Source: a virus. Taken from it: a DNA stretch of 64,000 nt. The translations under genes were made by a program, and so were the position numbers. The stretch is from the IMG/VR virus record IMGVR_UViG_3300011113_000784, positions 1-64,000 of that record; one strand, written 5' to 3'. Shown here in pieces: positions 1 to 64,000 of the stretch. The notes under the pieces are model-generated. The model was given only the letters and a program-made list of their open reading frames with translations, was not told the origin of the DNA and made no database searches. Position 1 is the first letter of the stretch. Every line of letters begins with the position of its first letter.

Positions 1-539
1 TTTCTGGAAAGTATGTTAAGACTGCAAACAGACCTAACATCTCAATCGATGATAGCGCCGAAATTAACTTCTTGAACGGAAAGACTTGGCTACCCGGCAA
101 AGCAACATTTGAAACACTTGAGTTCACTTACTATGATGTTGCTGTTCAGGGCGACCCAACTGTTACCAATCTCTTGAGATGGGTTAACAGAGTCTACAAC
201 TTCACATCTCCTGCCGGTGGCGTTGCTAATTCTACTGAAATTGCCGCTACCCAAAGAAGCTATGCAGTTGATCCAACTGGCGGTGGTAATGGATATGCTG
301 GAACCGGCAAACTCCTTCTCCTCGACGGTTGCGGTTATGTTCTAGAAACTTGGACATTAGTGAACTGCTGGCCCCAAACTATCAACTTTGGTGACCTTGC
401 ATATGATTCATCTGATGTCTGCGAAATATCATTGACACTCAGATATTCATACGCTAACTACATCAACAACTGTACTCCCGGCGTTCAAGAACTCTGTGGA
501 GTACCAGTTTGCGGTGCAGCTGCTGGCGCAAATCTATAA
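1..539 (+). CDS. Tail tube protein, gp19-like (5' truncated)
   Basis: The frame is open from base 3 with no start in the window, so this is the C-terminal part of a gene entering from the left. Residues such as NRPNISIDDS, FETLEFTYYDVA and LLLLDGCGYVLETWTL match the downstream gene at 649-1230 motif for motif, including the DGCGY..E.W signature seen in T4 gp19-type tubes. Such proteins stack as hexameric rings to form the inner tube of a contractile tail. The first in-frame start codon (TTG at 72) lies inside the conserved part and is not a real start. It ends just before a stem-loop at 543-595. Confidence 0.75.
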   Translation, partial: SGKYVKTANRPNISIDDSAEINFLNGKTWLPGKATFETLEFTYYDVAVQGDPTVTNLLRWVNRVYNFTSPAGGVANSTEIAATQRSYAVDPTGGGNGYAGTGKLLLLDGCGYVLETWTLVNCWPQTINFGDLAYDSSDVCEISLTLRYSYANYINNCTPGVQELCGVPVCGAAAGANL

Positions 540-542
540 TGA

Positions 543-595
543 TTTATCAAGTGAGGACACGCTTCTATTACAATTAGAGTGGCGTGTCCTCATAA
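543..595 (+). terminator. Stem-loop after the tail tube gene
   Basis: GAGGACACGC is followed about 20 bases later by its complement GCGTGTCCTC, giving a 10-bp stem. It lies between the tail tube gene and its paralogue. There is no T-run, so it may be an mRNA-processing or attenuation structure rather than a classical intrinsic terminator. The left arm carries GACACGCTTCT, which recurs at 1526 and, as TACACGCTTCT, at 37108. Confidence 0.5.
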
Positions 596-648
596 TAGAT
601 TAAGGTTAGCTATATTAGAAATCTTATTGAGGATTATAAAATTTAATT

Positions 649-1230
649 ATGGTTAACATGGGTGTTGGTTTTGCCTCTTACGCAGTATTTAAGAGGCAAA
701 ACCGTTTTATCATGAACATACCCGATGTAACTCATGTTGGGAAAGGTTCATCTAGAATTTACAACAAAGTTTTAGTGGAGGAAAGGTCTGCAAGACCAAG
801 TATATCTTTTGAAGAAGTAAAAGTGCCACATTTAATAGAAACTGTAACTTATGCAGGAAGACCAGTTTGGAATGATTTAAAAGTTACACTATATGATATA
901 GCAAGAACAAATCCTATATGGCAATGGATTGGCGCTAATTATTATGTTAAGAAAAATGACGGTGCAGGAAAACCGGGAATAAATTATTTTGGTAGCGTTA
1001 ACAATAACTTTAAAAGAGATATAAAAATATTTATGCTAGATGGTTGTGGTTATGCTTTAGAAGCATGGACATACATGAATGCATTTCCAAAAGAAGTTGA
1101 CTATGGCGATACAGACATGGAAAGACAAGAAGCCATGAGAGTGAATGTCACTTTTAAATATGACAGAGCATATTGGGAAGCCTGTGATGCCAATATGGTC
1201 AACTTAGCTGCCCAATATATGATAAGATAA
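649..1230 (+). CDS. Second tail tube-like protein, gp19-like
   Basis: This 193-residue protein is a clear paralogue of the gene at 1-539. Both share RPSISF/RPNISI, the V-T-L/F-T-Y-Y-D segment and the LDGCGYALEAW motif. The start chosen is ATG 649, with a weak GAGG about 15 bases upstream; ATG 658 is an alternative. TATAAAAT just upstream resembles a T4 late box. Two tube paralogues in tandem suggest one forms the tube and the other a specialised ring such as a tube initiator or terminator, but that role is inferred only from the duplication. Confidence 0.7.
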   Translation: MVNMGVGFASYAVFKRQNRFIMNIPDVTHVGKGSSRIYNKVLVEERSARPSISFEEVKVPHLIETVTYAGRPVWNDLKVTLYDIARTNPIWQWIGANYYVKKNDGAGKPGINYFGSVNNNFKRDIKIFMLDGCGYALEAWTYMNAFPKEVDYGDTDMERQEAMRVNVTFKYDRAYWEACDANMVNLAAQYMIR

Positions 1231-1231
1231 T

Positions 1232-1501
1232 TTATTCTTCGTCTTGTAACTCTGCGTATTCACCAGCATCTAAAAACTGAGCTACTTCAAGTATTTTGCG
1301 ACATTCCTCAAGGAATGTTTCTAATTCCTTGTTTTTCATGTTGAGAATGCGACAAGCACCAGACTTATTAAGTCTGCCCTTTTTGGTGTAAACTAGATTT
1401 TCATTTGAAAGTAATAAATTAATTTTTTCTTTTAGATAACTGTTTTCGAGCATGTAGAGCAATTCGCCATTTTCTATATCTTCCAGAAACTTGTTCTTCA
1501 T
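1232..1501 (-). CDS. Small hypothetical protein downstream of late sigma
   Basis: This 89-residue charged, mostly helical protein has no recognised domain. ATG 1501 is chosen because AGGAG sits seven bases upstream; the longer frame to 1552 runs through a hairpin (GTGTC...GACAC) and is unlikely to be translated. It follows the sigma-like gene on the same strand, the position where T4-type phages sometimes carry a late coactivator, but I see no gp33 motif and do not claim that function. It ends two bases from the converging tail tube paralogue. Confidence 0.55.
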   Translation of the reverse strand: MKNKFLEDIENGELLYMLENSYLKEKINLLLSNENLVYTKKGRLNKSGACRILNMKNKELETFLEECRKILEVAQFLDAGEYAELQDEE

Positions 1502-1512
1502 GAAAATCTCCT

Positions 1513-1535
1513 GTGTGTCATATGGGACACGCTTC
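1513..1535 (-). promoter_or_regulatory. Hairpin element upstream of small gene
   Basis: GTGTC and GACAC pair across a six-base loop, followed on the plus strand by GCTTCT. On the minus strand this sits directly before the AGGAG ribosome-binding site of the gene starting at 1501. Related hairpins occur at 12429, 12501, 12572, 21984 and 37097. Confidence 0.45.
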
Positions 1536-1595
1536 TGGCGTGATGCGAACAAGAATAAATTAGTTATACTAATAAAACATAAATTTCAATTTAGA

Positions 1596-2084
1596 TCAAA
1601 TTCTTTTTATGGGAATTTCTTTGCTAACTTTAGTAAAATAAAATTCCTGATATCGCTTTTTTAATTCTTCGAAGTTTTTATTTGATCTGTAAATTTGTCG
1701 TAAATGGTGAATTAGACAAGTGGTTAGGAAATTAAAAGCTTTGCTTCCACGATGAGGATCAAATCGTTCTATCTTAGCAAAACAGATAAAAACGCCTTCT
1801 TGAACGGCATCATCATAATCAATTTTTTGGAAATTTCTAAAACGAACAATATTTTCCGCAAGTGTAAAAAATTCTTTAGCCAAATTATCCTGACTTTGTT
1901 TTAGCTTTTTTTCGTTTTCTATTATTTTATTTTCATCAATTTGCAATGTTGGTTTATCGACATATTGACGATGAATTTCATAATCTTCTTTTAAAAGTTC
2001 ATATTTTCTTTTATTCTTTTTAGCTTGTTGGAAATCAATAATATTTTTTTCTAGATACTTATTATCAAGATAATGGTTACTCAT
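1596..2084 (-). CDS. Late-transcription sigma factor-like protein (gp55-like)
   Basis: The C-terminal half contains a sigma-70 region 2-like stretch: DYDDAVQEGVFICFAKIERF, then FDPHRGSKAFNFLTTCLIHH and LRQIYRSNKN. This matches the T4 gp55 pattern of an acidic helix, a (F)NPEKG-like turn and F-x-Y-F-x-x-x-C/I. Such proteins bind host core RNA polymerase and recognise TATAAATA late promoters. The 162-residue length is close to gp55 (185). ATG 2084 is chosen because TATATTTT lies four bases upstream and no ribosome-binding site is visible; ATG 2108 is an alternative overlapping the divergent gene. Family assignment is by pattern, not alignment. Confidence 0.6.
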   Translation of the reverse strand: MSNHYLDNKYLEKNIIDFQQAKKNKRKYELLKEDYEIHRQYVDKPTLQIDENKIIENEKKLKQSQDNLAKEFFTLAENIVRFRNFQKIDYDDAVQEGVFICFAKIERFDPHRGSKAFNFLTTCLIHHLRQIYRSNKNFEELKKRYQEFYFTKVSKEIPIKRI

Positions 2085-2106
2085 ATTAAAAATATAGTGT
2101 GAGTTC
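2085..2106. promoter_or_regulatory. Divergent late-like promoter region
   Basis: Only 22 bases separate two divergent start codons. The minus strand has TATATTTT four bases before ATG 2084; the plus strand has AATATAGT before ATG 2107. Neither gene has a Shine-Dalgarno sequence. Confidence 0.4.
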
Positions 2107-2871
2107 ATGAAAATAAATTGTGCAATAATAGTAGATTCTATCGAAGAAAAAGAAAGTTGTTTAACTAAATTTAAAAATTTGGAAAATAAAACATTTTTTA
2201 CTTTCAATAATGCTATCAATAAAATTAATAAACTAAAAAGCAAAAAAAACTTTTTTGTAGAGTTAGAATCATTTTACAAAAAAGAAATATTTTATATAAT
2301 TCATCCAGATGAAGAGTTAGTATTTTTTGATGAAGATGAAGCATTAAAATCACATTTTAATTTGATTGTTGATGATTGGGTAATAAAGACAAGAAGAAGT
2401 AGCGCAAAAGAAATAGCTGTGTCAAAAATATTCATTAAAAGCAGTTTTAAAAATATTAAAAAATTTGACAATGAGTGGTGTGATATTTACCAAAATAATA
2501 AAAACTTTGCTTCTAAATTAAAAGAATATATTTACATATACGATTTAGAACCAAATGAAATATTTGTAATATACCAATATGTTTTAGAACAATTAAAATT
2601 AAAACAATATAATAAGGAATTATTTTATTTAATAAAATCATTTTTGGAAAAACATCCTACATTTTTAGAATTAATTAATCTTTGGGGAGACTATCTTTAT
2701 GAAATAAATTTATTTTTTGATGCAAAAAAATGTTATGAAAGTGCTTTAAAAATCGCCGGTGATAGAAATTTATATGATTTTCTACCAATGATTCCAAGCA
2801 TGCACAAAACGCATCCTGAAAAAATGATTTCAAATATAGAAAAAATAATTTCTAAATACGATGCTATTTAG
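2107..2871 (+). CDS. Hypothetical protein with TPR-like C-terminus
   Basis: I do not recognise this 254-residue protein with confidence. The C-terminal 100 residues look like helical tetratricopeptide-type repeats (for example LWGDYLYEINLFFDAKKCYE followed by SALKIAG). The N-terminal half has alternating strands and an acidic HPDEELVFFDEDEA stretch that could be a degenerate glycosyltransferase-2-like fold, a common partner of such repeats. It is very lysine- and isoleucine-rich. It starts divergently from the sigma-like gene, without a ribosome-binding site. Confidence 0.5.
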   Translation: MKINCAIIVDSIEEKESCLTKFKNLENKTFFTFNNAINKINKLKSKKNFFVELESFYKKEIFYIIHPDEELVFFDEDEALKSHFNLIVDDWVIKTRRSSAKEIAVSKIFIKSSFKNIKKFDNEWCDIYQNNKNFASKLKEYIYIYDLEPNEIFVIYQYVLEQLKLKQYNKELFYLIKSFLEKHPTFLELINLWGDYLYEINLFFDAKKCYESALKIAGDRNLYDFLPMIPSMHKTHPEKMISNIEKIISKYDAI

Positions 2872-2873
2872 TA

Positions 2874-3278
2874 TCAAAATATACTATCTAGTTCATTGAT
2901 AATTACGGTTACTTGGTCTTCATACCTTGCCATTGCAATTTGTTTGCGTCCTGCTGGAAGCTTTTTCATTTCCTTTTCAAGATCGCCAATTGAGCAGCTT
3001 ATAACTCGCCAGTTGTTTTTAGCCAATCTTTCAATTTCTTCTTCTTGAGAAAGGACTTCTTTACCGGGAAAAAAAGCAAGAACTTGATCTTTAGCCTCTT
3101 TGATAATTTTCTTGTAAAGAGGGACATTACAAGAACAACTAGGATTATTGATGAATTTCTGAACTTCTGGAGCTAAAGATTCTGGCAATGTAGAACGAAA
3201 CTTTTCGTCTTTCATTGCAGCCTTGATATCCATCAAGGAGACATAACTTTTAGATTTTTGGTTGTTCTGGTCGCTCAT
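2874..3278 (-). CDS. Hypothetical protein
   Basis: This 134-residue soluble protein has no recognised domain. It contains a PSCSCN segment and a helical C-terminus. It is the last gene of a minus-strand cluster (4149 to 2874) and overlaps the preceding zinc-ribbon gene by 29 bases, which suggests coupled translation. Confidence 0.5.
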   Translation of the reverse strand: MSDQNNQKSKSYVSLMDIKAAMKDEKFRSTLPESLAPEVQKFINNPSCSCNVPLYKKIIKEAKDQVLAFFPGKEVLSQEEEIERLAKNNWRVISCSIGDLEKEMKKLPAGRKQIAMARYEDQVTVIINELDSIF

Positions 3279-3480
3279 ATGTTCTCACCCTTAATGCATG
3301 TCCACATGATCTACATCTATACAGAGTTACTTGTTTTTTAATTTTTTCTTTATCAGAATCTTTTTTGATTGTATTTTGAATATCAGATCTTTTTGCCTGA
3401 TAAAGATTCTCTAAATCTTTATCCAAGTATTTTTTGCCACAGTTAGCACAGATAATTTGTGTTTCAGTCCGATATGACAC
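3250..3480 (-). CDS. Small zinc-ribbon protein
   Basis: Two CxxC knuckles (CANC and CRSC) about 45 residues apart predict one zinc site, as in small zinc-ribbon proteins. I chose GTG 3480 because GGAAG lies six bases upstream and it overlaps the preceding gene by only 17 bases; the longer frame from ATG 3513 would overlap by 50. A charged helical linker separates the knuckles. The function is unknown; zinc ribbons in phages often bind nucleic acid or polymerase. Confidence 0.5.
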   Translation of the reverse strand: MSYRTETQIICANCGKKYLDKDLENLYQAKRSDIQNTIKKDSDKEKIKKQVTLYRCRSCGHALRVRTYERPEQPKI

Positions 3481-3778
3481 TATTAGCTTCCAAATAAGTT
3501 TGAAGAAATGCAAAGAAAGTTGCTAGGAAACTAGTTGCACACCCACCTAGAAAAATTAAATGGAGCTTATCTGTGCCCCAGCCATTAAAGATATGCAATA
3601 GTGTTGTTGTGAACACTCCAGACCAAAAGCCAGAACATTGATAACAATTTAATGCCTTCATGAAAAATTCTGGCAAATATGGCTTGATCTTATCTTTAAC
3701 TGCCTTGGCAATATCAGACTCAACAATGATGTTGGTCATGCCGATAGATCCAAGTAGCCAAACAACAATTTCAAACAT
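3464..3778 (-). CDS. Membrane protein, DUF1360-like
   Basis: This 104-residue protein has at least two hydrophobic segments (near the N-terminus and residues about 75-95). It has the LNCYQCSGFWSGV signature typical of DUF1360-type small phage and bacterial membrane proteins. The function of that family is unknown. It sits in a minus-strand cluster of small genes, overlapping its downstream neighbour. Confidence 0.6.
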   Translation of the reverse strand: MFEIVVWLLGSIGMTNIIVESDIAKAVKDKIKPYLPEFFMKALNCYQCSGFWSGVFTTTLLHIFNGWGTDKLHLIFLGGCATSFLATFFAFLQTYLEANSVISD

Positions 3779-3780
3779 GT

Positions 3781-4149
3781 TTACCTCGTTGATATAAGGA
3801 CAGAGACTTTGTCTTTATTCCTATAAACACACAAATCGTTCACATTAATATTAAGAGGTAGTTGTAATTCAAAATCATCAACATAACCAGAAATATTTTT
3901 GTAAGAATTAATTTCTATTTTCATTATTTCGATGGGAGACTTGAATATTTTAGATATTTCTTCTATTTCATTTGCATTAATTGAATTAAGAAAATCTATT
4001 ACAGATCTGATTCCAAGACTTCGCATTTGAGGAATTTTTTGTGCTAATTCCCAAGAATCAAAAAGATGCTTAAATCTTGGCATTGAATTTTTGATTAATT
4101 GGTTCTGAAAAAGCAATTCAGCTGCATTGTGAAAACCAATTTGTATCAT
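3781..4149 (-). CDS. Hypothetical protein
   Basis: This 122-residue protein has no recognised domain: mixed helix with a strand-rich C-terminal third. ATG 4149 has AGGAG nine bases upstream, preceded by CTATATTATT, a late-like box. It is the first gene of the minus cluster running to 2874. Confidence 0.5.
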   Translation of the reverse strand: MIQIGFHNAAELLFQNQLIKNSMPRFKHLFDSWELAQKIPQMRSLGIRSVIDFLNSINANEIEEISKIFKSPIEIMKIEINSYKNISGYVDDFELQLPLNINVNDLCVYRNKDKVSVLISTR

Positions 4150-4228
4150 AAAAATTCTCCTGTAATAATATAGTTTTAAATAAATTACACTAAATTAAAA
4201 TTAAGTTTTGATGTAAAAAGGGGAAATT

Positions 4229-5317
4229 ATGTCTGATGAAATCTACAGACCACAAAAATCTGTGAATGCTAACATTAACAATATGCAAAATATTCCAAGA
4301 GAACAACCAATTGAACTTCCAGAAAATCATCCTTTAAGAAATCAGCAATATCAAAACCCTCATATGCAACCACAAATGGAATTAGGTGGATTGCCTCCCA
4401 ATGTTATTACAGGCAACATTCCCCCACAATTTAAAGCTCAAATTACTGGTGATACGAGTTCTGTCCCACCACAAAACAGAACGCCTGTAGATGTCCCCAC
4501 TGCAATGGTGATGATGAATGCCAATCCAGAATTGAATGCGATTCTTAATGCTTTAAAGCAACATAGCACACAGTATGAAGAGGTGTTACTCCCAAGCAAG
4601 GGAAGGTTTTATGACGGAACAGATGGACCAGTAAATGGAATTGTTAATATTCGCCCCATGACCGGCGAGGAAGAGCAAATTTTGGCAACTCCAAGATTTG
4701 TTAAAAAGGGTACTGCCTTAAACATGATTTTTAGCAAATGTATTCGTGAAAATATCAAGCCTGAAAATCTTTTGTCACAAGACAGAACTTTTCTTTTGAT
4801 TTATTTGCGTGGTATTAGTTATGGAACGGACTATGAAGTTCAAGTTCGTTGCCCAGATACTGATAGGCAATTTTCTACAACAGTTGATCTTGATAGCTTG
4901 ATTGTTACAAGATGCCCTGATGATTATGGTCCAAATTCTCTTCAAGGGGTTTTGCCCAAGAGCGAATTGCCATTTACCTATAGACTTGCTAAAGGGAAAG
5001 ATGAGAGCGATTTGCAACAATATAGAGAAACAAGGATGAAGTCATTTAGCGATAACAGCCTAGATGACACATTGATATTCAGAATTGCTCAACTGGTTAA
5101 CAGCGTTAGGAATATCACTGATAAAGAAGAACTTAAAGTTTTGATAAGAAATTTACCTATTCAGGATGTTAACTATATAAGGAACCTGATCAACGAACCA
5201 CCTTTTGGGATGCAGACAAAGGTTAGCATTTTGTCGCCTTATTCCAATGAAGAGTTTGAAATTGATCTGCCTTTGGACAGCGGTTTTTTCTTCCCCCGGA
5301 ACAAGAAGGCGAACTAA
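4229..5317 (+). CDS. Baseplate hub / tail assembly protein, gp26-like
   Basis: This 362-residue protein has a disordered, Pro/Gln/Asn-rich N-terminal third. From about residue 120 it has the T4_baseplate (gp26-type) signature: VLLPSKGRFYDG, NIRPMTGEEEQIL, RFVKKGTALNMIF, then ICPD-like and LPIQDVNYI segments. gp26-type proteins assist baseplate hub assembly and may act as tail chaperones. AAGGGG precedes ATG 4229. Near the 3' end, in frame, is T TTT TTC (5284-5290), a classic -1 slippery heptamer, and the -1 frame stays open to 5514 (see next entry). T4 gp26 (208 residues) lacks the long N-terminus. Confidence 0.7.
   Translation: MSDEIYRPQKSVNANINNMQNIPREQPIELPENHPLRNQQYQNPHMQPQMELGGLPPNVITGNIPPQFKAQITGDTSSVPPQNRTPVDVPTAMVMMNANPELNAILNALKQHSTQYEEVLLPSKGRFYDGTDGPVNGIVNIRPMTGEEEQILATPRFVKKGTALNMIFSKCIRENIKPENLLSQDRTFLLIYLRGISYGTDYEVQVRCPDTDRQFSTTVDLDSLIVTRCPDDYGPNSLQGVLPKSELPFTYRLAKGKDESDLQQYRETRMKSFSDNSLDDTLIFRIAQLVNSVRNITDKEELKVLIRNLPIQDVNYIRNLINEPPFGMQTKVSILSPYSNEEFEIDLPLDSGFFFPRNKKAN
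5284..5290 (+). promoter_or_regulatory. Slippery heptamer TTTTTTC
   Basis: In the zero frame the codons are GGT TTT TTC, so the heptamer T TTT TTC allows both tRNAs to re-pair after a -1 slip. It lies 27 bases before the zero-frame stop at 5317. Confidence 0.55.
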
Positions 5318-5514
5318 GTCCAAGCCTGAAGTTATGGCAAGCATTGATGGATGAGTTTTTCTTTTTCCTCTATCATCTGCATGTCAAAAAACAAGACTTC
5401 ATGCAACTGACAATTGCCGAAAGGAAATATTTAATAGAAAAATTCATTGAGCAAAAGAAAAAAGAAAGTGAAGAACAAGAAAAGGCATTTAGAAACGCAA
5501 GATCTAGGAGATAA
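5290..5514 (+). CDS. Probable -1 frameshift extension of the gp26-like protein
   Basis: The -1 frame is open from the slippery heptamer through the gp26-like stop and encodes 74 protein-like residues: LSPSLKLWQALMDEFFFFLY, then a charged helix ending in NARSRR. The ATG at 5347 has no ribosome-binding site, and the residues before it (LKLWQAL) look coding, so frameshifting is more likely than internal initiation. The fused product would be about 428 residues. Tail assembly chaperone pairs (gpG/gpGT type) are commonly made this way. A separate 55-residue protein starting at 5347 remains possible. Confidence 0.6.
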   Translation, partial: LPPEQEGELSPSLKLWQALMDEFFFFLYHLHVKKQDFMQLTIAERKYLIEKFIEQKKKESEEQEKAFRNARSRR

Positions 5515-5516
5515 GT

Positions 5517-6254
5517 ATGGCGACTAAAGAAAGATATCAAAATCCAGTTCCTAATGACACAGTTGTTTTAAGATTATTTGTTTATAATCAAAACACTTTT
5601 TCTAATGTACAATCAATTCAAAAAGTAGAAATTTACAAGATTCCTGATAACGCTTCAATTAATGATCTCTCCCAAGGAACACTTGTTCAAACAATTGGTT
5701 CTGAAAATGTCAAACAAGACTCAACGGGAAAGTATTATGTTGATCTTGTTGCGGAATATCCTTTATTTACTGTCGGCAAGTATGTTGATGTTTGGTATAT
5801 AACTTTTACAACTGATGAGGGTACAAGCGAAATAATCAATACTTTCAATTTGTACCCAGATCTTTGGTACACGACACCAATTCCTGTTGTTTACGATTTC
5901 AGCTTCGTATTCCGTCCAAATCGTTTCAGGAAGGGATCGAAACAATATATCATTTGCCAAATCACGCCAAATGTTCCCAGAGGCACAGATTTGGGTCGTT
6001 ATTATGAAAACCTAATTATCAATTCCAATGTCATGATAAGCTTGGAAATGAACTGTGGCGATTGTGTTCCAGCTGAACAAGATCTAAGGCTTGTTCTTGA
6101 TCAAGTGCCTACTGACTACAGAGAAAAGAATTACGCCTATTACTTGCTAGATACAACCGATTTGGAACCGGGCATTTACAATGTTTGGTTCACAATGGAA
6201 ATGGGTGAAAACACATTCATCTCAGACCGTATGAACCTTCAAATCTTTACTTAA
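5517..6254 (+). CDS. Hypothetical structural protein, beta-rich
   Basis: This 245-residue protein has mostly beta-strand character, with repeated patterns such as GKYYVDLVAEYPLF and GIYNVWFTMEMGENTF that look like two immunoglobulin-type sandwiches (about residues 15-110 and 125-245). AGGAG six bases upstream supports ATG 5517. Its position directly after tail genes suggests a virion decoration, neck or tail component; this is inferred from fold and context only. Confidence 0.5.
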   Translation: MATKERYQNPVPNDTVVLRLFVYNQNTFSNVQSIQKVEIYKIPDNASINDLSQGTLVQTIGSENVKQDSTGKYYVDLVAEYPLFTVGKYVDVWYITFTTDEGTSEIINTFNLYPDLWYTTPIPVVYDFSFVFRPNRFRKGSKQYIICQITPNVPRGTDLGRYYENLIINSNVMISLEMNCGDCVPAEQDLRLVLDQVPTDYREKNYAYYLLDTTDLEPGIYNVWFTMEMGENTFISDRMNLQIFT

Positions 6255-6310
6255 CAGATTATTAAAAAAAATAAATAATTTGTTTTTGGTTGCGTTGTCA
6301 GATAACGCCC

Positions 6311-6339
6311 TTGACTACGCAATAAAATTTATTTATTGT
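6311..6339 (+). promoter_or_regulatory. Sigma-70-like promoter for the MoxR operon
   Basis: TTGACT, a 17-base spacer and TATTGT lie just upstream of the AAA ATPase gene starting at 6366. A small hairpin (GCGTT...AACGC) precedes it at 6293-6309. Confidence 0.5.
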
Positions 6340-6365
6340 GTACTCGGACAAGCAAGGAGGTTGCT

Positions 6366-7769
6366 ATGAATCTTGTCGAAAGATTGAAGAAACATTTTGA
6401 ATGTGAAATGAATGTTCTTCTTGTAGGAGAACACGGGGTTGGAAAAACTTCCATTATCAAACAAGTGTTTGAAGATGAAGGTTTAATTCTAAATGAATCG
6501 TGGTTGTACTTTTCAGGTTCTACACTCGATCCTTGGGTCGATTTTATCGGCATACCCAAAGAAGTCGAATACAATGGTAAAAAGTGCATAGAAATTGTAC
6601 CACCAAAGGCTTTTGCTGATGAAGGTAAGATTCAAGCCATTTTCATCGATGAGTTTAACCGATCACCTAGCAAGATTAGAAACGCTCTACTTGAATTATG
6701 CCAATTTAAATCAATCAATGGCAGAAAATTCCCTAACCTTAAAGTTGTTTGGGCAGCTATCAATCCAGAAGACGAGAACAATACATATGATGTGGAAAGA
6801 CTCGATCCAGCCCACAAGGATCGATTCCATGCTAATCAAATTGTTGTCCCATATGCTTGTGACATGGAATATTTTAAGGGCAAATACGGGGAAGATGTCG
6901 CATCTGCTAGCATTTCTTGGTGGAATGCTCTTCCCGAATTGATTAAAAAGCAAATATCTCCCAGAAGATTAGATTATGCTCTTCATTTCATGAGCAAAGG
7001 CATTCCTTTGGAAGATATTTTGCCAAAAGATAGCAATATCTCAAAGCTAAGACAAGATATCAGCAATGGACCAGTGGATAAGAAATTATCAAAGCTTTTT
7101 GAAACCAAAAACTTCAAAGAAGCAAAATTGTTTCTAAATGTTGAAAATAACTACTTGTCTGCTATCAAAATAATTGATGGTAACAAGAAATATATGGAAT
7201 TCTTTATTCCATTGCTCAAAAAAGAAAAAATATGTTTATTGATATCTGATGATAATATGGCATCATCGGATTTCATTTTGTCGAACAAAGATAACAATAC
7301 TGAATTCAAGTCTGCAATAGAAAGCATATTGACAGCTAGTGCGAATCCAAAAGCTTTGATGAAAATAAGGTCTTATTTCGCTAACACAAGTGCTAGCGAA
7401 GTGGTAAAAAACAAAGATATATCTGTTGATTCTGTTCTAGCACCATTGTCTAATGAAATCTACTTAGAAAGAATTAACAAAGCTGATAAAAAAGATCAAA
7501 TAAAAATTGTTTTAAGCAATTTTCCTGATAATCCCACTAGCGTTGTCAGCGAAAAGACAATGAGTATCATTGCAAATTTCATTATTGAAAAATGGGAAGC
7601 AACTATTAAACAACAAAACTTAGAATTAATCATAAAGATTTGGAATACTTGTTACAAGCAAGCTGATAAAATGTTTGTTGCCAAGAATTTCAGCAACAAA
7701 GAATTATGTCGCAAATGTTTTAATCTTGGGATCATAACGCAAATGGAAGGTATGGCAAATGGATATTAA
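6366..7769 (+). CDS. MoxR-type AAA+ ATPase
   Basis: This 467-residue protein has a Walker A (GEHGVGKTS, residues 21-29), Walker B (IFIDEFNRSP) and a sensor-like VVWAAINPEDEN, as in MoxR/DUF-type AAA+ ATPases that remodel proteins with a VWA partner. ATG 6366 is chosen because AAGGAGG lies five bases upstream, not the earlier in-frame GTG at 6336. The C-terminal half is helical and phage-specific. It overlaps the downstream DUF2201 gene by 11 bases, so the two are surely co-expressed and probably act as a pair. Confidence 0.8.
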   Translation: MNLVERLKKHFECEMNVLLVGEHGVGKTSIIKQVFEDEGLILNESWLYFSGSTLDPWVDFIGIPKEVEYNGKKCIEIVPPKAFADEGKIQAIFIDEFNRSPSKIRNALLELCQFKSINGRKFPNLKVVWAAINPEDENNTYDVERLDPAHKDRFHANQIVVPYACDMEYFKGKYGEDVASASISWWNALPELIKKQISPRRLDYALHFMSKGIPLEDILPKDSNISKLRQDISNGPVDKKLSKLFETKNFKEAKLFLNVENNYLSAIKIIDGNKKYMEFFIPLLKKEKICLLISDDNMASSDFILSNKDNNTEFKSAIESILTASANPKALMKIRSYFANTSASEVVKNKDISVDSVLAPLSNEIYLERINKADKKDQIKIVLSNFPDNPTSVVSEKTMSIIANFIIEKWEATIKQQNLELIIKIWNTCYKQADKMFVAKNFSNKELCRKCFNLGIITQMEGMANGY

Positions 7770-9042
7770 TTCTGATTGGGAGTCATTGAAGACTCAATTG
7801 GCTTGCCATTATGGGATATTCTACAAAATCATTGAGATGGGTAGACCATGCCTAACTAATGCTGTCCCAACAGCAGCAGTTCAATTCAATGCTGAGGGGA
7901 AGTTCATTAACTTTCTTTTCAATGAAAAATTCTGGAAAGAATGTGACGAATACAAAAAGATGTTTGTAATTTGTCATGAAGCACTTCATATTGTGCTTCA
8001 ACATGGAAGTAGATTTTTGAAAAATGTTGATAACAATAATGCTAATATTGCTATGGATATTGTTGTAAATCATTCTCTTGTTAGAGATTTTGGTTTTATA
8101 AGAGAACATGTAGATGCAAAAAATGAATACTGTTGGGTAGACACTGTATTCAAGGATAAAAAGTATTTGGGTTCTTGTTACCCAGATGATGAATCAACGG
8201 AATTTTATTACAACGAGCTTGATAAAAAGCAAAATAGTGGAAGTGGAGGCGGGAATGGATCTAAAGGTAGTTCCGATTCGGAAAACAATGAATCAAATGG
8301 TAGTGGCAATAAGCTTGTAGATGATCATGCCGGAATCAAAGGAAAAGAATTAGAAGAAGCTATAAACAAGGTCATCGAAGAATTGGATGACAAAGAAAAG
8401 CAACAACTTAAAGATGCTATTTCCAACATTAAAAATGCTGGAACAGAATCTGGACATTGGTTCAATATCGGTAAAGTCAAACAACTGAAGAAGCGTAAAT
8501 GGGAAACCATCATTAAAGATTGGTCTACTAAGGTGCTTCGTTTTTCTGAAGCAGAAAAAGAACAGTGGATTAGAAAATCTAGAAGGATGGGAACATTCAA
8601 CAATGGTTTGATTCTACCATCAAATGTAGAAGTTGAATGTTTTAATTATAGCAAAGGCAAGATAAATGTATTTTTCTTTTTGGATACATCTGGAAGCTGT
8701 ATTAATTTGGCAGAAAGATTTTTTACAGCTGCTAACAGTTTACCAAAAGAAAAGTTTGATATAAGACTTTTTTGCTTCGACACGAATGTCCAAGAAACCC
8801 AGTTAACTGATCAAAAAGTGTATGGTGGTGGAGGAACAAACTTCAGCATAATAGAAAGCCATATTCAAAGCGAAAAATCAAAAACAAATAAATATCCTGA
8901 TGCTGTCTTTATTATAACTGATGGCATGGGAACAAAAGTTGATCCAGAACACCCAAATAAATGGCATTGGTTTTTAACCAGTGATTATAAAAAATTTATA
9001 CCAAAAAATTCTCGTACTTATATGTTATCTGATTTTGAATGA
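7759..9042 (+). CDS. DUF2201 metallopeptidase-like / VWA protein
   Basis: The N-terminal domain carries HEALH (residues 73-77), the zinc-binding motif of the DUF2201 N-terminal metallopeptidase-like domain. A Gly/Ser/Asn-rich linker follows at about 155-190. The C-terminal VWA-like domain has FLDTSGS (about 308-314), a MIDAS DxSxS metal site, and later a GGGGTNF loop. Such proteins pair with MoxR AAA ATPases, as here. The substrate is unknown; chaperone-like action on virion or host complexes is an inference. The 3' end overlaps the converging resolvase-like gene by 25 bases. Confidence 0.8.
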   Translation: MDINSDWESLKTQLACHYGIFYKIIEMGRPCLTNAVPTAAVQFNAEGKFINFLFNEKFWKECDEYKKMFVICHEALHIVLQHGSRFLKNVDNNNANIAMDIVVNHSLVRDFGFIREHVDAKNEYCWVDTVFKDKKYLGSCYPDDESTEFYYNELDKKQNSGSGGGNGSKGSSDSENNESNGSGNKLVDDHAGIKGKELEEAINKVIEELDDKEKQQLKDAISNIKNAGTESGHWFNIGKVKQLKKRKWETIIKDWSTKVLRFSEAEKEQWIRKSRRMGTFNNGLILPSNVEVECFNYSKGKINVFFFLDTSGSCINLAERFFTAANSLPKEKFDIRLFCFDTNVQETQLTDQKVYGGGGTNFSIIESHIQSEKSKTNKYPDAVFIITDGMGTKVDPEHPNKWHWFLTSDYKKFIPKNSRTYMLSDFE

Positions 9043-9575
9043 TCATCATAAAAGAAATCATTGTCAAGTTTGAGTAGCGTTTCTAATGCTACTCCAGTCC
9101 ATTCTTTGTATTTAATTGAATATTCAAACTCATAACCAATTAAATCTTTGGTTAAAAGAAAAGCTAACCAAGGTTTACGATTTCTTTTCCAACACACCAT
9201 TGGCTTTCTACCACATCTTTTGCTATCATCAGTTACTTGTTCCATGAAACTGTCTAGTTCTGAATTTCCCTTAATGAATATGGAATTAATATCAATTCCG
9301 TCATAGCCACCTTTGCTCTCTAAAACAAATTTAAAACCTTTAGGGACAACTAAGTCGCCACTAAAAACTTGAGTGGCTTGTTCTGTCATCTTTTCAACTT
9401 GACCCCAACGATTGCCGCTGCCAATAGAACGGGTAAAAGGCATATTAAATCTATTAGACAATATCTTAGTCAACTCCAATTCAGTTCTATTTCCCTTTTT
9501 CTTTCCATTTACTTTTTTAGGTTTTCTTGGTTGTATATCTTCTATATCAAGACCTGAAAAATCATTAGTACTCAA
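9018..9575 (-). CDS. PD-(D/E)XK nuclease, Holliday junction resolvase-like
   Basis: This 185-residue protein has the layout of Hjc-like resolvases: a basic N-terminus, GNRTELELTKIL (conserved E), then FSGDLVVPKG and FVLESKGG, giving D...ExK active-site residues. It would cut branched DNA made by recombination-dependent replication. The start is TTG 9575 with GAGGTG upstream, overlapping the end of the amidotransferase gene by 11 bases. Another PD-(D/E)XK nuclease role is possible. Confidence 0.6.
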   Translation of the reverse strand: MSTNDFSGLDIEDIQPRKPKKVNGKKKGNRTELELTKILSNRFNMPFTRSIGSGNRWGQVEKMTEQATQVFSGDLVVPKGFKFVLESKGGYDGIDINSIFIKGNSELDSFMEQVTDDSKRCGRKPMVCWKRNRKPWLAFLLTKDLIGYEFEYSIKYKEWTGVALETLLKLDNDFFYDDHSKSDNI

Positions 9576-10356
9576 GAATCACCTCTTTATACATTTTAAT
9601 TGAGTGAAACTTTCTTGATATAGATTCATTATCATATGTGAATTCACACAACCTGTATGGATTCACTTTATAAAACATGCACTGATCTGTGATTGAATCA
9701 TAATTTTTATAATAAGATAAAGCATGTAAAAATATTTCCAGAGTAGAACAAAAGAAAATTTGACCAGTAACTTTTGTTAAATCAAAGAAAAATAACGGTC
9801 TGGCGTGATTTCTATACAAGTATAATTTTATATTGTTATCATCTAGTTCGCACATTGATATGGCAAATTGACTCTTTGGAATCAAACCAGTTAATTTACT
9901 AAATGACTTAATGGTTGTTTCAGGATTATTTTCAATAAATCTAAGAATTACTTCTGAATCACAAGTAGACTCTGTTGGAAACATTTCTATCAGGGATTCA
10001 TATTCTGCCCTATCGATTATTCCATTGTGTATTAATATTTTTTTATTATCTTTGCTAATAAAAGGATGGTTATTGAGATTGTTCTCTGGCTCTCCACAAT
10101 TGGCAGTAGCTTGCCTTGCATGAAGCAAACAAACTTTTAAATTAATATTTTTAAGGTTTTGGAAAAAATCAGTTTTAACAAAATCAGAAGATGGAATAGG
10201 TTCTTTTTTGAAATAAGTTTTATTGTTTTCATCAACGCCATACATGCCGGATGCGTGTACACCACGGTACTCAAGAAGCCTAAATATTCTTTTCGACAAA
10301 TTAAATGTGAATTTATTATTATTAGACTTGCCTATAAAACCAGCAATACCACAAAT
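9565..10356 (-). CDS. Class II glutamine amidotransferase, probable ATT start
   Basis: The frame upstream of the first ATG encodes CGIAGFIG, the canonical N-terminus of class II (Ntn-type) amidotransferases, in which Cys2 is the nucleophile exposed after Met removal. The codon before this Cys is ATT (10354-10356), with GGAAGG six bases upstream, so translation very likely starts at AUU. Starting at the later ATG (10299) would delete the catalytic Cys. RGVHASGMYG, LLHARQAT and NNHPF...HNGII match GATase_6. It probably transfers ammonia in a sugar or nucleotide modification. It lies 14 bases after the sulfotransferase-like gene. Confidence 0.75.
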   Translation of the reverse strand: MCGIAGFIGKSNNNKFTFNLSKRIFRLLEYRGVHASGMYGVDENNKTYFKKEPIPSSDFVKTDFFQNLKNINLKVCLLHARQATANCGEPENNLNNHPFISKDNKKILIHNGIIDRAEYESLIEMFPTESTCDSEVILRFIENNPETTIKSFSKLTGLIPKSQFAISMCELDDNNIKLYLYRNHARPLFFFDLTKVTGQIFFCSTLEIFLHALSYYKNYDSITDQCMFYKVNPYRLCEFTYDNESISRKFHSIKMYKEVILEY

Positions 10357-10370
10357 AATGCACCTTCCTT

Positions 10371-11000
10371 TTATAACATTTTATAACGATTGTTTTGAAT
10401 TTTATTATTTGGTTTTTTTCTTTCTTCAATCAATTTGTTTTTTATTGATTTAGTAGATGACACATCTGATAAATTATAAGTAAATTCTCTTACATTAAGA
10501 AATGTATTAATGTCATTGAACATTTTTATCGGACTTGATATTAATTTATCATTTTCAACAATCATAAAGTTTTCGACTTTGTCTTTAAGTTTCATTGCAC
10601 TAGTGTAACATGCATCATATGATTTTGATTTTTCATCATAAGATGAATTTCTAAATTTTGGATTCACATATGAATTGTGTGCTGACCAACTCTTTATTAT
10701 GCTTTCTTTGCTTTTAAGGCAATAAACATAATAAGCTTTTGGCATATTTTCAATTAGCCAATCTGTGTGATTGTTTTCAACCCAAGGTCTTTTCAATATG
10801 ACTCTTTTTTCTTTTTGAGTTAAGGTAGCTATTTTTTCTGCATTGGCATTTAATAAAAAATCATTTTCTAAAATGAAACCCATTGATCCGTTATTGAATA
10901 AAATGAAATCAGGATGTTGTCTCAAAATATGCGCCACAATAGTGGTGCCAGAATGAGCCATTCCGCATATGATAATTAATTTATTGTTTCCTTCTATCAT
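10371..11000 (-). CDS. Sulfotransferase-like P-loop protein
   Basis: IIICGMAHSGTTIVAHIL (about residues 9-26) followed by RQHPDF is the PAPS-binding 5'-phosphosulfate loop of sulfotransferase-family proteins. VILKRPWVEN and a later FMIVENDKLI fit the family's 3'-phosphate region. The 209-residue length is short for the family. Neighbours are an amidotransferase and a glycosyltransferase, so transfer of sulfate to a glycan is plausible. A nucleotide kinase-like role cannot be excluded. Confidence 0.6.
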   Translation of the reverse strand: MIEGNNKLIIICGMAHSGTTIVAHILRQHPDFILFNNGSMGFILENDFLLNANAEKIATLTQKEKRVILKRPWVENNHTDWLIENMPKAYYVYCLKSKESIIKSWSAHNSYVNPKFRNSSYDEKSKSYDACYTSAMKLKDKVENFMIVENDKLISSPIKMFNDINTFLNVREFTYNLSDVSSTKSIKNKLIEERKKPNNKIQNNRYKML

Positions 11001-11479
11001 TTTTGTGGATACTGACTTATTGGAGCAGCCTGAGACATGTCAAATCCACTTGCTTGAGGTGTCTCTGGAGCAAGATCTTGTGTTGCCACATCTTTTGGTT
11101 TTTCTGTCTCAGGTGGCTTTTCTGTTATCTGGAAAGCGTTGACAGGAACACCCATTTTAGTAATAACTTTTTGCAAAGTATCAATTGTGCTTTTTAAAAC
11201 TTCTTCAATATTATCATTCTCATCAATTGACTTGGCTAATGCCACAGCACACTTTTGCAATGATTTTAAAAACTTTCTATTTTCATTGCCCCAGTGTCCT
11301 TGAAGAATACCTCTGGCTTTGTTGACAATGATTTGTCCGTATCGAACCAAATTTCTTGTTCCAATCTTATTCACTTCATCAGCTAGTTCTTGTGATGAAT
11401 TAAGAATGTCACCAATTTCTTTGGCTAAATAAACTTTGTTTTCGTTCAAAACATATGTTCTAAAATTGAAATCTGTCAT
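10997..11479 (-). CDS. Small protein with capsid-targeting-like N-terminus
   Basis: This 160-residue protein starts MTDFNFRTYVLNENK, similar to a family of N-termini in this window. Its middle is helical and the C-terminal 45 residues are Pro/Glu/Gln-rich and probably disordered. ATG 11479 is chosen because AATAAATA ends five bases upstream and there is no ribosome-binding site; ATG 11497 is an alternative. It overlaps the sulfotransferase-like gene by four bases. It is a candidate internal head protein. Confidence 0.5.
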   Translation of the reverse strand: MTDFNFRTYVLNENKVYLAKEIGDILNSSQELADEVNKIGTRNLVRYGQIIVNKARGILQGHWGNENRKFLKSLQKCAVALAKSIDENDNIEEVLKSTIDTLQKVITKMGVPVNAFQITEKPPETEKPKDVATQDLAPETPQASGFDMSQAAPISQYPQK

Positions 11480-11484
11480 ATTTC

Positions 11485-11492
11485 TATTTATT
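11485..11492 (-). promoter_or_regulatory. Late-like box AATAAATA
   Basis: Lies five bases before ATG 11479 on the minus strand. One of a series of T4-late-like boxes abutting start codons. Confidence 0.4.
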
Positions 11493-11518
11493 AACAAAGT
11501 ATCAAATGTTGTTTTTTA

Positions 11519-12379
11519 TTAGATCATTTTTATTGGCAAATTTGCATAATGTTCTTCCAATCCCGGTATTATTTTCCTCATAAAATAATTATTCTTCAAA
11601 ATATCTTTAAAATATTTGGAATTATAAACAGCCGATGGTATTCCTTCTGGTGAAGCTGACATTAAATGTATGTTATTGAATCGTTTAGCTAAACCATCTT
11701 GTTGAAGAATTAGCAAGCCAGAAGTGCCATTGTTACGAACCGTAATGTTATAAAAGATGTCCATAAATCTTGCTTTATCTCTTCTTCTGAAATTTCTTAA
11801 CATGGTTTCTTCTTGAATGCTGCACCTTTGATCACAATGTGGATAAACATTTTTAATATAATTTATTTTATCGTATTTACCATTCATTATGTCATTGTAT
11901 TCATCATCAATAAATTGTGTATATTTTTCAGTCGCATCTTTGGTTGAATCAAAATAAATTATGCCACCATTGACACCTAATCCATCAGCATTCAAAATAC
12001 CAACTTTGTCCCAATTAAAATTTGAAAATTTATTAAGTAGAAATACATCTGCATCTAAATATATTCCTTTATCTTTGTTTTGTTTGGCATGAAGATAACA
12101 ATTAATATGTCTTGAAAACATTTTCCAATTCATATTTGGTTGATTGCATTTTTCATAAATTGGTTTTTGTGAAACAATTTCAAAGTTTAATTGTTTAGAA
12201 GATTCATAAACCAAAGCGGGAGCATCATCATTTTCATATGTGATGACAACTATTCTATTGTTTGGATAAAAATGACGCAACACTATGATGGAAGTTAAAA
12301 AGCAACCCCAAAATTTATGAAAACCTTTAGACGGAGAATTTGTGTAAATTGCATAATAAAACACTATTTCTTCTTGCAT
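11519..12379 (-). CDS. Glycosyltransferase, GT-A fold (GT8-like)
   Basis: This 286-residue protein has YLDADVFLLNKF, a DxD metal and nucleotide-sugar-binding motif, in the middle, preceded by a Rossmann-like region (RIVVITYEND) and followed by NGGIIYFDS, as in GT8-like enzymes. It would transfer a sugar from a nucleotide donor, to phage DNA, virion protein or host glycan; the acceptor is not visible. It lies downstream of the tandem repeats at 12429-12607. TAAATTAA lies three bases before ATG. Confidence 0.65.
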   Translation of the reverse strand: MQEEIVFYYAIYTNSPSKGFHKFWGCFLTSIIVLRHFYPNNRIVVITYENDDAPALVYESSKQLNFEIVSQKPIYEKCNQPNMNWKMFSRHINCYLHAKQNKDKGIYLDADVFLLNKFSNFNWDKVGILNADGLGVNGGIIYFDSTKDATEKYTQFIDDEYNDIMNGKYDKINYIKNVYPHCDQRCSIQEETMLRNFRRRDKARFMDIFYNITVRNNGTSGLLILQQDGLAKRFNNIHLMSASPEGIPSAVYNSKYFKDILKNNYFMRKIIPGLEEHYANLPIKMI

Positions 12380-12428
12380 GGATTAATTTAGTATTTTTAT
12401 ACTATTTTGATTTAGTAGCAGGGTCATC

Positions 12429-12607
12429 GTGTCATCTGGGGACACATTTCTGAGTCATTGCTAGATTGCGGCTGCTTTTTCTGGCGACTCCAACATGATC
12501 GTGTCAACTGGGGACACATTTCTGAGTCATTGCTAGACTAATCTGTCCAGACTCACGACCAACATACGACTGTGTCAGCTGGGGACACAATTCTGAGTCA
12601 TTGCTAG
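12429..12607. repeat. Three tandem 36-bp repeats, about 72-bp period
   Basis: Copies lie at 12429-12464, 12501-12536 and 12572-12607. Each begins GTGTC, has a variable base in the loop, CTGGG, GACAC (a 5-bp hairpin) and ends TCTGAGTCATTGCTAG. They differ only at repeat position 7 (T, A, G) and position 19 (T, T, A). The two interspersed segments (36 and 35 bases) are mostly different but both end with a CCAACAT-GA-like stretch, suggesting degraded tandem units rather than CRISPR spacers. The array lies after the RNR gene and before the glycosyltransferase gene on the minus strand. A related singleton is at 21984. Confidence 0.85.
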
Positions 12608-12636
12608 AAGACCGATAAGGACATACAAAGTCAAAA

Positions 12637-15087
12637 TTATCCACATTTGCTCCATCCACAAGATTTACACAAAACACAACCATCATTACGCTCAACCTGA
12701 TTGCCTTGACATGAAGGACATTCTTCACCATGCACCTTCGTTCCATCCTTGATGTACTTCTTCAAGGTTCGTGCCAACACCTTACTAAGACTAACAAGGT
12801 CACCCTTAGTTTTTTCTAGTTGGTGAACAACAAAACTAATGTCAGCGCCATGTCGTAAAGATGTGCTGACCATGCGACACAAGGCATCGCCATTTTCATG
12901 ATTATGAATGTTAGAAAGATTAAATTCTTCTTCCGCAACTCTGAAAACATATTTGCCACGATTAAGCTTTTTAAGAGTTCCCTTGTGTTCTTTTGACTTA
13001 ATTAACGGTTCGCCATTTTCTAAATTCAAGCCAGCAAATACTTCGTATGGATCGCCGCCAAGCAAGCCAACAACAACATAATATGGCTCACCCTTGACTA
13101 CAGAGAAATGAACCTCTGCATTAATGTCAGCAGGACGCTTGGGCGAGTCGTTCTTGATAATCTTAGCATCCTTCTTTTCTTCCTTCTTGGGCTTTTCAAC
13201 CAACACACCAGTACGACAGTTCTTGCGATATACGGTCATACCTTTGCAACCATACTTCCACGCTGCTTCATAAATCTTAGCGACTTGCTCTTCAGTAACA
13301 TCTTCTGGAAGGTTTACAGTCTTGGAAATAGCATGGTCAATATACTTTTGAGCTTCTGCTTGCAGTTCTACAGCAGCAACCCAGTCGATATCTTCTGCAC
13401 AACAACCAAACCAAGGTGATTTTTTGAGATCTTTTTCACCTGTAACATCCATCCACATTTTGACTTTGGGATGGTAGACTTCAAATTCCTGCCAATGATC
13501 ACCATTTTGATCAACGAAGTCTGTACGGGCATTCTTATCAGTTGGATTAATCTTTTTTCTGCGAGTGTACGGAAAAAGCATGAAAAGTGGTTCAACACCT
13601 GATGTAGTCTGAGTCATGATAGACACAGAGCCAGTAGGAGCAATGGTAAGATTGGCAATATTGCGTCTTCCATGCTTCATGATATCGTCATACAACTGAG
13701 GATCAATTTCTTTGAGCATCAAAAGGAATTCAGAATCTTTTTCCTTTTCCCTATCCCAAACAGGGAATGCACCAAGAACCTTTGCCATCTCAACACTAGA
13801 GCGGAATGAGCCAAGACACAAAGCTTTGCAAATCTTACCTGTCAACTTAACGCTTTCTTTGCTGCCATAAGCTAAACCAAGAGCAGCAATAGTATCACCA
13901 AGAGCAGTCAAACCAGTACCAGTTCTTCTGCCATTTTCGCATTTCTTGTGTACTTTTTCCCACAATTCCAATTCGTTTGCCTTAATAGTTTTAGATTCTG
14001 GATCTGATTTTATTTTCTTGATAATGGCTTCAACTTTTTCAAGCTCAAGATCAATCATGTCGTCCATTAGACGCTGACAAATCTTGGCATGTTGTTCAAA
14101 CAACGGAAAATCAAAGTGTGCATTCTTCTTGAAAGGATTGACAACATATGAAAATAGATTCAAAACCATTAAGCGGCAGGAGTCATAGCTGCATAATGGC
14201 AATTCGCTGCAAGGATTTGTTGATATGGTTTTATATCCTTCATCAGCATAACAATCAACAGCGTTGTACTTGGTAATACGATCCCAGAAAAGGAGTCCGG
14301 GTTCAGCACGAAGCCATGCATTATGAATAATCTTCTTCCACAATTCTCTTGCATCAACATAGACATCGTTATCGCTTGGTGGGGCATCGACAGGAAAACG
14401 CAAACGGAATTGCTCACCCTTTTCAACGGCTTGTAAAAATTCATCACTCAACAAAACAGATACATTTGCTCCAGTAACTTTTGTATCATCGTTCTTGATG
14501 GTGATAAACTTTTCAATATCTTTGTGAGCAACATGGATAGAAAGCATGAGTGCGCCACGACGACCAGCCTGACCAACTTCACGAATGGTGTTGCTATAGC
14601 GTTCCATCCAAGATGGAATGCCTGTGCTAGTACGAGCAGCGTTCTTTACGGATGCTCCAGATGGACGAAGGGTGGAAATATCAACGCCAATGCCACCTCG
14701 TCTCTTTGAAATTTGAGCAAGCTCTTCATCGGCTTTGAGAATACCACCATAGCTATCGGCTGGACTTTCAACGACATAGCAATTAGACAAAGAGATAACT
14801 TGATGGTTATTACCGATGCCAAACATCGGACTTCCTTGGGGCACAATATATTTAAACTTATGCAATAATGCATAAATTTGATCTTCAGTTAAAGGATCTC
14901 TATGATTAATTTTTTCAATTCTTGCAAATTCCCTTGCAATTCTACGATGCATTTGATCAGGAGTTTCTTCAAGAAGATTGCCATTGTTATCTTTTAAGGC
15001 ATACTTATCAAGAAAAACTTTGGCAGCAAGCTCATCTCCTTCAAAATAAGAAACACACTTTTCAAAAGCATCGCTGTACTGGTACAT
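12637..15087 (-). CDS. nrdJ: Class II (adenosylcobalamin) ribonucleotide reductase
   Basis: This 816-residue enzyme reduces ribonucleotides to deoxyribonucleotides for phage DNA synthesis. Family marks are SNCYVVES followed by SYGGILKADEELAQI, KRRGGIGVDIS, the catalytic NPCSELPL region, and TIAPTGSVSIM. GMTVYRKNCRTGVLV and a C-terminal Cys-rich tail (CPSCQG, CVLCKSCGW) are typical of B12-dependent NrdJ rather than class I. No partner small subunit gene is adjacent. ATG 15087 follows a TGGGG ribosome-binding site. The host would have to supply cobalamin. Confidence 0.88.
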   Translation of the reverse strand: MYQYSDAFEKCVSYFEGDELAAKVFLDKYALKDNNGNLLEETPDQMHRRIAREFARIEKINHRDPLTEDQIYALLHKFKYIVPQGSPMFGIGNNHQVISLSNCYVVESPADSYGGILKADEELAQISKRRGGIGVDISTLRPSGASVKNAARTSTGIPSWMERYSNTIREVGQAGRRGALMLSIHVAHKDIEKFITIKNDDTKVTGANVSVLLSDEFLQAVEKGEQFRLRFPVDAPPSDNDVYVDARELWKKIIHNAWLRAEPGLLFWDRITKYNAVDCYADEGYKTISTNPCSELPLCSYDSCRLMVLNLFSYVVNPFKKNAHFDFPLFEQHAKICQRLMDDMIDLELEKVEAIIKKIKSDPESKTIKANELELWEKVHKKCENGRRTGTGLTALGDTIAALGLAYGSKESVKLTGKICKALCLGSFRSSVEMAKVLGAFPVWDREKEKDSEFLLMLKEIDPQLYDDIMKHGRRNIANLTIAPTGSVSIMTQTTSGVEPLFMLFPYTRRKKINPTDKNARTDFVDQNGDHWQEFEVYHPKVKMWMDVTGEKDLKKSPWFGCCAEDIDWVAAVELQAEAQKYIDHAISKTVNLPEDVTEEQVAKIYEAAWKYGCKGMTVYRKNCRTGVLVEKPKKEEKKDAKIIKNDSPKRPADINAEVHFSVVKGEPYYVVVGLLGGDPYEVFAGLNLENGEPLIKSKEHKGTLKKLNRGKYVFRVAEEEFNLSNIHNHENGDALCRMVSTSLRHGADISFVVHQLEKTKGDLVSLSKVLARTLKKYIKDGTKVHGEECPSCQGNQVERNDGCVLCKSCGWSKCG

Positions 15088-15146
15088 AAAAACCCCATAA
15101 ATTTAAAAAGCCTGATAAGATTTATAATAATAATGGTGAATTACAA

Positions 15147-15177
15147 AGCAAGAAAAAATAGATGTTTTTCTTGCTTA
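15147..15177. terminator. Stem-loop between SbcC and RNR genes
   Basis: AAGCAAGAAAAA pairs with TTTTTCTTGCTT across a seven-base loop. It lies downstream of the SbcC-like gene on the minus strand. A T-rich arm but no separate T-run on the minus strand makes termination efficiency uncertain. Confidence 0.5.
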
Positions 15178-15210
15178 TTCTAAAAGTTTACCATTATAAA
15201 TTTGAAAATT

Positions 15211-17214
15211 TTACCCATTATGTATGCACGAAATCCCATTTTCCATCTTTAATTTTAAACGACTTGAATTAGATAAAAGTTGTAATAATTCTTGGTCATG
15301 CGTAGTAACAAAAACTTGCTTATTTTTAGCTATATTTTTGATAAGTTCGTAAATTGCATTGTTTCCTTGTGAGTCCATATTAATGGAAATTTCATCCAAG
15401 AAAACAATGTTTGGAGTTGATCCACTGTTCAATTCTCGCACATGGGCAAACGCTTGCGATACGGCTAAATTAATTCTTCTTTTTTGTCCATTAGAAAGCA
15501 AATCGTAGATTATTGGACTGGAATCGGTTATCTTCTGAATCTCTTCGTTAAACTCATTGTCGAATTTAAGAGTTAAATTACCATCAACCAATATTGAAAG
15601 CATGCTCTTTATAGAATTGTTAAGCAAAGGCAATATTTGATCTATTACGAATTTGCGTACTCCCTTATCACCAAAAGCATCAACCCAGAAGTTAAGATAA
15701 GGCAATTTGGCGACAAGGGTATCAAGTTTGACTTGACTTGTCTTTTTGTTTTCTTTTGCTTCACCAATCTTAGTTTGAGCAGTTTCAATGATCTCGCAAA
15801 ATGGTGATTTGCCAATAATTGAGTTTTCTTTCTCCATGATGGTTACTGCGTTAACCGACATCTTGGTTTCTAGTTTGTCGATCAAATTCAATGTTTCAGG
15901 TTTTTGAATTTTATTTAGATTTTTATTTTCTTCCTGAAGAGTATGAATTTTATTTTTGTTATCAGTCAAAGATGTGACAATTTTATTTTTCAATTCTATA
16001 ATTTTTGCCAAATCTACTTTGACATTGGCAATTTTATCAAATAATTCTTTTTGTCTTTTTTCTTTTTCAATTTTGTTGTTTTCTAATTCCTGTTGTTTAC
16101 TCTTACATTCACCTTCGATGTGAAAATAACTATTTTTGTCTATTGTGGAGAGGCAATGATCACACGCAACGCCATCCTCAAGCTTAAAAATTTTATCAAT
16201 TTTTTTCTTATTTTCATTTATTTTGCTATCTATTGATAGTATTTCATTCTTAATTTCATTAAGATTTCCAGCGTGTTCCAGTAATACATTTTTGCCTTCT
16301 TCTATTTTACCATCAATTTGATCTTTATTTAAATCAAGTTTGGCAACTTTATTGTTTAGATCTTCTATTTGAGAGTTGTTTTTTTCTATTTTTGCCTGTG
16401 CGTTATTATACTTTTCAACTTGGGGGTCAAAAGCTTTCAAGTCTTCAATTTGTTTTTTCAATATGTTTTGTTCATTTTGTAAATTTGCAATTTCCTGCTC
16501 TATTCCTTTTTTCCAAGCATTTTTCTTTTCTACAATTTGGTTAAATTGTAATGTCAAGCTATCAATAGTAGATTGGTTGTGATTATTATCTTTTTCTGTC
16601 AAAGATATTTCAGTCTTTGTTTCTTTTAATATTTCCTTTGTCTTATCATTATAGATTCTATACTTCTCTAAACCCAATAGGTTCTCTACAATAATTCTTC
16701 TTTCAGAAGCATTGGCTTCCAAATAACTATCTGTATTTGAATCCGTGAATACGCAAATAGACTTGAATGTCTCATAATTAAAGCCAAGAATTGACTCAAT
16801 CATATCTTGAGTCTGTTTGATTTCTCCTCTTGTTAATTCAGTCGTTTCATCAAACACGCCTTCTTTTGAACGCCAAAGTTTTAATCCATCGGGTTTTCTA
16901 GAACGCAATATCTTAACATCATCAAAATATATTTCAATTGACATCTTTTTGTTTGTTTTGTTATTAATGACATCCTTTACACCAATTTTTTTAGGATTTT
17001 TAAGTGTTTTGCCAAAAAGACCATAAAGAATAGCATCCATAATGCTACTCTTTCCGCTACCATTGCTTGAATTTAGATCTCCATCTTTAACATCTAAATT
17101 TTTGCCTGTTACAACAACAATTGAATCGTAATTGAGAAAATCAATCTCAATTCCTTGCTCTCCAAAGCACAAAAAATTTTGTGCTTTTATTTTCTTGAAT
17201 TCAATCTTACGCAT
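15211..17214 (-). CDS. SbcC/Rad50-like recombination nuclease ATPase (gp46-like)
   Basis: This 667-residue SMC-type protein has Walker A NGSGKSSIMD (residues 51-60), two long coiled-coil arms, a zinc hook CDHC near residue 350, and a C-terminal Walker B IVFLDEI near residue 605. With the SbcD-like partner it resects DNA ends for recombination-dependent replication, as T4 gp46/gp47 do. The gene starts four bases after the SbcD-like gene, so the two are one operon. Confidence 0.9.
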   Translation of the reverse strand: MRKIEFKKIKAQNFLCFGEQGIEIDFLNYDSIVVVTGKNLDVKDGDLNSSNGSGKSSIMDAILYGLFGKTLKNPKKIGVKDVINNKTNKKMSIEIYFDDVKILRSRKPDGLKLWRSKEGVFDETTELTRGEIKQTQDMIESILGFNYETFKSICVFTDSNTDSYLEANASERRIIVENLLGLEKYRIYNDKTKEILKETKTEISLTEKDNNHNQSTIDSLTLQFNQIVEKKNAWKKGIEQEIANLQNEQNILKKQIEDLKAFDPQVEKYNNAQAKIEKNNSQIEDLNNKVAKLDLNKDQIDGKIEEGKNVLLEHAGNLNEIKNEILSIDSKINENKKKIDKIFKLEDGVACDHCLSTIDKNSYFHIEGECKSKQQELENNKIEKEKRQKELFDKIANVKVDLAKIIELKNKIVTSLTDNKNKIHTLQEENKNLNKIQKPETLNLIDKLETKMSVNAVTIMEKENSIIGKSPFCEIIETAQTKIGEAKENKKTSQVKLDTLVAKLPYLNFWVDAFGDKGVRKFVIDQILPLLNNSIKSMLSILVDGNLTLKFDNEFNEEIQKITDSSPIIYDLLSNGQKRRINLAVSQAFAHVRELNSGSTPNIVFLDEISINMDSQGNNAIYELIKNIAKNKQVFVTTHDQELLQLLSNSSRLKLKMENGISCIHNG

Positions 17215-17218
17215 TGAA

Positions 17219-18298
17219 TCATTCCTGTGATTTGTTAATGATGTCTAAACCACACTCAACAAGCAAATTCTTGTCTAAATCTGTTATAGACATTTCTACA
17301 AACTTTCTAACCATAATGTCAGATTGGCTCAGAATATCTTTTGCTATCTCCATTTGTGCCAATTCATTTTCTTGATTCTTTTCTGAAACATTTTTCTTAA
17401 TTTTTATTGTTCTGACACCTTTTTCTTCTAATAATTTTATGTTTTTTGAAATTCCATCTTTTTCTTCTTCGTCAACAAGAATTGAGACAAAAGATTTCTT
17501 TAAAATTTCTGGGTCAAGGCTCATCAAATTATCAATCGTGCCCTCAAAATGTTGAGGACTAAAAGTATTTGTTACATAGTTTGTGATATAATCATCTTCC
17601 ATCACTTCCAAAATAATAATATTTTTTGTGTCTTCAAGCTCTCCAAATGATAATTGTAATGGACTTCCAATGTATTCTGCATTGCTTGATATCATTTGTG
17701 CGTTATGGTAGTGCCCAAGAAACACATGTTTATAATTTTTGAATATGTTTGAACTAACTTTTGTCATTTCACCATCATGTTCAATTTCAACATCTGCTGT
17801 TGATCCTTTAGAATTCAGTTTCGCCCCATCAACAGCTAAATGACCAAGTAGAAAAGAATTCTGCGGATTGTGTTTTTCTAAATTATTTATATCATCAATT
17901 GGGTCGTGTGTGAATGGAACGAAGTGCCAGCTAACATTATCGATAATAATTTGTTCTGGTTTATCAATAATGTGAACATTTGGAAAAGCAGCCAAAGCAC
18001 TTGCTGAACTAATAGATGTCTTTTCAAAATACCAGAGATCATGGTTACCTAGAAGAACATAAAAATTGACAGAGCCATCAAGATATTTTTTTAAGATAGC
18101 AAATGTTTCATGCAATACAAGTGATTCAATTTTACTGCGGTCATGAAAAAAGTCACCACCAAATAATATGTTCTTGATGTTGTTCTTTTTGGCTGTTTCA
18201 AAAACCCATACTAGACAATCTAAACAATCACGCAATCGCTCCTCACTTTTCTTATGAGAATGCAGATGTATATCTGTGAACAATAGAAATTTAGGCAT
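17219..18298 (-). CDS. SbcD/Mre11-like nuclease (gp47-like)
   Basis: This 359-residue metallophosphoesterase has the motif series FTDIHLHSHK (D, H), GGDFFHDRS, LLGNHD and FLGHYHNA, which bind two metal ions. It is the nuclease subunit of the complex with the adjacent SbcC-like ATPase. The C-terminal 100 residues are helical and charged, the usual Rad50-binding part. A sigma-70-like promoter and a short GC hairpin lie directly upstream. Confidence 0.9.
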   Translation of the reverse strand: MPKFLLFTDIHLHSHKKSEERLRDCLDCLVWVFETAKKNNIKNILFGGDFFHDRSKIESLVLHETFAILKKYLDGSVNFYVLLGNHDLWYFEKTSISSASALAAFPNVHIIDKPEQIIIDNVSWHFVPFTHDPIDDINNLEKHNPQNSFLLGHLAVDGAKLNSKGSTADVEIEHDGEMTKVSSNIFKNYKHVFLGHYHNAQMISSNAEYIGSPLQLSFGELEDTKNIIILEVMEDDYITNYVTNTFSPQHFEGTIDNLMSLDPEILKKSFVSILVDEEEKDGISKNIKLLEEKGVRTIKIKKNVSEKNQENELAQMEIAKDILSQSDIMVRKFVEMSITDLDKNLLVECGLDIINKSQE

Positions 18299-18322
18299 GT
18301 GGTTCCCGATTAGTGTCGGGGG

Positions 18323-18351
18323 ATTATACCGAAATTACAAATAAGCTTCAA
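18323..18351 (-). promoter_or_regulatory. Sigma-70-like promoter for sbcD-sbcC
   Basis: On the minus strand TTGAAG, 17 bases and TATAAT lie upstream of ATG 18298. The leader then contains CCCGA/TCGGG, a 5-bp hairpin at 18305-18320. The promoter overlaps the 3' end of the neighbouring Gly/Pro-rich gene. Confidence 0.6.
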
Positions 18352-18703
18352 GCGGATCTTCTGGCTTAACCTTATCGCTAAAATATTTTTCTAATAAATC
18401 CCAAGCATTCAACTTTTTGATATCAGTAATTGGAGTTTGAGCAGCACCAGTAGCGGTTGCTCCTATTCCACCACCAAGACCACTAAGATCGCCACCGGGA
18501 GCGGATAGAGGAGGAGTTGCGCCTCCCAGTGATCCGCCCAAACCACCCAAGTCTGCTGGAGGTGTAGTGCCAGCGCCTGCGCCTGCTGGTGGAGTTGCTC
18601 CTAAACCAGCAGCATCACCACCAGCAGGCGGTGCGCCACCAGCAGCAGGAGCATCCTGTTCAGTTAAAAAATATTTTTCTTTAAATTGATGAATTGTGAT
18701 CAT
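18335..18703 (-). CDS. Gly/Pro/Ala-rich protein with capsid-targeting-like N-terminus
   Basis: This 122-residue protein starts MITIHQFKEKYFLTEQD, then a low-complexity Gly/Ala/Pro stretch (about residues 20-90) and a short ordered end (AWDLLEKYFSDKVKPEDPLE). ATG 18703 is chosen because TATATATT ends four bases upstream; the longer open frame crosses the divergent promoter. There is no ribosome-binding site. It is a candidate internal head protein released by cleavage after the N-terminal tag. Confidence 0.6.
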   Translation of the reverse strand: MITIHQFKEKYFLTEQDAPAAGGAPPAGGDAAGLGATPPAGAGAGTTPPADLGGLGGSLGGATPPLSAPGGDLSGLGGGIGATATGAAQTPITDIKKLNAWDLLEKYFSDKVKPEDPLEAYL

Positions 18704-18721
18704 ACAAAATATATATGTATG
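18704..18721. promoter_or_regulatory. Palindromic divergent late-like promoter
   Basis: CATACA and TGTATG flank an ATATATA core, with both start codons built into the palindrome. TATATATT is four bases from ATG 18703 (minus), and TATATATG is four bases from ATG 18722 (plus). No room exists for ribosome-binding sites, which implies leaderless transcripts. Confidence 0.5.
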
Positions 18722-19222
18722 ATGAAAACATTTTGGGAATATTTGCACAACGAACAAATAAGTGAACCTCAAGTGTCTGAGCGTCCAACTTCTGAAGTTC
18801 CTGCTACGGAAACACCTGTGGCAGCAACAAGAAATATTGCCACGCCAGCAGTTGGACAACCTGTTGCTCAACCCGCTGCACTTCCTCAGCCAGCAACCCA
18901 AAGTTTTAAACCTAGAATTAAACCTTGGAAAGCTAAAAAAAGCGAAATATTATCTTTTTGGAAAGCATTGGCACCAGATATTCCATTGCAATTACAGCCA
19001 ATTGATTCAGCTCACAAAGGTAGTACTTTACAACAAGACACAATTAGAGTTACTGGTACAAAAGAATTTATTACAACTATTTTGTCAAGATTAAAAGATT
19101 TTGTTGTTTATGAAAATCCTGATACAAAGTTAGTATTAGATTATAGACAAAATCAAAAAAGTTTAAAACCCGGAGAAAAAAATAGCTATTTATTTTATCT
19201 TAATGTCAGAAAGAGGAAGTAA
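18722..19222 (+). CDS. Small protein with capsid-targeting-like N-terminus
   Basis: This 166-residue protein starts MKTFWEYLHNEQISEP, very close to the T4 internal-protein leader MKTYQEFIAEA. A Pro/Ala/Thr-rich disordered region (about 15-70) precedes a compact basic domain (KPWKAKKSEILSFWKALAPD, then a beta-rich end with NSYLFYLNVRKRK). ATG 18719 is the alternative start. It lacks a ribosome-binding site and is divergent from another tagged gene. The C-terminal domain is unrecognised. Confidence 0.6.
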   Translation: MKTFWEYLHNEQISEPQVSERPTSEVPATETPVAATRNIATPAVGQPVAQPAALPQPATQSFKPRIKPWKAKKSEILSFWKALAPDIPLQLQPIDSAHKGSTLQQDTIRVTGTKEFITTILSRLKDFVVYENPDTKLVLDYRQNQKSLKPGEKNSYLFYLNVRKRK

Positions 19223-19363
19223 TTTTTTTCTAACTTTTGTTTTAGCGTGTTCTAGTTGTTCCATCTTTTCATCTAATTTCTTTTGTCTTTCGGCAACTTC
19301 TTGAAGTTTTTCATCGAGACTCTTTACAACAAACAATGTTTCATCAATAATATTGTCTATCAT
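19190..19363 (-). CDS. Small coiled-coil protein
   Basis: This 57-residue acidic/basic helical protein has heptad-like leucines (SLDEKLQEVAERQKKLDEKM). ATG 19363 has GGAG eight bases upstream and is preferred over ATG 19387. Its 3' end overlaps the converging gene by 33 bases. Function unknown. Confidence 0.5.
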   Translation of the reverse strand: MIDNIIDETLFVVKSLDEKLQEVAERQKKLDEKMEQLEHAKTKVRKKLLPLSDIKIK

Positions 19364-19405
19364 AATGAAATCTCCAAAAAACGACATTGGTATCTATGTT
19401 TAATC

Positions 19406-19434
19406 TTGACAAATTATTGAAAAAAGAATAATTT
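19406..19434 (+). promoter_or_regulatory. Sigma-70-like promoter for uvsW-like gene
   Basis: TTGACA, 17 bases and TAATTT lie upstream of ATG 19460, followed by GAGAGGAAATC as ribosome-binding site. Confidence 0.5.
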
Positions 19435-19459
19435 ATTATGATACTCATGAGAGGAAATC

Positions 19460-20878
19460 ATGGCTACTTTAATAACAGTTAATAATGATTTTTGCCAACT
19501 TCAAACTGATAATCAAGAAATTTTAAATTACCTTATTGCAAACTTAAAATTTAGGCAAAAGGGTTATCAATTTACACCACTTTATAAATCAAAAAAATGG
19601 GATGGATTTGTTAATTTTTTCTCTGCAAAAACAGGAAAATTTTTAACAGGCATACTTCCAGAAATTTGCATGATTTTGAAAAAATTTCAAGAAACATATG
19701 AATTTGACGATCACAGAACACCAATCAAGTTTAAGTTTGACAAAATTGATGAACACTTTTTGCAGTATTACAACGAAGACATGAACACAAAGATCGAACT
19801 AACTGATTATCAAGTGGATCTCGTCAACCAAGCTATTAAACATAAGCGTGGAATCATTGTTGCTCCTACAGCTTCAGGCAAAACTTTTCTTATGTCGGCT
19901 TTGTTAAAAGCTTTAGGTGAACATGAATCAACACTTGTTTTGCAAAATCGCAAATCTCTTGCAGAACAAAATTACGATGAAATATCCAGATGGGGATTTA
20001 AAAAAATCGGTTCTTGTTGGGGTGGAAACCATAACCCTAACAAGATCACTGTAGCAACAGCCCAATCAATTCATCATATGGAAGATCAACTGGATAAGAT
20101 TAGAGTGCTTATCGTTGATGAAGTTCATGATATGGTTTCTGATACAGCAAAAGACATATATAAAAAGCTTAAAAATGCTGTAATTAGAATAGGGTTATCT
20201 GCTACACCATTCAAGCATGGTGAAAGTGACAAGGTTCACAAATACATGGTCAAAGGTTTTTTTGGACCAGTAATTAAAACAAACACAACCTCCACAGGGC
20301 GTGTTACAACTTCTGATTTGCAGCAAAAAGGAAGACTCTCTCAATCAAAGTGCATTTTTCATAAAATAACAGAACCAGATATTCAACTATCAATCTATAG
20401 CGAAGCTGTAGATTTAGGTATTGTTAACAATGTGACGCTTCACAATAAGGTTATTGAAATTACCAACACGCTTTCTGGAAGAACTTTAATTTTGGTTGAT
20501 AGGATTGCACATGGAGATCAATTGAAGAAACTAATTCCAACTGCTTATTGGATCACTGGAAAAGATGACAGTGAATCCAGAAAAGAAGTTATTAATATGC
20601 TTCAAAGCTCAAAAACAAGTTGTATAGCAATTGCTACGCAACAGATATTTAATACTGGTATCAATGTAAAGATACATAATTTAATTAATGCTGCTGGTGG
20701 ACAGGCTGATCACCTGATCATTCAGAGAATGGGTCGTGGTTTAAGAACAGCCGACGATAAAAAAGAAGTTTTATATATTGATTTTATGTTTGAAAACAAT
20801 CCATATCTTAAAAAGCACTCGGCAAAAAGGGCTAAGATTTTGGAGAAGGAGGGACACTCTCTTCAGTTTCTCGACTGA
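19460..20878 (+). CDS. uvsW: UvsW-like DNA/RNA helicase
   Basis: This 472-residue SF2 helicase has Walker A APTASGKT (135-142), DEVHD (about 220), GLSATPF and a C-terminal RMGRGLRTADDKKEVLYIDF motif VI. The N-terminal 100 residues (KSKKWDGFVNFFSAKTGKF) match the T4 UvsW DNA-binding domain. UvsW remodels branched recombination intermediates and R-loops, controlling the switch from origin- to recombination-dependent replication. Its 3' end overlaps the converging gene by 47 bases. Confidence 0.88.
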   Translation: MATLITVNNDFCQLQTDNQEILNYLIANLKFRQKGYQFTPLYKSKKWDGFVNFFSAKTGKFLTGILPEICMILKKFQETYEFDDHRTPIKFKFDKIDEHFLQYYNEDMNTKIELTDYQVDLVNQAIKHKRGIIVAPTASGKTFLMSALLKALGEHESTLVLQNRKSLAEQNYDEISRWGFKKIGSCWGGNHNPNKITVATAQSIHHMEDQLDKIRVLIVDEVHDMVSDTAKDIYKKLKNAVIRIGLSATPFKHGESDKVHKYMVKGFFGPVIKTNTTSTGRVTTSDLQQKGRLSQSKCIFHKITEPDIQLSIYSEAVDLGIVNNVTLHNKVIEITNTLSGRTLILVDRIAHGDQLKKLIPTAYWITGKDDSESRKEVINMLQSSKTSCIAIATQQIFNTGINVKIHNLINAAGGQADHLIIQRMGRGLRTADDKKEVLYIDFMFENNPYLKKHSAKRAKILEKEGHSLQFLD

Positions 20879-21143
20879 CTTTTTGATAGAAAGCGTTGTA
20901 CAGATCAATAATTTTAGATGATTTATTTCCAAGTATTTCTTTAACGCCTTTTTTATCAGCGTCATTCATTTTAGTATAGCGATTCCAAGTTTTCATTCTT
21001 TCTGTAATTTTTTTCGGATCGAAAACATTTATATTGGCATACCAACCTTTTTTGTCATCTATGTTAAGTTGGAAATGATTTATAAATGCTTCCTTTTGAG
21101 CATCATCTTGTGCGCTTTCCAAAAATTGAATGAAAGTAATCAT
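20832..21143 (-). CDS. Small protein with capsid-targeting-like N-terminus
   Basis: This 103-residue helical protein begins MITFIQFLESAQDDAQKE, one of the shared leaders. The rest is basic and helical with no recognised domain; the tail is Ser/Pro-rich. TATATAGT ends three bases before ATG 21143 and there is no ribosome-binding site. It overlaps the uvsW-like 3' end. Confidence 0.55.
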   Translation of the reverse strand: MITFIQFLESAQDDAQKEAFINHFQLNIDDKKGWYANINVFDPKKITERMKTWNRYTKMNDADKKGVKEILGNKSSKIIDLYNAFYQKVSRETEESVPPSPKS

Positions 21144-21146
21144 ACG

Positions 21147-21156
21147 ACTATATAGT
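21147..21156. promoter_or_regulatory. Palindromic late-like box ACTATATAGT
   Basis: A perfect 10-bp palindrome between divergent starts 21143 (minus, leaderless spacing of three bases) and 21173 (plus, which has AAGGAG). Confidence 0.4.
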
Positions 21157-21172
21157 TATAAGGAGATTATTT

Positions 21173-21982
21173 ATGAGATTTGTTGAATGGGCTGGCAAAT
21201 CACCTGATGTCGTTTTTGGTTTTGATAAAAGTATTCCATTGAAAAAAGAACTTCGTTACAGCGAAGAACCAATGGAGCCTTTACAGATTGAAACAACTTT
21301 GGATGAAATTGTTAATCTCGGAAAAATTGGAACAAAAGATCCAGTGAAAGATTTTGGTTCAATGGTAACTTATGGAGATCCAAATCAAGTCGGATCTATT
21401 CAAATCAAGTTTAGTCCATTTGGTTCTTGCCGTGCAACAATCATGCGAAGAATTAGTGACCTTGAAGGAGAGCCAACATGGATCACAAGATATTCTGTTC
21501 CAGTTATTAATGATTATCAACATGCATCTGAGGAAGATATCGCAGTTGAAAAAATGCTTGCTGTTAGAGTTCATGAAATAGCAGACTATCTTGACAAAAC
21601 AACATTAGAATCTCCTAATGCCAAATATGAAAGATTACAAGAACTAGTTGTAATGATTGCCGCTAACATGAAACTTAAACATCCAAAAGTCATGAATTTC
21701 CAAGGTGTAATGAAACAAGACGAAAATACATATATCATTTATTTTTCATATAACGGTTATGGAATTGAAGCTCCCGGTCAAAGGAAGGTAAATCAATTCA
21801 ATGTTTATGTTGAATTTGTAAAACAGAAGGGATTAATAAGATCATGGGGAGCAGAATATTCTGCACCTCATTTGCTGTATAACTACGAGCCTCAATCGCC
21901 TGAATGGGATGAGTATTTCTCTCCTGATCAAAACAAGAATGAGATCGTAACAGTTCTTGAAAACATTTTCAAGACTTATTGA
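21173..21982 (+). CDS. Hypothetical protein
   Basis: This 269-residue alpha/beta protein is not recognised. AAGGAG lies eight bases before ATG. The start MRFVEWAGKSPDV weakly resembles the tagged-protein leader. It is followed at once by a hairpin (21984) shared with the converging gene. Confidence 0.5.
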   Translation: MRFVEWAGKSPDVVFGFDKSIPLKKELRYSEEPMEPLQIETTLDEIVNLGKIGTKDPVKDFGSMVTYGDPNQVGSIQIKFSPFGSCRATIMRRISDLEGEPTWITRYSVPVINDYQHASEEDIAVEKMLAVRVHEIADYLDKTTLESPNAKYERLQELVVMIAANMKLKHPKVMNFQGVMKQDENTYIIYFSYNGYGIEAPGQRKVNQFNVYVEFVKQKGLIRSWGAEYSAPHLLYNYEPQSPEWDEYFSPDQNKNEIVTVLENIFKTY

Positions 21983-21983
21983 T

Positions 21984-22001
21984 GTGTCAGCTGGGGACAC
22001 A
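21984..22001. terminator. Hairpin GTGTC...GACAC between converging genes
   Basis: Same hairpin as the 12.4-kb repeats, with CAGCTGGG in the loop region, placed exactly between the stops of the converging genes at 21982 and 22003. No T-run. Confidence 0.4.
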
Positions 22002-22002
22002 T

Positions 22003-22332
22003 TTACTGATCAAGTTCTAGCAACTTGATATAACATTCTCCAAAGACTTCAATTTCTCCCATAAGGGCTTGAAATTCTTTTTGGGTATCGTTGATGAAAT
22101 CAAGTTCTCCCATCACACGCTTGGTTTCACTTTTAGAAAACTTGATAGCAGCTTTCAATCCATCATTCTTCAGGACTTTCATAACTTCAGCATAAGGTTT
22201 GTCCTTAGCAGCAAAGTGATAATATGAAAGTATAGCATCACCTTCTTTTGCCTTAGCTTTGGCAGCGATGTCGGCTGCGCCTTTACGGCGGTTGATAAGA
22301 AATTCCAAGGGATCGTCTGATTGTGGTTTCAT
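22003..22332 (-). CDS. Hypothetical helical protein
   Basis: This 109-residue, mostly helical, charged protein has no recognised domain. It starts 38 bases from the divergent ParB-like gene and stops just after the hairpin at 21984-22001. Confidence 0.5.
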   Translation of the reverse strand: MKPQSDDPLEFLINRRKGAADIAAKAKAKEGDAILSYYHFAAKDKPYAEVMKVLKNDGLKAAIKFSKSETKRVMGELDFINDTQKEFQALMGEIEVFGECYIKLLELDQ

Positions 22333-22370
22333 AATTTTATATATTGCTGATAAATATTTTAGAGGTGAAA

Positions 22371-22742
22371 ATGAAATCTTTTTTAGAATTTATTTTTGAA
22401 AATAATTTTTATGAAACTTATCCAAAAGAATTATCTTCTGAAGATATAATTAAATATATTTCTAAACATCATAAAGAAAATTTACATCAAGATTATATTG
22501 ATTATTTGAATACATTTAAAAAGTTTGTTTTAAAAGATATTGATTTAGATAAAATTGAAACAAATTTACCAGCTTTGGATAAATCAAAAGTTGAAGAATA
22601 TAAAAAAATGAACTTCAATCAAGCTCCGCCAATTGTAGTAGCAGAAAAATATATTTTAGATGGATACCACAGAACAAATGTAGCAAAATTTTTAGGATTG
22701 AAAACCATAAAAGGATATGTTGGCATTAATAACATTGATTAA
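22371..22742 (+). CDS. ParB/Srx-like domain protein with capsid-targeting-like N-terminus
   Basis: This 123-residue protein starts MKSFLEFIFENNFYE, a close match to T4 internal-protein leaders. The C-terminal part (residues about 85-115) reads APPIVVAEKYILDGYHRTNV then AKFLGLKTIKGYVG, the ILDGxHR signature of the ParB/sulfiredoxin fold, used by ParB CTPases and by nucleases. ATG 22371 has GAGGTG upstream and GATAAATA as a late-like box. A DNA-acting protein delivered with the genome is a reasonable inference. Confidence 0.6.
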   Translation: MKSFLEFIFENNFYETYPKELSSEDIIKYISKHHKENLHQDYIDYLNTFKKFVLKDIDLDKIETNLPALDKSKVEEYKKMNFNQAPPIVVAEKYILDGYHRTNVAKFLGLKTIKGYVGINNID

Positions 22743-22747
22743 TAATT

Positions 22748-23449
22748 TTAATTAATGTTAAATTTATTAAATCTTTCATTATAAATTTTTTTTATATCAT
22801 CTACATTGTAATCTTTATACTTTTCACATTCTGTCAAACTTATTATTTCTTTCTTTAAATCTTCTGGCAATTTTTGAATCCATTCGCTGCAAAAGCACCA
22901 AATTGGATCAATTTGTTTTGCTCTTATTTGCAGCATAATTCTTCTTATATTTTTATAAAAATTATCATATGTGAAATTATCTCCAAGAGTATCTTTAAGT
23001 GATTCTATTGTTTTGTCTAAAGCAGATGATATAATTTTATCATCAAGCTTTCTTGTAATAGTTTTTGTGACCATTTTGGTTTCTGCCATCTTTTTTCGCC
23101 AGACAAAATAGCGTTTTTCTGCTTTTTCTCCGATCAAAATGCTTGGACCAATGATCGGATTTACAGATTCCAAAAGTTTAATAATTTCCATTTGCGCTTT
23201 TATAAAAATGAAATACTCTGCTGGTGAAGTAAAAACACTTCTTTTGTCTTTGACATATTTTAATAAAAATTTATATGCAGATTGATTTTTTACAGGTTTT
23301 AAATCATTGAATTTTGTGTGAACATAATCTGGGAAATAATGATATTCACAATTGAGATAATATATCAGCAAATGATATGCAAATATCATATCTTCATCGC
23401 CAGAAAGTTTGAGAAGTTGGTCGGTTGAAACTTTATAAACCTCACGCAT
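22748..23449 (-). CDS. Hypothetical protein
   Basis: This 233-residue protein is helical with several Cys, Trp and Tyr residues; no family is recognised. ATG 23449 has AGGG five bases upstream; ATG 23476 is an alternative. It runs leftward from the folded non-coding region, opposite to the PolA-like gene. Confidence 0.5.
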   Translation of the reverse strand: MREVYKVSTDQLLKLSGDEDMIFAYHLLIYYLNCEYHYFPDYVHTKFNDLKPVKNQSAYKFLLKYVKDKRSVFTSPAEYFIFIKAQMEIIKLLESVNPIIGPSILIGEKAEKRYFVWRKKMAETKMVTKTITRKLDDKIISSALDKTIESLKDTLGDNFTYDNFYKNIRRIMLQIRAKQIDPIWCFCSEWIQKLPEDLKKEIISLTECEKYKDYNVDDIKKIYNERFNKFNIN

Positions 23450-23493
23450 TTTTACCCTAGTATTAATCGAGGTCATGGTTCGGTTGCCACATG

Positions 23494-23849
23494 CCGTTTA
23501 CTTTCGAATAAACGGGTCTGTTTCTAATTATTTAAACCAATTTGGGTCTGAAGTCAAATTGTAATTTTAAGTGCCTTAAAAGCAAAATTTGAAAGACAAA
23601 AAAATCTCAATTTTTCTTTCTGATTGGCACGGCGTTTGCGAATTAATAATACTAAGTATTTATATTAATACTTAAGAGAAAATAATTTCAATTAAGAAAA
23701 CCTATTTTTATTAAGTGGTACTAAATTACTCTGAGCGAAGCGAAGAGTAATTTATGTACCACTTAACTTAAAGAAGACCTAAGTACGAAGTACTTAGGTC
23801 TTAAATAAGAATAAATAATTTAATACGCACGAAGCAAAAACCGTGCCAA
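23494..23849. other. Folded non-coding element (candidate origin or structured RNA)
   Basis: This gene-free stretch holds four hairpins. They are CCGTTTA/TAAACGG (23494-23515), TAAGTATT/AATACTTA (23653-23674), a 22-bp stem with one bulge (23711-23766) capped by GCGAAGC, and a perfect 13-bp stem with GAA loop (23774-23802). The last three are enclosed by a 9-bp outer stem TTGGCACGG/CCGTGCCAA (23624-23632 with 23841-23849). GCGAAGC is known as an unusually stable DNA mini-hairpin found in some phage origins. No T-run follows the long stems, so they are not ordinary terminators. It lies at a divergence of transcription beside the PolA-like gene. Confidence 0.65.
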
Positions 23850-23867
23850 AATTCAAAAAAATAATTT

Positions 23868-23896
23868 TTGACTTGATTTGGAAAAATGGTTAAGTT
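23868..23896 (+). promoter_or_regulatory. Sigma-70-like promoter for the PolA-like gene
   Basis: TTGACT, 17 bases and TAAGTT place the expected transcription start close to GTG 23903, which has no ribosome-binding site; a leaderless mRNA is possible. AATGGT (23886) and ACCATT (23906) could also pair around the start codon. Confidence 0.4.
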
Positions 23897-23902
23897 TTTT
23901 TT

Positions 23903-25213
23903 GTGACCATTGAAAAAAATATTTTTGAAAGCATCTACGACACTTTTCGTGTCGAGCCATTCGTTTATTTGCAAATTTTAAATGAACCGGATTTGACAGA
24001 CAAAAAAAGTCTTTTATTACACATAAAGTTAATTGGACCAAAGGGTTCTAATTTTGAAATAAAATTACATCAAAATAACACATGCACATTTGTACATTAC
24101 ATTGCCAGTTGTTTGGAGCAATATAATCGCCCAATAATTTGCTTAAATTCCAAGCTTTTTCATTCATTTTGCTTAAGACAAAATTGTTCAAAATTAGTTG
24201 ATTTTAAATTTTTTTTTGATTTGAGTTGGTACTGTGATTATAACGAATCAAATTGTTCTTTTGATAAACTAAGTGATATCGTTTCTATATTTCTCCAGTT
24301 TATTAAATCAGATAATACTAAAATTTATAAAAATGTATTTCAAGAACTTATTTGCAAGACAGTTCCACATATGGAAAATCAAGGTATAATTTTAGATGAT
24401 GAAGCTACATTTACTTATCCTCATTATTCATCCAGATTTCAAGATAATGGAAGATTGAACTCTAAAGTTATTTCTAATAGAAATTTTAATCCACACACTT
24501 TGACTCATGAAGTTAAGACAAACTTTGTTTTAGCTGAAGATGAATTATTCATATCGTTTGACTTTAAAGCACTTGAGTTATATGTGTTGGCATTTTTGAG
24601 TAATGATGCTAACTTAAACACACTGTTATATAATACATGCCATCCATATGAACAAATTGCACAATATGTTCTTGATTTAAATAATTTTAAGAATGAGAAC
24701 TATAAAGATTTAGGTAAGAAATTATTCTTACCAGTTGTTTATGGCATTTCAGCATCAAAGTTATCTGAGTCTTTAGGTTGTTCTATTTTTGAGGCTAATT
24801 CTTATCTAAGAAAAACAAAGACTTTATTTAGCAAAGCATTTGATTATGTAGATCAACAAATGGCTCAAGCAGTCAACTTTGGTCATTGTTTCGATTACTT
24901 CAAAAGAAAAAAAAGTTTTGCCTCAGATGAGTGCTACAAAGCAATGAATTTTTCTGTTCATTCACCTGCTGCTGTCTTTTGTTTTATGAAGATGAACGAA
25001 ATTAATTCTTTGGTTAATAAAGATTTCCGCCTATTGTTCTCAGTGCATGACTGCTTTGTTTTTGCAACAAAGAAAGACAAACTAAATTCATCAGTGGTAC
25101 AAATTAGAGATATTTTACAAAAAGAATTTTCTGAATATAGACCATTGAGACTTATGGTCGATGTAAAATTTGGTGAAAATTTAGGATTTTTAAAAAATTA
25201 CTCTGAAATTTGA
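23903..25213 (+). CDS. Family A DNA polymerase-like protein
   Basis: This 436-residue protein has family A polymerase motifs in the C-terminal half: motif A ISFDFKALELYVLAFLS (about 214-230, keeping D and E of DYSQIELR), motif B with K and YGIS (about 270-281), and motif C FSVHDCFVF (about 380), where the usual HDE is HDC. The N-terminal 200 residues are too divergent to assign an exonuclease. The start is GTG. A DnaE-type replicase is encoded at 54-58 kb, so this enzyme is probably auxiliary (repair, Okazaki processing or priming-linked), unless it is the main one. Confidence 0.75.
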   Translation: MTIEKNIFESIYDTFRVEPFVYLQILNEPDLTDKKSLLLHIKLIGPKGSNFEIKLHQNNTCTFVHYIASCLEQYNRPIICLNSKLFHSFCLRQNCSKLVDFKFFFDLSWYCDYNESNCSFDKLSDIVSIFLQFIKSDNTKIYKNVFQELICKTVPHMENQGIILDDEATFTYPHYSSRFQDNGRLNSKVISNRNFNPHTLTHEVKTNFVLAEDELFISFDFKALELYVLAFLSNDANLNTLLYNTCHPYEQIAQYVLDLNNFKNENYKDLGKKLFLPVVYGISASKLSESLGCSIFEANSYLRKTKTLFSKAFDYVDQQMAQAVNFGHCFDYFKRKKSFASDECYKAMNFSVHSPAAVFCFMKMNEINSLVNKDFRLLFSVHDCFVFATKKDKLNSSVVQIRDILQKEFSEYRPLRLMVDVKFGENLGFLKNYSEI

Positions 25214-25266
25214 CTCTTTTAAATTTAAGGCTAATATTATGCCTATTGCTCAAGGAGGTAAATGAA

Positions 25267-25821
25267 ATGAAGATATTTCAGATGTTTAAGATTAACTCAG
25301 ATGAATTCAGGGAACTTGAAGATAAATTTGGTCAACTTTGTTTATATGCCAGTTGGCAATTAATGTCCAACAATTCTCGCAATAATCACCAGTTAGATGT
25401 TGATGATATTAAGCAAGAGTTACTTATGGCAGTTATTAGAGCCGGAAGTTATTATAAGAGACAAACTTACATCGAGGCATCATTTGAGACTTTGGAGAAA
25501 CATGTTCCGACTGATGGGATTTTCAGAGAAGTATTTGACTCGTTGAAGAATTTATGGAAAAATAAGACCCATCATGGTGCCTATCGACGCAAATTTGGCG
25601 ATCCTCAAGAAGAGATTCTTGAGAAGTTGGTTAAGAAATTTGTTCCGCCCTCGCACCGCCCCGATATAAACTTAAAACTTAACATCAACACGAAATTTGT
25701 TATTTACACGAAGCAGATTATCTGGAATGCTGCTCGTCATGTCGGGAAGAAGATTACCAAAGAGAAGAGCATTCGGGTTGGTCAGGTCTCTCTTTCCGAA
25801 CATGAACACCTCTACATCTGA
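25267..25821 (+). CDS. Sigma-like or replication accessory protein
   Basis: This 184-residue protein contains DVDDIKQELLMAVIRAGSYY, similar to sigma region 2 helices (D-x-x-Q-E-x-x-x-A), and near the end FVIYTKQIIWNAARHVGKKI, similar to a sigma-like Y-x-x-x-x-I-x-N-x-x-R. It may be a divergent sigma-type factor or merely helical. ATG 25267 has AAGGAGG eight bases upstream. It lies nine bases before the DnaB-like helicase gene, so a helicase-loader role is an alternative. Confidence 0.4.
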   Translation: MKIFQMFKINSDEFRELEDKFGQLCLYASWQLMSNNSRNNHQLDVDDIKQELLMAVIRAGSYYKRQTYIEASFETLEKHVPTDGIFREVFDSLKNLWKNKTHHGAYRRKFGDPQEEILEKLVKKFVPPSHRPDINLKLNINTKFVIYTKQIIWNAARHVGKKITKEKSIRVGQVSLSEHEHLYI

Positions 25822-25829
25822 GGTCTAGG

Positions 25830-27359
25830 ATGACTCAACTCACGGAAGATCAGCAAAAGCTGCTGGAAAATATGCTCCAGCAGCAAAACACTCAAGCTAA
25901 ATTTCGTTGGGATGAAAATTTCCAACGGAGAATTCTTGGCATTCTTTTAACAGATCGCAATTTTCTCCTACAAGGCAAAGCTCTTATTTTGCCTGAATAC
26001 TTTGCTAATGAAGTTCATGTAGAAACTTGCAAAATTTTATTCAAACTTTTTGAAGAACATCCTTACGGAATTCCAGACAAGATGATCATGGAAAATGATC
26101 TTCTTGAAAAAGTAAAGGATAAGCCCGATTCTGTAAAAATGTATTACAAATCGGAACTGCAATCTTTATATGAATTTTTTATTCCCAACCAAGCATCAAG
26201 AGATATACTTTATAATAAACTTGTTAATTTTTCTAAGATTCAAAGCCTTCGCATTGCAATGGAAGAGAGCCAAAGAGATCTCAAGAAAAATCCTGATTCA
26301 GAAGAAATATGGTCTAAAGTTTATGAGAGATTTCGCAATTGTATGCTTATTTCTAAGAATTTTGATGCAGGCTTCCAATACTTCACGCAGATTGATCAGT
26401 TCTTCAACGAGATCGTAAAAGATGAAGAAAGAGTTGATAAATTTACATCAGGATTTTTGTCTATAGATTTTGAAATATCTGGCGGCGGTCCTCGCCGTGG
26501 TGAGATTTATGCTTTCATAGCACTTCCCGGTGTTGGTAAAAGTTTGGCTTTAGTAAAAGCAGCCGTTGAAAATGTTAACAAAGGATTCAAGGTAGCTTTT
26601 GTATCCGTTGAAATGGATTGGGTTTCCATTTCTAAAAGATTCACTTCAGCTTATGCAGGAATGCCATACGCCAAACTTGTTAGTCAAAAAGAAGAAATTA
26701 AAAATATTCTTGAATACAAGACGCTTGAATACGAAGATAAGAATAGATTGGTTGTTAAACAATTTCCTGCTGGAAGTATTGATGTCAATGATATTAGGGC
26801 ATATCTAAATCAGCTTGAACTTTATGGATTTGTGCCGGATGTTTTAATCGTTGACTATCCCGGCGAAATGAAAGATACTCCCGGTGTTGCTGTATGGGAA
26901 TCAAAGTATCGCATCATCAGAGATTTGAGAGGTTTAGCTTGTGAAAAGAAAATGCTTGTTTTCACGGCGATGCAACCTAACAAGTCTGCTTCAGAACTTT
27001 CAGCTTCAGAGTTTATTGAGGAGGGTAACATCGGTGCGTCATTTGACATGTTTAAGCCTCTTGATGGGTTATGGTCTATTAACAGAACTACCGATGAGGC
27101 TAACGCTCAAGTTGGCAGAATATTCGTTATCAAAAGTAGAAATGGTAAATCAAGATACCATTTCCCAATAGAATATAATCAAGATATGCTTACAATATCT
27201 GAAATTGATTTCGAAAAGTATAAAACAAAAATGCACAATAAAGCTCAACAGGATGCAAACACTTATAGTGTTGCTACAGACACAGCTAATATCTCAAGTA
27301 ATGAACCACCTAAGAAGGGTAAGAAAAAGGTTCAAGACCCTTCAAATCCGATTGACTGA
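25830..27359 (+). CDS. DnaB-type replicative helicase (gp41-like)
   Basis: This 509-residue protein has an N-terminal helical domain and a RecA-like C-terminal domain with Walker A ALPGVGKSLALVKA (about 230-243), VAFVSVEMDW, a Walker B-like DVLIVDYPGEM and an arginine-finger region FVIKSRNGKSRYHFP. It is the hexameric 5'-3' fork helicase. The C-terminus is Lys/Pro-rich. The gene lies in an operon with the sigma-like gene and is followed by several small genes leading to dCMP deaminase and SSB. Confidence 0.85.
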   Translation: MTQLTEDQQKLLENMLQQQNTQAKFRWDENFQRRILGILLTDRNFLLQGKALILPEYFANEVHVETCKILFKLFEEHPYGIPDKMIMENDLLEKVKDKPDSVKMYYKSELQSLYEFFIPNQASRDILYNKLVNFSKIQSLRIAMEESQRDLKKNPDSEEIWSKVYERFRNCMLISKNFDAGFQYFTQIDQFFNEIVKDEERVDKFTSGFLSIDFEISGGGPRRGEIYAFIALPGVGKSLALVKAAVENVNKGFKVAFVSVEMDWVSISKRFTSAYAGMPYAKLVSQKEEIKNILEYKTLEYEDKNRLVVKQFPAGSIDVNDIRAYLNQLELYGFVPDVLIVDYPGEMKDTPGVAVWESKYRIIRDLRGLACEKKMLVFTAMQPNKSASELSASEFIEEGNIGASFDMFKPLDGLWSINRTTDEANAQVGRIFVIKSRNGKSRYHFPIEYNQDMLTISEIDFEKYKTKMHNKAQQDANTYSVATDTANISSNEPPKKGKKKVQDPSNPID

Positions 27360-27397
27360 GGTTTGCTTTTTGGTAATAGTTTTTCAGGAGGTGTGGC

Positions 27398-27823
27398 ATG
27401 GTTGAGAAGATTAACTTAGGTGATCAGATTTGGACAATAGATTCTAAAGATCTTAGTTTTACAGATGCTACACTTAATACATTTTTTGAAAAAGTTGGCA
27501 GTATTATTGATTATGTCGGAGCAGGTCATGCTTTGGCGATGAAATTACACGCTATCGCAGAACTTGAATATAAAAAGAAATATATTGAAAAATTCAAAGA
27601 TCAAAAAGATCAGGGTAAATCTGATAAAACAGCAGAGCTTTCTGCTGAAGGTGATCAAGAATCAGTTGATCTAAAAATGCAAACAATTGAAGCAAAGTAT
27701 TGCAAAGATAGACTTTACGCTCACCTGTCTGCATTGAATGCGGCACGGGAAGATGGACACAATCGTGGACATTTTTTGCGTAAGGAGATGGACAAGCTCA
27801 ACATGGATATTGAAAGGGCTTAA
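27398..27823 (+). CDS. Hypothetical helical protein
   Basis: This 141-residue, highly charged helical protein has no recognised domain. AGGAGG lies upstream of ATG 27398. It sits between helicase and dCMP deaminase genes, so a replication-associated role is possible but unproven. Confidence 0.5.
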   Translation: MVEKINLGDQIWTIDSKDLSFTDATLNTFFEKVGSIIDYVGAGHALAMKLHAIAELEYKKKYIEKFKDQKDQGKSDKTAELSAEGDQESVDLKMQTIEAKYCKDRLYAHLSALNAAREDGHNRGHFLRKEMDKLNMDIERA

Positions 27824-27824
27824 A

Positions 27825-28409
27825 TTGTTTAACATTGAGTTTGTCCGCAAATACATGATCACCGCCAAGTTGTTTGGTGATCTAAAAAATCCATGTTATT
27901 CAAGAAAAATTGGTGTTGTTATTGTGAATAATTTGTTAACAAAAGTTGTCAGCATGGGATATAATGGACCACCAAGAGGTGCGCCTCATTGCGATTCACC
28001 TGAACATTTAAAAAATATTTTTCTCCCATTATTGACCGTGGAAGACAAAAATAAAATTGATCCTGATTTTGATGATGAGAAATTTGTCAAAGATTATGCT
28101 TATGAAAAACAATGTCCAAGGAAAATTCTTGGATGTAAGTCTGGTGAGCGTTTAGAGTTATGCTCATGCGCTCATGCTGAAGCAAATGCTATCGTTAATG
28201 CATCTGATGATTTAAATGGAGCGCATATGTTTGCATGGTGTACTTTACCATGCATAGAATGTACAAAATTAATTATAAATTCTGGTATTAAAAAATTGTT
28301 CTGCTTGACAAATAAGGATAAGGACTATTCTGTCGGCAGTAGATTTCTTTTTGATAAATGTGGTGTCGATGTAGTAGAACTTGATGAAAAAACCATTCTA
28401 GAACACTAG
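27825..28409 (+). CDS. dCMP deaminase
   Basis: This 194-residue enzyme has the zinc-binding HAEANAIVNA (proton-shuttle Glu) and WCTLPCIECTKLI (PCxxC) motifs, plus MGYNGPPRGAPHC and CPRKILGCKSGE insertions typical of dCMP deaminases. It converts dCMP to dUMP, which feeds ThyX. TTG 27825 lies one base after the upstream stop with AAAGGG before it; ATG 27855 is an alternative. The longer open frame overlaps the preceding gene and is not used. Confidence 0.88.
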   Translation: MFNIEFVRKYMITAKLFGDLKNPCYSRKIGVVIVNNLLTKVVSMGYNGPPRGAPHCDSPEHLKNIFLPLLTVEDKNKIDPDFDDEKFVKDYAYEKQCPRKILGCKSGERLELCSCAHAEANAIVNASDDLNGAHMFAWCTLPCIECTKLIINSGIKKLFCLTNKDKDYSVGSRFLFDKCGVDVVELDEKTILEH

Positions 28410-28417
28410 GTTAACAT

Positions 28418-29152
28418 ATGTTTGAAGTAGAATTTAAATATTATAAACAAAAAGAAGATCTCGATTATAACAAAGATGAGCCACTTGTTTTTAGAAACAA
28501 GTTTGGCAAAATCGATGAAGATTATCCAAAAGAAAAATTGGCTAAATATATTTTAACCCAATTAGCTCGGCGTGATATTTTTATCTACGATGTTGATGTT
28601 TATGAATTTACAAAAAAGAAAGTGAATTTTAAACTTGGTAAAAATGGTTTTTCAATTGCTGGAAGTAAATTTAACAATTCTGATTTAGCTGAAGATTGCA
28701 ATCTTGAAAATGATGTTCCAGCAGAGCCACAAGAAATTCCTCATGCGCCCGGTCCTCATTCACCAAAACCACCGATTCAGCAACCTCAACAAAACAAATT
28801 TGTTAATTTGGCAAATAGGATAAACGACACAAAGACAAGAAAGATTATGCGAAAAGTGGCGTTTGTTCCGCCCTTAAGGATGGATAAAACTAAGTTTCCT
28901 TATAAGTTTACATTAAATAAAGTATATCCAGTATATTCTGAAAGATATGTTACAAATGGTGTTGGCATGTATATTACAACTGTTGATGATAATGATAATG
29001 TGTTAGAAGTTATTGATGAATATTTTGTTCCCGCCAATGCTGCGTTAGAATTTGAGAATGAGATGGATGCTGGTAAGCGTGGAAACAATGATTTGTTAAA
29101 CTGGCAAGGTGATAGATCAACAGGACCGATGATTAATTTAAGGGGAAAATAA
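28418..29152 (+). CDS. Hypothetical protein
   Basis: This 244-residue protein has an N-terminal alpha/beta part, a Pro/His-rich linker (about 105-135) and a C-terminal beta-rich domain (about 145-244). No family is recognised. It is co-directional with dCMP deaminase and SSB genes. Confidence 0.5.
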   Translation: MFEVEFKYYKQKEDLDYNKDEPLVFRNKFGKIDEDYPKEKLAKYILTQLARRDIFIYDVDVYEFTKKKVNFKLGKNGFSIAGSKFNNSDLAEDCNLENDVPAEPQEIPHAPGPHSPKPPIQQPQQNKFVNLANRINDTKTRKIMRKVAFVPPLRMDKTKFPYKFTLNKVYPVYSERYVTNGVGMYITTVDDNDNVLEVIDEYFVPANAALEFENEMDAGKRGNNDLLNWQGDRSTGPMINLRGK

Positions 29153-29156
29153 AAAA

Positions 29157-29444
29157 ATGAATCAGCGAGAACGAGATCAGAAGAAGAAGGCTCGTAAAAT
29201 CCAAGCAAAAAAAAGAGTTCTTGCTCGTAGAGAAGAACTTAGGAAAACACGAAAAGAAGAAGCAAGATTAGAGAAGGAATTTGAGGCTAGAGAGTCTAAA
29301 TACTTAAGCAGAGAAGAGATTACGCAACGATTGGAGCATAATCTCAAAATTCTTGAGCAGTATGAAAAGTTGTTAGCAGAGCAAGATGAATCACTTGACA
29401 AATCTTCCCCTTCTGACAACAATAGCAGTACACCTGTGGTGTGA
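29157..29444 (+). CDS. Small charged coiled-coil protein
   Basis: This 95-residue protein is almost entirely Lys/Arg/Glu helix (for example RQRLEHNLKILEQYEKLLA-like heptads), with a Ser/Asp-rich tail. GGGG lies upstream of ATG 29157. Its stop lies inside the hairpins preceding the SSB gene. Function unknown. Confidence 0.5.
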   Translation: MNQRERDQKKKARKIQAKKRVLARREELRKTRKEEARLEKEFEARESKYLSREEITQRLEHNLKILEQYEKLLAEQDESLDKSSPSDNNSSTPVV

Positions 29445-29491
29445 ACCTTTGGGACAGGTTAAGTCCTAGCAGTGCGGTGTGAAATATCACC
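29430..29491 (+). promoter_or_regulatory. Hairpin-rich leader of the SSB gene
   Basis: Three consecutive hairpins are visible: ACACC/GGTGT (29430-29442), AACCT/AGGTT (29444-29460) and GGTG/CACC (29476-29491). CCTGT in the first loop region can also pair with ACAGG in the second, so a pseudoknot is possible. T4 gp32 mRNA is autoregulated through a leader pseudoknot, so this may be an operator; that is an inference. Confidence 0.5.
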
Positions 29492-29506
29492 CAGAAAGGC
29501 AGTAAA

Positions 29507-30448
29507 ATGGCAGACTTTGAATTTGATACTTTAGATATTAATGATATTCGTAAGGAAGCCAGCAAGCTTACTAAGGAACAAGGTGGTGCGAACGATGATT
29601 ATGTTCGCATGCCCGAAAAGGATGGATTCGTTCTTCTTCGTCTTCTCCCCAAGCTTAAGAACAAGCCATTTTTCCATGCAGTCAGGATTCACCGTCTTGG
29701 TGAATATCCGAACGCAAAGACTATATTTTGCTTGAAGAAACAAGTTCAAACCCCAAAGGGTGAGCAATGGCGAACAATTAGTCCTGAAACTGATTGTCCT
29801 ATTTGCAAGCGTTATAACGCTATGTGGGAAAAGTCCAAGAAGATGCCTCCCGCAGCAGCAAAGGATCTTCAGGACGCAGCAAGATCTATTAAGCCAATCG
29901 AACGATATTATTACAATTGCATCGTTCGTTCTCAGATGAATCCTAAGACCAACCAGATTGAAAATAATGTTGGTCCTAAGATTCTGAGTGTCGGCAAGAC
30001 CATTCACAATATTATTTGGGTTTCAATGTCTGGCAATGAGACAACCGGCAAGAAAGGTCTTGGCGATGTTTCGCATTACCAGAATGGGCGGGACTTCAAG
30101 ATCGTAAAAATGGTTAGGGGTGTCAACGGATATCCCAATTATGATCAATCATTTTTTGAAGATCCTTCACCGTTGGGTACAAACGAACAGATCAAGGGTT
30201 GGTTAACCAAATACCATGATCTTGAAGCTATTCCGACATATCTCAATGTTGAGCAAATCGAGGAGGCATTGACCAGCTTTCTTGATGGGGGCGAGTCAAA
30301 CGCACAAGCTCCAGCAGCGGCATCAAAGGCGGCATCACCGAAGGCAGCTGCGCCAAAAGCTCAAGAAAGCATTTTAGATGATGTCGAAGGCTTGATCGAT
30401 GAAGATATCGAAGCACAACTTGGCAACATTGGATTTGGCAAAAAGTAA
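29507..30448 (+). CDS. Single-stranded DNA-binding protein (gp32-like)
   Basis: This 313-residue protein has the T4 gp32 layout: a basic/acidic N-terminus, an OB-fold core with a zinc site formed by H62, C75, C97 and C100 (H...C...CPIC), and an Ala/Pro/Lys linker leading to an acidic tail (ILDDVEGLIDEDIEAQL) used for protein contacts. It coats single-stranded DNA at forks and recombination sites. The leader is highly structured and an intrinsic terminator follows. Confidence 0.85.
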   Translation: MADFEFDTLDINDIRKEASKLTKEQGGANDDYVRMPEKDGFVLLRLLPKLKNKPFFHAVRIHRLGEYPNAKTIFCLKKQVQTPKGEQWRTISPETDCPICKRYNAMWEKSKKMPPAAAKDLQDAARSIKPIERYYYNCIVRSQMNPKTNQIENNVGPKILSVGKTIHNIIWVSMSGNETTGKKGLGDVSHYQNGRDFKIVKMVRGVNGYPNYDQSFFEDPSPLGTNEQIKGWLTKYHDLEAIPTYLNVEQIEEALTSFLDGGESNAQAPAAASKAASPKAAAPKAQESILDDVEGLIDEDIEAQLGNIGFGKK

Positions 30449-30472
30449 AATTTGCTGAATCATAAAAAATTA

Positions 30473-30504
30473 AACAGGGGGTTTTTTAGCCTCCTGTTTT
30501 TTTA
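30473..30504 (+). terminator. Intrinsic terminator after the SSB gene
   Basis: AACAGGGGG pairs with CCTCCTGTT (one G-T wobble) across an eight-base loop and is followed by a T-run. Confidence 0.85.
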
Positions 30505-30558
30505 TTTGCTTACTCTATTAATTTGAAAAGCATCGTCGTCTGCAAGGAGTAAGCAAAT
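30504..30558 (+). promoter_or_regulatory. 12-bp stem occluding the uvsX ribosome-binding site
   Basis: ATTTGCTTACTC (30504-30515) is perfectly complementary to GAGTAAGCAAAT (30547-30558). The second arm contains part of the AAGGAG site and the AT of the start codon, so folding would block initiation. Confidence 0.7.
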
Positions 30559-31756
30559 GGCTAAGGCAAAGAAAGACGCTACATCTGATTTGTTCGCTGA
30601 TATCGCCAAGGAAACTGGCGCAGAACTTGTTTCTGAATTAGATCAGGCAAGATATTTTGTTGATACAGGCAATTTTGCGATCAATTATTGTTGTTCTGGA
30701 AAATTCTATGGTGGCGGTATTCCCGGTGGCAGATTAACCGAAATCTATGGTCCATCCGCTTCTAGCAAGAGTTTAATTGGCAGCAACATTCTTGCTGGCG
30801 TTCAGCGTATGGGCGGAATTGGTGTTATTCTCGATACCGAAAATGCTATTAACGGCGAATTTATTCAACAAGCTACAAAGTGTGATATTTCTAAGATTCT
30901 TAGATACACTCCTGAGACTTTAGAAGATTGTTTTGGCACAATGTATCGTGTCATTAACTACATTCGCAAAACTAAAAAAATAGAAGTTCCTGTTTGCATT
31001 GTTTACGACTCAATTTCTGTTTCTCCATCTGCAAGAGAATTTAGGGAAACAAAACTTCCTGAAGGATATTCAAAGGCTGATTTCAAGCGCATTGTTGGTG
31101 CAAATGAGCAGCCGGGCGAAAGAGCTAAGATTTGTTCAAAGGAATTAAGGAAACTCAACACTGAAATGGAGCAGAACGATGTCACAGTTGTGGTCCTCAA
31201 TCAAATTCGTGATAAGATTGGGGTTCTTTACGGTAATCCTGAAACTACTGCTGGCGGTGGACAAGGACTCCCATTTTACGCTTCGCTAAGAATGCGTAGC
31301 CAAACGCAGAAGAAAATTGAGCAAAGCGTTCCCGGTTCAGCTAAGAAGAAGATTCTTGGAATCAACATTAAGATTCAGAACAAGAAGAATAGGTCATATA
31401 GACCATTTGTCGAAGTGGACAATATTCCTCTTTATTTTGATCGAGGAATGAATCCACTGGGTGGTGTGCTTGGTGCTTTATTGGATTCTGGCAGAGTGAT
31501 TGCTGGCGGCGCTGGTAATTTCACAGTGCATCCAGATTACACAGGTGGCAAGGAAGTAAAGTTTAAGTCTTCAATTGAGAGGAATGACATCCCAATGGAT
31601 ATTGCTGAACAATATCCGCAGATTTTGGATGCCAATGAAGAGCAAATGAGGGAATATTTGCAGTTATATGCAGATGTGATAAATTACAAAGTTACGGGAG
31701 AGACTGTAGACGCAGATGAAGAATCTGATGTCGAGGTTGACGATCTTCTTGGCTGA
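30557..31756 (+). CDS. uvsX: UvsX/RecA-type recombinase
   Basis: This 399-residue protein has Walker A GPSASSKSL (about 65-73), GGIGVILDTENA (the substrate E), a Walker B-like VPVCIVYDSI, and VVVLNQIRDKIG with the LNQ motif of RecA-family recombinases. The acidic C-terminus (DEESDVEVDDLL) is typical of UvsX/RecA. It catalyses strand exchange for recombination-dependent replication. Translation may be controlled by the 12-bp leader stem. Confidence 0.9.
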   Translation: MAKAKKDATSDLFADIAKETGAELVSELDQARYFVDTGNFAINYCCSGKFYGGGIPGGRLTEIYGPSASSKSLIGSNILAGVQRMGGIGVILDTENAINGEFIQQATKCDISKILRYTPETLEDCFGTMYRVINYIRKTKKIEVPVCIVYDSISVSPSAREFRETKLPEGYSKADFKRIVGANEQPGERAKICSKELRKLNTEMEQNDVTVVVLNQIRDKIGVLYGNPETTAGGGQGLPFYASLRMRSQTQKKIEQSVPGSAKKKILGINIKIQNKKNRSYRPFVEVDNIPLYFDRGMNPLGGVLGALLDSGRVIAGGAGNFTVHPDYTGGKEVKFKSSIERNDIPMDIAEQYPQILDANEEQMREYLQLYADVINYKVTGETVDADEESDVEVDDLLG

Positions 31757-31769
31757 TTGAGGATACAAC

Positions 31770-32237
31770 ATGACACCGTCTTATGTCATGCTTAAATGCC
31801 CGGATGGCAAAAAAATAGTGACAAGTTACAACAACTTGTTGTCATTATCTGAGTTTATTGACTGTTTCAACATTAAGGTTGAAAGTTGCAAGACTGACGA
31901 CGCAGACAATGCAGTCAGTCTTGAGGAGATCGCAAATATATTTTGCGACTCCAATTATGTGAAAAATTCTACTATGATTACTGAGGAGACGACAGAATCT
32001 CCTGATAAAAATATGACAAAAGATAAATCTTCTCGTTATATTCGTAACAAAATCAAAGAAACTATTCTTGAGAAGAAGGAAATTTCTTTTTCTCAAATTT
32101 GCAAGATGTTTTCTAGTTTTAATTATTCTATTCCGGGTTTAAACAATAATTTTAAATTGGCAAGACAAGAGCTTGAATCAGATGGCTATAACTGCGTTCG
32201 TTTAAAAAGAGGTGTCTATAGATTGGAAGGCAGATAA
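31770..32237 (+). CDS. Hypothetical protein
   Basis: This 155-residue protein has a mixed N-terminal half, a Thr/Glu/Lys-rich linker and a C-terminal part (about 85-155) that could be a winged-helix (KEISFSQICKMF, then a basic strand ending RGVYRLEGR). It lies 13 bases after uvsX. No family is recognised. Confidence 0.5.
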   Translation: MTPSYVMLKCPDGKKIVTSYNNLLSLSEFIDCFNIKVESCKTDDADNAVSLEEIANIFCDSNYVKNSTMITEETTESPDKNMTKDKSSRYIRNKIKETILEKKEISFSQICKMFSSFNYSIPGLNNNFKLARQELESDGYNCVRLKRGVYRLEGR

Positions 32238-32726
32238 ATGAATGAGCAAATAATCGTCAACCGTGTAAACGGCTTAAAAGAAGCTGTCAAATATGGAAGG
32301 TTGATGGGATATGTGCTACAAGATTATTCAAATTTAAAAGGAAATCCCGATCTAGAGTTGGCAACAAAAGAATTTAAAACATGGTTGTTTAACATCGACG
32401 GATACGATGTTCAATTTTATTTCAATAGTGTTAAAACTGATTATTTTGAAGAAGAAATCAATATAATTGAAACATTACAAATATGGTCTGAAGATTTATT
32501 TTTTTTACCTATTTCTGTTGCAATAAAAGTTGCTATTGCTTTTTTCGGTTCTAATAATATAATTTTAACTCAAATACTCACGCCTAATAAATTTATATAT
32601 TGTTGGAATAAAATGTATTCAGAAAATGGAGAAAGTTTAACTCCTAACAATCGAACTTGTATAATAAAGAATTTTTCAAAGTATAGTTATTATTTGATAA
32701 AAGATGTTCCATCATTTATAGAATAA
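32238..32726 (+). CDS. Hypothetical protein
   Basis: This 162-residue protein starts directly after the preceding stop. It is rich in aromatic and Asn/Lys residues, with a hydrophobic helix near residues 95-110 (PISVAIKVAIAFFG). No family is recognised. Confidence 0.45.
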   Translation: MNEQIIVNRVNGLKEAVKYGRLMGYVLQDYSNLKGNPDLELATKEFKTWLFNIDGYDVQFYFNSVKTDYFEEEINIIETLQIWSEDLFFLPISVAIKVAIAFFGSNNIILTQILTPNKFIYCWNKMYSENGESLTPNNRTCIIKNFSKYSYYLIKDVPSFIE

Positions 32727-32784
32727 GTGGCTATTTAATAAATATTTATATTCCTCTGGAGCAGCAATAACATGCTGAAACATT

Positions 32785-33099
32785 ATGACAAATCAAAAGC
32801 CATCAACCAGCAGGATTCAGGCATCTCTTATAAAACATTTGGAAAAATACGGGTCAATTCAATTACAATTGCCCGATAATTTTGTTGTAGAGATAGGAAT
32901 TACTAATGAAGATGATGCAGGGAATATTAAAAAATCTGAAAATTATTGCTATGTAATTGTTAAAAATGATCTTAGAGCAACAGTGATTGATAAATATAAT
33001 ATTGGTATCCGTTGTGAAGACAATGATAAAGCAGTTATTCTAGATGATAAATTTGTTGACAATGATGGTAATAAAGTTCGTTCTATAAATGTTGTTTAA
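32785..33099 (+). CDS. Hypothetical protein
   Basis: This 104-residue, beta-rich acidic protein is not recognised. TAATAAATA, a late-like box, lies upstream at about 32735, and CTGGAG precedes the start by about 24 bases. A short alternative ORF (ATG 32772, 35 codons) overlaps in another frame and is less protein-like. Confidence 0.45.
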   Translation: MTNQKPSTSRIQASLIKHLEKYGSIQLQLPDNFVVEIGITNEDDAGNIKKSENYCYVIVKNDLRATVIDKYNIGIRCEDNDKAVILDDKFVDNDGNKVRSINVV

Positions 33100-33122
33100 T
33101 AACTAATTTAATTAGGGTATCA

Positions 33123-33404
33123 ATGTTATTTGAGGATTTGATTGTGAAAAAGATTCCTTCTTTTTTTGTTAAGATGAGTGATTATGATTTAACATACCTT
33201 TATACAAGGTTGTTACATCGTTATCAAGATGATTTGGTTCAAGCTTTTGATTTGATTGGAAAGAAATTTTTAGAAATTAATGAGTATTTAACAAATGTAG
33301 ATTGCTCATCTGATTTCCATTCTAACTTGGAAGATTTTACTGTGTTAGTTTTTAATGAGGTCAAACGCCGAAAAATAGCAGACCCTGTTCTAAACCCGTC
33401 TTAA
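33123..33404 (+). CDS. Hypothetical helical protein
   Basis: This 93-residue, mostly helical protein has no recognised domain. AGGG lies seven bases upstream of ATG. It is the last gene before a strong intrinsic terminator. Confidence 0.5.
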   Translation: MLFEDLIVKKIPSFFVKMSDYDLTYLYTRLLHRYQDDLVQAFDLIGKKFLEINEYLTNVDCSSDFHSNLEDFTVLVFNEVKRRKIADPVLNPS

Positions 33405-33429
33405 GGGGGTGATTTCAAGGGTTGGAACT

Positions 33430-33465
33430 GTAACCCACCAGAAATGGTGGGTTACTTTTTTATTT
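33430..33465 (+). terminator. Intrinsic terminator ending the replication block
   Basis: GTAACCCACC pairs perfectly with GGTGGGTTAC across six bases and is followed by a T-rich run. Confidence 0.9.
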
Positions 33466-33501
33466 TATACAAATATATAAAATTCAAACATAATTATAAT
33501 T

Positions 33502-34362
33502 ATGACAATTGATGAGATTGAAAAATTATTTGTTATTTATTTGTGGAGAAAACCTCATAAAGGCGATATAGAATATCATATTCATAAAAATCCAAATGAT
33601 TTTAGAAAAGAAATAGAAAATTGCTCTGAAAGAAAACAACTTGTATCTGGACCTAGAATAATAAACAAAAACAATTATCCTGATAATAAACCAATTGATG
33701 AAAATGAAGTTAAAATAATAATTGGAAGTAATGAAAATTTTTATAAAAAAACAATTCCAGTGATAGTGCCATCTTTATTGATGGCTGGAATAAAAAGAAG
33801 CAACATAATAGTTTTCATAGCAGGCAGTCATGTGAAATATCAAGAAATTATTGGTGATATTAATTTCAGATTTCTTAATCATAATTCTTTTGAAAATTCT
33901 GCTTTAATTGATATTGTAGAATCTGATCTAACAAGTAAATTTTGGTTTTTTATTCATGATACATGTAAAGTTGGAAAAAATTTTAAAAATATTATGCTTG
34001 ATATTCCTACCCATATTGAAAAAGTAGCTTTACGAAGTTTTCCATCTATGTCAATAGGTTTATACTCACATGAATATTTGTTAAAACATAAAGATGAGAT
34101 AATGAAAACAAAAAACACAATTTATGATTACGATGTTTTGGTTGAAAGGAAATTGTGGGGAATACCTAATGAAGATTTATTTTTGTGGCTAATTGAACCA
34201 GAAAAAACATATTGTTATAATTTCGGCAATTGTCGCATTATAGATAACAATAATTGGTATGGAGAAAAAACAAAAAGATTCACAGAATATTATCCAGATC
34301 TTGATTTATACAAGAATAAATCAAATTGGCATTCTTACTTTGGCAAAAACTTGGAATTATAA
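33502..34362 (+). CDS. Glycosyltransferase-like protein with DUF4214-like N-terminus
   Basis: This 286-residue protein starts with a helix reading LFVIYLWRKPHKGDIEYHIH, like the LYxxxLxRxPxxxxxxxH pattern of DUF4214-type glycan-related modules. A Rossmann-like core follows (KIIIGSNENFYKKTIPVIVP; FWFFIHDTCKVGKNF in a DxD-like place). TAATTATA ends three bases before ATG and no ribosome-binding site is seen. It is probably a sugar-transfer enzyme; the call rests on weak patterns. Confidence 0.45.
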   Translation: MTIDEIEKLFVIYLWRKPHKGDIEYHIHKNPNDFRKEIENCSERKQLVSGPRIINKNNYPDNKPIDENEVKIIIGSNENFYKKTIPVIVPSLLMAGIKRSNIIVFIAGSHVKYQEIIGDINFRFLNHNSFENSALIDIVESDLTSKFWFFIHDTCKVGKNFKNIMLDIPTHIEKVALRSFPSMSIGLYSHEYLLKHKDEIMKTKNTIYDYDVLVERKLWGIPNEDLFLWLIEPEKTYCYNFGNCRIIDNNNWYGEKTKRFTEYYPDLDLYKNKSNWHSYFGKNLEL

Positions 34363-34384
34363 AATTCAACAAGTTAGTTCAAAT

Positions 34385-34412
34385 TTGACAGGCAATTTAT
34401 AATACATATAAT
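34385..34412 (+). promoter_or_regulatory. Sigma-70-like promoter, probably leaderless
   Basis: TTGACA, 16 bases and TATAAT. The -10 box ends one base before ATG 34414, so the transcript probably starts near the second in-frame ATG at 34420. Confidence 0.6.
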
Positions 34413-34413
34413 A

Positions 34414-36201
34414 ATGGACATGATAACTTTGACTGAAGAAACCGAAGAAAAGGATTCTTCTTTATTTTCATATTACAAATATCCCTTTGAAAAATTCAAT
34501 GTTGTTCAAAGCACTGTCTTAGAACATTATCAAACTCCTAATAATTTTATTATCGCTTCTGCCACCAACAGTGGAAAAACTGTCATGGCAGAGTTTTTCT
34601 TGTTCGACGCTTTAACTGCAAAGAATAAAAAAGCCATTTATTTGTGTCCTCTTAAGTCTCTTGCAGCTGAAAAGCATACTGCTTGGTCAGATGAGTCTCA
34701 TCCATTCCACAAAAGCAAAATCAGACTTATGGCAGGAGATGAAGAAAAGACACATACCGGCAATCTTATTGTCGCAACTATTGAAAGTTTTTGTCACAAG
34801 GTCAGAACAGAACCAAATTGCTTTGATGATGTGGAAGTCATCATTGTAGATGAAGCCCACATGCTTGGCACTGATGATCGTGGTGCTACACTTGAGTTTG
34901 CTCTAACAGAATTTGCTAGAAAGAATAGTGCCAAGATTGTGTTCTTAAGCGGCACATTGCCAAATGCTAATCAAATAGCAGAATGGCTATCTGTCCTCAA
35001 TAAAAGAAAAACAATGGTTCTTAATTCCACATATAGGGCTGTTCCTCTCAATATTCATTATCGAAGATATGACACTTCCTTGAATCAAGGAACTAATCCT
35101 ATTGATATGTTTGATTCGATAATCAAAATTTGTGATAAGAACAGTTCAGACAAAATACTTGTTTTTGTTCATTCTAAAAATTTGGGGAAAAGGTTGGTTA
35201 AATACATTGGCGAAAGAGGCTTAGAAGCAAAGTTTCATTCCGCCGATCTTGTTGCTTCTAAAAGAAAGGCGCTTGAGAAGGAATTCAAAGAAGGCTCTCT
35301 CCGATTACTTGTTGCAACAAGCACTCTTGCTGCGGGCGTGAATCTTCCTGCCAGAAGGGTAATTATTGCTGGTGTTGTGAGAGGAAATCAATTAGTAGAA
35401 AAGTCTGAAATATTTCAGATGATTGGTCGTAGTGGCAGAAAAGGAATTGATGAACAGGGCGATGCTTATATCTTTTTTCCTGACAACAAAATCACTTTGG
35501 TAAATGAATACAAAAAGGTTGATAATGTTGTTTCAAAGTTATTTATAACAAATGATGATCTTGAATATCATAAGCTTGCTGGTCACATTCTTTCTTTAAT
35601 CTATTTAGAGAAAAAACTTAGCTTTAATAAGATATGGAATGTTTTAAACAATACATTTGGTGCTTGCTCTGGCAAGATGAAATCTGATTACTTGCAGAAC
35701 ACATTAGATCGATTAGTATCAATGAAATTCATTGAACTTATAAATGATGATTACAAGATAAGAAAGCTAGGAATTCCAAGCGTATTGTTTTTCATTGACC
35801 CCTATGACATGAATGTTTGGGTTAAAAGTTTTTCTCGTTATTTTGCTGGATCTTTGAGAAAAGACTCTTTAGTCACTTATTATCTTTCGTTGATACCATC
35901 TAATACAAAATCATTTATTACAGAAGAAGAGAAATTGTTCTGTCGTCAATATTCTGACAGGCTTCGTGAGTTGCTTGGAAACAATTTTATTGAAACTTCT
36001 GCAATAAAATATGGTTATCTTTATTATTGCCTATTAAACAATAGATCTACAGCAATGTTGTCTCCTTTGATTCCTGCTGCGGCTAAGGATTTTGGCAGGA
36101 TTTGTGCTTGTTTAAACATGCTTTCCAAGATTTGTCAATGGAAGTGCGAAAACAATTTCTTCACAGATCTTAAGGAAAGATTTCATCGCAAAAAAGTTTA
36201 A
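34414..36201 (+). CDS. Ski2/Hel308-type SF2 helicase
   Basis: This 595-residue helicase has motif I SATNSGKT (about 49-56), Ia YLCPLKSLAAEK, motif II VDEAH (about 146), motif III LSGTLPN, and motifs V/VI STLAAGVNLP and QMIGRSGRKG. The Ski2-like family unwinds DNA forks or RNA duplexes. The C-terminal part lacks a recognisable full Hel308 ratchet but is helical. The promoter position suggests that ATG 34420, six bases downstream, is the true start. Confidence 0.85.
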   Translation: MDMITLTEETEEKDSSLFSYYKYPFEKFNVVQSTVLEHYQTPNNFIIASATNSGKTVMAEFFLFDALTAKNKKAIYLCPLKSLAAEKHTAWSDESHPFHKSKIRLMAGDEEKTHTGNLIVATIESFCHKVRTEPNCFDDVEVIIVDEAHMLGTDDRGATLEFALTEFARKNSAKIVFLSGTLPNANQIAEWLSVLNKRKTMVLNSTYRAVPLNIHYRRYDTSLNQGTNPIDMFDSIIKICDKNSSDKILVFVHSKNLGKRLVKYIGERGLEAKFHSADLVASKRKALEKEFKEGSLRLLVATSTLAAGVNLPARRVIIAGVVRGNQLVEKSEIFQMIGRSGRKGIDEQGDAYIFFPDNKITLVNEYKKVDNVVSKLFITNDDLEYHKLAGHILSLIYLEKKLSFNKIWNVLNNTFGACSGKMKSDYLQNTLDRLVSMKFIELINDDYKIRKLGIPSVLFFIDPYDMNVWVKSFSRYFAGSLRKDSLVTYYLSLIPSNTKSFITEEEKLFCRQYSDRLRELLGNNFIETSAIKYGYLYYCLLNNRSTAMLSPLIPAAAKDFGRICACLNMLSKICQWKCENNFFTDLKERFHRKKV

Positions 36202-36204
36202 TCA

Positions 36205-36234
36205 TGCTCCTTTAGTTAAAGGCTTTTAGGAGCA
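36205..36234 (+). promoter_or_regulatory. Leader hairpin occluding a ribosome-binding site
   Basis: TGCTCCT (36205-36211) pairs with AGGAGCA (36228-36234), hiding the AGGAG of the gene starting at 36239. An alternative inner hairpin CCTTT/AAAGG would free it, so a two-state switch is possible. Confidence 0.55.
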
Positions 36235-36238
36235 ATTT

Positions 36239-36862
36239 ATGTCAGCAGAAAAGTTTTACACAGGAAAATTGGTAAAGCCCAAGCTGATTAAGTTCACCCA
36301 TGAAAATTCAGAAAAAATTGCTTATAAAGTTTGTATAGAAGCAGATGAATATAATCTTTGTGTAGAAAGTGCCCGTAATATGTGGGCTAATAAGAAAAAA
36401 GGATCATATGGTAAAGGATTGGTTAATACCGAAGATGATCCCTATCGTACAGAAAGAACGGGAAAACTTGGAGAAATGGCTTTTTCTAAGATATTTCAAT
36501 TTCCTGTAGATCTCACCTATCGTGAAGGTGGAGATGACCAAGACTTTCTTTGTAATGGAAAGAAGATCAACATCAAAACCAGTACGAAGAAACCTTGGTA
36601 TGCCGCTGGCTTGGTCACTGCTGGACATTATCGAGGACAAGACTTTGTGCCTTTAGAAATCAAACATGATTATTATGTGTTTGGTTATATCGAAATGGAA
36701 GACAAAAAAGCCAACATCGCTTCAGTTGTGTTTGTTGGAGGTTGTGATAAAAACACATTAATCAATAGAGAAATTAAAAGAGCGATTAAAGGGCATCACA
36801 TGAACTATCAGATTTCTTATTCTGAATTAACAGACATTAATAAGATTTCTTTTAATCAGTAG
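36239..36862 (+). CDS. PD-(D/E)XK endonuclease-like protein
   Basis: This 207-residue protein has the order GKLGEMAFSKIF (conserved E), GGDDQDFLCNGKKINIKTS (D then x-x-K in an I-x-I-K-T-S strand), as in restriction-endonuclease-like phage enzymes. The usual second acidic residue of D/E-x-K is N here, so activity should be viewed with caution. The leader hairpin could regulate translation. It overlaps the converging Cys-rich gene by 11 bases. Confidence 0.55.
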   Translation: MSAEKFYTGKLVKPKLIKFTHENSEKIAYKVCIEADEYNLCVESARNMWANKKKGSYGKGLVNTEDDPYRTERTGKLGEMAFSKIFQFPVDLTYREGGDDQDFLCNGKKINIKTSTKKPWYAAGLVTAGHYRGQDFVPLEIKHDYYVFGYIEMEDKKANIASVVFVGGCDKNTLINREIKRAIKGHHMNYQISYSELTDINKISFNQ

Positions 36863-37091
36863 GTTTTCCGAAAAAGTTTTCTGGATATTCCATTTTAACT
36901 ACTTTTTCGCCTTTGACTTCTTCTTCCCAAAAGCGTACCTGCTCCACAGGTACGCCTAGTTCAATATAATGACAATTGTCGTTTGCGTTAACTGGCATGT
37001 TAACATTTTTGCCTTCATATAATATGTTTACTTTGCAAGTTTTATTGTTTTTGTCGAAACAAAAACAATTTTTGCATTTTTTGTTATTCAT
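36852..37091 (-). CDS. Cys-rich small protein
   Basis: This 79-residue protein has CKNCFCFD, a further Cys eight residues later and a fourth within DNCHYIE, which could bind a metal, followed by GVPVEQVRFWEEE. No ribosome-binding site is evident; a hairpin of the GTGTA...TACAC type lies directly upstream. Confidence 0.5.
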   Translation of the reverse strand: MNNKKCKNCFCFDKNNKTCKVNILYEGKNVNMPVNANDNCHYIELGVPVEQVRFWEEEVKGEKVVKMEYPENFFGKPTD

Positions 37092-37096
37092 GACTA

Positions 37097-37119
37097 GTGT
37101 AGTCTGAGTACACGCTTCT
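37097..37119 (-). promoter_or_regulatory. Hairpin element GTGTA...TACAC
   Basis: A five-base stem with a seven-base loop followed on the plus strand by GCTTCT, like the element at 1513-1535. It lies just upstream of ATG 37091 on the minus strand. Confidence 0.4.
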
Positions 37120-37167
37120 CATTTATTTATGATAGTGTGTCAAAGTAAAAAGTCAAAGGGTTTCAAC

Positions 37168-37815
37168 ATGAAGAACATCATTATTGGTTTGTTCGGACAA
37201 GCAGCTTGTGGCAAAGACACGATTGCTAACATTTTGACACCAAGGCTTTGGCAATATATTGATTATGAAAAGCCATTAGTTAGAAAAGTAGCTTTTGCAT
37301 ACAATGTCAAAAAAATATTTTGCGATTATTTCGATGTTGACATGGATTTTATTGAGCAATGGAAAAGGAATCCAGAACCACCTCCCGGTTTTTTGATGAA
37401 TGTTAGGCAATCACTTCAGATGATTGGTGATGGATTCAGAAAGATCAAAAGTTCTATATGGATTGATAAAGTGATCGACAAAGTAGCAAATGTTGTCATC
37501 ACAGATGGTCGCTATCTTAACGAAGCAAATACTATTAAACAAAAAGGTGGAATAAATATTTTAGTTAATCGCCCTTCACATAGAAATAATGACCAAAATG
37601 ATAGCGAAAAGATTATGGGAGAAGTATCGGAATATTTTACAACCAAGAATGTTTGCGGATATTTAGTTAGTGAAAAATATCCAATGTTTGATTACTGTTT
37701 GAACAATAATGGAGACATACAAGACCTTGAAAAAAAGGTTGTCAACAGCTTGATTCCTTTTATTATTAAAAAATTTGAATTAGAAGAGGTTTTACTTGTG
37801 GAAAAGGGCAAGTAA
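37168..37815 (+). CDS. Deoxynucleoside monophosphate kinase
   Basis: This 215-residue P-loop kinase starts MKNIIIGLFGQAACGKDTIA, with the Walker A GQAACGKDT. SLQMIGDGFRK and VVITDGRYLNEAN match phage dNMP kinases of the T4 gene 1 type, which phosphorylate dNMPs to dNDPs. ATG 37168 has AAAGGG upstream and is preferred to ATG 37129. It completes the nucleotide pathway of RNR, dCMP deaminase and ThyX. Confidence 0.8.
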   Translation: MKNIIIGLFGQAACGKDTIANILTPRLWQYIDYEKPLVRKVAFAYNVKKIFCDYFDVDMDFIEQWKRNPEPPPGFLMNVRQSLQMIGDGFRKIKSSIWIDKVIDKVANVVITDGRYLNEANTIKQKGGINILVNRPSHRNNDQNDSEKIMGEVSEYFTTKNVCGYLVSEKYPMFDYCLNNNGDIQDLEKKVVNSLIPFIIKKFELEEVLLVEKGK

Positions 37816-38439
37816 TTATTTTAACTTTTTCAAAGCGTTTTCAGTCATGACGATGAATTCCCAATTTCTTTTTTTGCAGTAGATATTTGCTGCTTTCCAT
37901 TTGGCAATGTTTTTATCCCATTTTGTTTGTGATTTAGGTTTTATTTCCCACAATTCTATTTTACCGTCAACATATTCTACTAATATATCAGGAATATAAT
38001 TGTGTGTTCCTCCATTGAAGGAATATTCTATTTGTAAGCTTTCAGCTTTGTATCTTTTTACTTTTTTGTTCTTTTCTAAATGTTTTATGAATTTAAGTTC
38101 TAAGCCGCTTCGAAAAAAGATATCGCAATGGTTTTTTTCTGAATAGAAATTTCCTTGCTTAAATTTAGTGATCTTTTTGCCAGTCTTTTTTCCTTTTTTT
38201 TTTATATCACGAATGATAAGCGCCCTTGTTTGGGTTCCGGGCGGGATGACTTCGCTTATGTGTTTGGAACGGTAATGAGCAATTAAATCTCTTGTGGGTA
38301 TTTCACAAGAAGGACAAATAACATAATCATCGCCTTCTTTATGTTCGGTGACAATATGTGCCCTGAGAAGATCTAATTGATCGTAACTTTGTTCACAAAC
38401 GAAACAACAATAGTTTCTATTTAGAATTTTTTTGTCCAT
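37816..38439 (-). CDS. Zinc-finger plus TnsA-like nuclease
   Basis: This 207-residue protein has two C2H2 zinc fingers (CFVCEQ...HIVTEH and CPSCEI...HYRSKH, about residues 12-65). A TnsA-like PD-(D/E)XK domain follows: FFRSGLELKFIKHLE, HNYIPDILVEY, KIELWEIKPKSQ (E, D, ExK). This combination suggests a sequence-specific DNA endonuclease, such as a homing-type or head/genome-processing enzyme. ATG 38439 has TATATATT five bases upstream; the start is 18 bases from the divergent tagged gene. Confidence 0.6.
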   Translation of the reverse strand: MDKKILNRNYCCFVCEQSYDQLDLLRAHIVTEHKEGDDYVICPSCEIPTRDLIAHYRSKHISEVIPPGTQTRALIIRDIKKKGKKTGKKITKFKQGNFYSEKNHCDIFFRSGLELKFIKHLEKNKKVKRYKAESLQIEYSFNGGTHNYIPDILVEYVDGKIELWEIKPKSQTKWDKNIAKWKAANIYCKKRNWEFIVMTENALKKLK

Positions 38440-38457
38440 GTAATAATATATATTTCT
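38440..38457. promoter_or_regulatory. Divergent late-like promoter
   Basis: An 18-base gap between ATG 38439 (minus) and GTG 38458 (plus) holds TATATATT on each strand, five and three bases from the start codons. No ribosome-binding site exists on either side. Confidence 0.5.
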
Positions 38458-38823
38458 GTGAAAACTTTTATCCAATATATTACCGAAGAAAGAAAGAATT
38501 CAGACTTTATGACAAGTTTGAATCTTTTGAACATTGATCCTAAAACAGCGGAAAAAGCTATTGAAAAAGTACCTTCTGTATTTTCACAAGCTATTTATGG
38601 TGATGATGAAATTGGCACTTCCGTTTTTGATGTGAAAAAAGTTGGTAAAAACTACATCATGAAAAACAGAAATGTTTTTGGTAATTTAACTTATAAAAAT
38701 CATGTTCCATCAAAATTGAAAATTAACACAATAGTAACGCCAACTTTTGTTGATTATTTGAAAAACCAAGGAATTGTTGGCGCTGAAAAATATAATGATT
38801 TTTTAAAAGGTAAGAAAGCATGA
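38458..38823 (+). CDS. Small protein with capsid-targeting-like N-terminus
   Basis: This 121-residue protein starts at GTG and reads MKTFIQYITEERKN, nearly the T4 internal-protein leader. The body is basic and mixed alpha/beta (DVKKVGKNYIMKNRNVFG). No ribosome-binding site; TATATATT ends three bases upstream. It is the first of three overlapping genes (38458, 38820, 39029). Confidence 0.6.
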   Translation: MKTFIQYITEERKNSDFMTSLNLLNIDPKTAEKAIEKVPSVFSQAIYGDDEIGTSVFDVKKVGKNYIMKNRNVFGNLTYKNHVPSKLKINTIVTPTFVDYLKNQGIVGAEKYNDFLKGKKA

Positions 38824-39032
38824 CAGGGTTTAAAAAATGGTTACAGGTGGATGAAGTGGCTACTAGCACAGCAGATGTAGCTCATTTTGCTATGCCTATC
38901 GGTGCTGGCATGATAACCAGAAAATTCCCTCAGTTTTTTAGTGTTGGACAATATGGATTTGGCGGACCTCTTCAACAATTGACCGATACGGATTATGTCA
39001 AACCAAAGAAAAAGAAGAAAGGCAATTCATGA
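38820..39032 (+). CDS. Small protein with capsid-targeting-like N-terminus
   Basis: This 70-residue protein starts MTGFKKWLQVDEVATS and ends in a Lys-rich tail (KPKKKKKGNS). ATG overlaps the previous stop (ATGA), indicating coupled translation. The middle is Gly/Phe-rich. Function unknown; probably a DNA-binding internal protein judging from its basic tail. Confidence 0.5.
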   Translation: MTGFKKWLQVDEVATSTADVAHFAMPIGAGMITRKFPQFFSVGQYGFGGPLQQLTDTDYVKPKKKKKGNS

Positions 39033-39652
39033 GAAGTTTTATTGATTTTATAGAAGATAAAGACATTAATCAAATTTCTGAAGAAATTTTGCATCATTTG
39101 GCTTATCAGAGCAATTTTGTTAACATTTACAATGTTCTTGAAGAGATATTTGTCGCCCAATATGGCGAAAAGAACAAAATACATATTGTTGAAGCATTTG
39201 AAAATCAGCCATCTGCTGCTTCACAAATGGGTCGTGGTGCCCTTGGTTTAGGAAAAGCTGCTTTAGGCGGTCTTGGCGCTGGTATTGGCGGTTTTGCAGG
39301 CGGTATCGCAGGCGGCATAGGTGGTGCCCTTGGTGGCGCTTATAGAGGTATGTTTGGCGGTAAAAGCCAACCAGAATCAAAAGGAGGAGTAGCCGCAGGA
39401 GCCGCACCCGGTATGCGTATGGCAAAAGCTGGTATAGAACAAGCTAAAAAATCATGGCAAAAACTTGGTATGCAAGAAATGATTGGAAAGTATAGAATTG
39501 CTGCTAAAGCTTTGTCAGATTATCAAATGGCTTTGAAGAACATGCCAAATATAGAAGGATTGAGAAAGCAAATAATTGATTTAAAAAATCAACTTGTTTA
39601 TGTGACAAGCAATATTGAACAATCACTCAAAAAACAAGGTCTTTTAGATTAA
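39029..39652 (+). CDS. Gly-rich internal-protein-like, capsid-targeting-like N-terminus
   Basis: This 207-residue protein starts MRSFIDFIEDKDIN. A Gly/Ala repeat region (about 70-120, GGFAGGIAGGIGGALGGAYRG) could insert in or span a membrane. The C-terminal third is coiled coil. The GGALGGAYRGMFGG stretch resembles GGALKGLYHGFRAG in the gene at 43653-45014. AGAAAGG precedes ATG. A head-packaged protein acting on the host envelope during entry is a possibility. Confidence 0.55.
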   Translation: MRSFIDFIEDKDINQISEEILHHLAYQSNFVNIYNVLEEIFVAQYGEKNKIHIVEAFENQPSAASQMGRGALGLGKAALGGLGAGIGGFAGGIAGGIGGALGGAYRGMFGGKSQPESKGGVAAGAAPGMRMAKAGIEQAKKSWQKLGMQEMIGKYRIAAKALSDYQMALKNMPNIEGLRKQIIDLKNQLVYVTSNIEQSLKKQGLLD

Positions 39653-39765
39653 AATTATTTGAGTTGCTGCATACATAATTATGGAGGTTTCGATCTCCGT
39701 AATGTTAAAATCTTAATAAAAAATACTTAGAAAATTTTACAATTAGTCATATGACAGGTTTCTTG

Positions 39766-39798
39766 GCGGGGGTTCCTAAAAACCCCCGCTTTTTTTTT
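39766..39798 (+). terminator. Intrinsic terminator before thyX
   Basis: GCGGGGGTT pairs perfectly with AACCCCCGC across six bases and is followed by a run of T. The upstream segment 39653-39765 holds no gene; it contains one further stem-loop (ATTATGGAG/CTCCGTAAT, 39681-39706). Confidence 0.9.
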
Positions 39799-39824
39799 GC
39801 ATTGTTTCTTTACTATGCTATAAT
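39797..39824 (+). promoter_or_regulatory. Sigma-70-like promoter for thyX
   Basis: TTGCAT, 16 bases and TATAAT, directly after the terminator T-run and 24 bases before ATG 39849. Confidence 0.65.
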
Positions 39825-39848
39825 GTCGAATCTACAGAGGATTATGTA

Positions 39849-40718
39849 ATGGATGCTTTTTCGCTTCTGCCCACCACCAAAATTGATTGTTTGGACAAAG
39901 GGTTTGTCCAAATTGTTGATGTGATGCCACGGGAGATCCCCGAAGGTCAAACCTGCGATTACGCAATCTGTCAAGCTGCAAGAGTTTCGTATGGAGATGG
40001 AACTAAAACTGTAAATGAAGATAAAGGATTAGATCGTTATTTGATGAGACACAGCCATACGACTCCAAATGAAATGATTGTTTTTAAATACAGAATTAAA
40101 GTTCCCATTTTTATTGCTAGACAAATGACACGGCACAGAATGATTTCGCTGAATGAGGTGTCAGGAAGATATTCCGTTATGAAAGATGATTTCTATATTC
40201 CAAGATCTGAAGAAATAAGGGCACAATCAAAAACAAATAAACAAGGATCTGATGGCGCACTAGAAAAAGATCAAGCAGAAATTTATGCTCAATCTATTGA
40301 AAAACATTGTCGTGATTCATATGATATTTATTTGAAAATGATTGAATCTGGCGTATCGAGAGAACAAGCAAGAATGGTTTTACCTTTAAATTTGTATACT
40401 GAATTTTACTGGAAGCAAGATTTACATAATTTATTGCATTTTTTATCGTTAAGAACAGATTCACATGCTCAATACGAGATTCAAGTTTACGCCAATGCTA
40501 TGTTAGATTTAATAAGACCTCTCGTTCCTTGGACAATTGAGGCATGGGATGATTATCATGTCATGCGTGGAGCTGTTAAATTAACACGATTGGAAAAGGA
40601 AGCTTTAATTGAATTTATGCAAAACAAAAATTGTCAGGCTCCAGATATAAAAACGGACAACAAAAGAGAACAGGCTGAATGGAAAGAGAAAGCAAAAAAA
40701 TTAGGATTCAGTGATTGA
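39849..40718 (+). CDS. thyX: FAD-dependent thymidylate synthase ThyX
   Basis: This 289-residue enzyme has the ThyX signature RHRMISLNEVSGRYS (about 96-110), then QARMVLPLNLYTEFYWKQDL and LRTDSHAQYEIQVYA. It methylates dUMP to dTMP with methylenetetrahydrofolate and FAD. With dCMP deaminase, RNR and dNMP kinase it forms a full phage-encoded thymidylate supply. It has its own promoter after an intrinsic terminator. Confidence 0.93.
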   Translation: MDAFSLLPTTKIDCLDKGFVQIVDVMPREIPEGQTCDYAICQAARVSYGDGTKTVNEDKGLDRYLMRHSHTTPNEMIVFKYRIKVPIFIARQMTRHRMISLNEVSGRYSVMKDDFYIPRSEEIRAQSKTNKQGSDGALEKDQAEIYAQSIEKHCRDSYDIYLKMIESGVSREQARMVLPLNLYTEFYWKQDLHNLLHFLSLRTDSHAQYEIQVYANAMLDLIRPLVPWTIEAWDDYHVMRGAVKLTRLEKEALIEFMQNKNCQAPDIKTDNKREQAEWKEKAKKLGFSD

Positions 40719-40739
40719 TTTTTGCTATATACAATAATT

Positions 40740-40763
40740 CCCCTAACTAATTTAGTTAAGGGG
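40740..40763 (+). promoter_or_regulatory. Leader hairpin over a ribosome-binding site
   Basis: CCCCTAACTA pairs with TAGTTAAGGGG with a one-base bulge. The GGGG ribosome-binding site of the gene at 40771 lies in the second arm. Confidence 0.55.
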
Positions 40764-40770
40764 AAAAATT

Positions 40771-41199
40771 ATGAGCTTTGATAATTTCTATCGATATGTT
40801 TCTCTTGGTTTAAGTTCATTGACGCTTTTTGGTGTTATGATCTTGGTAAGCGCCAAGATGCCAAATAATTCTGGTTCAAAAATTAGTGAAACAGAATTAC
40901 AATCTCAACTTGCAACAAAAACATTGTATCTTGACAATGTAAACTGGATTCTTTCTAAGAATCCAGAGATTACAATTGTTGACAATCAGGTGTCAGATGG
41001 AATCAATGTCATATTTCATGAAGTGAAAGACACAAAGAATATTAGACTTGCTGATCCTAAGTTTTCCATGAAAGAAGATGATAAGACCGATAATGTTTTG
41101 GTTAAGATGCGAGCTTTTTGTAAGTCTTTAGCTGAAAATGTAAAGGGAAGGATGATTGTCACTAAGACATCTGTTATTGATTCAAGAATTTCAGAATAA
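40771..41199 (+). CDS. Membrane-anchored hypothetical protein
   Basis: This 142-residue protein has one N-terminal transmembrane helix (YVSLGLSSLTLFGVMILV, about residues 9-26) and a soluble C-terminal domain with alternating strands. No family is recognised. The GGGG ribosome-binding site is in a stem-loop, suggesting regulated or low translation. Confidence 0.55.
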   Translation: MSFDNFYRYVSLGLSSLTLFGVMILVSAKMPNNSGSKISETELQSQLATKTLYLDNVNWILSKNPEITIVDNQVSDGINVIFHEVKDTKNIRLADPKFSMKEDDKTDNVLVKMRAFCKSLAENVKGRMIVTKTSVIDSRISE

Positions 41200-41200
41200 T

Positions 41201-41216
41201 TTTGCTGACCAGCAAA
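41201..41216. terminator. Short hairpin between converging genes
   Basis: TTTGCT and AGCAAA form a six-base stem with a four-base loop between converging stops at 41199 and 41229. No T-run. Confidence 0.3.
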
Positions 41217-41228
41217 GGATTACTATGG

Positions 41229-41513
41229 TCATGTCGGGCACAATAGTTTGGATTTGTTTTTCTTAAAATAATATTTGGAGGAAGATGGACGATTTTGAAG
41301 AGGAAGAAAGTTTTGAGAATTATTTAATTGTGATGGTTCTGACTTTTCTTTTTTGGCTTCTTCTTCTTTACTCTTTGCATCAAGTGTTTTGATCAACTCT
41401 TTGATTTCAGCTTTTTCAATTTCCTCTTTGCTAGGAAATTTTACGACTGGTGGCTCTTGAGCTAAGCAAATGCTTGATGCAAAGAGACATGTAAGAATTA
41501 TTCTATTTATCAT
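41229..41513 (-). CDS. Small exported protein
   Basis: This 94-residue protein has a clear signal peptide (MINRIILTCLFASSICLAQ, probable signal peptidase I cleavage after CLA) and a charged Lys/Glu-rich mature part. It is the last gene of a three-gene minus-strand cluster whose other products are another exported protein and a papain-like protease; it overlaps the protease gene by four bases. Confidence 0.6.
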   Translation of the reverse strand: MINRIILTCLFASSICLAQEPPVVKFPSKEEIEKAEIKELIKTLDAKSKEEEAKKEKSEPSQLNNSQNFLPLQNRPSSSKYYFKKNKSKLLCPT

Positions 41514-42793
41514 TCCTCGATGCCTTCAACGGCATTTGTCACAGTTTTTACTATCGCATCAAGAATGTCTTGACCATACAATTCAACTATTTTTGGCAGG
41601 ATGTTTTTAACTACCAGCTTTAGAAGCACGGTAGAAATTCCACCCATCTTTTGGTCTTTGAGCATTTCTTGCACTTGTTCTTTGCTAAGGGCACTAGCAC
41701 CCAAAGTTTTTTCGGTTTGATAATTAGCTTGCATTTTGATTTCAGACAACATGCTGAGTAAGAAATCAAGCACATTTGGACCAAATTTCTTAATCATTTC
41801 CATGATGAAGGATACAGAAAAATTACTTCTTAATCCTTCAGCAATAGTTGAAAGAACTTCTGGACCATATTTGCCCACTAAATCGGTCACATCGCTTGCT
41901 GCCATGCCTTTGCTGATGGCATCGTTCTTAAGGTCTTCTACTTCATTTTCTGGATAAAAGTACTTCGTAGTTGACATGTCTGACTCCATAGAGGTTTTAA
42001 CTACTGGAACATCATCTGCTTTGTTTGGATCGTTTGGATCATCCAAAACTCCTTGGAATGCAAAACAATCTAGCTCTCTACCACCAAAAGCTTCTTTTCT
42101 TAGATAGCAATAGCCTTTGATACCAAAATTAGAACCCCAGCTATTTTGGACTTTTACTAACCAGCCATACTTGGGGTGGTTTTTTAAACCACAAGCAAGC
42201 ATTGAGTGTCCACCAAGAACACCTCTAGCAAGAGGAGCAATGCCTTCTGAATCTACGCTAGTAAAATTATCGCCAACATTGATTCCTATGTTGACGACAA
42301 AGCCAAGATTCAAGGCTTGACAAATTTGATTAAATGATGTGCATTTATAGGCTTGATCTAGTTTAAATCTTGCTGCATTATCATATGCTGCCTTGGTCAA
42401 GCTTTTCTTGTAATAAACTTTATCACTTGGGAATGCATCGGTCTCACAAATGCCATATTTCATAGATGCGCTCATGGCATCAGAAATATAAGCACCATCA
42501 TCTGCTCCACCATTAATCAATGCATACATGAAAAATGGGTTGAAATTCTTTTCAACATTTTGACGCTGCTTATAAAGTATTTCCATGCCTGTAGCTGTGG
42601 CATGAGCTACGCAACTACTTGTATTTCTTTGATTTAAAATTCGGTGGCTTTCCCAAGACAGATCAATATCTCTAAGGGGCAAGGGATCTGCACCCATGAA
42701 AGTTGTGCCGAATAGAGGCAAATCATTTTCTGGGCTAGGCTTATAAGAAAGTACACGATAATATCCATCAAAAAATATTGCTGGAAAACTCAT
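41510..42793 (-). CDS. Papain-like (C1) cysteine peptidase
   Basis: This 427-residue protein has the C1 catalytic triad in order: C61 in NTSSCVAHATATG, H196 in GVLGGHSMLACG and N217 in VKVQNSWGSNFG. The NSWG motif is diagnostic. The C-terminal 180 residues are helical with repeated LVGKYGPEVL / MIKKFGPNVLDFL / IVELYGQDIL units. No signal peptide is seen although both flanking genes have one. Cleavage of host surface proteins, or protection of the lysing cell, are possible roles. Confidence 0.8.
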   Translation of the reverse strand: MSFPAIFFDGYYRVLSYKPSPENDLPLFGTTFMGADPLPLRDIDLSWESHRILNQRNTSSCVAHATATGMEILYKQRQNVEKNFNPFFMYALINGGADDGAYISDAMSASMKYGICETDAFPSDKVYYKKSLTKAAYDNAARFKLDQAYKCTSFNQICQALNLGFVVNIGINVGDNFTSVDSEGIAPLARGVLGGHSMLACGLKNHPKYGWLVKVQNSWGSNFGIKGYCYLRKEAFGGRELDCFAFQGVLDDPNDPNKADDVPVVKTSMESDMSTTKYFYPENEVEDLKNDAISKGMAASDVTDLVGKYGPEVLSTIAEGLRSNFSVSFIMEMIKKFGPNVLDFLLSMLSEIKMQANYQTEKTLGASALSKEQVQEMLKDQKMGGISTVLLKLVVKNILPKIVELYGQDILDAIVKTVTNAVEGIEE

Positions 42794-42794
42794 T

Positions 42795-43556
42795 TTATTC
42801 TCCCTTTGTGATCTTGTTTAGGACTTTGATTACATCTGCATCAGTCTTTGGGATTGCGCTGTAATACAATACTGTTCCGTCACTTTTCTGAACAACAAAC
42901 AAAGTGTTGCCAGTCTTTTTCAAAAGCGTGTCCATATTTTTTTCTTTTACAATTTTGCTATTAATGTCATAGACTTTATAAAAACTTTTAGTGTTATTGA
43001 TAATATCTCTTATTTCTTTGCTGTTTAACACAGATGCTATTTCAGGAGAAGATTGGTTGTAATCCGTTAGGAAGGTTACATGTATGCCTTCTGTTACTTT
43101 TTCAGGAGTTACTTCTGGATCAACTGGTACTGGCTTAACAGGATCAGGCTTAATAGGATCGGGTTTTACAGGGTCTGTTCCTTTAATAGTAATGTCTGTT
43201 CGTGCAAATTCAGTTAATTTGCCATCAGCTAAAGCAATTGCAAAAACATTAACAACGCCAGATGGTGGTACGGAAACAATTAGACTGTTGGTAACATCAT
43301 TTGCAACAAATTTTACTTTGCTATTTCCGATTACAAACCATTTTACTTGACCCTTTGATTTCGCTTGAATAAGCATAAATCCTTCATTTGGATCAACTGT
43401 AACTGGCTCAGGCAGTTCTAATCCTTCAACTTTATTGGGTACGGAGTAAATTGGTGATTTGGGTACGGCTGGAGGTTCTGATGGTGCAAGAACACCATCA
43501 GCGAAAATATTTGTAGCTAAAGTTAATAAACAAAAAATTCGAAGCAGAATATTCAT
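42795..43556 (-). CDS. Exported protein with Pro-rich linker
   Basis: This 253-residue protein has a signal peptide (MNILLRIFCLLTLATNIFA), a beta-sandwich-like domain (about 55-125), a KPDP/KPVP repeat linker (about 128-150) and a C-terminal alpha/beta domain with a thioredoxin-like feel (FYKVYDINSKIVKE, NTLFVVQKSDGTVLYYS). It is the first gene of the exported-protein cluster, one base from the protease gene. GGAG precedes ATG. Function unknown. Confidence 0.6.
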   Translation of the reverse strand: MNILLRIFCLLTLATNIFADGVLAPSEPPAVPKSPIYSVPNKVEGLELPEPVTVDPNEGFMLIQAKSKGQVKWFVIGNSKVKFVANDVTNSLIVSVPPSGVVNVFAIALADGKLTEFARTDITIKGTDPVKPDPIKPDPVKPVPVDPEVTPEKVTEGIHVTFLTDYNQSSPEIASVLNSKEIRDIINNTKSFYKVYDINSKIVKEKNMDTLLKKTGNTLFVVQKSDGTVLYYSAIPKTDADVIKVLNKITKGE

Positions 43557-43652
43557 AGCATCTCCAAATTATTGGATTATTCTTTCGATAACACAAAATA
43601 ATTGCGTTAATCTAATCGTAGTAATGTGTGCCTAGATCATACTGCTGTTAAT

Positions 43653-45014
43653 TTAGTGTGTTTCTTTATTAAATAACCACTCAGAAAAATTAAAATTTTT
43701 ATTTTCTTTTAGTTTTTTCAGTAGTTTTTCTCCACCTTTTTTGCCTTCGGGGGCACATTTTTTAGGATTTCTTTCACAGAAGGTATCAAAATATCTCGAT
43801 ACCTGTCTCAATGCAGCAATTAATTTTTTCCATTCAGGATTTTTCCCCAAATCTCTTACCAAGCCAGTATAGTAACCTCCAATTTCATAAACTTCATTGA
43901 AGGTATCAATAATAGCTTTGTCATATTTTTCATTTCCAAAATTGCATCCATTTGTTTTTAAAATGCCCACAACATCGTTCATAATTTTTTTCCAGTTGTT
44001 TTTTCCTAAATGCTTTATATTTTCAGGATGTTCTTCATAGTAAGACATTTTACGAGGTAATGCTTTAAATTTGTATAATCTCTTTATAGTGTCTAAAACT
44101 GAGAACGGAAATTCTTTGTTGGAGACTTTATCTAATATTTGCACTGCCATGTTGTCAAAACTACTTATAAAGTTTTTACCAACTGTCCCGCTCATAATTT
44201 TTTCTTCTTCTGGTTCAGGTGCTGGTCCTTTACGGAACATTTCGCCAGCAATTGGTTCACCAGCAGCCAGAGCCCTTCTTCTTTCTTCTTCTTCAGCCAC
44301 TTCTCTTTCTTCTGCTTCTCTTCTTTTTTCTTCAGCTTTTTTAACCTGCTCTTTTCTCTTTGTTTCTGTTTCTGTTTCTTTCTCTATTTCATCTTCTGCT
44401 TTTGGCTTTTCTAATGCATAAGCATATGGAGATATTCTTTCTGGGAAACCAGCACCAGTTCTTATGTCTGGAGCGCCATAACCTTTCATTTCTGGTTTTG
44501 ATTCTGGTTTTGATTCCTTGGGTGTTTGCACATCTTTTTTAGTTGATGCAGTGCTACTACTAGCAGATCTTGTTGTTGTCTTTCTTGTGCTGGTTGGAAT
44601 TGTTTCAGATTGCTTTTCAACTTCTGCTGGTTTCAGACTTTTCTTTTGTATTGAATATGTGACAAAATTATCTGTATTGTTTCTCAAATTTTGCAGAACT
44701 GTCTGGGCTTGCAATTTGTCGCCAGTATATTTTTCCACACTGTTGGCAAATGTTCTATAAGCAAAATCTAATTGATTTCTTAATGTTTGTTCTGCTTGGT
44801 CGATATCAGCAGTTCCATAACCTGCTCTGAATCCATGATAAAGACCTTTTAACGCACCACCAATACCACTAAAAATATCTTCTGATAAAATTGCACCAGA
44901 ATTTATTTGTTGTGATAATTTCAATAAATGTGAAGGATGAATTTTTTTCTCCACCAAAAAATCAATAAATTTTTTGTCGAATACTTTTTTATCTAAAGCG
45001 TTAAGCATTTTCAT
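43653..45014 (-). CDS. Large internal-protein-like protein
   Basis: This 453-residue protein has an N-terminal helical part, IFSGIGGALKGLYHGFRAGY (about 49-68, like the Gly-rich protein at 39029), a long disordered Ser/Thr/Lys and Glu/Arg-rich middle (about 130-275) and a helical basic C-terminus. It resembles packaged or scaffold-type proteins more than enzymes. AGAGGT precedes ATG. It starts 27 bases from the divergent HldE-like gene. Confidence 0.5.
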   Translation of the reverse strand: MKMLNALDKKVFDKKFIDFLVEKKIHPSHLLKLSQQINSGAILSEDIFSGIGGALKGLYHGFRAGYGTADIDQAEQTLRNQLDFAYRTFANSVEKYTGDKLQAQTVLQNLRNNTDNFVTYSIQKKSLKPAEVEKQSETIPTSTRKTTTRSASSSTASTKKDVQTPKESKPESKPEMKGYGAPDIRTGAGFPERISPYAYALEKPKAEDEIEKETETETKRKEQVKKAEEKRREAEEREVAEEEERRRALAAGEPIAGEMFRKGPAPEPEEEKIMSGTVGKNFISSFDNMAVQILDKVSNKEFPFSVLDTIKRLYKFKALPRKMSYYEEHPENIKHLGKNNWKKIMNDVVGILKTNGCNFGNEKYDKAIIDTFNEVYEIGGYYTGLVRDLGKNPEWKKLIAALRQVSRYFDTFCERNPKKCAPEGKKGGEKLLKKLKENKNFNFSEWLFNKETH

Positions 45015-45041
45015 ACCTCTGTCTATAACTCTATTTACTTT

Positions 45042-46424
45042 ATGGACAGATTTTTTTCTAATTTTTTTGATAAGCTTTATTCGTCAAATTTAACGATAAA
45101 TGTCATTGGCGATGTGTTAATTGATGAATATTATCAGGTAGAAGTTGATCGTATTAGTCCAGAGTTTCCAATCCCAATACATTCTTCCCAAACAGAGGAA
45201 GCCTCCAAAATTCTCTGTGGTGGTGCTGCAAATGTTGCCGCACAATTTAAAAATTTTGGCGTTAAAGTTAATCTTATATCATTGATTAATCCAAAAACTC
45301 AAGAAATATGTGAATTTAGTGGAATCAACACAAATAATTCAATTGTTGACCCATTAATTAAAAATCCTATTAAAAAGAGATTCTATAAAGATTTTCATCC
45401 TTTAATCAGATGGGATGTAGAACAAATCAATTTTGGTTTACCCAATGTTGGCGATTATCTTGAAAAAATTGATATTCCTGATGCGGATATTAATATTTTT
45501 TCTGATTATGACAAAGGTTTGTTTGCCACAAATTGGCATCAAAAGTTTTTCAAGAAAACAAAGTCTTTAGTTGATCCAAAGAAAAAATTTAATATATGGG
45601 AAAATTGTTATTTGTTCAAACCCAATGCTATTGAAGCTCAAAGTTTTGTATCAAAAAATAATGTGGAAGATCAATTAAAGTGGATAAAATCACTTCTTAA
45701 TTGCGAAAATGTTGTAATTACTGATTCTGGAAATGGTGTAAGCGCAATAGACGATAATGATAATTTGTATTATGTGACTCCACATAAAAAGGTTATAAAG
45801 CCAGAATCAGTTATTGGCGCTGGTGATTGCTTTATGGCTTTTCTTGCCATGTCAATTGGATTGAACATCGATTTGATGGATTGCTTAAGCATAGCATTTG
45901 AAGCTGGAACTAATTATGTGGCAAACAGATACAATAAGCCGCTAAATCCTTGTGATTTCTTTTTAGAAGATAAAGTCATCACTAATCCTGCCATTTTGAA
46001 AAACAGAGATTTTAATTTAGTGTGGAGTAATGGTTGCATGGATATCATGCACAGCGGACATATTCATTCTTTAAAATATGCAAAATCTTTAGGAGACAAG
46101 CTTTGTGTCGGAATTAATTCTGATGAAAGTATTAAACGATTGAAGGGCAATAATCGTCCTATTGTTTCTTTGCAAAACAGAATTGAAATGTTGAAGGCTC
46201 TTGATTGTGTTGATTTTATTGTTGTTTTAGAAGATGATTATCCACAAAAAATAATAGAACAAATAAATCCGAATGTTTTGGTAAAAGGAGAAGATTGGAA
46301 AGGTAAAGATGTAGCGGGTGCAAACATTGTTGATCGTGTTGAATATTTCCCCTTGGTTCAGGGGATGTCAACAACCAGCATAATTGAAAAAATTATTGAT
46401 GTTTATGGACAAGGTGATTCTTAA
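45042..46424 (+). CDS. HldE-like bifunctional sugar kinase / nucleotidyltransferase
   Basis: This 460-residue protein combines an N-terminal PfkB-type kinase (CGGAANVAAQFKNFG; VIGAGDCFMAF near residue 258) with a C-terminal cytidylyltransferase-fold domain (VWSNGCMDIMHSGHIHSLKY, the HxGH motif; GINSDESIKRLKG). This is the layout of HldE/RfaE, which makes ADP-heptose from heptose 7-phosphate. GT9-like genes at 60-63 kb could use the product. A related activated sugar is possible. Confidence 0.82.
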   Translation: MDRFFSNFFDKLYSSNLTINVIGDVLIDEYYQVEVDRISPEFPIPIHSSQTEEASKILCGGAANVAAQFKNFGVKVNLISLINPKTQEICEFSGINTNNSIVDPLIKNPIKKRFYKDFHPLIRWDVEQINFGLPNVGDYLEKIDIPDADINIFSDYDKGLFATNWHQKFFKKTKSLVDPKKKFNIWENCYLFKPNAIEAQSFVSKNNVEDQLKWIKSLLNCENVVITDSGNGVSAIDDNDNLYYVTPHKKVIKPESVIGAGDCFMAFLAMSIGLNIDLMDCLSIAFEAGTNYVANRYNKPLNPCDFFLEDKVITNPAILKNRDFNLVWSNGCMDIMHSGHIHSLKYAKSLGDKLCVGINSDESIKRLKGNNRPIVSLQNRIEMLKALDCVDFIVVLEDDYPQKIIEQINPNVLVKGEDWKGKDVAGANIVDRVEYFPLVQGMSTTSIIEKIIDVYGQGDS

Positions 46425-46521
46425 TAAATGGGCAATAGTGACATTGTCCAATAATTGTGGCAGTAATGCCAGTGAAAAGACCAAGAATAAAGGCAACTAA
46501 CAAAGTAATAAGCGTTTTCAT
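46393..46521 (-). CDS. Small membrane protein
   Basis: A 42-residue ORF starts MKTLITLLVAFILGLFTGIT, one hydrophobic helix or signal anchor, followed by CHYC. GGAGG lies eight bases before ATG 46521, the best ribosome-binding site in the region. It runs against the HldE-like gene and overlaps its 3' end by 32 bases. It could be a small holin-like or regulatory membrane peptide; no family is recognised. Confidence 0.5.
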   Translation of the reverse strand: MKTLITLLVAFILGLFTGITATIIGQCHYCPFIKNHLVHKHQ

Positions 46522-46538
46522 TTTTGTCTCCTCCATTC

Positions 46539-46546
46539 TAAATATA
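46539..46546 (+). promoter_or_regulatory. Late-like box TAAATATA
   Basis: Ends three bases before ATG 46550, which has no ribosome-binding site. Confidence 0.4.
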
Positions 46547-46549
46547 GAT

Positions 46550-46873
46550 ATGTTATCATTTAAACAGTTTTTAAATTATATTGAAGAACAGACAACTACT
46601 GTTCCTGTTGTTCCGACTAAACCTACTTCTACTGGAACAAAGCCAGCAACAACAGCACCTAAGATTCCTGATGCTACAAGAAAAAAATTAGATTCTGCTG
46701 CCGTCCGCAATACTGCTGCTATTAGGTTATATCAAACAGGCAAAACACAACAAGCAGTCGATGCATTGAGAAAAGACCCAAATTTTTTGCTGGCAATGCA
46801 AGATTTAACTAAGACAAGCGCCCCGGCTACCGCTTCTCAGTTGGTAAATGTTGCATTAGGTGGAAATCCATGA
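46550..46873 (+). CDS. Small protein with capsid-targeting-like N-terminus
   Basis: This 107-residue protein starts MLSFKQFLNYIEEQTTTV, followed by a Pro/Thr/Ala-rich stretch and a short helical domain (AIRLYQTGKTQQAVDALRKD). ATG 46550 is chosen over the upstream in-frame ATG 46457 because the tag motif and the TAAATATA box begin here. It is coupled to the next gene by an ATGA overlap. Confidence 0.6.
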   Translation: MLSFKQFLNYIEEQTTTVPVVPTKPTSTGTKPATTAPKIPDATRKKLDSAAVRNTAAIRLYQTGKTQQAVDALRKDPNFLLAMQDLTKTSAPATASQLVNVALGGNP

Positions 46874-47016
46874 CTTTTAAAGAATTTTTAAAATTGGAAG
46901 AAGCTAATGGACATGGAGGAAAACGCCATAACTCTTTCACTGTTCTAAGGATGAATTATCGTAATCCTCAACCGACTTCTGCTAAAAAGCAAATGAAAAA
47001 ACTATTTAAGATTTAA
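46870..47016 (+). CDS. Small basic protein with capsid-targeting-like N-terminus
   Basis: This 48-residue protein starts MTFKEFLKLEEANGHGG and continues as a basic peptide (KRHNSFTVLRMNYRNPQ ... KKQMKKLFKI). ATG overlaps the preceding stop. Length and charge resemble small DNA-binding internal proteins. Confidence 0.55.
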   Translation: MTFKEFLKLEEANGHGGKRHNSFTVLRMNYRNPQPTSAKKQMKKLFKI

Positions 47017-47603
47017 TGCTTCTCTTTCCAAAACAAAATTATCAAAAGTTTAATTTGGGTATTATTGTACCTCCTCGTAAGCCCCACGATATTCTTTCGT
47101 TTCTTTGTTGGTTCTCATTTTTTAAGTTTTTGCCAAAAGTAAAACCAATTATTATTGTTGCAGGTAATCCACCTGTTGACTTTGCATCTTGGGCTAGAAA
47201 ACTTAATTTTCCTGTTTTTTATGCACACGAATGCTTTCATCCAAATCAAATAGTAGATCTCGATATATGGGATGAATCATATGCAATAGTTATTTCTAAT
47301 GTTTTTTGCATGAGGAAGTTCCAATTAAATAAAAATTTTGATAGTGATTTTATGGTTCTTAGATCAAAAACTCCAAATAATAAGGATTTTTTGATAGAAG
47401 ATATAAAAAATAACAATTATTGTCATGCTGTTTTCTGGGATATCAAAAATAATTTTGAAGAAGTTAGAGATAGTCTAATAAATAATATCGGCATATTCCC
47501 TAAAGATAAAAGTTTAAATCAAATTAAACTGGAATCTATATGGGAAGATGCGAAAAACATAAGAACTCTTTTAAATCAGGAGGTTCGCCATGAAGAGATT
47601 TGA
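47016..47603 (+). CDS. Hypothetical protein
   Basis: This 195-residue alpha/beta protein starts in a TAATG overlap with the preceding stop. PRKPHDILSFLCW and KPIIIVAGNPPVDFASWARK suggest a Rossmann-like fold; a sugar- or nucleotide-related enzyme is possible, but no family is recognised. Confidence 0.45.
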   Translation: MLLFPKQNYQKFNLGIIVPPRKPHDILSFLCWFSFFKFLPKVKPIIIVAGNPPVDFASWARKLNFPVFYAHECFHPNQIVDLDIWDESYAIVISNVFCMRKFQLNKNFDSDFMVLRSKTPNNKDFLIEDIKNNNYCHAVFWDIKNNFEEVRDSLINNIGIFPKDKSLNQIKLESIWEDAKNIRTLLNQEVRHEEI

Positions 47604-47862
47604 GTTTACTTATGGCGATGGCGAGTTCGATGATGAGGACGAAGATCAAGAAGATCAAGAAGGAAACTTTATTGATTCTCAAATGCTTGCCATGCAGATG
47701 GAACAAAATGTTCTTATAGAACAAGAAATACAAGCAAAGCTTTTAGAAGAAGCTTATAAAATTTGTAAAGGATCTTGGATGTGGTCGTTTATGTCGATAC
47801 CTTCCAGAATGAAAAAAGTAAAAATTGTATACGAGGAAATAAAAAAAATTATTAACGAATAA
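47590..47862 (+). CDS. Small acidic hypothetical protein
   Basis: This 90-residue protein has a very acidic segment (GEFDDEDEDQEDQEG) near the N-terminus and a helical, more basic C-terminus. AGGAGG lies six bases before ATG 47590. It overlaps the preceding gene by 14 bases. Confidence 0.5.
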   Translation: MKRFEFTYGDGEFDDEDEDQEDQEGNFIDSQMLAMQMEQNVLIEQEIQAKLLEEAYKICKGSWMWSFMSIPSRMKKVKIVYEEIKKIINE

Positions 47863-47908
47863 ATTTTTTAGACTATATTAATTTAATTATGGTCTAAGGG
47901 TTATAATC

Positions 47909-48235
47909 TTGCCTACATATAATTTCGAATGCAAGAACTGCAATAAAATCTATGAGACACTAGCATCATTCGACCAAACAGGCAAGTATGCTAGTGTCTC
48001 TTGTCCTCATTGCAATTCTAAGAAAAAGAAAAAATTGCTTAATGACGCTAATATCAAATTTGCTCAACCAAAAGATACGAGCAAGTTTGATAATTTCAAC
48101 TATCGTGCAGGCTATAACTTAGAACAAGCACAGAATCTTCGTAGGGATGCACAAGCTGCATCGCACATGGGCACAGATCCATATAGAGCGATTGATGATA
48201 TTAACAGTGGTGAAAATTTTGGCGAAGTGAAATAA
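47909..48235 (+). CDS. FmdB-type zinc-ribbon protein
   Basis: This 108-residue protein starts at TTG (AAGGG eight bases upstream): MPTYNFECKNCNKIYETLAS, the FmdB-family opening, with CKNC and CPHC zinc knuckles. The C-terminal half is disordered and Asn/Asp-rich. FmdB proteins are presumed regulators. The stop abuts the -35 box of the prkA promoter. Confidence 0.65.
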   Translation: MPTYNFECKNCNKIYETLASFDQTGKYASVSCPHCNSKKKKKLLNDANIKFAQPKDTSKFDNFNYRAGYNLEQAQNLRRDAQAASHMGTDPYRAIDDINSGENFGEVK

Positions 48236-48263
48236 TTGACACTAATTTATGGTGCATTATATT
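48236..48263 (+). promoter_or_regulatory. Sigma-70-like promoter for the PrkA operon
   Basis: TTGACA, 16 bases and TATATT, upstream of ATG 48305, which has GGAGAGG as ribosome-binding site. Confidence 0.6.
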
Positions 48264-48304
48264 AAGTTTAAGTATTCTTGAATTACACGGAGAGGTAAAT
48301 CGAC

Positions 48305-50380
48305 ATGGTTACTTTGAGCCAATTTGTAGATAAGAGCAAGTTAGAACAATTTAATAAATTAAATGAAGTGATTGGTTTTGAGGAGTACCTTAACAGGTGC
48401 TATGCTAATCCAAAACTTGTCAGAAATTCACATCAAAGAATTTATGACATGATTGTCTCGCAAGGCACATCTGAAATTGAAAAATATCGCAAGAAGGTGA
48501 CAGTTTATAACTTCTTTGAAAAGCATGAACAAATTAAAGTGTTCGGCATCGAAGAGCAACTTGAATCACTTGTTGCTCACTATAAGGGCGCTGCTGGTAG
48601 CTATGGACCAGAAAAGCGCATTCTTCTTCTCTGCGGTCCTGTAGGATCTGCAAAGTCTACAATCGTTCGTCTCATCAAGCGCAGCATGGAAGATTATTCT
48701 CAAACTGATGCTGGCACATGGTTTACCTATCGCTGGATTAATCTTCCTACTGGTGGCGATGGTATTTACACATCTGACACTTGTGAATGCCCAATGAATG
48801 AAGAGCCTTTAAAGCTTCTTCCATTTGATGTTCGCAAGAAGATTCTTGATGAACTTAATGCTATTCACAAAGAGCAAGCTGACGCATCCCAGCGCACAAC
48901 GCTCTACTCACTTGATGTTAAAGGCGAAATTAATCCTAAGTGCAAGTTCTTCTACGACAAGCTTCTTGAAAAGTATAACGGTGATTGGTCACAAGTTATT
49001 TCTAATCACATTGAAGTAGTTCGTAAAACTTACAATGAAGCCAAGCGTGTCGGTATTGCTTCTTTCCAACCAAAAGATGAGAAGAATCAAGATAGCACTG
49101 AATTGACTGGCGATATTAACTTTGCGTTGCTTCCAACATTTGGTAGCGATTCTGATCCAAGGTGTTTTAACTTTGATGGTGAGTTTGAAGTTGCCAATCG
49201 TGGCATCATTGAATTCATCGAAATGTTAAAGCTTGAAGTTGCATTCCTTTACGATCTCTTGGGTGCTTCACAAGAGCAATCTATTAAGCCCAAAAAGTAT
49301 TCTCAAATTTCAATCGATGAGTCGATCATCGGGCATACAAACATGCCTGAATATGAAAAGTTAAAGAATAACCAGTTCATGGAAGCTCTCAAGGACCGTA
49401 CTGTTCGTATTGAGATTCCTTATCTCCTTGAATGGAGCAAAGAACTCAAAGTTCTTGAGCAAGATTATAACTCCGATAAGATTAAGCAGCATATTGCTCC
49501 TCATACTCTTGAAATTGCTGCTTTGTTTGCTGTCCTTACCAGACTTGAGGACGATAAGGACAACAAGATCACTATTACGGAGAAGGCTGATCTTTATGAT
49601 GGCAAGATGCTTCCCGGTTGGACTGTAGATAGAGTTAAGGAACTACGAGACAAGAACCCAGCCGAAGGCATGGTCGGGCTTTCTGCTCGTTATGTTCAAG
49701 ACAAGGTTTCTTCTACTTTGTCTAGCCGACATGATTATATTAATCCATTCATGGTCCTTAATGCTCTTAAGAGCGGTCTTGATAACCACTCGTTGATTAC
49801 AAACAAGGATCTTGTTCGCAAGTATCAGAACTGCATTACTTTGGCTACAAAGAAGCTAGATGATATTCTCAAGAATGAGGTTCAAAAAGCCTTGGTTGGT
49901 GACGAAGAAGCTATCGTGAGGTTGTGTGCTAACTATATCGATAACCTCATGGCTTATATCAACAAGGCAAAGATCCTTAATAAGATTACTGGCAGGGAAG
50001 AAACTGCTGATGAAAAGTTGATGCGATCAATTGAATCTAAGATTGATGTGCCAGAATCAACCTGTGATGACTTCCGTAGAATGATTGCAGCTTTCATCGG
50101 TGACCTTGCGGTTAAGGGCAAGACTTTTCGATGGGATAGCAATCCCCTTCTTAAGAGAGCTTTGGAATCCAAGTTGTTTGAAGATACAAAGGATCATATT
50201 AAGCTAAGTGCTTTTTCTTCTGGCGCAAGTACAGTTGATCCTGATGTTCAGAAGAAAATTGATGCTGTAAAGCAGCGTTTGGTTGATAAATACGGTTATA
50301 ACGATCAGTCTGCCACAGATGTTCTAGATTATGTTTCTAGCATCTTTGCCAGAGGCGATCTTGCAGACGATAACGACTAA
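48305..50380 (+). CDS. prkA: PrkA-type serine kinase / AAA+ protein (YeaG-like)
   Basis: This 691-residue protein has Walker A GPVGSAKST (111-119), and PrkA-type segments such as GTWFTYRWINLP, CPMNEEPLKLLP, NRGIIEFIEMLK and HTNMPEYEKLKNN followed by DRTVRIEIPYLL. PrkA (YeaG, about 640 residues in E. coli) is an AAA+ protein kinase or protease linked to nitrogen stress and sporulation. Here it begins a three-gene operon with YeaH- and SpoVR-like genes in the same order as in bacteria. The role in a phage is unknown. Confidence 0.9.
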   Translation: MVTLSQFVDKSKLEQFNKLNEVIGFEEYLNRCYANPKLVRNSHQRIYDMIVSQGTSEIEKYRKKVTVYNFFEKHEQIKVFGIEEQLESLVAHYKGAAGSYGPEKRILLLCGPVGSAKSTIVRLIKRSMEDYSQTDAGTWFTYRWINLPTGGDGIYTSDTCECPMNEEPLKLLPFDVRKKILDELNAIHKEQADASQRTTLYSLDVKGEINPKCKFFYDKLLEKYNGDWSQVISNHIEVVRKTYNEAKRVGIASFQPKDEKNQDSTELTGDINFALLPTFGSDSDPRCFNFDGEFEVANRGIIEFIEMLKLEVAFLYDLLGASQEQSIKPKKYSQISIDESIIGHTNMPEYEKLKNNQFMEALKDRTVRIEIPYLLEWSKELKVLEQDYNSDKIKQHIAPHTLEIAALFAVLTRLEDDKDNKITITEKADLYDGKMLPGWTVDRVKELRDKNPAEGMVGLSARYVQDKVSSTLSSRHDYINPFMVLNALKSGLDNHSLITNKDLVRKYQNCITLATKKLDDILKNEVQKALVGDEEAIVRLCANYIDNLMAYINKAKILNKITGREETADEKLMRSIESKIDVPESTCDDFRRMIAAFIGDLAVKGKTFRWDSNPLLKRALESKLFEDTKDHIKLSAFSSGASTVDPDVQKKIDAVKQRLVDKYGYNDQSATDVLDYVSSIFARGDLADDND

Positions 50381-50395
50381 TATGAGGACTAACAA

Positions 50396-51589
50396 ATGCC
50401 TCGCCGTATTGATTCTGACCATAAAGACTTCAGAGATGTAGTCAGTGGCAGAATTAGAAAAAATCTAAAAAAGTTTATCAAGAGTGGCGAAATATTTCGC
50501 CACCGTGGTAAAAATGGCAAAGTATCAATAAAGATTCCTGCAATTGATATCCCTCACTTTCTTCACGGCAAGAACCCTAATGGGGTAGGTCGTGGAGAAG
50601 GACAAGAAGGAGATACTGTTGGCAAGGACAAGGGGCAAGGTCAAGGACAAGGAAACGGCGCTGGTCAGGATGAAAGCGAAGGCGTAATTGTTCAGCTAGA
50701 TATGGAGGACATCCTTCACTTCATGAAGGATGAATTGATGCTTCCTAATCTCAAACCTAAGCAACAAGCCAACCTTGAAGATGTAAAAATTAAGTATAAT
50801 AATATCTCTCTAGTTGGTCCAGAATCACTTAGGCATACTCGTCGCACAATGTTAACTGCGATGAAGCGCCTTTGCGGTACTGGCGAAATCAATAATTTAT
50901 ATGAAATTCCCGGCATTAAAGATAAAGTCAAAATGATCAATCCGATTAATTCGGATAAGAGATATCGTCAATATAAAGAGATTAGATTTCCTTCCAGCAA
51001 TGCTGTTGTTATTTTTGCTCGTGATGCCAGTGGATCAATGGATGATCGTAAAGTGGCAGTTGTTTCTGATATGGCTTATTGGATTGATGTTTATATTAGG
51101 AATTTCTATGAACGAGTTGAGAGGCTTTATGTTTGGCACGATGTAGCTGCCCATGAAGTTGATGCAAAAGATTTTTATCGAATCAGAAATGGTGGTGGCA
51201 CTACTTGTTCTACTGCTTTAGAATTAGTTGCCAAACAATTTGAAAACAGATTTCCTCCTAAAAATTGGAATATTTATTTCTTTTATTTCACTGATGGTGA
51301 AAATTACGATAATGACAACGATGTTTTTACGACTTTGTTAAAGAAAGAGTTTCCTCAAAATATTGTTAATCTTGTTTCTATAACTCAAATTGGTGCTTAT
51401 TCTTACAAAAACAGTGTTGCTGAGGTAGTTGAAAAAGAAATTGTTGAAGGTGGCTTAGATGATAATGTAATTGTTACAGAAATTCCATTTGATGCAATTA
51501 ACAATGAAGAAAAAAGAAATGAAGCTATATTAAAAGCAATAAAAGATATATTGGGCAACCCGTTTAAAAGCGCCAATGAGGTTTTCTAA
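50396..51589 (+). CDS. yeaH: YeaH/DUF444 VWA-type protein
   Basis: This 397-residue protein has the DUF444 opening RRIDSDHKDFRDVVSGRIRK, a Gly/Gln-rich linker (about 62-92) and a VWA domain with ARDASGSMDD (210-218, MIDAS DxSxS), VWHDVAAHEVD and NGGGTTCSTALEL. YeaH/YhbH is the constant partner of PrkA. Its stop overlaps the SpoVR-like start (TAATG). Confidence 0.9.
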   Translation: MPRRIDSDHKDFRDVVSGRIRKNLKKFIKSGEIFRHRGKNGKVSIKIPAIDIPHFLHGKNPNGVGRGEGQEGDTVGKDKGQGQGQGNGAGQDESEGVIVQLDMEDILHFMKDELMLPNLKPKQQANLEDVKIKYNNISLVGPESLRHTRRTMLTAMKRLCGTGEINNLYEIPGIKDKVKMINPINSDKRYRQYKEIRFPSSNAVVIFARDASGSMDDRKVAVVSDMAYWIDVYIRNFYERVERLYVWHDVAAHEVDAKDFYRIRNGGGTTCSTALELVAKQFENRFPPKNWNIYFFYFTDGENYDNDNDVFTTLLKKEFPQNIVNLVSITQIGAYSYKNSVAEVVEKEIVEGGLDDNVIVTEIPFDAINNEEKRNEAILKAIKDILGNPFKSANEVF

Positions 51590-53184
51590 TGTCAGACAAA
51601 TTCTTATTTGGTTCGCCTGTTCTTTTCGGATCTGCTACTACTCCCGGCGTACCTATTCCTGAAGAACTCAACAAACATATTCCAACTATTTTTCAAGCTT
51701 GTAAAGATTTTGGACTAGATTTTTATCCAACAATTGTCCAGATGCTTTCTCATGACGAAATGAGTGAAGTTGCAAGTTATGGTGGATTTGCATCGAGATA
51801 TCCACATTGGAAGTTTGGTGCTGAATATGAAGAGATGCAAAGAGGTTATCTTCACGGAAATCATAGAATATATGAAATGGTGGTAAATTGTAATCCGGCT
51901 TATCTATATTGCCTGAATTCGAATACATTGCTTGACAATATTACAGTAATTGCTCATGCGCTTGGTCATGTTCATTTCTTTAAGAATAATATTCATTTTT
52001 CTAGAACAAATACAAATGCACATAACGAACTGGCAAATAACGGTTCTAATGTAAGAAAGTATATGTCTCGTTATGGTAGAGAAACTGTAACAGAATTTAT
52101 GGATCATTTGTTCCGAATTGAAACTCTTGTTGATCCAATGAATATCTGGAAAGAAAGAAAAGCTAAAGAAGTTGTCATTAGGGACAAAAAAGACTATGTA
52201 TTTCCTAAAAGGATTAAGACAAATCAAGATTATATGGAAAACTGGATTAATACTCCAGAGTTTATAGAAGCTCAAAATAAGAAAATTGAAGAACAAGAGA
52301 TCATGAGAGATCTCAATGCATTCGCTTCTCCTGAATCAGATATATTTGGATATATCAAAGACAATGCGCCATTCAAACCTTGGCAGCGTGATATTGCTGA
52401 GATTTTGTACAATGAAGCTATTTATTTTAGTCCACAAGGCAAAACCAAGGTAACTAATGAAGGTTTTGCTAGTTATTGCGATTATCATCTTATCGCTAAA
52501 CAAGGATACGCTTCTTTAGGACAAGATAATGAGGATGGGGGTATTGTTGAGTACTCTATTCATAAAGCTGGTGTATTGGGCGGCAAATATAGCATGAATC
52601 CATACAAGCTTGGATTTATGTTATTAATGGATATCGAAGAAAGATGGAACAAGGGTAGATTTGGATCAGATTATGCCAATTGCACTAATCCAATTGAAAG
52701 GGAAAATTGGGATCTTAATCTTGGACTTGGTAAGGAAAAAGTTTTTGAGGTTTGCAAGAACTACGATGATTATCAATTCATAAATGAATTTTTTACCAAG
52801 GAGTTCTGTGAAAAGAATGAGTTCTTTGAGTACAAGCGTTATCCGACTGGTGAAATAAAGTTGGAAAGCAGAGATTACAAAAAGATCAAAAGAGAGTTGT
52901 TGCGTAAGCATATTAATCGTGGTTTGCCAAATATTAAGCTTGTTGAGCCTAGATTTAAAGGCAACATGTTTTTCATGGAGCATAAGTGGCAAGGTGTAGA
53001 ACTTTATAAACCTTATGCTTACGAAGTGATGAAGTCTATTTGTTATCTTGTGAGACAACCTGTTGTATTGCAAACCAAGAATCATAATGGGGATGAAGCA
53101 TTTTATTATTGCCAAGATTTGAACGGGGATTATGCTGCGGCTGATCCTAAATCTTTAACAAGAGATCAATTGAATAAACTATGA
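51589..53184 (+). CDS. spoVR: SpoVR/YcgB-type protein
   Basis: This 531-residue protein matches the SpoVR family: FYPTIVQMLSHDEMSEVASY, GGFASRYPHWKFG, YLYCLNSNTLLDNITVIAHA with the LGHVHFF helix, and GREAVTEFMDHL-like segments. SpoVR (YcgB, about 510 residues) is needed for spore cortex in Bacillus and co-expressed with PrkA-YeaH in enterobacteria; its biochemistry is unknown. It is the third gene of the operon and overlaps both neighbours by a few bases. Confidence 0.9.
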   Translation: MSDKFLFGSPVLFGSATTPGVPIPEELNKHIPTIFQACKDFGLDFYPTIVQMLSHDEMSEVASYGGFASRYPHWKFGAEYEEMQRGYLHGNHRIYEMVVNCNPAYLYCLNSNTLLDNITVIAHALGHVHFFKNNIHFSRTNTNAHNELANNGSNVRKYMSRYGRETVTEFMDHLFRIETLVDPMNIWKERKAKEVVIRDKKDYVFPKRIKTNQDYMENWINTPEFIEAQNKKIEEQEIMRDLNAFASPESDIFGYIKDNAPFKPWQRDIAEILYNEAIYFSPQGKTKVTNEGFASYCDYHLIAKQGYASLGQDNEDGGIVEYSIHKAGVLGGKYSMNPYKLGFMLLMDIEERWNKGRFGSDYANCTNPIERENWDLNLGLGKEKVFEVCKNYDDYQFINEFFTKEFCEKNEFFEYKRYPTGEIKLESRDYKKIKRELLRKHINRGLPNIKLVEPRFKGNMFFMEHKWQGVELYKPYAYEVMKSICYLVRQPVVLQTKNHNGDEAFYYCQDLNGDYAAADPKSLTRDQLNKL

Positions 53185-53927
53185 ACCACCCCTCTTTTAG
53201 GTTTGTTTTTCAAAATGCTCCCGGTTTGCCATTTACTAAGTGGTACAAACAATTTGATGAAAGTTTAAGTGATAGAAATTCTAAAACATTTTTATTTGCT
53301 GACAGGTCAATTGCAAATTCTTGTTTTGTCAAAAGTATTCTTAGCCACAAAATATTTTTGAATATTTTTTGTTCAGAAAATATATTTGAAGAATTATCTT
53401 TAATACAAGAAAATATTAAGAAGCATTGCGAATCAATGCTTTTGAGAGGTATGTTTTCTGAATGTAAAATTGATTTCAATAGTGAAAAACATAAAGATTT
53501 TGTTTTAAGAGATTATAATCAAATTAATATAGGTGATATGTTTGGAGAAGAGTGGCAATTTTACTCTCAAAACAAAGCTAGATTGTTTTACAAACTAAGT
53601 GATTATTATTCAAATCTTTCTTTTGGATATATTTGGTCTTTCTTTTTTACAGAAAGTGATACAGAAGCACTTGTAGCAGACGAGTATGTAAAAAAGAATT
53701 TACATATTTTCAGTCGTCATATGAAATTAAACTATGAACCAGAAAACAATAAAAAATATAAAATAATTTATTTGGATACAATGGGTAAGAGAATAAATAT
53801 CAATACATTTATGGAAAAATTGGAGCAAAATGGTTTGTTGTTATTAAAAAACCTTGATGTTGAAGGACCAAACATGGTAGGATGGCGTGATCTGAAAAAT
53901 AAAATGATTGGACTGGTGAAGATTTAA
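53181..53927 (+). CDS. Hypothetical protein in the PrkA operon
   Basis: This 248-residue protein starts in an ATGA overlap with spoVR, so it is co-translated. It is aromatic-rich and alpha/beta with no recognised motif. Its place in the operon suggests it works with PrkA-YeaH-SpoVR, perhaps as a phage-specific fourth component. Confidence 0.5.
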   Translation: MNHPSFRFVFQNAPGLPFTKWYKQFDESLSDRNSKTFLFADRSIANSCFVKSILSHKIFLNIFCSENIFEELSLIQENIKKHCESMLLRGMFSECKIDFNSEKHKDFVLRDYNQINIGDMFGEEWQFYSQNKARLFYKLSDYYSNLSFGYIWSFFFTESDTEALVADEYVKKNLHIFSRHMKLNYEPENNKKYKIIYLDTMGKRININTFMEKLEQNGLLLLKNLDVEGPNMVGWRDLKNKMIGLVKI

Positions 53928-53928
53928 A

Positions 53929-54039
53929 ATGGCACAACTTATGTTAGAATATGTTTTATTTTTAATTTTAGTTTCTGCAATGTTAGGTTTTATTGCGTAT
54001 TTTTCCTATCAAGATAGAAGGAGAGATTTAGATGAATAA
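53929..54039 (+). CDS. Small membrane protein
   Basis: This 36-residue peptide has one transmembrane helix (YVLFLILVSAMLGFIAYFSY) and a basic/acidic tail (QDRRRDLDE). It starts one base after the preceding stop and overlaps the next gene by eight bases. AAGATTTAAA gives only a weak ribosome-binding site. Function unknown. Confidence 0.5.
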   Translation: MAQLMLEYVLFLILVSAMLGFIAYFSYQDRRRDLDE

Positions 54040-54373
54040 TAAAAAAGAAATTAGTTATCAAGATCTCGATGAAATGGAAGAAATTATCGAAGCGTCTACG
54101 GATGGACCGTGGGAGATTTCTTCTCCAGAAGGAGAAGAATGGAGGCAACAAGCTAAAGATTTTGCTTTTATTGCAATGGCTAGAAATGAAATGCCTCGTT
54201 TAATCAAACAGTTGCGCTTGTATATGAAATGCAATGAAGAATTGCAATCATTAGATGGAATGCAACAGATGGCAATCGAAAGACTCAATAAGGAAGTTTC
54301 TCTTCTTCGTGAATCTTTGCGTGTACTTGAACAGCAACATAAATTGATGCTTGTGCAACAAGCAGGCTTGTAG
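54032..54373 (+). CDS. Hypothetical coiled-coil protein
   Basis: This 113-residue protein has STDGPWEISSPEGEEWRQQA near the N-terminus, a pattern seen in small phage and host proteins of unknown role, then a coiled coil (about 65-110). AGGAG lies upstream of ATG 54032. The 3' end overlaps the -35 box of the next promoter. Confidence 0.5.
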   Translation: MNNKKEISYQDLDEMEEIIEASTDGPWEISSPEGEEWRQQAKDFAFIAMARNEMPRLIKQLRLYMKCNEELQSLDGMQQMAIERLNKEVSLLRESLRVLEQQHKLMLVQQAGL

Positions 54374-54379
54374 TATAAT
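54351..54379 (+). promoter_or_regulatory. Sigma-70-like promoter for the split dnaE
   Basis: TTGTGC, 17 bases and TATAAT, about 37 bases upstream of ATG 54416. Confidence 0.6.
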
Positions 54380-54415
54380 TATCGAATACTAACCCTCTTT
54401 CTAACGGTGACGATC

Positions 54416-55800
54416 ATGGAAGAATTGAACAAGGAAGGAGGGCAGCACAAGCAGATGAAGATTGTTGGTTATGAACATCTTCATCTGCACTAGGTCAAAC
54501 AGAATACTCTGTCCTCGACGGTTTTGGTAGCGTTCAGGATTATATTGATAGGTGGTCACCGCATGGCGATTATCTCTGTGTAACAGATCATGGATTAATG
54601 GGTGCTATACCAAGCTTAATCACAAAAACAGAACAAGCAGAAAAGAAATTAAAAAGTTTGTACGGGTGCGAATTGTATGTGAACCCAATTCACAATGAAC
54701 CAACTGAGACTGAAGAAGCTAGAGACAAATTTATAAAAAACTTGTCACCACAAGAATTTGAAGATTTCAAAGTCTCTAGCCACATATTAGCAATTGCCGT
54801 AACCAATAAAGGTTATGAAAACCTAACAAAATTGTGTAGTCTTGGCTGGAGCCAAGGATTTTATCGTAAGCCTAGAGTCAATCACAAAGTTCTTCAACAA
54901 TATAAAGAAGGCATTGTTTTCACTTCTTGTTGTTGTGCTTCTGAAGCAGCAAGAGCTTTGCGTGTACATGGCAAAGAAGTTGCTGAAGCGACTATTCTTA
55001 AATACAAGCAAATGTTTGGAGATAACTTCTATCTTGAAATGATGCTTCTCGATTTTGAGTATCAACATGAGTATGATCAATTTTTAGTTGAGATGCACAT
55101 CAAACATCAAATTCCAATGATCATTACCAATGATGTTCATTACGCATATCAAGAGGATAGCAAGTATCAAACATTAATGATGTTGGTTAATACCAAAAGG
55201 ACATTGGCTGAGATTGAGAAGTTAAAAGCTGAGAATGCTGATGTGTTTGAATTGCAAGATAGAAATTTGTGGATGAAAACAGAGGAAGAATTGAATCAAA
55301 AGTGGGCTGAAAAGTATTCCGATGTAATTCCTTTAGAAATTTATGAACAAGCTAAAATGAATACTGTTAAGATATGCAGAATGGCATCTGGCTTAAAATT
55401 AGATAGAAGTGTAAAACTACCAAGGCTCAATGATGATGAAGGCGTTTTAAAAGATTTGGTTTTAAGAGGAATGACATATAGGGGAATATCAAAATCTAAT
55501 CGTATTTACACAAAGCGTATTGCAGAAGAATTAGATCTTATTTTTAGGAAACAGTTTGCTAGTTACTTTCTCATAGTTAAGAGTTTTACAGATGAAGCTA
55601 GAAGAAAGTGTCAAGAGATTACTGGGTTGGATGGCGTTTATGCGGTTGGACCCGGTAGAGGGTCTGGTGCTGGTTCTCTTGTGTTATATCTTCTTGGCGT
55701 TACTGATGTAGACCCAATAAAGCATGAACTTCTGTTCTCACGATTCTTATCGGAGAACAGAGGTTCACAAGCAGTATTAAAATTTAGTCAAGGTGACTGA
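54416..55800 (+). CDS. DnaE N-terminal half (PHP exonuclease domain), frame interrupted
   Basis: This encodes the PHP domain and start of the palm of a bacterial-type replicative polymerase. ATG 54416 (or 54455) begins a frame ending ...GYEHLHLH then TAG at 54491. The next conserved residues TEYSVLDGFGSVQDYI continue from 54499 in another frame, so an eight-base segment or a -1 shift breaks the gene. The long frame then shows VTDHGLMGAIPS, GCELYV, SHILAIAV, TSCCCASEA, NDVHYAYQED and GPGRGSGAGSLVLYLLGVTD, ending after LLFSRFLSENRG. All PHP metal-binding positions seem present, so proofreading activity is plausible. It stops just before the catalytic DxD. Confidence 0.75.
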
Positions 55801-56077
55801 CTTCATAGTCATCAAAGTTACTTCCTTTAGAGAAGTCAACATTTGGTGTTCCAAGATCGCCAAAAGGTTTGTCAGTATTATAACCTTTTGCACGATATGC
55901 TTGGCTCTTTTTGCCTTGTAGTGGGAAGCTATAATGCTTTCCTTTAACGCCAGTATCTTCAGGGGCTTCTGGTTGGGGGAAAGCATAAGATTTCATGATA
56001 TCTTGAAGTTTTTTCTGAGAATCGCTAATTTCTAGATCTTTTTTATATTGCTCTAAAGTCTTAATTTTCTTTGCCAT
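55784..56077 (-). CDS. Small hypothetical protein between the DnaE halves
   Basis: This 97-residue polar protein (LDEIS-like coil, then a Pro/Gly/Asn-rich disordered half) lies on the opposite strand between the two dnaE pieces and overlaps the first by 17 bases. GAGGTG precedes ATG, with TAAATAAA as a late-like box. No homing endonuclease or intein motif is visible. Confidence 0.5.
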   Translation of the reverse strand: MAKKIKTLEQYKKDLEISDSQKKLQDIMKSYAFPQPEAPEDTGVKGKHYSFPLQGKKSQAYRAKGYNTDKPFGDLGTPNVDFSKGSNFDDYEVSHLD

Positions 56078-56115
56078 GATTCACCTCTACTTTATTTAGA
56101 TTTTCACATTGATTT

Positions 56116-56143
56116 TTACCGCTAAATGCTTAAAATCATGGTA
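56116..56143 (+). promoter_or_regulatory. Possible promoter for the second dnaE gene
   Basis: TTGATT, about 16 bases and TAAAAT lie just upstream of ATG 56143, suggesting independent expression of the second half, possibly with little or no leader. Confidence 0.35.
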
Positions 56144-58614
56144 TGAATACCATATCTGTCGAAGATTTTAATAAAATTATCAACAATCAATTCAAGAAAT
56201 TTCCTTTTCATGATGATCCACGATATCAATTCAGGCTTAGATATGAGCTTTTAGAAATAGAAACACAAAATTGTTGTGATTATTTTATAGATTTGGTCAA
56301 ACAAAAGAAAAAATTTCTTAATGAAAACAATTTACTTGTCCCAGTGTTACTGGGAATTTGCAATGAATTCAATATTGATGAAATGCCCAAAACTAAAACA
56401 AATGAATTCCCCGATGTTGATATCGATTTCTTGGCAGATGTTCGTGATTATCTAAAAAACGAATATGCTCCCAATCAATATAAAGCTGAAAATACATGCT
56501 CTATTGGTACTTACGGCAGATATGCTTTAAAGAGCGCCATGATTGATATGGCAAGAATCTATGGATATGACCGACAAGAAGTTTTAAATATTACAACAAA
56601 TTTGAGAATGAAAGACGAAGATGGAGATGAATTGACATATGAAGAAGCTTTAGAAATGTATCCTGAGTTGAAATCTTATATGGACAAGTATCCAGAATTA
56701 GCATTAGCTGTTCAAAAGCTTATTCACAGAGTACGCAATACCGGCAAACATGCTGGCGGTGTAATTGTTGCCAAGGACGAGATTAATAAGTTTGTTCCAT
56801 TGATGAAAACCACAGGTGGTGACCAGCTTGTATCACAGTTTGTAGAAGGTTTGGCTACACAAGAATTAGGACCAATAGGTCTGGTAAAATTCGACTTGCT
56901 TGTTGTGTCTGCGTTAGAGCAGACGGGTCACGCAGTAAAAATGATAAAGGATAGGCATAATATCAAATTAATTTCAGGTGACAATCACGATTGGGACAAC
57001 ACAGATTATTTGAATGACCCCAAGGCTATTGCGAATGCCAACGAAGCAGATTTGATTGGCATATTCCAATATGATAGCAATGGGATTAGAGAAGTTGTAA
57101 AAGCTTCTGGTATTGATAGTTTTGATGACTTGGTTGCGATTGTCAGTTTGTATCGTCCCGGTCCATTGAATGCAGAAATGGATCAAGTGTTCATCAGAAG
57201 AAAAACAGGACAAGAAGAATATACAATCAATCCCGTGCTTGAACCTGTTCTTAAATCAACTTATGGAATTATTATCTACCAAGAACAAGTAATGAGGATT
57301 CTGAATGTTGTTGGCAAAATCCCTCTGAAAGATTGCGAAACAATCAGAAAGGCTATTTCTAAAAAGAAGATATCAAGTTTCATCAAGTATAAAGAACAAT
57401 TCATTGAAAACGGTGTTAATGTTCTTGGAATTTCCAGAGAAGAAGTCGCTGATATATTTCAGAATATTGAATTCTTCTCAGCTTATGGTTTTAACTTAAG
57501 TCATGCCACCGCTTATACTTACATCAGCAGCCGACAATTATATTTGAAAACTTATTATCCATTAGAATTCTTTACTGCTTTGTTGATGTTGGAAGGTAGT
57601 GAAGAGAAGAAGCGCATTTATATTACAGATGCTCAAAATCATGGAATTGAAGTTCGGGCAGTTGACCTAAACACAAGCAAAGCCAATTTCTCGATACAAG
57701 ATAATGCCATTTACATTGGTTTTGGCAATATTAAAGGTATCGGAATGGATACTGCCAATAAGATTGTAGCCTTGCAACCGTTTAAAGACATAGATGATTT
57801 TCTTCGTCGGTTTGGCACAGACTCTAGTGTTTTGAAAGCACTGATTCCGTTGAAGGTCTTTGGAGAAGACACAAAGAGAGCTTACAACTATTGGCAAGCT
57901 TTTATGGCTAAGAACAAAAAGGTTGTTGACAAAAATAAGAGATCTAATAAGTCTTATCTCGATCTGAAGAAGACAGTGTTATATCTGTTGCCTGAAAAGT
58001 ATAGGAATTTGGAATTGTCTGAAGAATTGTTTTCAATTCTTAAATCAATTAATGATTCTGCTGATGTGAACAAGCTGCATAAGAAATGGGTGAGGATGAA
58101 TTCTAAAGAAGAAGCAAAGATTGAAATTTCTTATGAAGACTTTGATGATGATGACATTGTCATCGAAGATAAAGAGTTGCTGCTTGAATTAAATGATATT
58201 TGTGTGGCTGAGAGAAAGTATTATGGGTTTCAGTTTACTTGCAGACTAAGAATGCTAAAGATGTACAGTGAGAACTGTACATTTGACCGTGTTATTAATT
58301 CTCATGCCTTGGGTGCGACTAAGCACATGGTTCAAATTGAAATATTGGATGTCAATAAAAGATATTCAAAATCTGGTAAGCCCTATTGCCAGTTAGTTGC
58401 TATGGATAGTAATTTCAGAATTGAGAGGATTAATGTGTGGGAAGATGATTACGCTATATTCAAACATTTGCTTGAGGTTAACAAATGTTTGTCAATGCAG
58501 GTCAAACCACCTTCTAATGGATTTTCTACTTATAGCCTAAATTCTCCTCCTAAAAACAGGAGATATTTACTTCCATCATCAGAGATGGATTTCAGAATTG
58601 TTTTAATGGACTAG
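56143..58614 (+). CDS. DnaE C-terminal half (polymerase domains)
   Basis: This 823-residue protein carries the catalytic palm: NEFPDVDIDFLAD (about 88-100, two aspartates) and LGPIGLVKFDLL (third aspartate, about 251), then fingers RPGPLNAEMDQ, YQEQVMRI, RKAISKKK and GYGFNLSHATAYTYISS-like segments, and a C-terminal OB-type region. The first 85 residues (YQFRLRYELLEIETQN...) repeat, in degenerate form, the segment that precedes the DxD in normal DnaE and is also present at the end of the first gene; its GPGRGSGAGS loop is lost. The two products must assemble into one replicase. Confidence 0.85.
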   Translation: MNTISVEDFNKIINNQFKKFPFHDDPRYQFRLRYELLEIETQNCCDYFIDLVKQKKKFLNENNLLVPVLLGICNEFNIDEMPKTKTNEFPDVDIDFLADVRDYLKNEYAPNQYKAENTCSIGTYGRYALKSAMIDMARIYGYDRQEVLNITTNLRMKDEDGDELTYEEALEMYPELKSYMDKYPELALAVQKLIHRVRNTGKHAGGVIVAKDEINKFVPLMKTTGGDQLVSQFVEGLATQELGPIGLVKFDLLVVSALEQTGHAVKMIKDRHNIKLISGDNHDWDNTDYLNDPKAIANANEADLIGIFQYDSNGIREVVKASGIDSFDDLVAIVSLYRPGPLNAEMDQVFIRRKTGQEEYTINPVLEPVLKSTYGIIIYQEQVMRILNVVGKIPLKDCETIRKAISKKKISSFIKYKEQFIENGVNVLGISREEVADIFQNIEFFSAYGFNLSHATAYTYISSRQLYLKTYYPLEFFTALLMLEGSEEKKRIYITDAQNHGIEVRAVDLNTSKANFSIQDNAIYIGFGNIKGIGMDTANKIVALQPFKDIDDFLRRFGTDSSVLKALIPLKVFGEDTKRAYNYWQAFMAKNKKVVDKNKRSNKSYLDLKKTVLYLLPEKYRNLELSEELFSILKSINDSADVNKLHKKWVRMNSKEEAKIEISYEDFDDDDIVIEDKELLLELNDICVAERKYYGFQFTCRLRMLKMYSENCTFDRVINSHALGATKHMVQIEILDVNKRYSKSGKPYCQLVAMDSNFRIERINVWEDDYAIFKHLLEVNKCLSMQVKPPSNGFSTYSLNSPPKNRRYLLPSSEMDFRIVLMD

Positions 58615-58622
58615 TTTAATTC

Positions 58623-59060
58623 ATGGAAGATGACATTATAATTGATGATAGCAATTTTCATAAGTATTTTCGTAATACCAGAAATAGCAAAAAGCAAAAA
58701 AATGACATCGTTGTTATGTTCTATACTTCAGCTGTTTTTGCAACTGGGAAATTAAAGGAAGAAATTGTTGATTTGTTGGCAACAGAATTTAGCAGTGTGA
58801 ACAAATGCTTAGGCAAGTTGTTTAAATTTGCTTATGCGCCACATGTAGAAGGCATGAAAATTTGTAAAAGTATAATAAAAGATTATATCGATGGCATGTC
58901 TAAGGATGATATAATAAATAAAGAATATCCTTTTGTATTGCAGATGTTTTTTTACACGAAGGAGAAATATATTCCTAGGAATGATAGGCGTTGGTTGGTG
59001 GTTCCAGATGAATTCAGAAAAAATAATACGAATTTTGCTGCCCTACAAAGAAAAGACTAA
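58623..59060 (+). CDS. Hypothetical protein
   Basis: This 145-residue helical protein begins eight bases after the dnaE stop, suggesting co-transcription. It has no recognised domain. It overlaps the next gene by 53 bases. Confidence 0.5.
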   Translation: MEDDIIIDDSNFHKYFRNTRNSKKQKNDIVVMFYTSAVFATGKLKEEIVDLLATEFSSVNKCLGKLFKFAYAPHVEGMKICKSIIKDYIDGMSKDDIINKEYPFVLQMFFYTKEKYIPRNDRRWLVVPDEFRKNNTNFAALQRKD

Positions 59061-59550
59061 TGCTTTCAGCGTAGCGCTTTCTAAAAGAAATGATTTTTTT
59101 GTTGTAGAGCAATTCTACAATTGTAGGGAAATATTTCATGAAGACTTTCCTACAACTAAAAATTTGCTTATTTGTGTGCCATCTTATAAAAAAAATAGAA
59201 TTATAAAATTGTTTGAATATTTAGAAAACAAATTAAATGTTTTGAAAAAATCAAAAGTATTCATTACACAAAGAAAGAACATATTCTTTGTAAAACTAAG
59301 TGTTTTTTGGCAATCAAGAATGAAGTTCAGTTTATTAACACTTTTGATAAGGGCAGGATTAAGGATTTCTGATGGCTTGTCATTGGATAAAATTATGAAC
59401 AAGTCATCTTATTTAAAGAAAACTTCCAATGCTTTTTATGTTTTCTTTTCAGGAAATACTAAATATTCTGGAAAAAAAAATTCTTGGTTTAAAGAATTTA
59501 GAAATAAAAGCATGGAAGAATGTGAAAAATTGTTAAAAAAGAGGCGATAA
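59008..59550 (+). CDS. Hypothetical basic protein
   Basis: This 180-residue, strongly Lys/Phe-rich protein is not recognised; the hydrophobic/basic mix (MKFSLLTLLIRAGLRISDGL) suggests a helical nucleic-acid-binding fold. ATG 59008 after GGTGG is preferred; the longer frame from 58933 overlaps deeply with the preceding gene. Confidence 0.45.
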   Translation: MNSEKIIRILLPYKEKTNAFSVALSKRNDFFVVEQFYNCREIFHEDFPTTKNLLICVPSYKKNRIIKLFEYLENKLNVLKKSKVFITQRKNIFFVKLSVFWQSRMKFSLLTLLIRAGLRISDGLSLDKIMNKSSYLKKTSNAFYVFFSGNTKYSGKKNSWFKEFRNKSMEECEKLLKKRR

Positions 59551-59577
59551 ATAATATATAAATGGATGGAGGGCGAT

Positions 59578-60309
59578 ATGTCTGAAATTACTGAATGGGA
59601 AAAGCAAAAGAATTTCATCAAAGATCTTTGTGACACTTGGGAAAAGTCTAAGCAAGAGAAAACCGTTGATACAGATAAAATCGTTGAAAACAAAGCATAT
59701 TGCACACTCAAAGAATCATTTGATTACACCAGTGCAAATTACATGAGTGATTGGGACAGGATTTTCAATCATCAGTCAAAATTTATTTCAGAAGATGGCG
59801 ATGGCAGCATTCTTAATGAAGCAACCAAGAAATCCGCTAAAAAAAAAGTAAGTAAAAAGAAAGCTCCTTCAGCTAAGAAAGCTATCATGAAGGAGAATAA
59901 GCCAAATAAGAAACCTTATGATTTACTAAATCCAGATGCTTTCAAGTATGTGGATTTGAAATCAAGCATCGAAGAACCTTATTCCGATGACACTGCTCTT
60001 ACCCCCAAGGTTAAGAAGTTGGCTAATCTTCCTAACAAGGTTGATTCTTACACTTATGGCAGAGATGGTTCTGACAAGAGTGGCAAGACCAAAGTTGCTG
60101 CTGGTTGGACCGAAGATCCTAATATGCGTAAGTTAGAAGATCTCAAAAAGAAGCTTTATGATCTTGAGTGCAAGATGAGTAAACCAGATGGTCTTGATGA
60201 AGTAAAAGCAAAAAAAATGCAAAAGCAGTTTACTAAGTTAAATAATGACATCGCTGATTTAAGCGATAAGTTTGCTGGTGATTATAAGACCAATCATTAT
60301 TATGGATGA
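59578..60309 (+). CDS. Lys-rich hypothetical protein
   Basis: This 243-residue protein has an acidic N-terminal third, a Lys/Ala-rich middle (NEATKKSAKKKVSKKKAPSA, about 85-105) resembling histone-tail-like DNA binders, and a coiled-coil end. GGAGGG precedes ATG 59578 and TATATAAAT lies upstream as a late-like box. A DNA-condensing virion protein is possible. Confidence 0.5.
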   Translation: MSEITEWEKQKNFIKDLCDTWEKSKQEKTVDTDKIVENKAYCTLKESFDYTSANYMSDWDRIFNHQSKFISEDGDGSILNEATKKSAKKKVSKKKAPSAKKAIMKENKPNKKPYDLLNPDAFKYVDLKSSIEEPYSDDTALTPKVKKLANLPNKVDSYTYGRDGSDKSGKTKVAAGWTEDPNMRKLEDLKKKLYDLECKMSKPDGLDEVKAKKMQKQFTKLNNDIADLSDKFAGDYKTNHYYG

Positions 60310-60502
60310 TTTAGAAAAAAAATTCATGATTCGTTGTTTGAAATGCCGGTGGGCTGAAACCTCCACCGGCATTTCTGCTGATTTGACTCATTTAACAGAG
60401 ATACCTCGTACATGCATGAATTGCGGTACTCCTCGTCAATTTAAATGTCCCAAATGCGGTCGTCCTGCCAAGATGATGCGGATCAAGAAAAGTGCCCCTT
60501 AA
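60302..60502 (+). CDS. Small zinc-ribbon protein
   Basis: This 66-residue protein has three CxxC pairs (CLKC, CMNC, CPKC), enough for one or two zinc sites, and a basic end. ATG 60302 overlaps the preceding gene by eight bases. Function unknown. Confidence 0.55.
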   Translation: MDDLEKKFMIRCLKCRWAETSTGISADLTHLTEIPRTCMNCGTPRQFKCPKCGRPAKMMRIKKSAP

Positions 60503-61631
60503 ATTCATTAAAAAAGAAACAAATAGAAAAATATTATTTAACGAGTTATCGTTTAATAAACATATTTTCAATGAGGAAAAAGATTTCCAAAAAAAGCTAT
60601 TTTATCTTTCATTTGGTGAATTCGGTTGTGAAACATTATTGCCATCATTTTTGATTCCAAGAGTTAATAATAATTTCCCTGAATACAGAAAGATAATTGT
60701 CGGATGGAGCAATAGGGAGTATTTTTATCGTGAGTTGTGTGATGAATATTGGGAATTAGACTCTAAGTACATGTCTTTGAAAGATTATTCATATGCTTTT
60801 GAAAGCACTGCTGTTGAAATTTTAAGTATTTATAAAAGACTTAGTCCTCTTGGCGTTGTAATCGATGGCACAAAGATTGGTAAATTGTGTGTTAGGGCTA
60901 AATGTAAAAAATGTGCTTTTGAATTTGAAGTTGATCGTGGAGATATTTATTGTCCAAAATGTTATTCAGATAATATTGAAAAGTCTTTGTTTCAAGGATC
61001 AAAAATTTATAGAAAGTACGCTGTTCCTTTACCACATATTAGCAAAAAATATGAAGATTTTGCCAATAATTATGTTCCAGAAAATACTGTTGCATTGTTT
61101 GCTAGAAATAGAAAAACATATAAAAGGAATTTGACTGTTAATCATTATGAAAAACTGATAAACATGATAACATCTTTAGGTTATAATATTGTTTTGCTTG
61201 GGGAAAATGTTTCTTCTTATAATTTGAAAAATGATAAAATAATTAATTTTATGGATCATCAATTAGCTGGCAATTTGGAAGCTGCTTTTGCAATTGTTAA
61301 TCGTTGTGTTTTTTCTTTGCAATTTTTTACAGCTTCAAGTCGAATTAGTAGTATGTTAGGAAAACCTTTTATTTTATTCGAATCAATTGATCAAATATAT
61401 GGAAGAGGTCAAGAGGGAATGAGATTATCTTTGATGACAAAAAACTATAATAATAAGAAGATAGTATTAGCTAATTTTTTAGATGTTTTTGAAAATACAG
61501 ACGAATCAATTGAATTAGCTAGAAAGGCTATACATGAATTGATCGTAGAGAACAATGCTAATGATTTGTTTTTGCGACCAAGTGCGTATGCCTCTTCAAT
61601 ACAAGAAAGCAGCATGAAAAGATTATGGTAA
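60492..61631 (+). CDS. GT9-like glycosyltransferase with zinc-ribbon insert
   Basis: This 379-residue protein has the GT-B layout of ADP-heptose-type glycosyltransferases: an N-terminal Rossmann part (FGEFGCETLLPSFLIPRV) and a C-terminal part with NHYEKLINMITSLGYNIVLL, NLEAAFAIVNRC and SRISSMLGKPFILFES. Between them (about 137-158) CKKC and CPKC form a zinc ribbon not usual in the family. The start is GTG 60492, overlapping the upstream zinc-ribbon gene by 11 bases. It could use the HldE-like product. Confidence 0.6.
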   Translation: MPLKFIKKETNRKILFNELSFNKHIFNEEKDFQKKLFYLSFGEFGCETLLPSFLIPRVNNNFPEYRKIIVGWSNREYFYRELCDEYWELDSKYMSLKDYSYAFESTAVEILSIYKRLSPLGVVIDGTKIGKLCVRAKCKKCAFEFEVDRGDIYCPKCYSDNIEKSLFQGSKIYRKYAVPLPHISKKYEDFANNYVPENTVALFARNRKTYKRNLTVNHYEKLINMITSLGYNIVLLGENVSSYNLKNDKIINFMDHQLAGNLEAAFAIVNRCVFSLQFFTASSRISSMLGKPFILFESIDQIYGRGQEGMRLSLMTKNYNNKKIVLANFLDVFENTDESIELARKAIHELIVENNANDLFLRPSAYASSIQESSMKRLW

Positions 61632-62770
61632 CACAAATTGATATCAAAGAAATTATTGAATCTGCCGCAGTTAGAGGTGATTTCAATAGAGAAAAGTTTG
61701 ATTCTAAAAACATACCTGACAATATGCAAAAAATTATTGTTATGCCAATATTTGGTGACATTAATCATGTGATTGTATTTGCCAATTTTATTTTTCCAAC
61801 TATTAGGAATGACATTAATCTAAAAGATAAATACATTATCATTGTTACTTGGAAGGGATTCTCAAAGTTCTTTGCTGATGCTGATGAAGTATGGTCTATT
61901 AAAAGCAATGAAAACATTGACAGGTTCTATGAGAAAAGCGAAGGATTTTTTAATAAATCTGAAATGTTAAATGTGGTATACAGAAGTCTCAACGAATTTT
62001 TTAGAAATGTAATTGATCCAGCAAAATTCTCCAATCAATTTCATTTTGGATTCAAAAAAGATAACATTAAGAATAAAAATGTTGAAATAATTAAAAATAA
62101 ACTGCCAAATCTTAATTATTTGAATCAAGCAATTCTCAATCAAATCAATAGTCTCGGTGATAAAAAAGTTTTTATAACTCCATTTAAATTCTTACGACAA
62201 TGGAACTTAGGAAAAGTTAATAATTATAAATTGTCTTCAACATTTTATATTAATGTAATTGATTCTTTAATAAAAAGAGATTATAAGTGTGTAGTAATTA
62301 AGAATTATTTAACTTTTGATGTATCAAATAATTATTTGAATAATCCTAATGTTGTTTTTGTGCAAGAAGATGATTGGTTCATGGTGATGGCATACATGCT
62401 TGCAACTAAAATGTATGTTGATTTGTTTTGTGGTTTGAATTCTCTAGCTATTTATTGTGGTTGTCCCAGTGTAACAGTGACTGAGAGGAATATGTATATT
62501 TCATCTAATCATAAAGAGATAGAAATGTGCATGAGTAATAAAATATTTGATCATAAAGTCTTTTCATTTTTTGAGTTAAATTACAATTTACTTGATAAAA
62601 AATTGTTTTTCATAGATAAATTAATTTGTCAAATTGAGGAAGCTAGTTCGAATAAGATTGATTTTGTTGAATCAAGATACAATATTGATCTTAATGCTGC
62701 TGTTGTTGAAAAAACAAAAAAGTTGCAGCCTAGATTTATTGGTTTGAATAAAAAGGTAATTGAGGATTAA
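61625..62770 (+). CDS. GT9-like glycosyltransferase-like protein
   Basis: This 381-residue protein resembles its upstream neighbour in length and layout: IIVMPIFGDINHVIVFANFI near the N-terminus, GDKKVFITPFKFLRQWN, VQEDDWFMVMAYMLATKMYV and GLNSLAIYCGCPSVTVTERN at the C-terminal nucleotide-sugar site. It overlaps the first gene by seven bases. Probably both glycosylate the same target. The family call is by pattern. Confidence 0.5.
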   Translation: MVTQIDIKEIIESAAVRGDFNREKFDSKNIPDNMQKIIVMPIFGDINHVIVFANFIFPTIRNDINLKDKYIIIVTWKGFSKFFADADEVWSIKSNENIDRFYEKSEGFFNKSEMLNVVYRSLNEFFRNVIDPAKFSNQFHFGFKKDNIKNKNVEIIKNKLPNLNYLNQAILNQINSLGDKKVFITPFKFLRQWNLGKVNNYKLSSTFYINVIDSLIKRDYKCVVIKNYLTFDVSNNYLNNPNVVFVQEDDWFMVMAYMLATKMYVDLFCGLNSLAIYCGCPSVTVTERNMYISSNHKEIEMCMSNKIFDHKVFSFFELNYNLLDKKLFFIDKLICQIEEASSNKIDFVESRYNIDLNAAVVEKTKKLQPRFIGLNKKVIED

Positions 62771-62773
62771 AAT

Positions 62774-63049
62774 ATGTCACGCAAGGCTAATGTTAGGGTT
62801 GTTTCAAAAGATAACGGTTATGATGATAACAGAGAGAAATCATTTAAATCTCTTCTTAGTGCATTTCGTCAAGCTGTAAACAAGGCTGGCATTTTGAGAG
62901 AGTATAGGCTTCGTGAATCTTATGAAAGTCCTGCTCAAAGAAGAAGGCGTAAGGAAAGAGAAAAAGAAGCTACTATTCTTAAAAATCAAATGCGTGAGAG
63001 TTTTCCTGTTAAAAAGAAAGAAAAGCCATGTCCGAAAAACAAAAAGTAA
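62774..63049 (+). CDS. rpsU: Ribosomal protein bS21
   Basis: This 91-residue protein shows the bS21 pattern: VRVVSKDNGYDDNREKSFKS, LLSAFRQAVNKAGILREYRL and RESYESPAQRRRRKEREKEA, with long basic helices. bS21 joins the 30S platform near the anti-Shine-Dalgarno site; phage copies may favour phage mRNAs. Host bS21 is about 70 residues; this one has a short N-terminal and a Lys/Pro C-terminal extension. It overlaps the next gene by 22 bases. Confidence 0.8.
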   Translation: MSRKANVRVVSKDNGYDDNREKSFKSLLSAFRQAVNKAGILREYRLRESYESPAQRRRRKEREKEATILKNQMRESFPVKKKEKPCPKNKK

Positions 63050-63339
63050 TTACTTTTGGCGTACCTGAATCCTTTTACCAAAAGGTAAATGATGCAGCCC
63101 TTTCAAGGGGTCAAAAAATTTCTGACTACATGAAGAAATTTGTTAATGATTATTTCAATGACGACATGACAGTTTCAAGAATTGTTTTGGATGTTCCTAG
63201 GGACAAGCGTGGTGACAAAGCTTATTTGAAAGCTTGGTTCAAACAAAAATCTGATTATTTAGTTGAGCATTTTTATCAACAATATCAAAACGAACAAAGT
63301 CCAAATAATACTCCAACGGCACATGAGGATGTGGGCTAA
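63028..63339 (+). CDS. Ribbon-helix-helix-like protein
   Basis: This 103-residue protein opens with KVITFGVPESFYQKVNDAAL then SRGQKISDYMKKFVNDYF, the strand-helix-helix spacing of ribbon-helix-helix DNA-binding proteins. The C-terminal half is helical and acidic. It may regulate transcription of this operon. Confidence 0.5.
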   Translation: MSEKQKVITFGVPESFYQKVNDAALSRGQKISDYMKKFVNDYFNDDMTVSRIVLDVPRDKRGDKAYLKAWFKQKSDYLVEHFYQQYQNEQSPNNTPTAHEDVG

Positions 63340-63593
63340 TGCCTCTTAGTTTAGCTCAAGTTTATGATATTTGTTTGGCAACAGATCCAGATGGCAAATG
63401 TTGTCGTTATCTGTCTCAAGATGGTCAAGGTTCTGATTATCATTGTTTAAAAAAATCAAAATTTAAAAAAGAAATAGATGAAGAGACAAGTAGCGGTGTT
63501 TTTAAAGGATTGAAAATTCCACAAGGTGATAATTGCGAAGGTTATCCTATTTTTTCTCATTTAGTTGTAGGATATGACATAAAAAATCCTTGA
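63339..63593 (+). CDS. Cys-containing small hypothetical protein
   Basis: This 84-residue protein has Cys at GKCCRYLS, YHCLKK and DNCEGY, which could form a metal or disulfide site. It overlaps the preceding stop by one base. No family is recognised. Confidence 0.45.
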   Translation: MPLSLAQVYDICLATDPDGKCCRYLSQDGQGSDYHCLKKSKFKKEIDEETSSGVFKGLKIPQGDNCEGYPIFSHLVVGYDIKNP

Positions 63594-63617
63594 CTTCGAA
63601 AATTTTCTTGTTAAACT
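63590..63617 (+). promoter_or_regulatory. Sigma-70-like promoter
   Basis: TTGACT, 16 bases and TAAACT, upstream of the gene starting at 63658, which has GAGGG as ribosome-binding site. Confidence 0.5.
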
Positions 63618-63657
63618 TCGGCAGTTATGAAGCGAATGGATTTGCGAGGGCTTTAGC

Positions 63658-64000
63658 ATGATGCACAGTCTCAAAAATGTGATGGTTATTGATTGCCAAG
63701 ATGATGTGGAATTCTATGCCGAAGGCAATTATTTAGAAGAAATGTTTGACAAAGTTTTTTTAAATTTAAACGATAGCGATGGAATTCCATTAAAAGGAAG
63801 AGCAAAATATAAAAATAATTTCAATGATATTCTTGAAAAGTGTAATATAGAAAATTCTATAGATTTGGTTTACAAACTTTTAAACAAACATGTTTCCAAG
63901 CAAGATGATGGATATTATGTGGATAATGATGAATCGGTTCCTTCTCCTGATGTATTAAAAGTTCTTGAATTTTTAAGTCATTTGCATGACAAGAAGATTC
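63658..64000 (+). CDS. Hypothetical protein (3' truncated)
   Basis: An open frame from ATG 63658 (MMHSLKNVMVIDCQDDVEFY ...) runs off the window end. It is acidic and mixed alpha/beta; about 114 residues are visible. No family is recognised. Confidence 0.5.
   Translation, partial: MMHSLKNVMVIDCQDDVEFYAEGNYLEEMFDKVFLNLNDSDGIPLKGRAKYKNNFNDILEKCNIENSIDLVYKLLNKHVSKQDDGYYVDNDESVPSPDVLKVLEFLSHLHDKKI

Follow-up and report, generated by a model that had tools for sequence, protein, structure and literature searches.

A T4-like N-terminal leader on otherwise unrelated proteins of a huge-phage lineage and its probable role in capsid targeting

Introduction

A number of genes on an uncultured virus fragment encode proteins that begin almost alike and then diverge, which raises the question of what the common N-terminus is for. 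In a sequence-only reading of a 64,000-nt stretch of this DNA (the window, meaning the whole stretch analysed), ten such genes were assigned N-termini of the form M-x-S/T-F-x-x-F/Y-I/L-x-E, and these were interpreted as T4-like capsid-targeting leaders on a set of injected proteins.

The corresponding tag of phage T4 reads MKTYQEFIAE/A (the stroke marks the cut), where positions 4 and 7 drive targeting and positions 8 and 10 processing (PMC9026906). The protease gp21 cuts after L/I-x-E, and tagged proteins are injected (PMC9026906; PMC12373910). T4 has three internal proteins, IPI, IPII and IPIII, all of which are GmrSD inhibitors (PMC12373910).

Results

Origin of the fragment

The window belongs to a virus record of 110,967 bp (IMGVR_UViG_3300011113_000784), which is regarded as a fragment because its start falls inside a T4-type tail tube gene. 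By tblastn, 61 of 123 record genes matched LR756511.1, a 595,163-bp uncultured phage, and the matches were mostly collinear with the record, inverted, from 466 to 300 kb. As about half of the genes matched this phage in a largely collinear order, the record was concluded to come from a huge phage. Contig G014 is a near relative (UvsX 82% identical), while the placement of contig G028 in the lineage is loose, only four of its genes matching the record. The following genes lie at the left end of the fragment:

72..539, plus strand: T4-type tail tube protein, cut short by the break at the left end
649..1230, plus strand: second T4-type tail tube protein
1596..2243, minus strand: gp55-like late sigma factor (PHROG 234 'late sigma transcription factor', E 9e-8)

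Leader genes of the window and of the remaining fragment

Sixteen leader genes were identified in the record, 11 in the window and five beyond it. All ten reading frames named earlier were open from their starts, that at 38458 beginning with GTG, and eight of them carried residues close to the T4-like leader. The motif did not hold for the remaining two, which read MTDFNFRTYVLNE (11479) and MITIHQFKEKYFLTE (18703). Both were nevertheless kept as leader genes because their positional orthologues in LR756511 have clean leaders, MEFKKFLITEQ and MRSFRQYITEVLLNE, respectively; a gp47-like gene adjoins the 18703 gene and its orthologue alike. The search of the full record for more leaders added the gene at 21173 and the five beyond the window.

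10997..11479, minus strand: leader protein, 160 aa, MTDFNFRTYVLNENKVYLAK...; LR756511 orthologue MEFKKFLITEQKEYLAD
18335..18703, minus strand: leader protein, 122 aa, Gly/Ala/Pro-rich, variant leader; positional orthologue in LR756511
18722..19222, plus strand: leader protein MKTFWEYLHNEQ..., 166 aa, Pro-rich then basic; similar leader genes in contigs G001 and G007
20832..21143, minus strand: leader protein MITFIQFLESAQ..., 103 aa; orthologues retain the leader, the next spacer is variable
21173..21982, plus strand: leader protein MRFVEWAGKSP..., 269 aa, missed earlier; LR756511 orthologue MKSFASWFNEY
22371..22742, plus strand: leader protein MKSFLEFIFENN..., 123 aa; weak ParB-like match
38458..38823, plus strand: leader protein MKTFIQYITEERKNS..., GTG start, 121 aa
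38820..39032, plus strand: leader protein MTGFKKWLQVDEVATSTADVA..., 70 aa
39029..39652, plus strand: leader protein MRSFIDFIEDKD..., 207 aa, Gly/Ala-rich middle
46550..46873, plus strand: leader protein MLSFKQFLNYIEEQ..., 107 aa, Pro/Thr-rich
46870..47016, plus strand: leader protein MTFKEFLKLEEANGHGG..., 48 aa
66740, minus strand: leader gene beyond the window, MIGFKKFIES
69533, minus strand: leader gene beyond the window, MRSFIQFVEQ, containing HEVAH
107381, minus strand: leader gene beyond the window, MYIKFSEWVENRE
108105, minus strand: leader gene beyond the window, MNLQFSLWLEST on an AAA_33 kinase (Pfam E 5e-15)
109671, minus strand: leader gene beyond the window, MRFKEWLLLSEK

The bodies behind the leader were diverse, being Gly/Ala/Pro-rich, Pro-rich then basic, Pro/Thr-rich or a kinase. 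The ParB-like match claimed for the 22371 protein exists, but its support is weak (PHROG E=0.01). By inspection of its HEVAH string, the 69533 protein may be metallopeptidase-like. No confident PHROG or Pfam match of a body to an internal protein was obtained; only the 38458 protein matched PHROG 8765 'internal virion protein' weakly, from residue 1 (E 0.086). Searches of annotated phages with the 39029 and 21143 proteins gave no match.

Four further motif matches were rejected, those at 5344, 19190 and 45042 because the motif was not kept in orthologues, and that at 74818 by inspection, no orthologue with a leader being found.

Enrichment and residue profile of the leader

The leader was 10–20 times commoner at gene starts than in shuffled sequences. 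Of the 142 candidate starts in the window, 4 had the earlier motif; shuffles averaged 0.01, and none of 2000 reached four matches. With a relaxed T4-type motif, 12 of 128 fragment genes matched, compared to 0.8 in shuffled N-termini (maximum 3 in 50 shuffles), and none of 453 internal Met codons of the fragment did. In LR756511, the strict motif was present in 41 of 1093 genes versus 4.1 in shuffles, and roughly 50–60 leader genes were recognised there by eye. The signal was repeated in the relatives G001, G007 and G014. In phage T4, 5 of 272 genes matched, IPII and IPIII among them, and other phages with or without an S77 protease yielded 0 to 2.7 matches per 100 genes.

The leader agrees with the T4 tag at positions 4, 7 and 8, with aromatic residues at 4 and 7 and a hydrophobic residue at 8. 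Positions outside the search motif were also T4-like: K2 was present in 22%, T3 in 29% and E6 in 33% of leaders (background Glu 6.4%). For the aromatic residue at position 7, the codons TGG, TTY and TAY are all used, most commonly TGG, which indicates selection on the protein.

An L/I-x-E site within 16 residues was found in 59 of 139 leader genes (about 42%) versus 319 of 1625 others (20%; p=4e-9), and in 21% when the same residues were shuffled. Its position was variable, and only 2 of 128 fragment genes had the Glu at position 10, exactly as spaced in T4. Over half of the leaders had no such site within 16 residues, and cleavage may therefore be partial or obey another rule.

Late-promoter-like element before leader genes

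A TAAATA or TATATA sequence about 10 bp before the start codon was common to the leader genes. In the record, it preceded 9 of 12 callable leader genes and 12 of 111 others; the p-value for the record is only descriptive, as the pattern was chosen after inspection of the same genes. The pattern was then fixed for LR756511, where it was present at 34 of 59 leader genes versus 83 of 1034 others (p=3e-20), starting mostly at −10 or −11. In the reverse test, 32 of 61 element-selected genes had the leader, compared to 67 of 1032 of the rest. The following elements were located in the window:

11485..11490, minus strand: TAAATA, late-promoter-like, −11..−6 of the 11479 start
18704..18721, no strand: 18-bp spacer between the divergent leader genes 18703 (minus) and 18722 (plus), with a palindromic ATATATAT element
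21149..21154, no strand: palindromic TATATA common to the divergent genes 21143 (minus) and 21173 (plus), −11..−6 of 21143
38447..38452, plus strand: TATATA, late-promoter-like, −11..−6 of 38458
46539..46544, plus strand: TAAATA, late-promoter-like, −11..−6 of 46550

Each of the two divergent leader pairs in the window thus has one palindromic element. Element-selected genes without a leader included the tail-tube gene and a 1640-aa fibre-like gene, from which the element appears to be a T4-type late promoter; it also precedes tail and prohead-core genes. The gp55-like sigma factor (1596..2243) could be its reader. The region directly upstream of leader genes is AT-rich, and Shine-Dalgarno-like sequences were rarer there (11 of 59 versus 383 of 1034), which suggests mRNAs that are leaderless or nearly so.

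Head genes and prohead protease of the lineage

The T4-type interpretation would have been refuted by the absence of a prohead protease. The S77 family search of the 111-kb fragment gave no match, and no T4-type head genes were found on it; the former is attributed to the head region missing from the fragment. A gp21-type S77 protease was present in both G014 and LR756511, so the protease exists in the lineage, if not on the fragment. The head block of G014 follows the T4 order: portal, leader protein, 587-aa protein, gp21, a protein in the gp22 position, and gp23. The portal contains an intein (Portal_T4 E 9e-71), gp21 matched PF03420 (E 9e-25) and the PHROG head maturation protease (E 4e-46), and gp23 matched its PHROG with E 1e-84. 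Profile search with the protein in the gp22 position remained without a match. In LR756511, gp21 lies at 525956–526579 and gp23 at 523509–524981.

That every S77 phage should have many leaders was rejected. The T4-type phages HTVC008M, immuto, Mel-JY01 and RM378 all have S77 and showed no leader excess, so S77 alone does not predict the leader.

A separate observation concerns the huge phage LR745206, which has its own leader series, MIKK[FWY]x[EQ][FY][IL]xE, with 6 strict matches among 140 genes in one 120-kb part. Its S77 match was under the curated cut-off, its leader genes had no common promoter element, and one of its CCA enzymes begins with MILKKYKMFLESRES, which may itself represent a leader.

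Grafting of the leader and nature of the cargo

In the family of the 21143 protein, the leader was conserved (MITFIQFLE, MITFIQFME) and the spacer behind it varied in length and sequence. The 107381 protein and its LR756511 homologue had a common C-terminal part, a different middle segment and each its own leader. The kinase starts MNLQFSLWLESTEAEKKSIFVLIGPP in the record and MKAFAQWVEKADGKRKIFVLVGPP in contig L248, and its homologues in phages without the leader start MNLKNLKEPFVIVLIGPP and MALSSGKRLLILVGPP. In HAD, NADAR and CCA-enzyme homologues elsewhere, the leader is mostly absent and the protein begins with the domain itself. The 109671 protein has homologues in three other contigs with the N-termini MLRFRSFIQEARRN, MRFINFLIEARRN and MITLKQFMLEKRK, and three near-identical copies (L290–L292) have no leader. 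Near-identical leaders such as MRFINFLIEA were found on homologues in other contigs, and the set of leader genes differed strongly among close relatives.

A CCA-adding/polyA polymerase head domain was found behind the leader in LR756511 (580680; E 1e-25) and in contig G028 (E 8e-22). Further cargo in the lineage or in linked contigs comprised a tRNA-ligase-type phosphodiesterase (E 8e-9), a HAD phosphatase of an RNA-repair family (E 2e-15), NADAR (E 2e-19; E 2e-29 against the NCBIfam NADAR anti-phage family, under its curated cut-off), SAM lyase (E 5e-7), a C39-type peptidase (E 5e-14) and FMN reductase (E 4e-15). Most other bodies of leader proteins gave no match.

None of the RNA ligases and kinases of LR756511 had a leader, and an RNA ligase (PF09414) was not found in the fragment by search. 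A complete packaged tRNA repair pathway is therefore not claimed, and the set is considered partial. Assignment of the 109671 protein as an ADP-ribosyltransferase like T4 Alt was likewise unsupported: PARP appeared only at E above 2, no PDB sequence matched, and the AlphaFold model (mean pLDDT 63) gave a best Foldseek E of 0.018.

Discussion

Capsid targeting of the T4 type, as first proposed, remained the best explanation of the leader residues, the gp21 and head genes of the lineage, the L/I-x-E enrichment and the late-type promoters. It is highly probable that the common N-terminus is a T4-type capsid-targeting sequence on an injected protein set with dozens of members, although packaging, cleavage and injection are inferred. 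Targeting is well supported at the level of sequence, no virion proteomics existing for this uncultured lineage; cleavage is less well supported.

The N-terminus might instead be a docking motif for another hub of the phage, such as the replisome, the membrane or a sigma factor, in which case the proteins would be recruited within the infected cell but would not be packaged. A similar start, M-x-F-x-[DE]-F-[IL], does occur on several proteins of the Staphylococcus phages Twort and K, which are without S77, and at least some of these look, on our own reading, like replication proteins. No recognised replication gene of the fragment has the leader, however, and the late-type element that precedes leader genes is common also to tail and prohead-core genes. 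Together with the agreement of K2, T3 and E6 with the T4 sequence and the near-identical leaders on homologues in other contigs, this renders docking elsewhere improbable.

At least equally improbable is that the leader does target the head core, but on structural scaffold or core parts rather than on injected effectors. The leader protein of G014 sits between portal and gp21, where gp67/gp68 lie in T4, and some bodies are low-complexity and Gly/Pro-rich. Many others are enzymes with no evident use in a scaffold (CCA-adding enzyme, kinase, NADAR, SAM lyase, C39 peptidase), and the strong variability of the gene set between close relatives does not favour a structural role either. The possibility that the similarity is due to chance, or arises secondarily from AT-rich 5' coding ends that suit leaderless translation, is barely tenable. 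It can draw on the AT-rich upstream region, the rarer Shine-Dalgarno sequences and the four of 16 core-motif matches in the fragment that were spurious, but it was already largely refuted by the shuffle and internal-Met controls; moreover, TGG is the commonest codon at position 7, and the signal is also present in LR756511 at 42% GC.

According to the capsid-targeting interpretation, the small genes would be transcribed late in infection from a T4-late-like promoter placed directly at the start codon, giving mRNAs that are probably leaderless or almost so. The leader of 8–10 residues would dock each protein onto the prohead core, and the gp21-type protease would then clip many of the leader proteins after L/I-x-E. 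After packaging of the DNA, the freed proteins would be ejected with it into the next host cell, where they could act ahead of any phage gene expression. In the course of evolution of this huge-phage lineage, dozens of small proteins and enzymes with no relation to each other would have acquired the tag by grafting.

A bolder proposal, which remains tentative and has somewhat less than even support, is that the lineage injects a pre-made counter-defence kit of about fifty tagged proteins (RNA repair enzymes, SAM lyase, NADAR, peptidases), with tag and promoter forming an exchangeable cassette that makes any enzyme virion cargo. The counter-defence role is an inference. If correct, damage by host defences would be countered before phage genes are expressed, and the tRNA/RNA repair part would consist of the CCA-adding enzyme, kinase, tRNA-ligase-type phosphodiesterase and HAD phosphatase. 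Candidates for counter-defence in the first minutes would be the enzymes that act in RNA repair, SAM degradation and ADP-ribose chemistry. According to a 2026 review, no anti-defence protein other than Tad1 has yet been described in jumbo phages (PMC13282480), and no report of a tagged protein set in huge phages was found in the literature searched.

New aspects are the huge-phage lineage, the scale, the enzyme cargo and the dedicated late-type promoter element. A short leader would make head-carried phage proteins predictable from sequence alone, would widen a speciality that T4 has for three proteins to dozens of proteins in the largest phages, and would provide natural packaging tags with new classes of cargo.

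Comparison with known systems

The closest likeness is to T4 IPI–IPIII, with which the leader proteins have in common an N-terminal tag of about 10 residues, aromatic residues at positions 4 and 7, a hydrophobic residue at 8, frequent K2, T3 and E6, unrelated bodies, and a lineage with gp21, T4-type portal and gp23. In contrast to the three proteins of T4, there are 16 in 111 kb and roughly 50–60 in the 595-kb relative, many of them enzymes; the Glu position is loose, and a late-type promoter element of their own precedes the genes at about −10. T4 Alt, a packaged ADP-ribosyltransferase, is similar as an enzyme carried in the head and injected, injection being inferred in the present case, but no ADP-ribosyltransferase was demonstrated among the leader proteins. 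For T4 gp61.1, no paper on a virion role was found in the literature searched.

DarB and the other Dar proteins of P1 are also injected anti-restriction proteins with an N-terminal packaging signal (PMC9024508). The P1 signal differs in lying within the first 30 residues, and no consensus for it has been found among Dar proteins. The phages phiKZ, 201phi2-1 and SPN3US likewise have giant heads and many ejected proteins that are cleaved after Glu by a gp21-related protease (PMC9026906). Cleavage in phiKZ differs in following S/A-x-E at several sites per propeptide, and no short common leader was found in the part of phiKZ scanned.

Large Leader Proteins and a Second Protease-Like ORF

Large proteins opening with the T4-like capsid-targeting leader were observed in three relatives (G007, G001 and G014) and in LR756511, a 595-kb uncultured huge phage largely collinear with the record, with sizes ranging from 641 to 1040 aa:

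G007, 23567-25489, large leader protein
G001, 63323-65314, large leader protein
G014, 49149-51776, large leader protein
LR756511, 469121-472279, large leader protein

Those of G007, G001 and G014 resemble one another and start with MKLFSEYF or MRLFNEYI, and the G007 gene is followed by tail genes. An Alt-like packaged protein is a possibility here.

A second, weaker ORF resembling the S77 (gp21-type prohead protease) family was detected in LR756511 at 242585-242980, with an open frame of 304 aa. It is distant from the head genes, and a leader gene lies close by at 244790.

Inteins and Other Genes

An intein is present inside the T4-type portal gene of G014 (L085:10973-13501). By inspection, another seems to lie within a DUF5872-like protein (L001:16930-17928, corresponding to record 80930-81928, minus strand), whose C-terminus, LPTFTEWLHNRENQ, is a leader-like motif.

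Consecutive genes named by inspection as PrkA-like, DUF444/YeaH-like and SpoVR-like (window 48305-53184) are kept in LR756511 at 51–63% identity. Two genes (window 54598-55800 and 56143-58614) together make up a split protein named by inspection as PolIII-alpha-like, both halves matching adjacent places in LR756511. Highly repetitive fibre-like proteins of up to 2154 aa, composed of SGNIASGQIG-type repeats, occupy record 88491-103661 (L002:4491-19661, minus strand).

Leader-Like Starts in Known Phages

In T4, the conserved gene 61.1 (NC_000866, 18966-19130) opens with a clean capsid-targeting leader, MKTFKEFIKEDM, and its product may be an unrecognised internal protein. Several proteins of the Staphylococcus phages Twort and K (L214-L226), both without S77, share the start M-x-F-x-[DE]-F-[IL], which is possibly a different docking motif.
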